Part shown: in pieces, positions 1 through 33,303 of the stretch
Numbering within the stretch: the stretch's first letter is position 1
Layout of the letters: each line of letters starts with the position of its first letter
From: Candidatus Gastranaerophilales bacterium
GTDB lineage: Bacteria; Cyanobacteriota; Vampirovibrionia; Gastranaerophilales; Gastranaerophilaceae
Assembly: GCA_944324165.1 (NCBI GenBank)
Contig: CALUVG010000020.1
Coordinates: 1-33,303, forward strand
Length of the DNA: 33,303 nucleotides
Direction of reading: 5' to 3'
Notes under the pieces: generated by a model
Database searches by the model: none
What the model was told of the DNA's origin: nothing
What the model saw: the letters and a program-made list of their open reading frames with translations, nothing else
Position numbers and translations under genes: made by a program

Positions 1-198
1 TTTAACATCTTTATCTTTTGGTGTAGTTGGCGCAGCCGGAGTTTCTTCTTCACCTTTGACATCTTTATCTTTTGGTGTAGTTGGCGCAGCCGGAGTTTCT
101 TCTTCACCTTTGACATCTTTATCTTTTGGTGCGGTTGGCGCAGCCGGAGTTTCTTCTTCACCTTTAACGTCTTTATCTTTTGGTGCAGTTGGCGCAGC
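1..198. repeat. 54-bp in-frame tandem repeat, at least 3.6 copies
   Basis: Units start at 1, 55, 109 and 163 and differ by only a few bases (for example gtgtagttgg / gtgcggttgg / gtgcagttgg). Each encodes 18 residues of a Lys/Asp/Glu/Pro/Ala linker in the minus-strand protein. The array runs off the window, so the copy number is a minimum. Confidence 0.95.
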
Positions 199-1494
199 CA
201 TTGAGCCTATAGCTTTTTGCCAGCCTTTAATTTCGGCTTCCGGATCTACAGTTAAATTAGCTTTATTGGCTTCATTATATTCAAGTTCACCAGGGACACG
301 AATTTTTTCGCCAACATGGAAAGCTTCGACTTTATCTTTGCCAAACTTTTTAATTAAATCTTTGTTTAATTCTCTAAAATTATTAATTTCTTCATCAGTG
401 GCATCTTTACCTAATAATCTGTTAGCTGTACTTCTAAAAGTTTCTCCATTTTTTACATATACATATGTATTACCATCGTTATCATATTCAATAACATGAG
501 TTTCATTGCCATCCTGAACTGTAGATGTTTTACCATTTTCATGCCATTTAGTTCTAATAGTATATCCATCGCGTTTTTCTTCTATTTCATCAGGAGCAAC
601 CTGTTTAAATTCTTTAACATTACCGTCAATACCAACTTCTTTACGATATAAAAGTTCGTCAGTTTTGCCGCTTTCTTCATCAATAGAATAAGTACTTACA
701 GTTTCCGCAATACCTTCTTTTAAATCTACCGGATTATTTTTTACATTTTGTGTTAAAGTGCCATTTTCATCATCATACTGATTAATTATTATGGAACTAA
801 GTTCACTGCCTGTATTTGTTTCAACAATTTTGACAGGTCGTCTGTTAGCATCAAAATCAGTTACTGTCTTAACACCCTGAGCATCAATAGTTTGACGTTG
901 CAAGTTATTTTCATCATCATATTCATAATTTGTGACTTTAACATTGCCCTGAATACTAAGGGTTTCTTTTTCCGGTAAACCTGCTTCATTATTTTCAAGA
1001 ATATAACCGATATCATCTGATTTTTCAGCGTATGTTGCTACTTTATTTCTATCCCCGTCACGATAAAATGTGAATTTTTCCACATTGCCATCTTTAGTCG
1101 CAACAGTTTGAGCTTGATATTTAAGCTTTCCATCAGGATAGTAATAATCTGTTGTGTTATCATCGACTTTTGCAGGATAAACTTCCTGACCGTCATTAAT
1201 CTGTGTTTCTAAAATCTGATTCAAAACTTTAACCGCATCTTTTACTTCTTTTCGGCTGCCTTCAAATCCCAATTCTCTGGCTTCTTTAACAGATAGCTTT
1301 CCATTTTTATTTTCATCAAATTTATCAAAAATGTTCTGAATATCAGATGCATAAACATAATTTGAATCTGACAATCCTGCATTTTTGAAAAATTCATAAA
1401 CTTGTTTGTTTTCCTTGAGTTGTGATAGCTGCATTCCCTTCTGGTTAAATTTCTGATTAGAAATTGCTCCCGTTTTACCTAATTCTTCTACCAT
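1..1494 (-). CDS. EF-hand / RHS-like / LysM-like repeat protein, C-terminus cut off by window edge
   Basis: Open without a stop from ATG at 1494 to the window edge (at least 498 aa). AAGGCAGG precedes the ATG. Seen: one canonical EF-hand loop at residues 60-71 (D60, N62, N64, G65, L67, E71); a Tyr/Asp/Gly-rich stretch (about 110-340) with YEYDDENN and similar motifs that recall RHS/YD repeats; a LysM-like segment at about 344-401 (VKNGETF ... NRLLG ... RELNKDL ... HVGEKIRVPG); then, from about residue 432, 18-aa units built on KDKDVKGEEETPAAP that continue past the edge. No classical signal peptide is visible. A calcium-binding, wall- or surface-associated role is inference from the domain types; the true length and C-terminus are unknown. 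The opposite strand is also open at 56-499 but only as a shadow of the repeats. Confidence 0.85.
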   Translation of the reverse strand, partial: MVEELGKTGAISNQKFNQKGMQLSQLKENKQVYEFFKNAGLSDSNYVYASDIQNIFDKFDENKNGKLSVKEARELGFEGSRKEVKDAVKVLNQILETQINDGQEVYPAKVDDNTTDYYYPDGKLKYQAQTVATKDGNVEKFTFYRDGDRNKVATYAEKSDDIGYILENNEAGLPEKETLSIQGNVKVTNYEYDDENNLQRQTIDAQGVKTVTDFDANRRPVKIVETNTGSELSSIIINQYDDENGTLTQNVKNNPVDLKEGIAETVSTYSIDEESGKTDELLYRKEVGIDGNVKEFKQVAPDEIEEKRDGYTIRTKWHENGKTSTVQDGNETHVIEYDNDGNTYVYVKNGETFRSTANRLLGKDATDEEINNFRELNKDLIKKFGKDKVEAFHVGEKIRVPGELEYNEANKANLTVDPEAEIKGWQKAIGSMAAPTAPKDKDVKGEEETPAAPTAPKDKDVKGEEETPAAPTTPKDKDVKGEEETPAAPTTPKDKDVK

Positions 1495-1593
1495 TTCTAC
1501 CTGCCTTTCTTTAGTAACACACTATTTGATATTCAGATATACGGAATTCAGCAAAACAAACTTTAAAGAATTTCAAAAAATATTACAAAAACT

Positions 1594-2571
1594 TTACATC
1601 AATAAAAAATTATAACAATCTTGATAAGTCTCAAAACATTTTGCATCAGTTGACAGAGCCAATTTATCAGCAGTCACATTCAGTGCCGTAATATTTTCTT
1701 TTATTAAACAAACATTAATATTTCTTTTAATCGCCTCCAAAACAGGAACAGCCCCTGCACAATTATAAGGCATGATTAAAAAATCAAGCATATCAACAGA
1801 AATGCCGCTATTACCACTCAACAACGGAGCTTGTGCTAATCCTAATAAAATGCATGGCAGAAAAGTTGGGGTAATATATTCTGATGCAGCCCTCGCATCA
1901 ACAATTCCGGCAGATATTGAATAATCCTCAAATGCAGGAGAATGTGCACAAGGAACTCTTAATTCTTTTGACAAATAATGGGATATAATAGCTTCAACTC
2001 CGCCAACCGGATCGGTTCCAATCCCGTTTGCATAATCAGTATTATCACCTTCAGGATCTTTAAACATACATACAACCGCTATTGCCTGCGCACCTTTTTC
2101 TATTAACTTTCCGGAGGCAGCAAGCAAAGTTTCAGGCTCACTAACACTGCCGGTAGAAATACCATTTTCATCAATATAAAAATCAACCCCTGCGTATTTT
2201 TCGGTAATTTCGTATCCAATGATATCTGTACCATAAACTGTTTTTACTGCATTAATAGTGTTAATATGTACATTTAATACATCCTGCGGTATAGCCTTGT
2301 CAAATACTACCCCTATTCTATTATTACAAGAAGGTATTAACCGAATTTCTCCCTTAAAAAAACTGTCAAGCGAGTACCCTTCAACATATAACATGTCTGG
2401 CGTAATTCCACTAAATCCGCCGGCATTCACAACATTAGGATTTACAATCAAATTAAATTTAGATGCAAACTTTCTTGCCTGAATACTGGCATCACCGGCA
2501 TAACCTCCGATTGATGCTCCGATGCCGGTGGGTACTATAAATGCCCCAATTTTTTTACCATTATCTAACAT
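1594..2571 (-). CDS. DUF3326 family protein
   Basis: The family is recognised from the N-terminal IVPTGIGASIGGYAGDA and the following NPNVVNAGG and MLYVEGYSLD motifs, typical of DUF3326 proteins of cyanobacteria and plants. The function is not known to me. The protein is 325 aa from the ATG at 2571, where the family homology begins; the frame stays open to 2706 but that part runs through a terminator hairpin and the upstream gene, so it is not coding. There is no Shine-Dalgarno sequence. TATTAT lies 6 nt before the ATG (2578-2583), the same arrangement as in other leaderless candidates here, although no good -35 is visible. The upstream neighbour on the same strand ends in its own terminator, so this gene is probably transcribed separately. 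Confidence 0.85.
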   Translation of the reverse strand: MLDNGKKIGAFIVPTGIGASIGGYAGDASIQARKFASKFNLIVNPNVVNAGGFSGITPDMLYVEGYSLDSFFKGEIRLIPSCNNRIGVVFDKAIPQDVLNVHINTINAVKTVYGTDIIGYEITEKYAGVDFYIDENGISTGSVSEPETLLAASGKLIEKGAQAIAVVCMFKDPEGDNTDYANGIGTDPVGGVEAIISHYLSKELRVPCAHSPAFEDYSISAGIVDARAASEYITPTFLPCILLGLAQAPLLSGNSGISVDMLDFLIMPYNCAGAVPVLEAIKRNINVCLIKENITALNVTADKLALSTDAKCFETYQDCYNFLLM

Positions 2572-2587
2572 ATAGTAATAATACAAC

Positions 2588-2613
2588 AAAAAAGCAGCGT
2601 CTGCTGCTTTTTT
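2588..2613 (-). terminator. Rho-independent terminator of the 129-aa gene
   Basis: Perfect 11-bp stem (AAAAAAGCAGC / GCTGCTTTTTT) with a 4-base loop. Read on the minus strand it ends in a run of T, directly after the 129-aa gene. It is A/T-symmetric and could act in both directions. Confidence 0.8.
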
Positions 2614-2642
2614 GTTTAAACAAATATTCAATTGTCCAAAGT

Positions 2643-3032
2643 TTACTGTTGTTGACCTCCGTATGAAAAATCTTTTTTGACGTTTGTTTGTAAAAGCTTG
2701 GTCCATGAACTTTCAAATGATGTGATTTCATTCAATCGTGTTTCGTAATTGTTTTTCTCTAACTCCAGTTCAGATTCCCAAGACTCTAAGTTAGCTAACT
2801 CTAATTCATGATCCTGATTTAATATTTCAACCAAATCAGCATATTGTACAGGATCTTCTTCATAATACTCGTAATAGTAATATTGCAGCTGTTCGTTATA
2901 TTTTGACTGTTCTTCAGCATTTTTGCGTGTTGCAGAAGTCATGTTAAACATAACATTAGACAATTTTTCATTAATTAATGCTTTTTGTTTGGTATACATT
3001 AACAATGTTTCTTGAATATTTGATATTGCCAT
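2643..3032 (-). CDS. Coiled-coil protein, unknown function
   Basis: 129 aa from ATG at 3032, preceded by GAGGG about 9 nt upstream. I do not recognise a named family. The sequence is strongly helical and charged, rich in Glu, Asn, Gln and Tyr, with a Tyr cluster near residues 51-57 (YYYYEYY) and a Glu-rich coiled-coil stretch at about 75-105. It has no signal peptide or membrane segment, and ends in a Gly/Gln tail (YGGQQQ). A second coiled-coil protein of similar style lies on the other side of clpP. The gene ends in a strong terminator, so it is probably monocistronic. It is likely a lineage-specific protein; any role would be a guess. Confidence 0.75.
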   Translation of the reverse strand: MAISNIQETLLMYTKQKALINEKLSNVMFNMTSATRKNAEEQSKYNEQLQYYYYEYYEEDPVQYADLVEILNQDHELELANLESWESELELEKNNYETRLNEITSFESSWTKLLQTNVKKDFSYGGQQQ

Positions 3033-3182
3033 CGCTCTGCCCTCTTGTTTTTTTCTCTCTTATATATATAAACAATTTTGCAATACACTGATTTCAACAA
3101 CTCTATTTTTTGTTACAATTGTTAATATTTATATTTGTGCTATATTTATAATATAATATTTAAAGAATATTAGGAGAATACC

Positions 3183-3800
3183 ATGGATCAAGAAACTTAT
3201 TTCAAAATTATGGGTTATGTACCAACAGTAATAGAAGCATCATCCAGAGGCGAACGTTCTTTTGACATTTTTTCAAGATTGCTGAGAGAAAGAATTATAT
3301 TTTTAGGTTCTGAAATAGACGATGATGTTGCAAATTCTATTGTTGCTCAATTGTTACTTTTGGATAGTGAAAATAACGAAAAAGATATTATGTTATATAT
3401 TAACAGTCCCGGCGGAGTTATAACTGCCGGTATGGCAATATATGATACTATGAACTTAATAAAATCAGATGTTGCAACTATTTGTCTCGGGGATGCAGCG
3501 TCAATGGGAGCTTTTCTGTTATGCTCCGGTACAAAAGGCAAAAGAATGGCTCTGCCAAATTCCAGAATAATGATTCACCAACCTTTGGGCGGCGCAAAAG
3601 GACAGGCAACTGATATCGAAATCGAAGCAAAAGAAATTCTCAGAATGAAACATATGCTCATTGATATCATTGCTAAAAATTCCGGACAGCCGTATGATAA
3701 AGTTAAAGAAGACTGCGAACGTGATCACTTCCTTTCTGCGCAGGAAGCTTTAGAATACGGACTTATTGATAAAGTTATAGAACGCAGCAACAAATCTTAG
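3183..3800 (+). CDS. clpP: ATP-dependent Clp protease proteolytic subunit ClpP
   Basis: 205 aa, the usual ClpP length. ClpP forms tetradecameric barrels that degrade proteins fed by Clp ATPases in the cytoplasm. The catalytic triad is visible: Ser107 in DAASMGA, His132 in IMIHQP, and Asp181 in CERDHF; the Ser-His and Ser-Asp spacing (25 and 74) matches E. coli ClpP. The INSPGG oxyanion region is at 73-78. ATG at 3183 follows AGGAG at 3172-3176. The upstream region is very AT-rich with overlapping TATAAT sequences (3147-3157), so a promoter there is likely but cannot be fixed. No Clp ATPase is next to it. It is followed by a terminator. Confidence 0.97.
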
Positions 3801-3829
3801 TTTGTTAACAAAACTTAACATATACTATA

Positions 3830-3862
3830 AAAACATGCAATTGTGAGGAATTGCATGTTTTT
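3830..3862 (+). terminator. Terminator after clpP
   Basis: Perfect 13-bp stem (AAAACATGCAATT with its complement at 3849-3861), 6-base loop GTGAGG, followed by T-rich sequence. Confidence 0.88.
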
Positions 3863-3916
3863 ATATACATGTAAGGTTAAAAAAAGGTTAGATATAAAAT
3901 CAGGTAGGGGTTAGAA

Positions 3917-4432
3917 ATGTCTGTATTAATGTTCGGCTTTCGAAAAATATGCCTTATTCGACAGCGTAATGATTTAAGTTATCGAATAATGCAATTATCC
4001 AGAAAAATACAGGATTTGCAGCAATATTCAGCGAATATAGCAGACGGTTCAGTTTCAATGTATGATATGATGAATACACCGGCGTCTATGTTTAACAGAC
4101 AGATGATGTTTTCTATATATTCGCATAATATGGCAATGGCTGGTGCCCAACAAAACTTTATGATGATGGGTCCTATGATTAACATGCAAATGCAGCAGAT
4201 GGATCCTAATGCTCAGGCAATGTATCAACGCTGGATATTTAATGGTCTTTATCAGCAGCAAAAAGAGCGTGTTAAAAAGGTTGAAGAAAAATTATTACAT
4301 CAGCAGGAAACAGAAATAGAACAGGAAAAAGCAAAATTAGAATCTCAGTTAAAAATGGTAGAACAAGAACTACAAGGTGTAACTGAAGGTGAAAATAAAT
4401 CATTTGAAACATGGAAACCTAATTACGCATAA
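3917..4432 (+). CDS. Met/Gln-rich coiled-coil protein, unknown function
   Basis: 171 aa from ATG at 3917, with GGTAGGGG 6 nt upstream. No family recognised. The N-terminal 40 residues are basic and helical; residues about 45-95 are extremely rich in Met and Gln (runs such as MMMGPMINMQMQQM); residues about 110-155 form a Glu/Gln/Lys coiled coil. The C-terminus is short and polar (ETWKPNYA). There is no signal peptide, and the middle is hydrophobic only because of Met. It stands alone between two terminators. The style resembles the 129-aa coiled-coil protein upstream of clpP, but I see no convincing alignment between them. Confidence 0.75.
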   Translation: MSVLMFGFRKICLIRQRNDLSYRIMQLSRKIQDLQQYSANIADGSVSMYDMMNTPASMFNRQMMFSIYSHNMAMAGAQQNFMMMGPMINMQMQQMDPNAQAMYQRWIFNGLYQQQKERVKKVEEKLLHQQETEIEQEKAKLESQLKMVEQELQGVTEGENKSFETWKPNYA

Positions 4433-4485
4433 TTTTTGAGTTCTTTAATTATGAATACCCCCCTATCCTTTAAAGACCATATATT

Positions 4486-4513
4486 AATGGCTCACAAAAT
4501 GTGAGCCATTTTG
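4486..4513 (+). terminator. Terminator after the Met-rich gene
   Basis: 11-bp stem AATGGCTCACA / TGTGAGCCATT with an AAA loop, followed by TT. The T tract is short, so efficiency is uncertain. It also lies just beyond the end of the converging folate gene. Confidence 0.7.
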
Positions 4514-4520
4514 CATTTAT

Positions 4521-5027
4521 TTATAAACTTAAAACATGATCAACGGGAATATCAAAATCGTCATGCGGTAATTTGTCAACACACAATTTTTTCGGTAATA
4601 ATGTTACAGTTTTTATTTTCGGATATTGAGCAAGAAAGCGGTCATAAAATCCTCCGCCGTATCCGAGTCTATAATTTTTTTTATCCGCCATTAAAGCCGG
4701 AACAATGATTAAATCAAGAATTTTGGGATTAACCGGATTTGTACACGGCTCTTTTACATTAAATTTCGAAACCTCCAACTCGTCAGTATATGGACAAACC
4801 AATAACCTGTCATGAGACACTTTTGGTAAATAAAATTTTTTTTCATCCTCTAATAATTCTAATGTATTAATTTCATACTTTAAGGGGTAATAAATCATTA
4901 TGTGTCCTGCATTCCTGTAAAAATCCATATTGCGTAATAATGTACAGAGCTGGTGACTTATCTCCGGTATATTTATTTTTTTTCTATATTGTTTCGCTAT
5001 TGTCCGTAAGTATGTTTTTTTATCCAT
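4521..5027 (-). CDS. 5-formyltetrahydrofolate cyclo-ligase
   Basis: 168 aa. This enzyme converts 5-formyl-THF to 5,10-methenyl-THF using ATP, returning folate to one-carbon metabolism. Family signature LGYGGGFYDRFL at residues 121-132, with the usual YYPLKYEINT region near 46-55 and a C-terminal PVDHVLS. The frame extends to a TTG at 5051, but the ATG at 5027 is preferred: TTGTCA (5058-5063), an 18-bp spacer and TATATT (5034-5039) lie 6 nt before it, which would give a leaderless mRNA. No Shine-Dalgarno is present for either start. It is divergent from the adenosyltransferase gene with only 29 bp between the starts. Some bacteria call this gene fau or ygfA. Confidence 0.93.
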   Translation of the reverse strand: MDKKTYLRTIAKQYRKKINIPEISHQLCTLLRNMDFYRNAGHIMIYYPLKYEINTLELLEDEKKFYLPKVSHDRLLVCPYTDELEVSKFNVKEPCTNPVNPKILDLIIVPALMADKKNYRLGYGGGFYDRFLAQYPKIKTVTLLPKKLCVDKLPHDDFDIPVDHVLSL

Positions 5028-5033
5028 GTTTTT

Positions 5034-5063
5034 AATATATAATAAATACAAAGACTATGACAA
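5034..5063 (-). promoter_or_regulatory. Predicted leaderless promoter of the folate cyclo-ligase gene
   Basis: On the minus strand: TTGTCA at 5063-5058, 18-bp spacer, TATATT at 5039-5034, then AAAAAC and the ATG at 5027. The -35 box overlaps the start codon region of the divergent gene. Confidence 0.55.
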
Positions 5064-5635
5064 ATATATGCGATAACAATTTAATAAATCCTAATTGGGC
5101 AAAACACGGTTACATACAGGTATATACCGGCAATGGTAAAGGCAAAACAACTGCATCGCTGGGACTTGCAATGCGTGCACTCGGCAGATGCTGGAAAGTT
5201 CTGCTCATAATGTTCACAAAAGGCGGAGATGATTACGGAGAGTTGATATCCTTTAGAAATCTTTCTGATGAAATACGTAATAATTTGACCATAGTTCAGG
5301 CAGGAGCCGATAGAATAGTTTACAGCCACAATCGCAATGAAGCCGATGAGTTTGAGATAAAAAAAGGCTGGGAGCTTGCCAAAAAAGCAATTCTTAATGA
5401 TGAATATAATTTAATAATCCTGGATGAGGCAAATATTGCAATAGATTTAGGTATATTAGATGTTAAGGAAGTAGTTGAAGTTTTAAAAAATAAACCCGAA
5501 GAAATGGAAATCGTATTAACCGGAAGAAATGCTAAGCAGGAAATTATAGATATCGCCCATCTTGTGTCTGAAATTAAGCCGGTAAAACATTACTGGGATA
5601 CCGGTATTGCCGCACGCAAAGGTATTGAATACTAA
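5057..5635 (+). CDS. cobO: Cob(I)yrinic acid a,c-diamide adenosyltransferase
   Basis: 192 aa of the CobA/CobO/BtuR family, which transfers the adenosyl group of ATP to cob(I)alamin-type corrinoids. The P-loop GNGKGKTT is at residues 25-32; IILDEANIAIDLG follows at about 120-132; the family C-terminus LTGRNAKQEIIDIAHLVSEI and VKHYWDTGIAARKGIEY is complete. No cobalamin synthesis genes are adjacent, so it may serve salvage. ATG at 5057 is used; there is no Shine-Dalgarno, and TATAAT (5038-5043) lies 13 nt upstream, so the leader would be very short. The first 15 residues are poorly conserved in character, so a slightly later start cannot be excluded, but no other ATG fits. Confidence 0.95.
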   Translation: MTNICDNNLINPNWAKHGYIQVYTGNGKGKTTASLGLAMRALGRCWKVLLIMFTKGGDDYGELISFRNLSDEIRNNLTIVQAGADRIVYSHNRNEADEFEIKKGWELAKKAILNDEYNLIILDEANIAIDLGILDVKEVVEVLKNKPEEMEIVLTGRNAKQEIIDIAHLVSEIKPVKHYWDTGIAARKGIEY

Positions 5636-5719
5636 ACTTGCCTTATGTGCCTCTTGTAAATGTTTTGTTTTTGTTTTATTATTATCTTGCAAATTTTACT
5701 TTAAAAAAGGAGAGTTATT

Positions 5720-6514
5720 ATGTCAAGAAAACCAATTATAGCAGGAAACTGGAAAATGAACCTGTTAAAAGCTGATGCTGAAGCATTGTTTGAAGGTATT
5801 AAATCATTTGTTAAAGATTACAGTGCACAGGATTTGCCTACTGTAATTATAGCTCCGACTTTCACTTCATTATCAGCAGTTCATGCTGAAAAATGTGACT
5901 GCGGCTGTGGCGGTAATAGAATTAATATTGCAGCGCAAAATTGCCACTGGGAAAGTTCAGGCGCTTATACAGGTGAAGTTTCTGTAGAAATGGTAAAAGA
6001 TGCAGGCTGCTCTTATGTTATCATCGGACACTCTGAAAGAAGACAATACTTCTCAGAAACTGATGAGATGATTAACAAAAAAGCAAAAGCAATTCTTGCA
6101 GGCGGCTTAATTCCTATTATCTGCTGCGGCGAAACTCTGGAACAGCGTGAAGCTGGCGTTACAGATCAACATATCGCATCACAAATCCGTGCTGCTTTAG
6201 CTGGAATTTCATCAGAAGATGTTGCAAAATCTGTTATCGCATATGAACCGATCTGGGCTATCGGTACAGGCAAAACTTGTGACAGCGATGAAGCAAACCG
6301 TGTTATTGCTATGATAAGAAATGTAGTTAAAGATGTAGCAGGTGCTGACGCTGCTGATTCAATCAGAATTCTTTATGGCGGTTCAGTTAAACCATCTACT
6401 ATTGCTGAACAAATGTCTAAATCTGACATTGACGGTGCTTTGGTAGGCGGGGCATCTCTTAAAGCTGACAGCTTTAATGAAATTATCGCTAACACTATGA
6501 AAGTTGCTGTTTAA
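5720..6514 (+). CDS. tpiA: Triosephosphate isomerase
   Basis: 264 aa. It interconverts dihydroxyacetone phosphate and glyceraldehyde 3-phosphate in glycolysis. Active-site residues visible: Asn10 and Lys12 in AGNWKMN, His104 in IIGHSERR, Glu176 in AYEPIWAIGTGKT; the phosphate-binding LYGGSVKP and GALVGGASL motifs are present. ATG at 5720 follows AGGAG with good spacing. A small insertion of about five residues between strand 2 and AAQNCHWE contains CDCGCGG (Cys59, 61, 63), which is unusual for the family. It is monocistronic between its own upstream spacer and a terminator. Confidence 0.97.
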   Translation: MSRKPIIAGNWKMNLLKADAEALFEGIKSFVKDYSAQDLPTVIIAPTFTSLSAVHAEKCDCGCGGNRINIAAQNCHWESSGAYTGEVSVEMVKDAGCSYVIIGHSERRQYFSETDEMINKKAKAILAGGLIPIICCGETLEQREAGVTDQHIASQIRAALAGISSEDVAKSVIAYEPIWAIGTGKTCDSDEANRVIAMIRNVVKDVAGADAADSIRILYGGSVKPSTIAEQMSKSDIDGALVGGASLKADSFNEIIANTMKVAV

Positions 6515-6528
6515 ATATTAAAACATAC

Positions 6529-6564
6529 AAATTTTAGGGTGGGTTAATCCTGCCCTAAAATTTT
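6529..6564 (+). terminator. Terminator after tpiA
   Basis: 11-bp stem AAATTTTAGGG / CCCTAAAATTT with GGG/TCC pairs inside the loop. Only TTTT follows before A-rich sequence, so it may be partly permissive. Confidence 0.7.
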
Positions 6565-6600
6565 AAAAATAAAAAGATAAAACAAAAAAGGAAAACAACA

Positions 6601-6849
6601 ATGTCTCAACAATTTAATGCACAAAACATTAAGAAAAGAATTTCAACATTAGTATTTTTAAAAGGCTCAACTGCTCCTTTAGTTTTGTATGTTGAAAATC
6701 CACAGGAAATTTATGCAGAATTAACACAACTTATGAAAAGTACATCTGCAGTACTTGTTGAAAAAGAAACTCAGGGACCTATAAAAAAAGTTTGCTTTAT
6801 ATCAAACCAGATGGCTGCTGTTGCTCTGCAAGAAGAACAGTATGTTTAG
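6601..6849 (+). CDS. Small protein of unknown function
   Basis: 82 aa from ATG at 6601, with AAAAGGA 8 nt upstream. It is a compact, soluble alpha/beta-looking protein with hydrophobic strands (STLVFLK, PLVLYVENP, KKVCFISNQ) and one Cys. It has no signal peptide, membrane segment or recognised motif. Codon use and a clean ribosome binding site argue that it is real. It sits between tpiA and the DUF177-rpmF cluster, separated from the latter by a long palindrome. I do not recognise the family. Confidence 0.7.
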   Translation: MSQQFNAQNIKKRISTLVFLKGSTAPLVLYVENPQEIYAELTQLMKSTSAVLVEKETQGPIKKVCFISNQMAAVALQEEQYV

Positions 6850-6858
6850 AAAGATGTT

Positions 6859-6967
6859 AAGTTACTAAGGCACTAAGTTGCTAAGTATTTACTGGAAACA
6901 GGCAACGTTAAAAATTAACATGGACTGATTATTTAATTTCTTAGTGCCTTAGTGTCCTTAGTAACTT
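6859..6967. repeat. Long imperfect inverted repeat made of 8-bp units
   Basis: Left arm 6859-6885 consists of AAG followed by the units TTACTAAG, GCACTAAG and TTGCTAAG. The right arm 6940-6967 is its inverse complement with one extra base and three mismatches. The 54-bp loop contains a small GTTAAAAATTAAC palindrome. It could fold as a long hairpin in RNA or represent a non-autonomous, MITE- or REP-like element. It lies in the leader of the DUF177 gene. Confidence 0.8.
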
Positions 6968-6995
6968 ATTGCCTTTAGGTGGAGGGTATAAGCGC

Positions 6996-7487
6996 GTGTG
7001 CAATGTTTTGATAGACACAATTGAAAATGCAAAAAATAAGACCGTTTCCGTTGATTTTGATGAAATAATTGACGGAATAGACTGTGTTACGCCTGTACAA
7101 GCCCACTTACAACTTCAATCTCTCGGAGAATTTATTGAAGTTAAAGGAAATGTTAAGACAATTGTAAAATTGCAATGTGATAGATGTCTGGAAAATTTTG
7201 ATTATAAACTCGACTTTGATATAGACGAAATGTTCGCTAAAAATGCGCTGTTAGAAGACTACGGGCAAGAATACGAGCTTAAAGACGGACAGTTTGTAAC
7301 AGATTTGAATGGAGCAGAAAGTATAGATATTTATGACTTATTGTATCAATCTGTAATAATCAATTTACCAAATCAAAAAGTTTGTGGTATAAATTGTAAA
7401 GGGAAGGATTTTCCAACTGAGGAAAACATTTCTGACCCACGTCTGGATGTTTTTAAAAATATTCAGATACAACCGAAAAATAAATAG
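6996..7487 (+). CDS. DUF177 (YceD-type) protein
   Basis: 163 aa. Family known by its place just before rpmF and by a CDRC motif in the middle; members are linked to 23S rRNA / 50S maturation in bacteria and plastids. Seen: LQCDRCLENFDY (C-x2-C) at about residues 57-68 and a C-terminal VCGINCKGKDF, a likely metal or structural Cys set. Start chosen as GTG at 6996 because GGTGGAGGG sits 9 nt upstream; the open frame begins earlier at a TTG (6969), but that would lie inside the palindrome arm and upstream of the ribosome binding site. It is the first gene of the rpmF-plsX-fabH-fabD cluster, with rpmF 28 bp downstream. Confidence 0.88.
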   Translation: MCNVLIDTIENAKNKTVSVDFDEIIDGIDCVTPVQAHLQLQSLGEFIEVKGNVKTIVKLQCDRCLENFDYKLDFDIDEMFAKNALLEDYGQEYELKDGQFVTDLNGAESIDIYDLLYQSVIINLPNQKVCGINCKGKDFPTEENISDPRLDVFKNIQIQPKNK

Positions 7488-7515
7488 TAGTAAAAAATAA
7501 AAAGGAAGAAGAAAA

Positions 7516-7881
7516 ATGGCAGTACCTAAGAAAAGAACAGGACATTCCGCACAAGGACACAGAAGATCTAATTGGAAAGCAACAAAACCGGAAACTACAG
7601 TTTGCTCAAATTGTGGAGCAACAGTTTTAACTCACACAGTTTGCACAGCTTGCGGTTATTACAAAGGAAAACCGGTAAGTCTTAAAGACAGAGTTGAAGA
7701 AGTTGTAGAAGAAAAGAAACCTTCTAAAAAGACTTCTAAAAAAGCAGAAAAAGCTGAAGAAAAACCGGTTGAAACTGTTGAAGCAACTGAAACTACAACT
7801 GTAGAAGAAGTTAAAGCAGAAGAAACTGATACAGCAGAAGAAAAAGTAGAAGATACAACTTCTGAAAAAGAAGCTGAATAA
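7516..7881 (+). CDS. rpmF: Large-subunit ribosomal protein bL32 with a long charged C-terminal tail
   Basis: 121 aa, about twice the usual length of L32 (near 57-60). The first 58 residues are a standard L32: MAVPKKRTGHSAQGHRRSNW, then a zinc ribbon with Cys30, Cys33, Cys43 and Cys46. From about residue 59 to the end the protein is a low-complexity Glu/Lys/Thr/Val tail (for example KKPSKKTSKKAEKAEEKP, then mostly acidic). AAGGAAGAAG precedes the ATG at 7516. The reading frame through the tail is uninterrupted with neighbour-like codon use, so it is not an assembly joint as far as can be seen. It is followed by plsX as usual. Confidence 0.96.
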   Translation: MAVPKKRTGHSAQGHRRSNWKATKPETTVCSNCGATVLTHTVCTACGYYKGKPVSLKDRVEEVVEEKKPSKKTSKKAEKAEEKPVETVEATETTTVEEVKAEETDTAEEKVEDTTSEKEAE

Positions 7882-7890
7882 TATTTTTTT

Positions 7891-7935
7891 CCGTCATGCT
7901 GACCATAATCACATAAGAATAAGCCGGCATGACGG
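7891..7935 (+). repeat. Palindromic intergenic element, possible terminator
   Basis: Perfect 9-bp stem CCGTCATGC / GCATGACGG with a 27-base loop, between rpmF and plsX. The T run lies before the hairpin (ATTTTTTT) and only ATTTTAT follows, so it is not a clean terminator. GC content is higher than in the surroundings, and the CCGTCATGCTGA core resembles dispersed intergenic palindromes of other bacteria. Confidence 0.5.
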
Positions 7936-7972
7936 ATTTTATATAAATAAGAGTATATTTTGAGAGGGAAAT

Positions 7973-9028
7973 ATGACAAGAATAGCAATTGATGCAATGG
8001 GCGGAGACCATGCCCCACATGAGATAGTAGCAGGTGCTGTTTGGGCTGCGCAAGAATATGGGGTTGCTATAGAATTAGTCGGTAAGCAAGACCGTATAGA
8101 ACAAGAACTGGACAGAATATCTAATGAGGGATTTTATTCTGATTGCGGTAAAGCGGGAAAACAATATAAATTAAAAATTGATACCAGCAAACTTGATATA
8201 AAAATTACCCACGCATCTGAAATAATAGAAATGGGTGAGGCTCCCGGTCAGGCTATTCGTAAAAAGAAAAAGTCTTCAATTGTATTGGCGGTAGATGCAG
8301 TTGCAACAGGAAGTTCTGATGCTGTTGTTGCTGCGGGCTCTACAGGTGCAGCTATGGCATCAAGTTTGTTTGGGCTTGGACGTATTCCTGGTATTGACAG
8401 ACCGGCAATTGCAGTTACTTTGCCTACAATCAAAAAACCTATTGTTGTAATTGACGGCGGAGCAAATAGCAATTGTACTCCTGAAATGCTCTATCAATTC
8501 GCTATCATGGGGGCAACCTTCTCTAAGAATGTTTTAGGAATAGAACATCCGCGTATCGGCGTTTTGAATATCGGTGAAGAAGCAGGTAAGGGAAATGAAC
8601 TTGCTCAGGCTACCTACAAACTTTTGGAAGAACACAGCGGTAAATTAAACTTTGTCGGCAACATTGAAGGTAAAGAAATTTTCTTGAGCTTGTGTGATGT
8701 TGTAGTATGTGACGGGTTTGTCGGCAACGTAGCATTGAAAGTAACAGAGGGCACATCCTCTATGTTATTCAGAATGCTTAAACAAGAATTTAAAGCCGAT
8801 TTGATGGGCAAAATTATCGGTTTACTTGCCAAACCGTTTATGAAAAGAATTTATACAAAGATTAATTATGAAGAATTTGGCGGGGCATTATTGTTAGGCG
8901 TAAAAGGTATAACTGTAATTTCTCATGGCAGAAGTAAAGCTTATGCAATTAAAAATGCCGTAAGAGTAGCCAAAAATGCCGTAGAAACCGGCGTTAACGA
9001 AAAAATTGCTAAATTTTATGAGGAATAA
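7973..9028 (+). CDS. plsX: Phosphate acyltransferase PlsX
   Basis: 351 aa. It makes acyl-phosphate from acyl-ACP for glycerolipid synthesis, at the membrane surface. Family motifs: IAIDAMGGDHAPHEIV at the N-terminus, IEMGEAPGQAIRKKKKSS near 87, AAGSTGAAMASSLFGLGRIPG, NIGEEAGKGNE, and VCDGFVGNVALKVTEG. ATG at 7973 follows GAGAGGGAA. fabH starts 6 bp after the stop, so the two are surely co-transcribed. Length and order (rpmF-plsX-fabH) are standard. Confidence 0.97.
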   Translation: MTRIAIDAMGGDHAPHEIVAGAVWAAQEYGVAIELVGKQDRIEQELDRISNEGFYSDCGKAGKQYKLKIDTSKLDIKITHASEIIEMGEAPGQAIRKKKKSSIVLAVDAVATGSSDAVVAAGSTGAAMASSLFGLGRIPGIDRPAIAVTLPTIKKPIVVIDGGANSNCTPEMLYQFAIMGATFSKNVLGIEHPRIGVLNIGEEAGKGNELAQATYKLLEEHSGKLNFVGNIEGKEIFLSLCDVVVCDGFVGNVALKVTEGTSSMLFRMLKQEFKADLMGKIIGLLAKPFMKRIYTKINYEEFGGALLLGVKGITVISHGRSKAYAIKNAVRVAKNAVETGVNEKIAKFYEE

Positions 9029-9034
9029 TCAACA

Positions 9035-10045
9035 ATGACAAATAAAATTATACCGTTAAGAATAGCGGGTGTTGGATACAGTTTACCCGAAACAGTTATA
9101 ACAAATGATGATTTGACTAAGTTATACGAAACATCAGACGAATGGATTTATACACGTACAGGAATTAAAGAAAGACGCGTGGTTTCTGGCGAGCAAAATG
9201 CAATAGATTTGGGCTTTGAAGCTGCACAACGTGCATTAGAAAAAGCAAAAATGCAGCCTGACGACATTGATCTAATCGTTGCAGCATCATCAGCTCCTCC
9301 TGATTTGTATCCGGCAATAGCCTGCCATATTCATCAGAGATTAGGTATAAAAGAACAAATTCCGGCTTTTGATATTACGGCTGCTTGTTCAGGGTTAATT
9401 TATGGGCTTAGTATTGCACGTGCTTACATTGGCACAGGCATGTACAAAAATATTTTGATTGTTGCAACTGACAATAATTCAAGACTTGTTGACTGGACAG
9501 ATAGAGGAACATCAATTCTATTTGGCGACGGTGCCGGAGCAGTGGTCGTTACTCAAGCTGAAGACGGCATTGACGATGTTATTGCTATAGATATTAAAGC
9601 GGATGGTAATTATGGCAATCTGATAGAACTTTCTTTTGACGGAAAAAACTGCCCGCTTGTTGAACAGTATGAAGAAAAACCTAAAGGTATAAGAATGAAT
9701 GGTCGCGGTGTTTATACATTTGTTGCCAAAATTTTGCCGCACTATGTAGAAAATTTGATTACAAATGCCGGTTTGAAACCTGAAGACATTGATTATTTAA
9801 TCCCGCATCAGGCAAATATCAGAATTATTCAGGCAGTACAGGAGAGATTAGGATATCCTGATGAAAAAGTCGTGACAAATATTAAATACTACGGAAATAC
9901 ATCTGCTGCATCAATTCCTATAGCGTTAGCTGAAAGCGTTGAAAAAGGCAATGTAAAACTTGGAACAACAGCAGTGCTTTGCGGCTTTGGTGCAGGCATG
10001 ACCTGGGGCGGCGCAATCGTCAGACTACGTGAAGGTATTTGCTAA
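9035..10045 (+). CDS. fabH: 3-oxoacyl-ACP synthase III (KAS III)
   Basis: 336 aa. It condenses acetyl-CoA with malonyl-ACP to start fatty-acid synthesis. Catalytic Cys118 in DITAACSGL, His258 in LIPHQANIRII and Asn288 in KYYGNTSAASI are all present; the DEWIYTRTGIKERR region and C-terminal GFGAGMTWGGAIVR are intact. ATG at 9035, with AGGA about 12 nt upstream inside the end of plsX. The fatty-acid order is interrupted after this gene by a HEPN/MNT cassette; fabD follows further on. Confidence 0.97.
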   Translation: MTNKIIPLRIAGVGYSLPETVITNDDLTKLYETSDEWIYTRTGIKERRVVSGEQNAIDLGFEAAQRALEKAKMQPDDIDLIVAASSAPPDLYPAIACHIHQRLGIKEQIPAFDITAACSGLIYGLSIARAYIGTGMYKNILIVATDNNSRLVDWTDRGTSILFGDGAGAVVVTQAEDGIDDVIAIDIKADGNYGNLIELSFDGKNCPLVEQYEEKPKGIRMNGRGVYTFVAKILPHYVENLITNAGLKPEDIDYLIPHQANIRIIQAVQERLGYPDEKVVTNIKYYGNTSAASIPIALAESVEKGNVKLGTTAVLCGFGAGMTWGGAIVRLREGIC

Positions 10046-10061
10046 AAACATTTTGTGTTAA

Positions 10062-10477
10062 ATGAGAGAAGAAACTTTTAATATATTAGCCTTTGAAAAT
10101 GCTGTAACACGTCTTAAGGCAGTACTTGTCAGGTATGCAAAAGATAATAAGGATGAATGTATCCGTGATGCTGTAGTACATCGTTTTGAGTTTACTTATT
10201 TATTGCATTAAAAACTTTAAGGAAATATTTTATTGAGCAGGCTTTTATAGTTGAAGAAATTAACAATATGACATTTAATACCATGATAAGAACTGCCAAC
10301 CAGCTCGATTTACTCAAATCAAATCTTGAAAAGTGGACAGGATTTAGAGAAATGAGAAATTTAACCTCTCACACATATGATGAAGAAGTTGCAGAAAAAG
10401 TTGTACGCGTAGTTCCTGATTTTTATGAGGAAGTTAGTTTTCTTCTGCAGAAATTAAAGGACAATCAAAATGTCTAA
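10062..10477 (+). pseudogene. Frameshifted HEPN-domain protein (HI0074-type nucleotidyltransferase partner)
   Basis: Two frames together make one HI0074-like protein of about 138 aa. The first frame runs from ATG 10062 to a TAA at 10209-10211 and ends RDAVVHRFEFTYLLH; the second, readable from about 10202, begins IALKTLRKYFIEQAF and continues to 10477. The family expects FTYELAWKTLKKY across the junction, so one base appears to be missing near 10199-10202. The HEPN motif R-x4-H (RNLTSH) survives in the second part. No slippery heptamer is seen at the break, so programmed frameshifting is unlikely; a recent mutation or a sequencing error would fit. It overlaps the MNT gene by 8 bases, the usual coupling of this pair. 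Confidence 0.85.
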
Positions 10478-10763
10478 CCTTGAGCTTGCAGATAAATATG
10501 TTGATTTTATAAAAAAGACTATTTTTAGTGTTCTGCCGGATGTAGAAATTTACATATACGGTTCAAGGGTTCAAGGTAAAGCGCGCGAGTATTCGGATGT
10601 GGATATTGCGTTGAAAGGCAATATTGTATTTAATGATTTACTGAAGGTAAAGGCGTTATTTGAGGACTCAACTTTTCCCTACAAAGTTGATGTAGTTGAT
10701 TTGAATACGTTGCCTGAAAAGTTTTTAAATATCATAGAAAAAGATTTGTACAAAATAGCATAA
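10470..10763 (+). CDS. MNT-type minimal nucleotidyltransferase (MntA-like antitoxin)
   Basis: 97 aa. Nucleotidyltransferase signature GSRVQGKAREYSDVDI (GS-x10-DxD) at residues 31-46 and a third acidic strand YKVDVVDL near 72-79. In HEPN/MNT pairs (type VII toxin-antitoxin, and the HI0073/HI0074 pair) this protein AMPylates or binds the HEPN RNase partner. Here the partner just upstream is frameshifted. ATG 10470 overlaps the end of the partner; AAGGAC lies upstream. The pair sits between fabH and fabD, where most relatives have no insertion. Confidence 0.9.
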   Translation: MSNLELADKYVDFIKKTIFSVLPDVEIYIYGSRVQGKAREYSDVDIALKGNIVFNDLLKVKALFEDSTFPYKVDVVDLNTLPEKFLNIIEKDLYKIA

Positions 10764-10884
10764 ATCCGATATATGTAACGAAATGTAAATATGAATTTAC
10801 AAATACCTGAAAAACCAGTAATACTTTTATCCTGTTTGCGGTATAATCAATTCAGAAACGGTTAAAGAATTGAGGGATATGGAT

Positions 10885-11832
10885 ATGAGTAAGAAAATAG
10901 CTTTTTTATTTCCCGGTCAAGGCTCACAGGCTGTCGGTATGGGAAAAGATTTATATGAAAGTTTTGACGCGGCAAAAAATGTTTTTGATACAGCTGACAA
11001 GACTTTAGACAAAAGTATTACGAAATTGTGCTTTGAAGGACCTGATGAGGATTTGAAACAAACAGTTAATACTCAACCATGTATAGTTACGATGTCTATA
11101 GCTGCACTGGAAAGTTTGAAATCTCAGTTAGATATAAATGCTGATTACGTGGCAGGTCATTCTCTCGGTGAATATTGCGCTATGTACGCGGCTGGTGTTA
11201 TGTCATTAGAAACCACTTTAAAAGCAATACAAAAACGTGCAGATTTAATGGGACAGACAAAAGGCGGAGCAATGGCTGCAGTTTTGAATGCGTCAGAAGA
11301 AGCTTTGACAGCAAGCTTAAAAGATGCATCAGAAGCGGGCTATGTAGATGTCGCAAATTATAATTCACCGGCTCAGGTTGTTATCACAGGTGATGAAAAA
11401 GCTGTGGCAAAAGCAGGAGAATTACTTCTGGCGAAAGGCGCAAGAAGAGTTGTTCCACTTGCTGTATCAGGGGCTTTCCATTCTAAATTTATGGAGAATG
11501 CAGGTCATGAATTTGAAAGTTTTGTTGCAGGATTTGAGTTGAACGATGCAAAAATTCCTGTTGTAACAAATGTTGACGCACAGCCGACAACTTCTGCATC
11601 AGATTTTAGAGTGAAAATGCCAAAACAGATTTATTCATCAGTACATTGGACGCAAACTATTGAAAAAATGGCTGCTGACGGGGTAGAAATTTTTGTAGAA
11701 ATAGGTCCTGGTAAAGTTCTTGCCGGTCTGAACAAAAAAATCGTACCGGAGGCAAAGGTATATAATGTGTTTGATAAAGCATCATTAGAGACTGTTGTAG
11801 ATGCACTAAAAGCTGAAATGGCTATCGCCTAA
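10885..11832 (+). CDS. fabD: Malonyl-CoA:ACP transacylase
   Basis: 315 aa. It loads malonyl onto acyl carrier protein for fatty-acid elongation. Motifs: LFPGQGSQAVGMG at 8-20, catalytic Ser93 in GHSLGEYCA, Arg118, and His199 in GAFHSKFM. Start set at ATG 10885 because TGAGGG (10871-10876) lies 8 nt upstream; the earlier in-frame TTG (10870) and ATG (10879) overlap or crowd that site. A TATAAT at 10842-10847 in the 120-bp gap suggests that fabD also has its own promoter, though no clear -35 is seen. It ends with a strong terminator, closing the fatty-acid cluster. Confidence 0.96.
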   Translation: MSKKIAFLFPGQGSQAVGMGKDLYESFDAAKNVFDTADKTLDKSITKLCFEGPDEDLKQTVNTQPCIVTMSIAALESLKSQLDINADYVAGHSLGEYCAMYAAGVMSLETTLKAIQKRADLMGQTKGGAMAAVLNASEEALTASLKDASEAGYVDVANYNSPAQVVITGDEKAVAKAGELLLAKGARRVVPLAVSGAFHSKFMENAGHEFESFVAGFELNDAKIPVVTNVDAQPTTSASDFRVKMPKQIYSSVHWTQTIEKMAADGVEIFVEIGPGKVLAGLNKKIVPEAKVYNVFDKASLETVVDALKAEMAIA

Positions 11833-11860
11833 ACTCTCAAATAATCATTATAATATATGC

Positions 11861-11895
11861 AAAAAACTCAAGTATTTCATCGACTTGAGTTTTTT
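11861..11895 (+). terminator. Terminator after fabD
   Basis: Perfect 13-bp stem AAAAAACTCAAGT with its complement ending in TTTTTT, 9-base loop. It ends the DUF177-to-fabD cluster. Confidence 0.9.
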
Positions 11896-11961
11896 GATAT
11901 TGATAATAAGCCAAGGAAATTATATATAATATTCACAATAAAATTGCAGGTAAAATTAAGC

Positions 11962-12138
11962 CTATGCGCTGCGTCTCATTAAATCCGAAAGTTTTATTTC
12001 TTTCTGGTGTTTTACAACTTTTTTTGTGTTTTCTCTTTTTTGTATATCATCTTTTTTAAATTGGGATAAACCAATTTTCATTTTGTCATTGTTTTTGCCT
12101 AAAAAAATGCCCTGAAAAAAAGATACGAGTTCTTGCAT
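11962..12138 (-). CDS. Small basic protein of unknown function
   Basis: 58 aa from ATG at 12138, preceded by the strong ribosome binding site GGAGGG 6 nt upstream; the frame extends to a TTG at 12150, but that lies on the Shine-Dalgarno itself. The N-terminus is hydrophobic (ELVSFFQGIFLG), the rest is very Lys-rich, and the end is LSDLMRRSA. No family recognised. It could be a membrane-associated or nucleic-acid-binding peptide. It is transcribed alone, divergent from the HEAT-like gene and converging on fabD. Confidence 0.6.
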   Translation of the reverse strand: MQELVSFFQGIFLGKNNDKMKIGLSQFKKDDIQKRENTKKVVKHQKEIKLSDLMRRSA

Positions 12139-12263
12139 TGTGCCCTCCAATTTTATTGTAACAGGTTAATTTTCTTTTATATCATTTATTAAAACGATTT
12201 TCCGTCACAATTACATTATACTTTATGTTATATTGTTTATACAGGCTGTTAAAGGAATAAAAT

Positions 12264-12974
12264 TTGAACACTTCTTATTATAAAACTTTAGATGAAAATT
12301 TCAACAAAGCATTAGAGCTTTATCAAAATGATTACAGTCATGAAGAACTGATAAATTTTTTAAAGTGCGGTAATATTGTTCAACGCCAAATTGCAGCACT
12401 TAGACTGGATACTATTATCTCGGAAGATGACGCTGATGTACTTATGGATAATCTGGTAGGTCAGGACGGAAAAATCAGGGAGGCAGTTTCATTTAGACTA
12501 AAAGAATTCTTACAAAATCCATGTATTCATAAACTGTTTTTGAAAGAAAAGAATTATGATACATTTCTTGCCGCAATAATTGATATCAATGGTAATATAT
12601 GTAGAAATACTATCTCTGCCATTTCTAATTTGAGAAAATATCAGGAATTCACAACTTATTTTTGTGACAGGTTAACACGATTAACTAAAACTCTTATTAA
12701 TAAGGTCAATTCATTTGATTTTCAGGACGGCAAATATAAGGTTAATAAAGAAGTTTTTAAACTATACTGGTGTCTGGAAACAATTTATGTATTTACAGAT
12801 TGCATTAAATCGGATATTTTAAAAGAAATATTACTTCAGACAAAGAATATAGGAGATTATACAATAAGAGAAAAAACAGCTAAAATTCTTGGTAAAATAG
12901 TCTGTGATGAGGAGCTTTTACAGGCAAAGAAAGCACTCAAAGATGATCCTAACTATTATGTACGGCGTTTTTAA
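12264..12974 (+). CDS. HEAT-like helical repeat protein
   Basis: 236 aa from TTG at 12264, chosen because AAAGGA (12251-12256) lies 7 nt upstream and no other start fits. Helical repeats of HEAT type are visible: RQIAALRLDTIISEDDADVLMDNL followed by GKIREAVSFRLKEFL near residues 41-84, and a last repeat IREKTAKILGKIVCDEELLQAKKAL-DPNYYVRR at about 197-235. The middle is less regular. Such repeats usually serve protein-protein contacts; no catalytic motif is seen. It may be the first gene of a small operon with the RHH gene 123 bp downstream. Confidence 0.8.
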   Translation: MNTSYYKTLDENFNKALELYQNDYSHEELINFLKCGNIVQRQIAALRLDTIISEDDADVLMDNLVGQDGKIREAVSFRLKEFLQNPCIHKLFLKEKNYDTFLAAIIDINGNICRNTISAISNLRKYQEFTTYFCDRLTRLTKTLINKVNSFDFQDGKYKVNKEVFKLYWCLETIYVFTDCIKSDILKEILLQTKNIGDYTIREKTAKILGKIVCDEELLQAKKALKDDPNYYVRRF

Positions 12975-13097
12975 TATATAAAGTTTTGTTAAGCAATTTA
13001 TAAAAATTATATACACTTTACGCAATTTTTAGGCATAAAATTACTTTATATAAGTACAGAGGAAAAGTTATCAGGGAAAAATTAAAGGAGTAAAACA

Positions 13098-13286
13098 ATG
13101 GCAAGAGTTCTTATTTCAATGCCTGAAAGATTTCTAAACGAAATTGATGAACTGGCCGGGAATGAAAATCGTACACGTTCTGAACTTATTAGAGAAGCAC
13201 TAAGAACATATATGTACAGAAACCAGGTAAGGAATTCACAAAAGGCACTAAAAAATGCAGAAATACTGGAAAATCTACTAGGCTAA
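13098..13286 (+). CDS. Ribbon-helix-helix (CopG-type) DNA-binding protein
   Basis: 62 aa. RVLISMPERFLNEIDELA followed by TRSELIREALRTYM is a textbook RHH fold: a beta strand at 2-8, then helix-turn-helix, with DNA contacts from strand residues. A basic C-terminal extension of about 20 residues follows. AAAGGAG sits 7 nt before ATG 13098. RHH proteins are often antitoxins or autoregulators; the next gene, 56 bp downstream, encodes a 53-aa protein that could be its partner. A shared TCAGGGAAAA element precedes both genes. Confidence 0.88.
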   Translation: MARVLISMPERFLNEIDELAGNENRTRSELIREALRTYMYRNQVRNSQKALKNAEILENLLG

Positions 13287-13342
13287 ACCAAACATTCAGG
13301 GAAAATTACAGATTATATGGGGAAAAAGAAACGGAGAAAATT

Positions 13343-13504
13343 ATGAAAAATGATTATTTAATATCTTCAATTGATGAATATTTCGCAATTTTAGATAAAG
13401 AAAACCAAAAACGCGCCAAACTTGTAGCAAAATCACTTGTTAAATACTTGAAAAATTCAAAAATAGAATCTAAATATGACGCATTAAAAACTGCAGTGAA
13501 ATAA
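13343..13504 (+). CDS. 53-aa protein next to the RHH gene, unknown function
   Basis: ATG 13343 to TAA 13504. A GGAG ribosome binding site lies at 13333-13336. The peptide is helical and basic (MKNDYLISSIDEYF ... KRAKLVAKSLVKYLKNSKI ... YDALKTAVK), with no membrane segment or recognised motif. Spacing and direction fit co-transcription with the RHH gene. It could be a partner in a small regulatory or toxin-antitoxin-like pair, but it does not resemble a toxin family I know. The complementary strand is open over the same bases (13354-13611) but lacks a ribosome binding site and reads through the downstream hairpin. Confidence 0.6.
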   Translation: MKNDYLISSIDEYFAILDKENQKRAKLVAKSLVKYLKNSKIESKYDALKTAVK

Positions 13505-13560
13505 GAACTAAGAATTTTAAAAAAACGGGTACAAAATTTGGGGGAAAAATCAAATATTTG

Positions 13561-13584
13561 AAGGCTTACTGTTAAGTAAGCCTT
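13561..13584 (+). terminator. Hairpin after the RHH operon
   Basis: Perfect 10-bp stem AAGGCTTACT / AGTAAGCCTT with loop GTTA. Only TTGTGG follows, so the T tract is poor; it may be a weak terminator or an mRNA-end stem. Confidence 0.6.
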
Positions 13585-13634
13585 TGTGGTATTAATAGCA
13601 AAAATTTTCATTTACAGAATTTTAATAGTTTGCA

Positions 13635-14954
13635 ATGAGAATATCCCCTATAAATTATTATAATAATCTTAAGCAAAACACTTCTAAAGCAGACGCAAAA
13701 TCGTCATTTAATTATTATGCATCATGTACAACGACGCCAAAGAGTATTGCTTTTTCCGGTGGATTAGATTATTTCATAAATAAGTTGAGTAAAAATCCAC
13801 TAAAACATTTCAAGAATTTTTCTATTCAGGAATATAATAATTTATCATCTTCTGCAATGTGCCGGCTGCGTAAGGAATATCAAAAACTTCAATACACAGA
13901 TCCTTATTTATACACAACAATGGCAGATGTACATAACTTTGCTGCGACTGCAATGCAAGTTGTATTTGACAGCCGCTTTGGCAAGAACAATTATGTTGTA
14001 ATCCCAATAGGACGCTCTCTTTCAAGTATCGGTAAAGTATTGGGCTACAGAATTGGCGAAAATAATGTCATTAACATTCCGATGAGTGATGCAAAACGAT
14101 TTAGTTCTTCGCTTTACTCAAGACAATATAAGGAATGTATACAAAACATAAAATCCGGAGAAAAGCTTGATGATTTACTGAAGTATTTAAATACTCATAA
14201 TTTAAGCCGTAAGGATATAGAGACAGGCGGAAAAAATTATATCCTGACAGATTATTGTGTTTCCGGATTATCACTTGAGGGCGCAGAACAACTTTTAAAA
14301 TCAGAATTAGTCTGGGGAAACAAAAAGAATAATATATATTCTGTGGATTTTATAAAATTATTAGATAATATAACCTATGACCAAAACTCATTACCAAATC
14401 CATTACAAATCTATACGAATATTAATAGAAAAATTAAAAATACACTTTACGAAAGCGAATATAAACAATTTTCATTTGTAGGAACTGCTAATTATTTTTC
14501 TTCTATGTTAGCAGCATCTCCTGAAAGAATAATACCGTTTGCAGATAAAGCCACAAAACTTGCATGGTTTCATCTGCTTGACACGGAAATGCAATATAAA
14601 GGTGTTAACAAATATTCTATACAACTTTCTGAGAAAAAACCTCTTTGTGAATTATCAGGTCAAAAAGTTGAACCGTGGAATGATATTCTTTCACAGTATG
14701 AGTACGATTTAAGAAATGATTTAATGGAAGTTAATAAAACAATAATGAAATTTGAAGAGATTAATTTCAATGATATATCGCCCCGGACAGAAAAACAGTA
14801 CCGTAAAAATAGGCTAAACCTTTATTCTATTTACAATACACTTGCTGAGTTGTACAGGCAAAACTCCAATACTTCAAAGATATCCAATTATTATTTGTTC
14901 AGGCAAAAAACAATTGATGAACTGAAAAAAATAAATGAATATTTAGAAAAATAG
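13635..14954 (+). CDS. Unknown protein with phosphoribosyltransferase-like motifs and N-terminal PI...FSGG tag
   Basis: 439 aa. No named family recognised. The N-terminus is MRISPINYYN ... KSIAFSGG (residues 1-43), the same style as the 91-aa protein at 29093. Residues about 119-215 have the look of a type I phosphoribosyltransferase core: a strand-loop VVIPIGRSLSSIG (121-133) where a PPi loop would lie, and YILTDYCVSGLSLEGA (202-217) that resembles the PRPP-binding loop D-x3-TG-x-T, with D206, SG and S213 in place. The C-terminal 200 residues are helical and unknown. There is no Shine-Dalgarno; TAATAG lies 6 nt before the ATG, a weak match to the leaderless pattern. PRTase-like activity is a remote inference. 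Confidence 0.75.
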   Translation: MRISPINYYNNLKQNTSKADAKSSFNYYASCTTTPKSIAFSGGLDYFINKLSKNPLKHFKNFSIQEYNNLSSSAMCRLRKEYQKLQYTDPYLYTTMADVHNFAATAMQVVFDSRFGKNNYVVIPIGRSLSSIGKVLGYRIGENNVINIPMSDAKRFSSSLYSRQYKECIQNIKSGEKLDDLLKYLNTHNLSRKDIETGGKNYILTDYCVSGLSLEGAEQLLKSELVWGNKKNNIYSVDFIKLLDNITYDQNSLPNPLQIYTNINRKIKNTLYESEYKQFSFVGTANYFSSMLAASPERIIPFADKATKLAWFHLLDTEMQYKGVNKYSIQLSEKKPLCELSGQKVEPWNDILSQYEYDLRNDLMEVNKTIMKFEEINFNDISPRTEKQYRKNRLNLYSIYNTLAELYRQNSNTSKISNYYLFRQKTIDELKKINEYLEK

Positions 14955-15000
14955 AAAAAACAAAATGGAGATATGCGTGGTAATTCTTTAGATAAAGTTT

Positions 15001-16107
15001 CTAAATATTAAAAAACTGTTTTACAAGCTGTATTTCTTGTTCTAAAGACATGGCAGGTTCCGCAAGTTTATGTTTAAGTATAAAATCAAAACAGTCTGAA
15101 TATTGTGGAGAAGGGGGAATACCAAGTGCTTTTAAATCGTCTCCGGTTATACTAATTTTGATTTTTGCCAGATCATCAAAATAATGTCGGACAGCTTTTT
15201 CATTATGCAAAATCGCATAAAGCAAAATACTTTCTCGATTTATATTTGTAAATGCTTTATAAATGTCAAAATCTGTTTTCAGATCAATTGAAGGAATATC
15301 CTCCAGAATTTTTTGTTCCGGTTTTGTAAGCGGCAGACGCGATAAATCTTTCACGGTTCCCGCAAAAACAATCCATTGATGTTCAACGGGATAATCCATA
15401 ATGAGTTTTTCTATATTAACTTCCGGCAGTTTTACCTCTTTATCCGTAACCAGTTTATAGATTTTGTCGTTGATAAATCTTTCATACGCCCACTGCAAAC
15501 TTTTTGTCATTTCGCCCCTGCGTTCAAAAGTTTCAACAAGTTCTTTTTTTACTCTGGAATAACTCATATCATAATTTATATTAGCAAGATACTCATCCTG
15601 CAATTTTTTCGTATGTTCATCCGGTTCAAATCCGAAACGCATGGCAAATTTAAGCCCGCGTATAATACGTGTCGGATCATCTATGAAACTTTCGTCATGC
15701 AAAACTCTCAATACACCGTTTTTTAAATCTTCAAGCCCGCCTGCATAATCTACAATTTCGCCAGTAGAAACCGACATGGCAAGTGCATTTATAGTAAAAT
15801 CACGACGTAAAACATCTTCCTGCAATGAAACTCCAATTTTATCAACCTGCGGCAAATGTCCTTTTTTATCATATTTTTCAGTTCTTGTGGAAGCAAAATC
15901 AACTTCTTGTCCGTCAACCAGAACTTTAATCGTGCCAAAATCAGGATTTATCTGCAAAACTTTTCCAAATTGTGCACAGTAATCAATTGCATTACCAACA
16001 TAAGTTATATCAATGTCTATGCTTTGGCGATTAAGCAAAAAATCTCTTACTATACCGCCTATATAATACAATTTATTTGATGTATCCTTTATTTTGATGA
16101 TGTCCAT
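15001..16107 (-). CDS. cca: tRNA nucleotidyltransferase / poly(A) polymerase family (CCA-adding type)
   Basis: 368 aa. Class II nucleotidyltransferase that adds CCA or part of it to tRNA 3' ends. Motifs: YYIGGIVRDFLLNRQSIDIDI (GG-x-VRD, then DxD), FGTIKVLVDG, EDVLRRDFTINALAM, and DDPTRIIRGLKFAMRFGFE. The C-terminal half is divergent, and no HD domain is seen. Whether it adds CC, A or the full CCA cannot be told from the sequence. ATG at 16107 has no Shine-Dalgarno, but a good promoter ends 6 nt before it, so a leaderless mRNA is likely. Divergent from the helicase gene; converges with the 439-aa gene. Confidence 0.92.
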   Translation of the reverse strand: MDIIKIKDTSNKLYYIGGIVRDFLLNRQSIDIDITYVGNAIDYCAQFGKVLQINPDFGTIKVLVDGQEVDFASTRTEKYDKKGHLPQVDKIGVSLQEDVLRRDFTINALAMSVSTGEIVDYAGGLEDLKNGVLRVLHDESFIDDPTRIIRGLKFAMRFGFEPDEHTKKLQDEYLANINYDMSYSRVKKELVETFERRGEMTKSLQWAYERFINDKIYKLVTDKEVKLPEVNIEKLIMDYPVEHQWIVFAGTVKDLSRLPLTKPEQKILEDIPSIDLKTDFDIYKAFTNINRESILLYAILHNEKAVRHYFDDLAKIKISITGDDLKALGIPPSPQYSDCFDFILKHKLAEPAMSLEQEIQLVKQFFNI

Positions 16108-16113
16108 GTGCTA

Positions 16114-16142
16114 ATATTAGCGTAAAATATTCATATTAACAA
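16114..16142 (-). promoter_or_regulatory. Predicted leaderless promoter of cca
   Basis: On the minus strand: TTGTTA at 16142-16137, 17-bp spacer, TAATAT at 16119-16114, then TAGCAC and the ATG. The -10 is embedded in a perfect 12-bp palindrome GCTAATATTAGC (16110-16121), which could also be read as an operator. Confidence 0.65.
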
Positions 16143-16167
16143 GTTTATAAAGGAGAACTATACACTT

Positions 16168-19100
16168 ATGCTTCAAGAGGCAGGAAAAGCGATTAATTCA
16201 GCATTTAATAACAGTTTTATAAAAAAATTAAGCCAGTATCTTCATGACTGTGTACGTGAAGAAGTAAAAAGTTCAACATTTCGCAACCTTAAAGGCGATA
16301 AGGATAATAAATGGATTTTCTTGCCGGGTGAAGAACAGCTTTTTACCAATTTTCAGGAATATATTGCTCTTGACGGCAGTAATCCTAAGCTTACCGAATT
16401 GATGATTCAAAGTGAGCTTGGACAAAAAGATAAATATTTGATTTATGGTTATCTTTTCCTTGTCGGCAAAAGTTCAAAGACAAAAAAACAAAATGAATTT
16501 TTAACTCCATTATTATACATGCCCTGCAAACTTGAACGTAACGGCGTAAATATAAATTGTATTCCGCTTGATGAAGTTTTGTCCTTGAATACCGGAGCTC
16601 TGGCAGGGCTTATGCGCAAAAATGACGATGAAGATGAAGTCGATTTATTGCTTGAGGGGATTCTTGATGTTGTTCCTGATTTGCCTATTACAGATGAAAA
16701 ATTGAGTATATTTCTCACAACATTGAAATCTATTGTTCCTGAAATTGAAATAAGTACAAATAAAGCTGATTATCAGGAAGAAGACAACATTTCCAAGACG
16801 ACAAAAGATTTTTATAAAGAAAAAATAGATGGTGAAAATCTTGAAGACGTTATAGAAGAGGAAGAAAATTCCCAAAAACAGGCTATGAAACTTGAAAAAG
16901 TTTCTGTAACATATCAAAGTGCGATTATCTTAACAAAACGTCCTTCTGTGACAGCCGGTGTTCTACATGAACTGACACAAATTGCAGAAAAACCAAGCGG
17001 TGTGTATCGCGAAACCGCATTAAATATAATTAACGAAGAATATGCGCAATCAAAAGAAAAGTCAGTACCTGTTCAGGATTTGAAAAAGATAACGGATTTT
17101 TATCCGATAACCCCGCTTTCATTGAGCGACAGCCAGCTGCAGGTAATAAAAAACATTGATAATACTAAATTTATAGCTGTACAGGGACCGCCGGGAACGG
17201 GTAAATCTCAAACTATAGTCAATCTTGTATCACATCTTGTCGCAAATGGAAAAACTGTACTTGTTGCTTCCCGTATGGACAAAGCCGTTGATGTTGTTGC
17301 TGAAAGATTGAATGATTTAGGGGCAAAGCACATGGCACTCCGTGCCGGACGTCTGAATTATCAACGACAGCTCAGTAATGACTTAAATAATCTTATTGCA
17401 AATAATGAAGACCTTGATAGTGATGCGGAAAATATCCTTCTGGTCGATACAAAAGATATGAAAGATCATCTGGATTTGCTAAAAGATTATGAAAACAAAT
17501 GCGAAAAAATAATCAAACTTGAACAAGACTGGCATGATCTGGATTTAGAAGTTATTGATGCCGAAAAATCAACGGGCAAAATACAGTTTATTCAATTCCC
17601 TCTTAATCGCGTTGAAATTGAAAGCATTTCACTAATTCTGAAAACACTTAAAAAGAATATGGAAAAATCAGGATTTTTTGCAAATATTGCTAATTTTGCA
17701 AGCCATAACCAATTGAAGAAAATCCTTAAGTTAAAAGATTTTGATGTAAATTTTGAAAATCTTAACAGGCTGCAAACAGAACTTGAATTTGCAGAGATGA
17801 ACTACCGTTTGCAAAAAATAGAATCTGATATTCAAAAAACAGGAAATCTGCATATACTTACGGAACAAATCCGACAGATGAAAAAGAAACAGGGTACTCT
17901 GGCAAAAAATATATTGAAAAATAAACGCAGAGAAGCATTGAAAGCACTTCTTCGCGATGAAAACAAACGCCGCCGCCTGAAAGTTCATGCAAAATCACTT
18001 GTGACTTCACGTAAAAGACTGCAGACAAATATTTTGGAAGAAGAAGATTTTAAACCGCTTTTGGAGGCTTTTCCATGCTGGTGTGTAACTACTTACGCAG
18101 TTTCTGATTCTCTGCCTTTAAAGCCTGGAATGTTTGATGTTGCTATCATTGACGAGGCTTCTCAATGTGATATTGCAAGCTGTTTCCCGATACTTTTCCG
18201 CGCAAAACGAGCCGTAATTGTAGGTGATGACAAACAGCTGCCGCATCTATCTTTCCTTGAAAAAGCAAAAGAACAATCTTTCCTCAGTCAGTATGGAATT
18301 CCCGATAAATATCAACTGATGTGGCGTTTTAGAACAAATTCAATGTTTGATCTGGCTGATTACTATTCTATGAATAGTGTAATGCTGGATGAACATTTCA
18401 GAAGCCTTCCGCCAATTATTAATTTTTCAAACCATGAATTTTATAACGACAGAATTCGGGTAATGAGAAAAGACAAACCTGATGAAAAAGTGCTGGAACT
18501 TGTAGAAGTTACTGACGGCAAAGTCGATTTTGATGCGACAAGAAACATGCCGGAAATTGAGGCATTAGTCAAAAGACTTTATGAAATAGTTGTTGAGGAT
18601 GAACGTCAAAATCCAGATAATCCTGTGTCAATAGGAATAATTTCACCATTCAGAGCACAGGTAGAACAGTTAAAAGTATCTGTATCAAAAGTATTGTCAG
18701 ATCATATGATTAGAAAACATCAGATAGAAATAGGTACAGCACATACTTTTCAGGGGGATGAACGCGATATAATACTTATTTCATGGGCTGTTGCTGACAA
18801 TAGTTTTACACAGAGCCTTATATTTCTTCAAAAATCTAATCTGTTTAATGTGGCGATTACACGAGGACGTAATAAAGTCATAAACTTCATTTCACGCAAT
18901 CCGCGCGAACTGCCGGAAGGACATTTCAGAAACTATATTTCATATATTCAAGAATACCGGAATAAACAACAGGTAAGCCTATCCGGAGAAATAGACGAAA
19001 ATATCTACAAAAATACTCTGGAACGTGAAATAGCGGCTCAAATCCGCGAACTCGGGCATGAAGTACGCGCAGGAGTTGAAATTGCAGGACTAAGTGCTGA

Positions 19101-19287
19101 TTTACTTGTAGATGAAAAATTTATCATTGAAGTTGACGGAGTAGAAGATAATAAAAAACTCTATCATATGACAAATATGAAAAAACAGGCAATTTTAGAG
19201 CGTAGCGGTTATATGGTTAAACGTATAACCTTCCGCGAATGGCAATACTCTCCTAAAGTATGTCTTGACAGGGTATTAATAGACTAA
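16168..19287 (+). CDS. SF1 DNA/RNA helicase (UPF1/Dna2-like) with C-terminal DUF559-type nuclease domain
   Basis: 1039 aa. Helicase motifs in order: GPPGTGKS at 340-347 (Walker A), IIDEASQCD with D662-E663 (motif II), VGDDKQLPH at 685-693 (motif III), EHFRSLPPIINF (IV), IGIISPFRAQVEQ, GTAHTFQGDERDIILIS (V) and NVAITRGRNKV (VI). A coiled-coil insertion of about 170 residues separates motifs I and II. The last 85 residues look like a PD-(D/E)XK fold of DUF559 type: ADLLVDEKFIIEVDG with D978, E988 and D990. The N-terminal 330 residues are unassigned. AGGAG is 12 nt before ATG 16168. Role in repair or defence is inference; no partner genes are adjacent. Confidence 0.9.
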   Translation: MLQEAGKAINSAFNNSFIKKLSQYLHDCVREEVKSSTFRNLKGDKDNKWIFLPGEEQLFTNFQEYIALDGSNPKLTELMIQSELGQKDKYLIYGYLFLVGKSSKTKKQNEFLTPLLYMPCKLERNGVNINCIPLDEVLSLNTGALAGLMRKNDDEDEVDLLLEGILDVVPDLPITDEKLSIFLTTLKSIVPEIEISTNKADYQEEDNISKTTKDFYKEKIDGENLEDVIEEEENSQKQAMKLEKVSVTYQSAIILTKRPSVTAGVLHELTQIAEKPSGVYRETALNIINEEYAQSKEKSVPVQDLKKITDFYPITPLSLSDSQLQVIKNIDNTKFIAVQGPPGTGKSQTIVNLVSHLVANGKTVLVASRMDKAVDVVAERLNDLGAKHMALRAGRLNYQRQLSNDLNNLIANNEDLDSDAENILLVDTKDMKDHLDLLKDYENKCEKIIKLEQDWHDLDLEVIDAEKSTGKIQFIQFPLNRVEIESISLILKTLKKNMEKSGFFANIANFASHNQLKKILKLKDFDVNFENLNRLQTELEFAEMNYRLQKIESDIQKTGNLHILTEQIRQMKKKQGTLAKNILKNKRREALKALLRDENKRRRLKVHAKSLVTSRKRLQTNILEEEDFKPLLEAFPCWCVTTYAVSDSLPLKPGMFDVAIIDEASQCDIASCFPILFRAKRAVIVGDDKQLPHLSFLEKAKEQSFLSQYGIPDKYQLMWRFRTNSMFDLADYYSMNSVMLDEHFRSLPPIINFSNHEFYNDRIRVMRKDKPDEKVLELVEVTDGKVDFDATRNMPEIEALVKRLYEIVVEDERQNPDNPVSIGIISPFRAQVEQLKVSVSKVLSDHMIRKHQIEIGTAHTFQGDERDIILISWAVADNSFTQSLIFLQKSNLFNVAITRGRNKVINFISRNPRELPEGHFRNYISYIQEYRNKQQVSLSGEIDENIYKNTLEREIAAQIRELGHEVRAGVEIAGLSADLLVDEKFIIEVDGVEDNKKLYHMTNMKKQAILERSGYMVKRITFREWQYSPKVCLDRVLID

Positions 19288-19319
19288 TTAGTTGACCTGA
19301 AGATAATTTATAAGAGTAC

Positions 19320-19348
19320 TTGTCATAAATTTTTATACCTGTTATTAT
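19320..19348 (+). promoter_or_regulatory. Predicted leaderless promoter of the SulP gene
   Basis: TTGTCA at 19320-19325, 17-bp spacer, TATTAT at 19343-19348, then 7 nt to ATG 19356. No Shine-Dalgarno lies between, so transcription would start at or next to the start codon. Confidence 0.65.
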
Positions 19349-19355
19349 TTATTCT

Positions 19356-20879
19356 ATGATGAATTTATTAAGTGCAGTTACATTAAAAAAAGATTTCTTC
19401 GCATCAATAATTGTTTTTTTGATAGCAATGCCCCTTGCTATTGGTATTTCGATAGCATGCGGTCTGCCGATTTATAGCGGTTTAATAGCTGCAGTAATAG
19501 GTGGTATTGTTGTTGGAGCGTTTTCAGGTAATTCACTTCAGGTATCAGGACCTGCGGCAGGACTTATACTAATTATTGTTGATATAATTGCTAATCAGGG
19601 AATTGATAAATTATTTCTTATAATATTTGTTGTTGGATTGATGCAAATTGTATTCGGATTATTTTCGCTTGGCAAATGGTTCAGGGCAATTTCACCGGCA
19701 ATAATTCAAGGCATGCTTGCGGGGATTGGTATTTCAATTTTTCTTTCGCAATTTCATATAATGCTTGACAGTAAGCCGCAAAATTCTTTTCTTGCCAATA
19801 TAATGGATTTGTTTACAGTTATATATAATTCTGTTTTGCCATTTGACGGTTCACAGCATCATCATGCCGCATTTATAGGTATTTTGACTATCGGAATAAT
19901 TATTTTATGGAACAATATACCTAATAAAAAATTTAAACTTATTCCAGCAGCACTTGTTGCTGTCGTTGCAGCATCCATAATGGCTGCATACTGGCACGTA
20001 GATATAACTTATATTACACTCGGACACAATTTCTGGTCAGATGTTAAATTAATGAATATATCTGACTTTAAGTATATTTTTGATGCCAAAATACTTTTCA
20101 GTGCTTTGATCATAACCTTTATTGCAAGCGCAGAAACACTTTTAACTTCTAATGCTATTGATAAGATGTGTGAACGTTCCAAAACAGATTATAATAAAGA
20201 GATTATTGCACAGGGGATAGGAAATTCTTTATCCGGTCTGGTCGGCGGTCTACCGCTTACTGGTGTAATTGTCAGAAGTGCGGCAAATATAAATGCTGAA
20301 GCGCAAACACGCTTATCAACAATTTTACATGGATTTTGGATTGTTTTGTTTGTTTCCTTTTTCCCGCAGATTTTAAATTGTATACCGCAGGCTGCTCTTG
20401 CCGCAATACTTGTTTATACAGGCTTTAAACTTGTTGATATTGGAGCCGCTAAAAATCTTTATCAGTTAAGTAAAGGCGAATTCATTATTTATATGATTAC
20501 ACTTGTCGCCATACTTTTTACAAACTTATTTGAAGGTATTCTAATAGGCTTTGGTGCAGCACTTGCAAAGAGTGTATTCAAAATGTTAAAAGTTAATATT
20601 CATGTTGAAGATGACGGAGAAAAAACAATTGTAAAACTATCTGGTAATATTATCTTTTTACAATTGCCGCAATTAATTGAAGTCTTTGAAAATCTGCCTG
20701 AAGATAAGGATATATATGTTTGTGCTGACAGACTGCATTTTATAGACCATGCCTGTGCAGATTTTATTAAAGACTGGCAGGACGCTCAGGGTATAAAAGA
20801 TTATAATGTTGAAGTTGACTGGGCAAAAATAAGCAGAACTTATCCTAATTTTAAATGGAAAGAATTTCACAAGGATTAA
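19356..20879 (+). CDS. SulP family anion transporter
   Basis: 507 aa. Multi-pass inner-membrane protein; the SulP fold is shown by KKDFFASIIVFLIAMPLAIG with a following short helix, LQVSGPAAGLILII near 66-79, the AISPAIIQGMLAGIG segment, and NSLSGLVGGLPLTGVIVRSAANI near 290-312. About 12 hydrophobic segments are visible up to residue 405. Residues about 420-505 are a STAS domain (IVKLSGNIIFLQLPQLIEVF ... DRLHFIDHACADFI). SulP proteins carry sulfate, bicarbonate or other anions; the substrate cannot be assigned here, although cyanobacterial bicarbonate carriers such as BicA belong to this family. Two adjacent ATGs (19356, 19359) both suit a leaderless start. Confidence 0.93.
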   Translation: MMNLLSAVTLKKDFFASIIVFLIAMPLAIGISIACGLPIYSGLIAAVIGGIVVGAFSGNSLQVSGPAAGLILIIVDIIANQGIDKLFLIIFVVGLMQIVFGLFSLGKWFRAISPAIIQGMLAGIGISIFLSQFHIMLDSKPQNSFLANIMDLFTVIYNSVLPFDGSQHHHAAFIGILTIGIIILWNNIPNKKFKLIPAALVAVVAASIMAAYWHVDITYITLGHNFWSDVKLMNISDFKYIFDAKILFSALIITFIASAETLLTSNAIDKMCERSKTDYNKEIIAQGIGNSLSGLVGGLPLTGVIVRSAANINAEAQTRLSTILHGFWIVLFVSFFPQILNCIPQAALAAILVYTGFKLVDIGAAKNLYQLSKGEFIIYMITLVAILFTNLFEGILIGFGAALAKSVFKMLKVNIHVEDDGEKTIVKLSGNIIFLQLPQLIEVFENLPEDKDIYVCADRLHFIDHACADFIKDWQDAQGIKDYNVEVDWAKISRTYPNFKWKEFHKD

Positions 20880-20907
20880 TGTTAAAGCTGCTGATTTTTT
20901 GATAAAA

Positions 20908-22263
20908 CTATTTCATTTCAATTAGTTTGTATTTACGAACGCCAACTCCAAGATCAGCCGCAGCTTCGACTGTGTGAATACCGTGTTTTTCTTCCATTCG
21001 TTTTATTAATGAAGCTTTGCCCGGATCGTCAGAGTTATAAATCAAATCCACGCAAGCCTGATCTAATGCAACCGGATCTGTTGAAGAAAGTATTCCGATA
21101 TCTGCAATTTCAGGCTCTGCCGGATGATTATTGCAATCACAATCAATGGACATTCTCTTCATTACATTTATAAAAGTTATATTATCTTTCATATAATCCA
21201 TAACAGATTTGTCGGCATCAGCCATTGATTCTAAAAATTTATCCTGTTCGCAAGTCCAGATATCTTCCGGATGTCCTGCCCCATGGATATAAGCTTTGCC
21301 ATATGCAGATGCAACCCCTATTGACAAATTTTTTAACGCTCCGCCAAATCCGCCCATTTGATGCCCCTTAAAATGTGAAAGCACAAGCATAGAATTATAG
21401 TTTTCCAGATGTGAGCCTACATAATTAACTTTTATTTGTTTACCGTTTTGAACAGGCAATGCTATTTGCCCTTCTGAATCCATTATGTCAACTTTCGCAA
21501 TATCAGTAAATCCATGTTCTTTCATTACGGTCTCATGCTCGGAGGTTGTCATTCTTCGTCCTTCATAAGCGGTATTACACTCTACGATAGTACCTTTTAC
21601 ATAATCTACCAGAGGTTTTATAAACTCGGGCTGTAAAAAATTATGTCCGCCCGGTTCTCCGGAATGGAGCTTAACAGCAACATTCCCTTTAAGAATTCTG
21701 CCTGTTGTTTTATAAATTTCAACAAGTGAGTCCGGCGTCAATTTATCAGTAAAATATATTATTGCTGTATCCGGATGCATTTTTTTATAGATTAATCCAT
21801 AAGCCTGTGTTGCATTAAGTGCATTTTTTGTCAGCTCTTCAAAAGGACATAACCCCGTATTATCTTTATTTTTAATCTCATTAACAAGATGTTTATATTC
21901 ATATTTAATATTATTTTTCTTAAGTATTTCTACAGCCGGTTTTGACATTGTGTCAGCGTAAACATAGTCCGCATCTCCGTAAACATAAAGATATGCTGCT
22001 GCACGTCCTATTGTTTTGTCAAAAATATATGTATCATCAAAATTATCCTCTTCCAAATACATCAATAATGGATCCAAATTATGTTCTGTATATGTTTTTA
22101 TTTCGTTATCCTTATAAACAACAAGCGATGCCGTATTTAATTTTTCTATCAGCATAGCTTTTGTCTCTTTTGTAATTCCTTCTTCTTTGCTATAAGCAGG
22201 TAACACTATAAATGGGACAAGCAAAATAAGAAATAATAAACATATTTTTATAATATTTTTCAT
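20908..22263 (-). CDS. Exported DUF1893-DUF362 fusion protein
   Basis: 451 aa from ATG 22263, with AAAGGA about 8 nt upstream (a TTG two codons earlier is less likely). A signal peptide covers residues 1-25 (KNIIKICLLFLILLVPFIVLPAYS). Residues about 38-150 match DUF1893: SLVVYKDNEIKTYTE, TIGRAAAYLYVYG, VYADTMSKPAVEIL and NKDNTGLCPFE. Residues about 160-440 match DUF362: NVAVKLHSGEPGG, VLSHFKGHQMGGFGGALKNLSIG, a DCDCNNHP cysteine cluster and DIGILSSTDPVALDQACVDLI. DUF362 proteins are thought to carry Fe-S centres; the fused DUF1893 is of unknown role. A periplasmic location follows from the signal peptide. Converges with the SulP gene. Confidence 0.88.
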   Translation of the reverse strand: MKNIIKICLLFLILLVPFIVLPAYSKEEGITKETKAMLIEKLNTASLVVYKDNEIKTYTEHNLDPLLMYLEEDNFDDTYIFDKTIGRAAAYLYVYGDADYVYADTMSKPAVEILKKNNIKYEYKHLVNEIKNKDNTGLCPFEELTKNALNATQAYGLIYKKMHPDTAIIYFTDKLTPDSLVEIYKTTGRILKGNVAVKLHSGEPGGHNFLQPEFIKPLVDYVKGTIVECNTAYEGRRMTTSEHETVMKEHGFTDIAKVDIMDSEGQIALPVQNGKQIKVNYVGSHLENYNSMLVLSHFKGHQMGGFGGALKNLSIGVASAYGKAYIHGAGHPEDIWTCEQDKFLESMADADKSVMDYMKDNITFINVMKRMSIDCDCNNHPAEPEIADIGILSSTDPVALDQACVDLIYNSDDPGKASLIKRMEEKHGIHTVEAAADLGVGVRKYKLIEMK

Positions 22264-22509
22264 AATCAAATCCTTTTGTTAATTCTATATTTAAATTCTA
22301 GTTTTCAAAAAAACTTTTGTCAAAGAATACATAAATTGCAAAATTTAAATCAACAATATTTATTCGGTGATTATTCACTGATTTTTACAGTAACTCAGAA
22401 AAGTAAACCATTTAATGGATCTGGAATTGAAAATATTTTTGTATACTGTTAAAAAATGATAAATATCGGGAATAAGTATAAAGTAATGAATATTTAGGAG
22501 CATTGAGGA

Positions 22510-23880
22510 ATGAAGTTCACATACTTGTGGTTGTACTTTGTAGCTATAATTGCGTCTTTAGGCGGTTTACTGTCAGGATACGATACAGGTGTAATTTCAG
22601 GGGCTTTGTTATTTATAAATGAAACCTGGGATTTGACAGATTATATGCAGGGAATTCTTGTAAGTTCCGTGTTGATAGGGGCAGTAATCGGTGCTGCTAC
22701 AAATGGAATTCTTGCCGATATATTCGGACGTAAAAAGATAATTATGGTTACTGCAATTATCTTTATTGTCGGGTCAATATTATGTGCACTAGCCCCAAAC
22801 ATTGTTGTGCTTATAATTTCAAGAATACTTGTCGGATTGGCTGTTGGTATTGTTAATTTTGTTGTACCGCTTTATTTATCCGAAGTATCTCCCAAACAAA
22901 TGCGCGGTACACTTGTTTCACTTTACCAGTGGGCAATTACAGCCGGTATATTATTTTCCTATTTGATAAACAGTGCATTTGCACAGGCTGTCTTTAACTG
23001 GCGATGGATGCTTTTTGCAGGTGTTTTTCCGGGAACAATTTTACTTATAGGAATGACATTCCTTGGAGATACTCCGCGCTGGCTTTTGAGTAAAAATCGT
23101 GAAGAGGAAGCCAGAAAAGTTTTGCAAAAAATTGAACCCGATGTTGATCCGGATGAAGAAGTCAATCATATAAAAAATACTTTAAATCAGGAAACAGATG
23201 AAGGACAATCAAAAAAAATTCAACTGAAGAAATGGATGCTTATGCCTGCAATTGTTGGGCTTGGCATTATGTTTGCACAGATTTGTACAGGTATTAACAC
23301 TATCATTTATTATGCTCCTACAATATTTAAAATTGCAGGATTTGACAGCAACCTTAATGCAATTTATGCAACCACGGGAATTGGTGTTGTAAACTTCCTT
23401 ATGACTATTGTTGCAATATATTTTACTGATAGGCTTGGAAGAAAACCGCTTTTATACATTGGCTTGACAGGTGTTATGCTGAGCTTATTGAGTTTAGGCT
23501 GCGCATTCCAATTTGCAGATATTTTAGGAGCAAATCTTAAATGGGTTGCTGTTGGCAGTCTTGTAACTTATATAATATGTTTTGCAATGAGTTTGGGACC
23601 TGTCGGCTGGATTATTGTATCAGAAGTTTTTCCACTCAAAATCAGAGGCTGGGCAATGAGTATGTGTACGGTTGCAAACTTTGCCTTTAATTTCTTTGTT
23701 GTTTCAAGTTTTCCTATAATGATAAACAGAGTGGGCGGTGCCATTACATTCTGGATGTTTGCGGCTGTCTCATTCTTATGTATATTATTTGTATACGTCT
23801 TTGTACCGGAGACAAAAGGTATTTCTCTGGAACAAATAGAATCGAATTGGATAAAAGGGGTAAAACCGCGAGATTTTTAG
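22510..23880 (+). CDS. MFS sugar porter (XylE/AraE/GLUT-like)
   Basis: 456 aa with 12 expected membrane helices. Sugar-porter signatures: GGLLSGYDTGVISGAL in helix 1, ADIFGRKK in loop 2-3, VPLYLSEVSPKQMRGTL after helix 4, GINTIIYYAPTIF in helix 7, DRLGRKPLL in loop 8-9, and the final PETKGISLEQIE. Probably a proton symporter for a hexose or pentose; the exact sugar cannot be read. GGAG and GAGG sit before ATG 22510. It has its own terminator and no sugar-metabolism genes beside it. Confidence 0.94.
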   Translation: MKFTYLWLYFVAIIASLGGLLSGYDTGVISGALLFINETWDLTDYMQGILVSSVLIGAVIGAATNGILADIFGRKKIIMVTAIIFIVGSILCALAPNIVVLIISRILVGLAVGIVNFVVPLYLSEVSPKQMRGTLVSLYQWAITAGILFSYLINSAFAQAVFNWRWMLFAGVFPGTILLIGMTFLGDTPRWLLSKNREEEARKVLQKIEPDVDPDEEVNHIKNTLNQETDEGQSKKIQLKKWMLMPAIVGLGIMFAQICTGINTIIYYAPTIFKIAGFDSNLNAIYATTGIGVVNFLMTIVAIYFTDRLGRKPLLYIGLTGVMLSLLSLGCAFQFADILGANLKWVAVGSLVTYIICFAMSLGPVGWIIVSEVFPLKIRGWAMSMCTVANFAFNFFVVSSFPIMINRVGGAITFWMFAAVSFLCILFVYVFVPETKGISLEQIESNWIKGVKPRDF

Positions 23881-23887
23881 ACCAGAT

Positions 23888-23914
23888 GGGAGTCATTTGA
23901 CTCCCTTTTATTTT
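23888..23914 (+). terminator. Terminator after the sugar porter
   Basis: 7-8 bp stem GGGAGTC / GACTCCC with a tight ATTT loop, followed by TTTTATTTT. Confidence 0.85.
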
Positions 23915-23923
23915 AGTATATTT

Positions 23924-25135
23924 TTAAGGACGAATTATAGATACTACAGATTTGTTATTAAAATACTTTTCAGCACAAACTTTTATCTGTTCCGGCGTAA
24001 CAGTTTTTATGGTTTCTTTGATTTTGTCATCAAAATTAAACCCAAGCCCTTGAATACCGTAGTGAGCATATAAACATGCCTGCTGATTATTCGTCTCTTG
24101 AGTAAATGCCCATTTCCCTTGAATATTATTTTTAGCGTTTTCAAGTTCTTCCTGAGTGACTATAATATTCTTAATCTTGTCAATTTCTTCTTTGAATCCG
24201 TCCAGTGATACCTGAATATTTTTAGGCTCAGTCGCAATGTAAATAGAGAAATTCGCGCCTAATTTAAAGGTTTCATATGAACTTCTAACAACATAAGCCA
24301 ACCCCTTTTTATCCCGCAGTTCTAAAAACAGGCGGGAAGAAAGTCCTGATGCTCCTAAAATGATATTAAGCAATGCCAGAGCCGGATACTCTTCACTGTC
24401 AAATGTAGGTACCAGCCAGCCCTTCACTATATGTGCCTGATTTAAGTCTGACTTTATAATCTCTACATTCTTTTCTTCATGTAATTCAGGCTTTTGCAAG
24501 TCCGGTAATTTATCATTTGAATCAGGTAAATCACCTAAAAATTTATTCAATTGCGGGTAAACTGTATCAAATTCCAAATCTCCCACAAAACTTAAAACTT
24601 TTTTGCTGTTATTTAATATTTTGTCATAAGCAGCAATAACATCATCTTTTTTAATATATTGTATATTTTCTAAAATCCTTGTGTAAGTATAGCCGTATTT
24701 ATGACCGTCAAAAAGATTTTTATAATAATTTTCAAGTGCCTTAGCTCGCGGAGAATCCAATTCCGCAATGATTTCGCCTTCCATTTTAACAAGTTCACGA
24801 TCAAAATCGTCAAAAGTGGTATTTTTAACAACATCTGTCAAAAGTTCCAGTGCTTTTGAAAAATCTTCATTCAAACAAACAAATTTAAAACGCAGATAAT
24901 CTTGTTTTAATTCACAAAGAAATTCTATGGCATACTTATCTAATTCTTCAGACAATTGTTCTGCAGTTCTGTTTTTAGTACCCTGCATAAATAATCTTGT
25001 CATTACAGAATACACACCCGGATACTTTTCAATCTCATTTAGTGAAAAATTCAGGCATAATGCAACTCGCGGTGTATCAGGATTCCTTTTATAACAAAAA
25101 TCAATATTATTATTTAGTCTATCTTCTCTTTTCAT
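23924..25135 (-). CDS. M16 (insulinase/pitrilysin) family protein lacking the zinc motif
   Basis: 403 aa. The M16 fold is supported by the N-terminal half with GVYSVMTRLFMQGTKNRTAEQLSEELD and the C-terminal half with GASGLSSRLFLELRDKKGLAYVVRSSYETF. In active members the first segment carries HxxEH; here the aligned residues are S43-V-M-T46-R47, so zinc binding and catalysis are not expected. Such homologues usually pair with an active subunit, as in mitochondrial-type processing peptidases; none is in the window. No signal peptide. The frame extends to a GTG at 25159, but ATG 25135 is chosen because TGCTATAAT ends 6 nt before it. Confidence 0.9.
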   Translation of the reverse strand: MKREDRLNNNIDFCYKRNPDTPRVALCLNFSLNEIEKYPGVYSVMTRLFMQGTKNRTAEQLSEELDKYAIEFLCELKQDYLRFKFVCLNEDFSKALELLTDVVKNTTFDDFDRELVKMEGEIIAELDSPRAKALENYYKNLFDGHKYGYTYTRILENIQYIKKDDVIAAYDKILNNSKKVLSFVGDLEFDTVYPQLNKFLGDLPDSNDKLPDLQKPELHEEKNVEIIKSDLNQAHIVKGWLVPTFDSEEYPALALLNIILGASGLSSRLFLELRDKKGLAYVVRSSYETFKLGANFSIYIATEPKNIQVSLDGFKEEIDKIKNIIVTQEELENAKNNIQGKWAFTQETNNQQACLYAHYGIQGLGFNFDDKIKETIKTVTPEQIKVCAEKYFNNKSVVSIIRP

Positions 25136-25141
25136 AAAAGT

Positions 25142-25150
25142 ATTATAGCA
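25142..25150 (-). promoter_or_regulatory. Extended -10 of a leaderless M16 gene
   Basis: TGCTATAAT on the minus strand, then ACTTTT and ATG 25135. A clear -35 is not seen, as is common with extended -10 promoters. Confidence 0.6.
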
Positions 25151-25248
25151 TAAAAACACTTAAAGATAAATAACTTGTAATAAATAACTGTTTAATACAA
25201 AAAATAACATGCAGGTTTATAATTATTACAAAACAGGAAAGGTTATTT

Positions 25249-25554
25249 ATGAACAGATTTCTTATGATTATTTCAATATTAATAGTGAGTGTACTTGCAT
25301 ATACAGATGCAAGAGAAAGGCTAAAGGAGCTTGATGAAGTTGCAGCAAATACACCTGCACAAGTTGAAATGAAACCTGTTTTCAATAATAATGCGCCTGA
25401 GCAAAAATTTGAGAGGGCAGATGTATCAGAACCAAAAAACATGCAGCCTGCCGCTGCAGGAACAAGCAGTAATAGCATTAATAAAAACTATCAACAATCT
25501 AAACCGGATATCAAAAAGTTTCAAGAAAAGCGAAACGACGATATTTTTAAATAA
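25249..25554 (+). CDS. Small exported or membrane-anchored protein
   Basis: 101 aa from ATG 25249, with AGGAAAGG 7-8 nt upstream. Residues 4-17 are hydrophobic (FLMIISILIVSVLA), a signal peptide or single anchor. The rest is hydrophilic, low in complexity and probably disordered (NNNAPEQKF, AAAGTSSNSINKNY, a Lys/Asp-rich end). No family recognised. Divergent from the M16 gene and converging on the next secreted protein gene. Confidence 0.65.
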   Translation: MNRFLMIISILIVSVLAYTDARERLKELDEVAANTPAQVEMKPVFNNNAPEQKFERADVSEPKNMQPAAAGTSSNSINKNYQQSKPDIKKFQEKRNDDIFK

Positions 25555-25571
25555 ATCTATTATAAGTATTA

Positions 25572-26384
25572 TTAATAATCAAGCAGCATTTCGCCATAAT
25601 CCATAGTTTCAGACTCTTTTTCTTTAGGCTTGCTTATTTCAGGAATACTGCTATTATATCGTAATGTTCCGCCGTTTTCTTCTATTTTAACCGGTTTAGT
25701 CTCTATCGGGCTTACTACTTTAGGGAAAAATCGCAAAACAATATTCTGTGCTGCATCAGCTGCCGCTATGTGTTTTGAATAACTTTTCAACTTTTCAAAC
25801 TCTGTACGAGCCTGCGCATAATTGTTTGCGATAAAAAATCCTTCGTTATTACTGAGTTTTTTTACATAAGTATTTTGCCACATAGGTAAATCATTAACAG
25901 TATCCAGCAAAACAACATTAGTATTTAAATAAAAATCATGTGACAGCCTGAAGTATGATGTTATATCCAGCACATCCCAAATACTGCGTTTTAAGCTGTT
26001 ATCACTGCTTGTAGTATAAGTTCTGATTAATAAAACAGACTTTGCATTAAACTCTTTTGCTGCATCTTTGAATGTTTTATAATCTATGTATTTAGAAGTA
26101 TGAAATTTCCTTAATGCGCTGTCAATTGATGCCTTTAATTGAGTATTTTGTGTTAGCTTTGCCCTAACAGCATACAAATCCGGCGATATAATTTTTCCGT
26201 TTGTATTATTGAAATAAGTAATAACATCATTTGCAATAACTTCTGACGGTTCTAAAAATCCGAAATAGTTTTCATGCTGGTTGTATAAATCCGCAGGCAG
26301 TGTCAAAACATTAAATGTAACAGCATTTGCCTGCAATTGTATCAGGCATAAGCAAGTAATAAAAAATCTAACTAATATCCTCAT
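25572..26384 (-). CDS. Exported protein of unknown function
   Basis: 270 aa from ATG 26384. A signal peptide at residues 1-22 (ILVRFFITCLCLIQLQANA) implies periplasm or cell surface. The mature part looks like an alpha/beta domain (SVLLIRTYTT, NTNVVLLDTVNDLPMWQNTYVKKL near 120-190) that recalls penicillin-binding or TolB-like accessory domains only vaguely, followed by a Pro/Glu-rich tail. An upstream ATG (26402) exists, but the start chosen has TGCTATAAT exactly 6 nt before it and gives the better signal peptide. No family firmly recognised. Confidence 0.75.
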   Translation of the reverse strand: MRILVRFFITCLCLIQLQANAVTFNVLTLPADLYNQHENYFGFLEPSEVIANDVITYFNNTNGKIISPDLYAVRAKLTQNTQLKASIDSALRKFHTSKYIDYKTFKDAAKEFNAKSVLLIRTYTTSSDNSLKRSIWDVLDITSYFRLSHDFYLNTNVVLLDTVNDLPMWQNTYVKKLSNNEGFFIANNYAQARTEFEKLKSYSKHIAAADAAQNIVLRFFPKVVSPIETKPVKIEENGGTLRYNSSIPEISKPKEKESETMDYGEMLLDY

Positions 26385-26390
26385 GCTTTT

Positions 26391-26399
26391 ATTATAGCA
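26391..26399 (-). promoter_or_regulatory. Extended -10 of a leaderless gene
   Basis: TGCTATAAT on the minus strand followed by AAAAGC and ATG 26384; same nine bases as the M16 promoter. Confidence 0.6.
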
Positions 26400-26473
26400 C
26401 ATATATCATACATTTAAATGATTATAAAAGAAAAAAGATACTATAAAATTTTTTTAGAAGAAGGAGACTGAAA

Positions 26474-26857
26474 ATGGAATATGAAAAGTTAATGGAAAAA
26501 GCAATAGAAATTTCAAAAAATGCTTATGTTCCATATTCAAAATTTCCTGTAGGAGCCTGTATATTATCAGAACACGGAAAAATTTATACAGGCTGTAATT
26601 TCGAAAATTCCAGTTTTGGTCTTACTATATGTGCAGAAAGAAATACCGTAGGCACAATGATTGCTGATGGCGAAAGAAAAATTAAAGCAATAGCAATATA
26701 TTCGCCAAATATGGATAACTGTACTCCTTGCGGGGCATGCCGTCAGGTAATCCACGATTTTCAGGTTGAAGAAGGTACTGATGTCATAACCAGAATTGGC
26801 GAAAATTTGAAAATATATAAACTCAATGAACTTTTACCCGAAGGTTTCATGCTATAA
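26474..26857 (+). CDS. cdd: Cytidine deaminase
   Basis: 127 aa, homotetrameric-type length. It deaminates (deoxy)cytidine to (deoxy)uridine in pyrimidine salvage. Zinc site visible: Cys53-Ala-Glu55 (ICAERN) and Cys86/Cys89 in TPCGACRQ; the substrate motif YVPYSKFPVGA at 18-28 and NFENSSFG at 42-49 are intact. AAGGAG lies 7 nt before ATG 26474. The next gene starts on the base after its stop codon, so they form an operon. Confidence 0.97.
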   Translation: MEYEKLMEKAIEISKNAYVPYSKFPVGACILSEHGKIYTGCNFENSSFGLTICAERNTVGTMIADGERKIKAIAIYSPNMDNCTPCGACRQVIHDFQVEEGTDVITRIGENLKIYKLNELLPEGFML

Positions 26858-27076
26858 ATGTATATTATTGAATTAATTGTCAAAAAATTTTTAAAACGTG
26901 AAAAAGACAGCGGTTACAATCCGCTTGAAGAAGAAACGGATGATGAGATTGAATATGAAAACTGCGAACATATATTCATGCCAATAGACAGTTCCGGTGA
27001 AACACTAGCCTGCACAAAATGCGGTATAGTCGTTAACAAAAAAGATATGAAACGCCGCAATATCTTCCGTCCTTAG
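26858..27076 (+). CDS. Small zinc-ribbon-like protein
   Basis: 72 aa starting immediately after the cdd stop. The N-terminus is a short amphipathic helix with basic residues (YIIELIVKKFLKREK), followed by an acidic stretch and then Cys36-x-His38 ... Cys52-x2-Cys55, a plausible zinc ribbon. It ends with a basic tail (KDMKRRNIFRP). Translation is probably coupled to cdd. No family recognised; a link to nucleoside metabolism is only by position. Confidence 0.7.
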   Translation: MYIIELIVKKFLKREKDSGYNPLEEETDDEIEYENCEHIFMPIDSSGETLACTKCGIVVNKKDMKRRNIFRP

Positions 27077-27085
27077 GAGCCAATA

Positions 27086-28156
27086 TTATCCGTTAATATT
27101 AACTTTGTAAGATGTTTTTTGCCTATTGTCATGAGTATCATGTTTATGCTCGCCGTTACGATATCCAATGCCGGCTCTATAACCCGAAATAAAATACATT
27201 AAAGGAAGGGCAGGCTCTATCCATTTAAATCCGGACAGTATGCCTGCCGTAGCAATATCGTCAGTGTGCAATGCAATATCCAATGTTTCAGGTTTCCTTT
27301 CGGAGTATAGATTTTTATTGGATTTCTGATGGAATAGCGGATTAATAAGTTTTTTACTCATGTAATTAGCAATATAACTGCCGCCGACAATACCGGTTGC
27401 AGTAATACCTCCAAGTATTGTAACCAATTTTTGTGCAGGTGTAAGCGGTTTTATTATTTTATATTTCTGAAGTTTTTCAGCCCCGAACATTGCAAGTGCA
27501 GCCCCGACATTACATAAACAAATATTAGCGAAATATTGATAAAATCCCTCTTTTATTTTGTTTGCCGTCTTGTTTCTGGAAGAAGTTCCGGTTATTTTAT
27601 CCGCCGCAATACCTCCGATTACTCCGCCTATTACAGGAACAGCACCGAGTGCGGAAAGTCTTTTTATCTCTGCAAATGTGTGTACATCTTCTTTTACATC
27701 AGGCAAAATTACCCCGAACAAGTCCTTACGGGCTTGATTATGGGGTAATTTCGCTGACAGTAAAGCAATATCCTTCAGAGAAAGGTGAGTGGTTTTGGGT
27801 TTGGTCAATACAGATAGAAGGCTATTGTCTTGTATAGTTTCTTGTTTTAAATATTTATCAACAGCTTTACTCTGACGCGCCAGAATATCAGAAAGCGGTT
27901 CAGTTTCCATCAAGCCGTTAAATATTTTTCTGCCGTTTATTCTTAATCCTCTTGTTCCCAACAATGTAGCGGCAATAGTTGTGCCTATAATAATTGTATT
28001 TTTAAATCCGCGTTTTTTATCATGTTTTTTGTGTTTAACCGTATCATAAATTCCATATCCTACACCTGTACCAACCAGAAGAGCCGGCATGCTTTTGTGA
28101 AGTTTATTCAATATAACGGGTTGATCCACGAATTTTGCTATTGTTTGTATTTTCAT
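27086..28156 (-). CDS. Membrane protein of unknown function, under DtxR-type operators
   Basis: 356 aa. No family recognised. Five to six hydrophobic, Gly/Ala-rich segments are visible at about 23-38, 52-68, 168-186, 207-224, 243-263 and 305-330; several carry small-residue zipper patterns (GAVPVIGGVIGGIAADK, GGITATGIVGGSYIA). Charged, basic loops lie between (KHKKHDKKRG at 41-50). The C-terminal tail holds EHKHDTHD (336-343), a possible metal site. There is no good Shine-Dalgarno before ATG 28156. Its promoter overlaps two copies of a 16-bp palindrome and lies just after the gene of a DtxR/MntR-type repressor, so metal-controlled expression is likely; transport, storage or membrane remodelling cannot be told apart. 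Confidence 0.8.
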   Translation of the reverse strand: MKIQTIAKFVDQPVILNKLHKSMPALLVGTGVGYGIYDTVKHKKHDKKRGFKNTIIIGTTIAATLLGTRGLRINGRKIFNGLMETEPLSDILARQSKAVDKYLKQETIQDNSLLSVLTKPKTTHLSLKDIALLSAKLPHNQARKDLFGVILPDVKEDVHTFAEIKRLSALGAVPVIGGVIGGIAADKITGTSSRNKTANKIKEGFYQYFANICLCNVGAALAMFGAEKLQKYKIIKPLTPAQKLVTILGGITATGIVGGSYIANYMSKKLINPLFHQKSNKNLYSERKPETLDIALHTDDIATAGILSGFKWIEPALPLMYFISGYRAGIGYRNGEHKHDTHDNRQKTSYKVNING

Positions 28157-28172
28157 ATCAGACTCATGAACA

Positions 28173-28188
28173 GTTAGGTTAATCTAAC
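28173..28188. promoter_or_regulatory. Putative DtxR/MntR-type operator O2
   Basis: GTTAGGTTAATCTAAC, a 16-bp palindrome GTTAG-N6-CTAAC with one mismatched pair. It resembles the DtxR/IdeR box core (TTAGGTTAG/CTAA). It lies in the predicted leader of the membrane protein gene, 21 bp (two helical turns) from O1. Confidence 0.7.
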
Positions 28189-28193
28189 AATTT

Positions 28194-28209
28194 GTTAGGC
28201 ATGTCTAAC
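28194..28209. promoter_or_regulatory. Putative DtxR/MntR-type operator O1
   Basis: GTTAGGCATGTCTAAC, same GTTAG-N6-CTAAC pattern with one mismatched pair. It covers the end of the -10 box and the predicted start site, a position suited to repression. Confidence 0.75.
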
Positions 28210-28236
28210 TTTAATTTAAAAAAAATGTTTTGTCAA
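28208..28236 (-). promoter_or_regulatory. Promoter of the 356-aa membrane protein gene
   Basis: On the minus strand: perfect TTGACA at 28236-28231, 17-bp spacer, TAAAGT at 28213-28208. It lies in the gap after the repressor gene and overlaps operator O1. Confidence 0.65.
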
Positions 28237-28241
28237 GTCGG

Positions 28242-28670
28242 CTATGATAAAAATTTTCTTAATTCATCACTGAATTTTTCATTTTTATCAGAATATTCTT
28301 TAAGAAATGAATATAACTGTAGAAATCTTTTATATAATTTATCCGAAATAATATGTTCCATTTTACATGCATTTTCAGATGCTTCCTCTTCCGTAAGTAA
28401 TAAAATATCTTTAAAGAAAGCCGTCATAGACTTATGTTTTTCAAGAATTGCATGCGCCAGTTTTTCGCCCTCAGAAGTCAATGTAATAGTAGAGTATGGA
28501 GCATAATTTATCAATTTTTTTTGAGAAAGCTGTATAAGTGCAGAAGTTACAGATGCTTTTTTTACATTCAAAGCAGCGGAAATATCGGTAACTTTGGCAT
28601 GTCCGCTTTTCAAGACCTGATTGTAAATTTCTTCCAGATAATCTTCCTGGCTGTAGGATAAGTTTTTCAT
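28242..28670 (-). CDS. DtxR/MntR family metal-dependent transcriptional repressor
   Basis: 142 aa, the short form without an SH3-like domain. Winged helix-turn-helix at residues 5-65 (YLEEIYNQVL ... VTDISAALNVKKASVTSALIQL), then the metal-binding/dimer domain. Ligands can be read at DtxR-like positions: Asp10, Glu13, His79, Cys102, Glu105, His106 (ACKMEHIIS). Asp10 is MntR-like, while Cys102 is the residue typical of iron-dependent DtxR/IdeR, so the metal is uncertain, with iron slightly favoured. ATG 28670 has no Shine-Dalgarno; TGATATAAT ends 6 nt before it. Two matching palindromes follow the gene in front of the next one. Confidence 0.93.
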   Translation of the reverse strand: MKNLSYSQEDYLEEIYNQVLKSGHAKVTDISAALNVKKASVTSALIQLSQKKLINYAPYSTITLTSEGEKLAHAILEKHKSMTAFFKDILLLTEEEASENACKMEHIISDKLYKRFLQLYSFLKEYSDKNEKFSDELRKFLS

Positions 28671-28676
28671 AAGAAT

Positions 28677-28685
28677 ATTATATCA
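28677..28685 (-). promoter_or_regulatory. Extended -10 of the leaderless repressor gene
   Basis: TGATATAAT on the minus strand, then ATTCTT and ATG 28670. No GTTAG-N6-CTAAC box is present here, so simple autorepression is not suggested. Confidence 0.6.
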
Positions 28686-28719
28686 TAAAAAGTAAATAGA
28701 TTTTTTAATAAAAACGAAT

Positions 28720-28742
28720 AAAAAAAGGGAGCAAATGCTCCC
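28720..28742 (-). terminator. Orphan minus-strand terminator
   Basis: Read on the minus strand: GGGAGC, loop ATTT, GCTCCC, then seven T. No convincing minus-strand gene lies upstream of it, so it may end a small RNA or an antisense transcript. Confidence 0.75.
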
Positions 28743-29002
28743 GTTGGAATTAAGAATAGCTGGAAGTATGAAAAAGATTTAATTATATTTAACGGAATTA
28801 GTGTGTTTTTTACAATTACTCTTTCGGGTAATAAAAAAAATCCTGTTGGATAATTATTTTTTTGCAATATTACCCATGCCGGCAGACTTTTTCATACAAT
28901 AAAAATTTTAAAGCACCGTAATAAGTGTATTTTTACCACTTTATGACAAAATATTGATGAAATAAGTATTTCAGACGTCTTAACAAAAGTTTACAAGAGG
29001 GG
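28743..29002. other. Gene-free stretch between the repressor and the 91-aa gene
   Basis: No convincing protein gene. It is AT-rich with short A and T runs. A minus-strand frame at 28667-28867 would read through the terminator into the repressor promoter and has no ribosome binding site. A 13-codon minus frame (28854-28895, MKKSAGMGNIAKK) has no ribosome binding site. The minus-strand terminator at 28720-28742 suggests a short non-coding transcript from here, but I could not fix a promoter. Confidence 0.5.
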
Positions 29003-29031
29003 TTGACAAATTAAAATTTATATTTTATAGT
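29003..29031 (+). promoter_or_regulatory. Strong sigma-70 promoter of the 91-aa gene
   Basis: TTGACA at 29003-29008, 17-bp spacer, TATAGT at 29026-29031. The expected start near 29038 gives a leader of about 55 nt. Confidence 0.8.
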
Positions 29032-29033
29032 AA

Positions 29034-29064
29034 AAGTGTTAAATGAAGTGTTAATTAAACACTT
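29034..29064 (+). repeat. Repeats and hairpin in the leader of the 91-aa gene
   Basis: AAGTGTTAA occurs twice (29034 and 29046), and the second pairs with AACACTT (29058-29064) to form a 7-bp stem with loop AATTA. It could be an operator near the start site or an mRNA-stabilising 5' stem. Confidence 0.5.
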
Positions 29065-29092
29065 AATAAAAATCCTCGAAAGGAGGGCAAAC

Positions 29093-29368
29093 ATGATAAC
29101 AATAAATCCAATAAAATTTAATACTGTTAAACCGGTTTCATTCGGTAATACTAACAATAATAATACTGCTGCTCAGGCAATACTTGCATTGCAAAATGAC
29201 AGCGCGAAAGTAAACTTTGAAAAAGACCTTCAAAGAACTTACAAAGCTGATGCTGTACAATCCAACCCTGTAACAGCTTTAGCTTATAAATTCGGTAAGA
29301 CTTTAGATATACTAAGAGGCGCTAACAAAAGCGTTCAACCCCAAAAACACATCTCTTTCACTGCATAA
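29093..29368 (+). CDS. Small protein with N-terminal NPI...FGN tag, unknown function
   Basis: 91 aa from ATG 29093, with AAAGGAGG 6-7 nt upstream; an earlier in-frame GTG (29036) coincides with the transcription start and is rejected. The N-terminus ITINPIKFNTVKPVSFGNTN resembles that of the 439-aa protein at 13635 (SPI ... KSIAFSGG). The middle is helical and polar, with VTALAYKFGKTLDILRGAN near 62-80, and the end is ISFTA. No signal peptide or membrane segment. Strong promoter and strong ribosome binding site suggest an abundant protein. It is followed by a terminator. Confidence 0.8.
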   Translation: MITINPIKFNTVKPVSFGNTNNNNTAAQAILALQNDSAKVNFEKDLQRTYKADAVQSNPVTALAYKFGKTLDILRGANKSVQPQKHISFTA

Positions 29369-29488
29369 GAGATATTAATTAAAACACAAATAATTCAAAC
29401 TCCTAAATATTATTCATTATACATTTACCCCTAATTAATTTAGACCTTCATATACCCCGATTATATAAGTTACTTTTTTACTAATTGG

Positions 29489-29525
29489 AATTATCCTTTC
29501 TTTAACAGGAAAGGATAATTTTTTT
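29489..29525 (+). terminator. Terminator hairpin directly before the rhodanese start
   Basis: Perfect 12-bp stem AATTATCCTTTC / GAAAGGATAATT, 8-base loop, then T tract running into ATG 29526. It ends the 91-aa transcript. GATAAT in its right arm lies 6 nt before the ATG and may serve as the -10 of a leaderless rhodanese mRNA. Confidence 0.85.
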
Positions 29526-29909
29526 ATGAGTTTAAAAATTAAGGAAATGCGTTTAAATACACAGGATGCACAGGATTTTTTTGTCAAATGTCTTGCCTAC
29601 ACTCTGGGACCGGTAGAATTACAAAAAATGGTGGAAAATGAGGCAGTTAGAATTGTAGATGTTCGCAGAAGTGAAGATTACGAACTGGGACATATCAAAA
29701 ATGCCATGTCCATACCCAAAGACGAACTGGCAGATAAATTAGAACTACTGTCAAAAGAAGATATTTCCATTGTATATTGTTATAACCAGCAATGTCATTT
29801 AGGGGCGCAGGCATGCCTGATATTAGCGGAATACGGATATCCATGCATGCTGCTTGAAGGCGGATTCAAAACTTGGGTGGAAGATTTTCAGTTTGAAGTG
29901 GTCAAATAA
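29526..29909 (+). CDS. Rhodanese-like protein
   Basis: 127 aa. Single rhodanese domain from about residue 27: PVELQKMVENEAVRIVDVRRSEDYELGHIKNAMSIP, then the active-site segment IVYCYNQQCHLGAQACLIL, and EGGFKTWVE near the end. The candidate sulfur-carrying Cys lies in the CYNQQC loop (first or second Cys; the canonical position fits Cys of VYCYN). The 26-residue N-terminus is not part of the domain. No Shine-Dalgarno for ATG 29526; the next Met (29547) has AAGGAA too close to use. Sulfurtransferase activity is the family role; the acceptor is unknown. Confidence 0.9.
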   Translation: MSLKIKEMRLNTQDAQDFFVKCLAYTLGPVELQKMVENEAVRIVDVRRSEDYELGHIKNAMSIPKDELADKLELLSKEDISIVYCYNQQCHLGAQACLILAEYGYPCMLLEGGFKTWVEDFQFEVVK

Positions 29910-29944
29910 CAAAAAAGTAAATCTGGTTGTCATAATTTTTTAAA

Positions 29945-29972
29945 GGGAAGTCATCAGGCTTCCCCTTTTTTT
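29945..29972 (+). terminator. Terminator after the rhodanese gene
   Basis: 6-bp stem GGGAAG / CTTCCC with an 8-base loop, followed by CTTTTTTT. It overlaps the last bases of the converging aminopeptidase gene. Confidence 0.75.
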
Positions 29973-31074
29973 ATATTAGCATTTTACCGTTTTCGTAAAT
30001 TAAAATGTCATCAGCATAAATTTTGCCGCCATGTTTCATGTTCTTGATCAAATCCCAATGCAGTCCTGAAACATTTTTCCCTCCGGTTTCAGGATAGGAT
30101 GCCCCGACAGCCATATGAATTGAGCCGCCTATTTTTTCATCAAACAGAATATTGCCTGTAACTTCCTGAATTTCATCATTTGTACCGATTGCTATTTCAC
30201 CGATACCTTTTGAGCCTTCATCCATATTGAGCATGGCATGCAAAAAGTCTTCACCTTTATCAGCTTCAGCTTTTACTATCTGCCCTTTTTCAATCCACAG
30301 ATGCACACCATGAGCCTCATTTCCACGGTAATTTTGAGGAAAATCAAAGTATATTTCACCATTAACATCATTTTCCACAGGTGAGGTAAAAACTTCACCG
30401 TCCGGATAATTATTAAGTCCTGAGCAGCTTACCCACTTACGACCTTCAACGCCGAAAGTAATATCTGTTTTTTCACCTGTTATATGTATTTTTTTGACAT
30501 TATTAAGATAATTTGCCCATTTTGTTTGTTTTTCATCCAATTCGCGAAGTTTTTTTACAGGATCTTCAAGATTTAAATAACATGAATTGAACAGAAAATC
30601 AGTGTATTCATCAAGTGACATTTTAGCTTCCTGCGCGAGTGCATTGGTCGGAAAATCCGCAACGACCCAGCTTGCTTCCCCTTTTGCAGCACGATTCATT
30701 AATATTTCGGATAATTGTTTTGTTGCTTTGCCGCGTCTTGAAAGTTTGCCTAAGTCTGCACGTGCCATGTTCTTGGTATTCAAAGGGGCACCTATGGAAA
30801 TAAATTTATCTATTGTTTCATATTCCATTTTTGTAATAGAATCAACATAATCAAGCTGTTCGTCGGAGGCATATTTTATAAAAGTATCGGACAAATCAAT
30901 TATGGAAGTCCTGACAATCGGATGTCCGCCGCGTTCAAGAACACGTTTGTATATAGCTTTAACAAGGTCTTTAGCCTCTGCACTTGTTGCCCGAATTTGA
31001 ACGGTATCGCCTTTCTGTACATTTGTTGAATAGTCCACAAGAACTTCTGCATATTTATCCCAGACAGTTTTCAT
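29971..31074 (-). CDS. M29 family aminopeptidase
   Basis: 367 aa, usual for thermophilic-aminopeptidase-type M29 enzymes, cytoplasmic dinuclear metallopeptidases that remove N-terminal residues. The ligand set can be read: Glu227 (PDGEVFTSP), Glu293 (GIGEIAIG), His320 (GGSIHMAVG), Tyr327, His339 and Asp341 (GLHWDLI); the 66-residue distance between the first two matches AmpS. AGGAG lies 8 nt before ATG 31074. It follows lpxA on the same strand, separated by a terminator hairpin, so coupling is partial at best. Confidence 0.95.
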   Translation of the reverse strand: MKTVWDKYAEVLVDYSTNVQKGDTVQIRATSAEAKDLVKAIYKRVLERGGHPIVRTSIIDLSDTFIKYASDEQLDYVDSITKMEYETIDKFISIGAPLNTKNMARADLGKLSRRGKATKQLSEILMNRAAKGEASWVVADFPTNALAQEAKMSLDEYTDFLFNSCYLNLEDPVKKLRELDEKQTKWANYLNNVKKIHITGEKTDITFGVEGRKWVSCSGLNNYPDGEVFTSPVENDVNGEIYFDFPQNYRGNEAHGVHLWIEKGQIVKAEADKGEDFLHAMLNMDEGSKGIGEIAIGTNDEIQEVTGNILFDEKIGGSIHMAVGASYPETGGKNVSGLHWDLIKNMKHGGKIYADDILIYENGKMLI

Positions 31075-31093
31075 ATTTTTTCTCCTTATATCT

Positions 31094-31122
31094 TAAAAAG
31101 GAGGATTTTTGCAACCCTCCTT
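31094..31122 (-). terminator. Terminator after lpxA
   Basis: Read on the minus strand: AAGGAGG, 11-base loop, CCTCCTT then TTT. It stands just upstream of the aminopeptidase ribosome binding site, so read-through could still supply that gene. Confidence 0.75.
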
Positions 31123-31131
31123 CTAATTCTT

Positions 31132-31941
31132 TTATTCTTCATTTTCAAGTGATTGATATCCTGATTTATGTGATTTTAAAAGTACACCGCGTTTTGATGT
31201 GTGAATAAAATCAATCATATTTTCGATATACTTATTCATTGGAATTTCTGCTTTAATTTTTTCAATCGCCTGTGTTGTATTATATTCATCAGAGATTAAT
31301 AATTTAAAAGCCTCTCTTGTATAATTTCTTATATCTGCAGGCACACCGCGGCGTTTCATTGCAACTACATTAAGACCGCGCGGGACAGGCGGGCGACCTT
31401 CACCCTTAGAATACGGAAGGATATCTTGACGGGATGCTGAGAAACCGCTTACGATAGCCATTTCACCTATACGAATGTTTTGATGGAAAACACTCATTCC
31501 GCCAATAAAAGCTCCAAATCCGACGTGGATATGACCTGCGAGCGTAACAAGATTTGCGAGAATAACTTCATCAGCCAAAACACAATTGTGCGCAACATGT
31601 GACCCAACCATTAACAAACATTTATTACCTATTCTTGTTGTAAAATCACCGCATGCTGCTCCTCTGTGAACAGTAACGTTTTCTTTAATAATTGTGTCAT
31701 TACCGATAACAACTTTTGTAGGTTCACCCTTGTAACCCAAATCCTGAGGTTCTGAGCCTATTGTTGCAAACGGGCTTATTGTGCATCTTTCACCAATTTC
31801 AGCAAACTCAATATGTGCATTTGATATAACTCTTGTTTTACTTCCGATTTTAACATTTTCACCGATTACAACATAAGGACCAATAATTGCGTCATCTGCA
31901 ATTTGTGCTGAAGGGTGAATAATAGCAGTTTTATCTATCAT
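31132..31941 (-). CDS. lpxA: Acyl-ACP--UDP-N-acetylglucosamine O-acyltransferase
   Basis: 269 aa. It catalyses the first step of lipid A synthesis, transferring a 3-hydroxyacyl chain to UDP-GlcNAc. Left-handed beta-helix hexapeptides run from residue 7 to about 185 (IIHPSAQIADDAIIGPYVVIG and so on). Catalytic His118 is in GSHVAHNC; His92 in VTVHRGA and the IGGMSVFHQNIRIG segment are also LpxA-like. The helical C-terminal domain follows (RRGVPADIRNYTREAFKLL). AGGAGAGAGG precedes ATG 31941. The usual lpxD/fabZ/lpxB neighbours are not within the window on this side. It implies an outer membrane. Confidence 0.96.
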   Translation of the reverse strand: MIDKTAIIHPSAQIADDAIIGPYVVIGENVKIGSKTRVISNAHIEFAEIGERCTISPFATIGSEPQDLGYKGEPTKVVIGNDTIIKENVTVHRGAACGDFTTRIGNKCLLMVGSHVAHNCVLADEVILANLVTLAGHIHVGFGAFIGGMSVFHQNIRIGEMAIVSGFSASRQDILPYSKGEGRPPVPRGLNVVAMKRRGVPADIRNYTREAFKLLISDEYNTTQAIEKIKAEIPMNKYIENMIDFIHTSKRGVLLKSHKSGYQSLENEE

Positions 31942-32203
31942 AACTTTTCCTCTCTCCTGTTAAATTCAATTATATTACAAATCGCAATTTTACTCAATTT
32001 CTTTATATTAACTTAATACAGAAACAAATATTAAGATTTATTAAATCTGTTTGTAACCTGCTTGTAATAAGCATTTAAGCACTTTTAGTCAAATGCAGTT
32101 CCAAGTATAAAGCAATTATTAGTGATTAATTTTTTTTATATAAATACGGGAATTTATTTTTTAACGGGGAAAAATTAAATATAAAATTTAAGGGGATGGT
32201 TGT

Positions 32204-33303
32204 ATGACAAGAGTTACAGCAACAAATTTTTCAAATGGAGGAAGAACACAAAAACCAAAGACTTTGAAAGATCACATGTCAGGTCATAAAAAGTTGGAAA
32301 TTGGTCAAATTCTGACACAAAACACTAATGGTTACAGAAAACATTCTGTTACCCCTGAAGTTGTAACGATACATACGGAAACCGCTAAACCGGAACAAAC
32401 AAAAGTTGACGCGCCTAAACAAGAAATAACTGCTCAGCAAGCCTTGACACCGAAACCTGAGCAGGAAAAGGCGCAAATACCTGCAGCCGAACAGCCTAAA
32501 GCTGAACAAGCAAAACAGGAACTCTCTACTAAACCGGCAGAGCAGCCAAAACAAGAAGTTTCATCTACAAAGACCGAACAACCTAAAGTTGAACCTGCCA
32601 AGCAGGAAGTTACGGCTCAAAAATCTGAAATTCCTAAAATGGAGCAGAATAAACCTCAAACAGAACAGGCTGCAATACAGGAAAAACGACCAAAATCGAC
32701 TAGTATAGCAGGACGCCGTCATTATGAAAAGAAAATTGGAATATACAAAGATAAACGTCCTAAAAATCTTGCCGAATTAAGAAAACAAAGAAAGAAACTT
32801 GAGGTAGGGCAAACTTTAAAAGAAGATACAAACGGTTATAAAAATAAAACAAATGTTACAACACCGGCAGCTACTGCTGTAGAGACACAGTCTTCTGCAC
32901 CAAAAGAACATATTGATAAACCGGAAGTTAAGCAGACTACAAATAGTGCGGCTCTGAATTCCGATAAACAATCTGTTACGCAAAAACAAAATATTGCGAC
33001 TGAAACAAAAGGCACTATAACAACTAAACAGACTAAACCATCTATAGTTTTGAATGAACGCGGAACTTATGATGTAAAACTTGCAGGTGAACCAACAAGA
33101 ACTTTTTCTACTCAGGCTGACGCGCAAAAATTCCTGGATAATTTTACAGGCAAATCAAAAGCTCCAAAATCAGCAGCACAAATAGTTTTAAATGAGCGCG
33201 GAACTTATGATGTAAAACTTGCAGGCGAACCAACAAGAACTTTTTCTACTCAGGCTGACGCGCAAAAATTCTTGAATAATTTTACAGGCAAGTCTCAAAA
33301 TGC
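32204..33303 (+). CDS. Lys/Gln/Pro-rich repeat protein, C-terminus cut off by window edge
   Basis: Open from ATG 32204 to the edge (at least 366 codons); AGGGGATGG lies 8 nt upstream, and an out-of-frame ATG at 32195 stops at once. No family recognised. Seen: a motif KKLE-I/V-GQ-x-L-x2-N/D-TNGY occurs twice (about residues 29-44 and 198-213); between and after them are long disordered Pro/Gln/Glu/Lys linkers (PKAEQAKQEL, EPAKQEVTAQK); from about residue 281 come 46-aa units beginning IVLNERGTYDVKLAGEPTRT and ending with FLNNFTGKS, the second nearly identical to the first. No signal peptide. The complementary strand is open at 32279-32554 and 32816-33127 only as shadows of the biased composition. 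Confidence 0.88.
   Translation, partial: MTRVTATNFSNGGRTQKPKTLKDHMSGHKKLEIGQILTQNTNGYRKHSVTPEVVTIHTETAKPEQTKVDAPKQEITAQQALTPKPEQEKAQIPAAEQPKAEQAKQELSTKPAEQPKQEVSSTKTEQPKVEPAKQEVTAQKSEIPKMEQNKPQTEQAAIQEKRPKSTSIAGRRHYEKKIGIYKDKRPKNLAELRKQRKKLEVGQTLKEDTNGYKNKTNVTTPAATAVETQSSAPKEHIDKPEVKQTTNSAALNSDKQSVTQKQNIATETKGTITTKQTKPSIVLNERGTYDVKLAGEPTRTFSTQADAQKFLDNFTGKSKAPKSAAQIVLNERGTYDVKLAGEPTRTFSTQADAQKFLNNFTGKSQN
33044..33303 (+). repeat. 138-bp in-frame tandem repeat
   Basis: Units start at 33044 and 33182. The first roughly 110 bases of each are almost identical at nucleotide level, with differences mostly at third positions (for example ttgaatgaacgc / ttaaatgagcgc). Each encodes 46 residues. The array continues past the window edge. 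Confidence 0.93.

What the first reader, a model, noticed from the sequence alone, without database searches (positions are those of the whole stretch)
13635..29158. Shared N-terminal tag (I-x-PI ... F-S/G-G/N) on two unrelated proteins
The 439-aa protein begins MRISPINYYN and reaches KSIAFSGG; the 91-aa protein begins MITINPIKFN and reaches KPVSFGN. The bodies do not resemble each other, so the short N-terminus may be a sorting, assembly or processing tag used by a protein family of this lineage. It is not a classical signal peptide.
Basis: partly seen in the sequence, partly recalled or inferred. Interest (0 to 1): 0.6.

Follow-up and report, generated by a model that had tools for sequence, protein, structure and literature searches.

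The report
Shared N-terminal tag in Gastranaerophilales proteins
Two unrelated proteins in this gut-bacterium genome carry the same short address-label-like start, and dozens of other unrelated proteins across the whole bacterial order carry it too, probably as a label for export through a flagellum-like secretion machine that the non-swimming members have kept.

Summary
Both window proteins begin M-x-[IV]-x-x-[IV]-N, then a variable Asn/Ser-rich linker, then x-[IV]-[SNAP]-F-x-[GAS]; their bodies are unrelated. In 439-aa orthologs both elements are as conserved as the body (0.73, 0.71 versus 0.68) while the linker is not (0.35); I3, F40 and G42 are invariant with changing Gly codons. About 2.7% of own proteins carry the tag. 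A score trained on this genome finds it, held out, in a genome of another family of the order (10/365 N-termini versus 1/1336 internal Met, p=2e-6), weakly in G011, and not in a class relative (0/324) or Proteobacteria (0/247). Tagged bodies include an ADP-ribosyltransferase, HNH nuclease, HD domain, AAA/M41 protease, TPR, and starch-synthase-like and GH77 enzymes that have untagged paralogs. The order keeps a flagellar-type type III export core even where flagellin is absent (including this genus); a soluble FlhA-C-like gene directly precedes a GH77 gene carrying a tag variant in 13 of 18 genomes. Tagged N-termini are N/S/P-rich, L/E-poor, like known type III signals. Best reading: a lineage-specific, motif-bearing type III export signal (0.45). 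Main rival: a cytosolic docking tag. Export itself is untested.

The parts
13635..14954 (+). 439-aa tagged protein; no Pfam or PDB match by sequence
   Evidence: orthologs in all five genus mates and weaker relatives
13635..13655 (+). tag element 1, MRISPIN (M-x-I-x-x-I-N)
   Evidence: mean identity 0.73 in 7 orthologs, I3 invariant
13656..13739 (+). hypervariable Asn/Ser-rich linker, residues 8-35
   Evidence: identity 0.35 against 0.68 for the body; length varies
13740..13763 (+). tag element 2, KSIAFSGG
   Evidence: F40 and G42 invariant in 7 orthologs, Gly codon GGT/GGA/GGC/GGG
29093..29368 (+). 91-aa tagged protein, no Pfam match
   Evidence: orthologs in 19 of 59 genomes
29093..29113 (+). 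tag element 1, MITINPI
   Evidence: conserved in orthologs, e.g. MITINPV, MITVNPV, MLTISPI, MKINKIN, MRVNSIN
29129..29149 (+). tag element 2, KPVSFGN
   Evidence: orthologs KPISFGE, KVSFKGD, KYISFGE, NINFKEN, NILFSGV
29345..29365 (+). C-terminal KHISFTA, which looks like a second copy of element 2; role unknown
   Evidence: kept in the genus, looser outside it
28985..29092 (+). conserved promoter and leader of the 91-aa gene: TTGACA, TATAGT, inverted repeat AAGTGTT-N5-AACACTT (29046-29064), GGAGG
   Evidence: alignment of 16 relatives; repeat found in 16 of 383 loci, all at this gene; RNA fold z -3.25

Best explanation
The shared N-terminus is a modular export address. A short hydrophobic start (M-x-[IV]-x-x-[IV]) and a second motif (x-[IV]-[SNAP]-F-x-[GAS]) sit in an unstructured Asn/Ser/Pro-rich, Leu/Glu-poor leader placed in front of many unrelated, mostly soluble proteins. 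SHOWN here: the tag, its conservation, its spread over unrelated proteins, its lineage limits, the near-universal presence of FlhA-type genes and FlhB without flagellin, the gene linkage, and the tagged/untagged paralog pairs. INFERRED: that the tag is bound by this machinery, that the proteins leave the cell, and where they go.
For: Own genome and five genus mates have no flagellin but keep FlhA-type genes (two in own; G005 shows only the C-terminal type), FlhB (all but G004) and in own an FliE-FliF-(unassigned)-FliH-FlhA cluster. A soluble FlhA C-terminal-domain protein (491 aa) lies 23 bp upstream of the GH77 gene carrying a tag variant; 53-101 bp between matched regions, same strand, in 13 of 18 genomes of 8 genera. 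Tagged N-termini: Asn 2.1x, Ser 1.4x, Pro 1.45x, Leu 0.53x, Glu 0.46x; Ser, Thr, Pro up and Leu, acidic residues down is the published type III signature (PMC2669295). Tagged proteins lack early hydrophobic segments. Effector-like bodies. Long starch-synthase-like paralogs carry element 2 in 18 of 18 readable cases (background 0.335), while a short ~485-aa GlgA frame occurs in nearly every genome (the one inspected, L241, is untagged). Chlamydia exports GlgA and MalQ by type III secretion (PMC4829429). The class relative tested, G058, lacks both FHIPEP and the tag; class family f9 has FHIPEP and 7 of 7 long starch-synthase-like proteins with an FG-type element.
Against: Classical type III signals show no conserved motif. 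No secretin, needle, translocon or export chaperone was looked for; FliP/Q/R were seen only in G046. Element 2 is not the FxxxPhi gate motif (F+4 hydrophobic 8/39 against 0.378 background) and the elements are often closer than FlgD needs. Some tagged proteins have membrane segments (6 of 38) or look like lipoproteins. Most ADP-ribosyltransferase homologs lack the full tag. In G046 the FlhA-C-like gene sits with fliK-flgD-flgE, so it has a flagellar context there. The GH77 second element is a variant (8 of 25 fit the strict pattern, little above the 0.218 background), so GH77 rests on element 1 (20 of 25; own background 0.079). In G011 enrichment was weak.
Confidence: 0.45

Rival explanations
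1. Cytosolic docking tag: element 2 is a short linear motif that binds a hub protein (perhaps the soluble FlhA-C-like protein, or a pole, membrane or granule scaffold) and gathers clients inside the cell.
For: Element 2 can be duplicated in tandem (G046 starch-synthase-like SKVNFGALR...THISFAGNP; LSFEGLSFMG) and may recur at a C-terminus (window KHISFTA), as binding motifs do; enzymes of sugar polymer metabolism are among the clients; position is flexible.
Against: Does not explain why genomes without flagellin keep an export gate, nor the type III-like composition.
Confidence: 0.3
2. Processing or stability tag: a lineage-specific protease cuts at or near F-x-G, or the leader sets protein turnover.
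For: Element 2 usually lies at the border between the disordered leader and the body and carries a small residue at F+2 (35 of 39; partly by selection of the set).
Against: Element 1 would then have no role, yet it is equally conserved. No candidate protease was sought.
Confidence: 0.12
3. No present function: a leader spread by duplication and fusion of gene starts and kept by inertia.
For: Very short motif; many tagged genes are lineage-restricted.
Against: Invariant I, F and G with synonymous codon change while the linker between them is randomised.
Confidence: 0.06
4. Chance resemblance of two N-termini.
For: The motif is short and Asn-rich AT-rich genomes make such strings; a strict DNA pattern gave only modest excess and the first simple amino-acid regex was not significant in the second sample (p 0.06-0.31).
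Against: Held-out enrichment p=1.7e-6, ortholog conservation, negatives in G058 and Proteobacteria.
Confidence: 0.03

Closest known systems
N-terminal type III secretion signals of injectisome effectors (PMC2669295)
   Same: Extreme N-terminus, disordered, Ser/Pro rich, Leu/acid poor, no cleavable hydrophobic signal, on unrelated proteins
   Different: Here there are two conserved sequence motifs, which classical effector signals lack; Asn enrichment is the strongest bias
Bipartite export signal of early flagellar subunits: N-terminal hydrophobic signal plus gate recognition motif FxxxPhi (PMC8983047)
   Same: Short hydrophobic start, then a separated Phe-containing second element; same type of export gate
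   Different: Second element is F-x-[GAS], not FxxxPhi; spacing 0 to about 60, whereas FlgD needs about 19-24 or more
Type III export of Chlamydia trachomatis glycogen enzymes GlgA, GlgB, GlgX, GlgP, MalQ (PMC4829429)
   Same: Starch-synthase-like and 4-alpha-glucanotransferase enzymes among the tagged proteins
   Different: In the order the tagged enzymes are extra paralogs beside probably untagged copies; export is not shown
Cargo-targeting peptides (encapsulin, bacterial microcompartments) (own knowledge)
   Same: Short terminal peptide shared by unrelated cargo
   Different: Sequence differs; no shell genes were looked for

Membership tests
Classical type III effector signal | N-terminal, compositionally biased (Ser/Thr/Pro up; Leu, Asp, Glu down) | tested here: met
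   against PMC2669295; Thr 1.16x and Asp 0.72x not significant
Classical type III effector signal | Genome encodes a type III export gate | tested here: met
   FlhA family two copies, FlhB one copy, FliE/FliF/FliH cluster; FliP/Q/R not sought in the own genome
Classical type III effector signal | No conserved sequence motif | tested here: not met
   two conserved elements
Classical type III effector signal | Export depends on the type III machinery | not testable with these tools
   needs a secretion assay
Flagellar early-subunit bipartite signal | Hydrophobic residues at the extreme N-terminus | tested here: met
   M-x-[IVL]-x-x-[IVL] in 20 of 25 GH77 group 1 and 14 of 22 starch-synthase-like N-termini; own background 0.079
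Flagellar early-subunit bipartite signal | Gate recognition motif FxxxPhi | tested here: not met
   8/39 against 0.378 background
Flagellar early-subunit bipartite signal | At least about 19-24 residues between the two signals | tested here: not met
   F at residue 8-17 in many tagged proteins; rule in PMC8983047
Sec/Tat or lipoprotein signal peptide | Hydrophobic core near the N-terminus | tested here: not met
   6 of 38 have any segment; 1 starts before residue 40, against 157 of 764
Type IV prepilin leader | [GA]-F-T-L-x-E followed by about 20 hydrophobic residues | tested here: not met
   true prepilins KVAFTLAEVLITL are present separately; tagged proteins lack the hydrophobic stretch

The most novel reading that the evidence does not exclude
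A whole order of non-photosynthetic relatives of cyanobacteria has turned the flagellar export gate into a general secretion system, with a motif-bearing N-terminal address worn by roughly fifty proteins per genome, including duplicated starch/glycogen enzymes, and with a soluble FlhA-C-like protein as a cargo receptor.
Probability: 0.35. Interest if true: 0.85.

Novelty: new variant of a known kind. Interest (0 to 1): 0.66.

Why it matters
It would give a searchable list of candidate exported proteins for a common but hardly cultured group of gut bacteria, and would explain why members without flagellin keep flagellar export genes, so far described as partial flagellar gene sets (PMC5877343). 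A motif-bearing signal would also make type III substrate recognition testable, since classical signals have no motif. I found no paper describing the tag or a type III system in this order in the held library.

Tried and rejected
First loose regex: weak and not significant on the second sample. DNA patterns: too insensitive. ADP-ribosyltransferase homologs as a test of an effector role: mixed, mostly another N-terminus (MIGFENVNSRIIAGSV). Gate motif FxxxPhi: rejected. AlphaFold of both window proteins from single sequences: pLDDT 43.7 and 55.3, uninformative, so no fold search was made. PDB and Pfam profile search of the 439-aa family: nothing. The 439-aa core has a phosphoribosyltransferase-like look by eye (IPIGRSLSSIG...LTDYCVSGLSLEGAEQLL); not supported by any search. 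Viral contigs: no relative of the 91-aa protein.

Full report
Observation. The 439-aa ORF (13635-14954) begins MRISPINYYN and reaches KSIAFSGG; the 91-aa protein begins MITINPIKFN and reaches KPVSFGN. BLASTP between them gives nothing (best E=1.7), and neither has a Pfam match. The start of the 91-aa protein is ATG 29093, because the upstream in-frame stretch is a conserved promoter and leader in 16 relatives.

Conservation. In orthologs of the 439-aa protein (39-57% identity) the first seven residues have mean identity 0.73, the linker 0.35, element 2 0.71, the body 0.68. I3, F40 and G42 are invariant; the Gly codon is GGT, GGA, GGC or GGG and the Ile codon ATA, ATT or ATC, so selection is on the protein. 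Orthologs of the 91-aa protein behave the same way: MKINKINNINFKEN, MRVNSINSINNSYRNNKVSFKGD, MRIQSTQNILFSGV.

Generality. In 833 kb of the window's own genome (2.05 Mb in 55 contigs) about twenty unrelated proteins carry the tag. A first loose regex was enriched at N-termini in the first sample (p 0.005-0.013) but not significantly in the second (p 0.06-0.31). A two-element score trained only on own-genome N-termini gives, at threshold 12, 21/764 own N-termini against 9/2800 starts at internal Met (training set); held out, 10/365 against 1/1336 in G046, a different family of the order (p=1.7e-6); 6/76 against 0/388 in five named loci, of which five hits are the starch-synthase-like query itself; 2/344 against 5/1261 in G011 (not significant, although tagged proteins are visible there by eye); 0/324 in G058 of the same class; 0/247 in Proteobacteria. 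At 2.7% this extrapolates to about fifty proteins per genome.

What carries it. Of the tagged proteins searched: ADP-ribosyltransferase exoenzyme domain (268 aa), HNH endonuclease (460 aa), HD domain, AAA plus M41 protease, TPR protein, starch-synthase-like enzyme (754 aa), and 4-alpha-glucanotransferase GH77 (655 aa, tag variant); most have no match. All 18 readable long starch-synthase-like paralogs in the order carry element 2 just before the catalytic domain (background 0.335), while a short GlgA frame of about 485 aa occurs in nearly every genome and the one inspected (L241) has no leader. In class family f9, 7 of 7 long paralogs carry an FG-type element such as VRFGAAS. GH77 group 1 has element 1 in 20 of 25 but a variant second element (F-x-[ER]-[RKP]) that fits the strict pattern in only 8 of 25; the second GH77 set seen (L207-L211) mostly lacks the tag.

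Physical character. Six of 38 tagged proteins have any hydrophobic segment and one has it before residue 40, against 249 and 157 of 764 for all own proteins. The first 30 residues are enriched in Asn (2.07x), Ser (1.40x), Gln (1.52x), Pro (1.45x) and depleted in Leu (0.53x), Glu (0.46x), Cys and Met relative to other non-membrane N-termini of the same genomes. Arnold et al. 2009 (PMC2669295) report Ser, Thr and Pro enrichment, Leu and acidic depletion and more coil for type III effectors.

Machinery. FHIPEP (FlhA/SctV) is in 57 of 58 genomes searched; most of the order has three kinds: a canonical FlhA (about 880 bits), a second full-length one (about 720 bits), and a protein with only the cytoplasmic domain (about 165 bits). 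Own genus, and many others of its family, lack the first kind and lack flagellin, but keep the second (except G005), the soluble one and FlhB (one copy in own; none found in G004). Own locus: FliE-FliF-unassigned-FliH-FlhA. In flagellated G046 the second FlhA sits with flgB/flgC-type rod genes, FliE, FliF, FliH and a T3SS-type ATPase, the canonical one with fliP and flhB, and the soluble one with fliK-flgD-flgE. In 13 of 18 genomes holding the close GH77 ortholog, its gene begins just after the soluble FlhA-C-like gene on the same strand (53-101 bp between matched regions; G000-G006, G011, G015, G018, G019, G026, G029). Class family f8 has no FHIPEP over the curated cut-off and its tested member G058 has no tag excess; f9 has FHIPEP and the FG-type leader.

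Interpretation. A bipartite, disordered, hydrophobic-start leader with type III-like composition on unrelated soluble proteins, in genomes that keep a flagellar export core without flagellin, is most simply an export signal for that core. The Chlamydia precedent (PMC4829429) shows the same enzyme classes exported this way. The steps not shown are binding and export. It is not a member of the FlgD-type signal (gate motif and spacing not met) and differs from classical effector signals by having motifs. A cytosolic docking tag remains a serious alternative, chiefly because element 2 can be duplicated and because some clients are metabolic enzymes.

Limits. About 41% of the own genome was read; ORFs were called by a simple script, not a gene finder; the tag set was curated by score and by eye, and the motif was learned partly from the same genome; paralog pairs were inspected at the N-terminus in only part of the genomes; the class-level co-occurrence rests on one sampled genome plus one gene family.

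Noticed in passing
window:28985-29092: The 91-aa gene has a very conserved promoter (TTGACA, TATAGT) with inverted repeat AAGTGTT-N5-AACACTT near the expected transcript start, found in 16 of 383 loci and always at this gene; either an operator or a 5' mRNA hairpin. An iron-dependent-repressor-family gene lies upstream on the other strand (28242-28670).
   Followed up: partly
window:29345-29365; L037:19415-19850: The 91-aa protein ends KHISFTA, and two other very small proteins (69 and 73 aa) end LCLMA and LDLLA; a C-terminal [FLYVIM]-x-A ending is about twice as frequent in proteins up to 110 aa as in longer ones (9/246 against 11/700). Weak.
   Followed up: partly
L177:5509-6984 (-): A soluble protein made of an N-terminal DUF4177-like piece (E 0.057) and the FlhA cytoplasmic domain, without the membrane part, is present in nearly every genome of the order.
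   Followed up: partly
L361, L362, L363, L365, L367, L381: ADP-ribosyltransferase-like proteins of the genus share another N-terminus, MIGF[ED][ND][VI]N[ST][RK]IIAGSV, followed by a likely membrane segment; possibly a second leader type.
   Followed up: no
L037:1213-2364 and L037:2555-3484: Two neighbouring paralogs carry the tag and then, about 50 residues on, a lipoprotein-like stretch ending in LTSC or VVSC, so tag and lipoprotein signal may be combined or the start codon may be internal.
   Followed up: no
window:10268-10763: A HEPN-type (NTase_sub_bind) protein followed by a small nucleotidyltransferase-like ORF, a likely MNT/HEPN toxin-antitoxin pair; the first gene may be cut short at its start.
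   Followed up: no
window:20908-22269 (-): A DUF362 domain fused to a TM1506/DUF1893 domain with an N-terminal hydrophobic segment.
   Followed up: no
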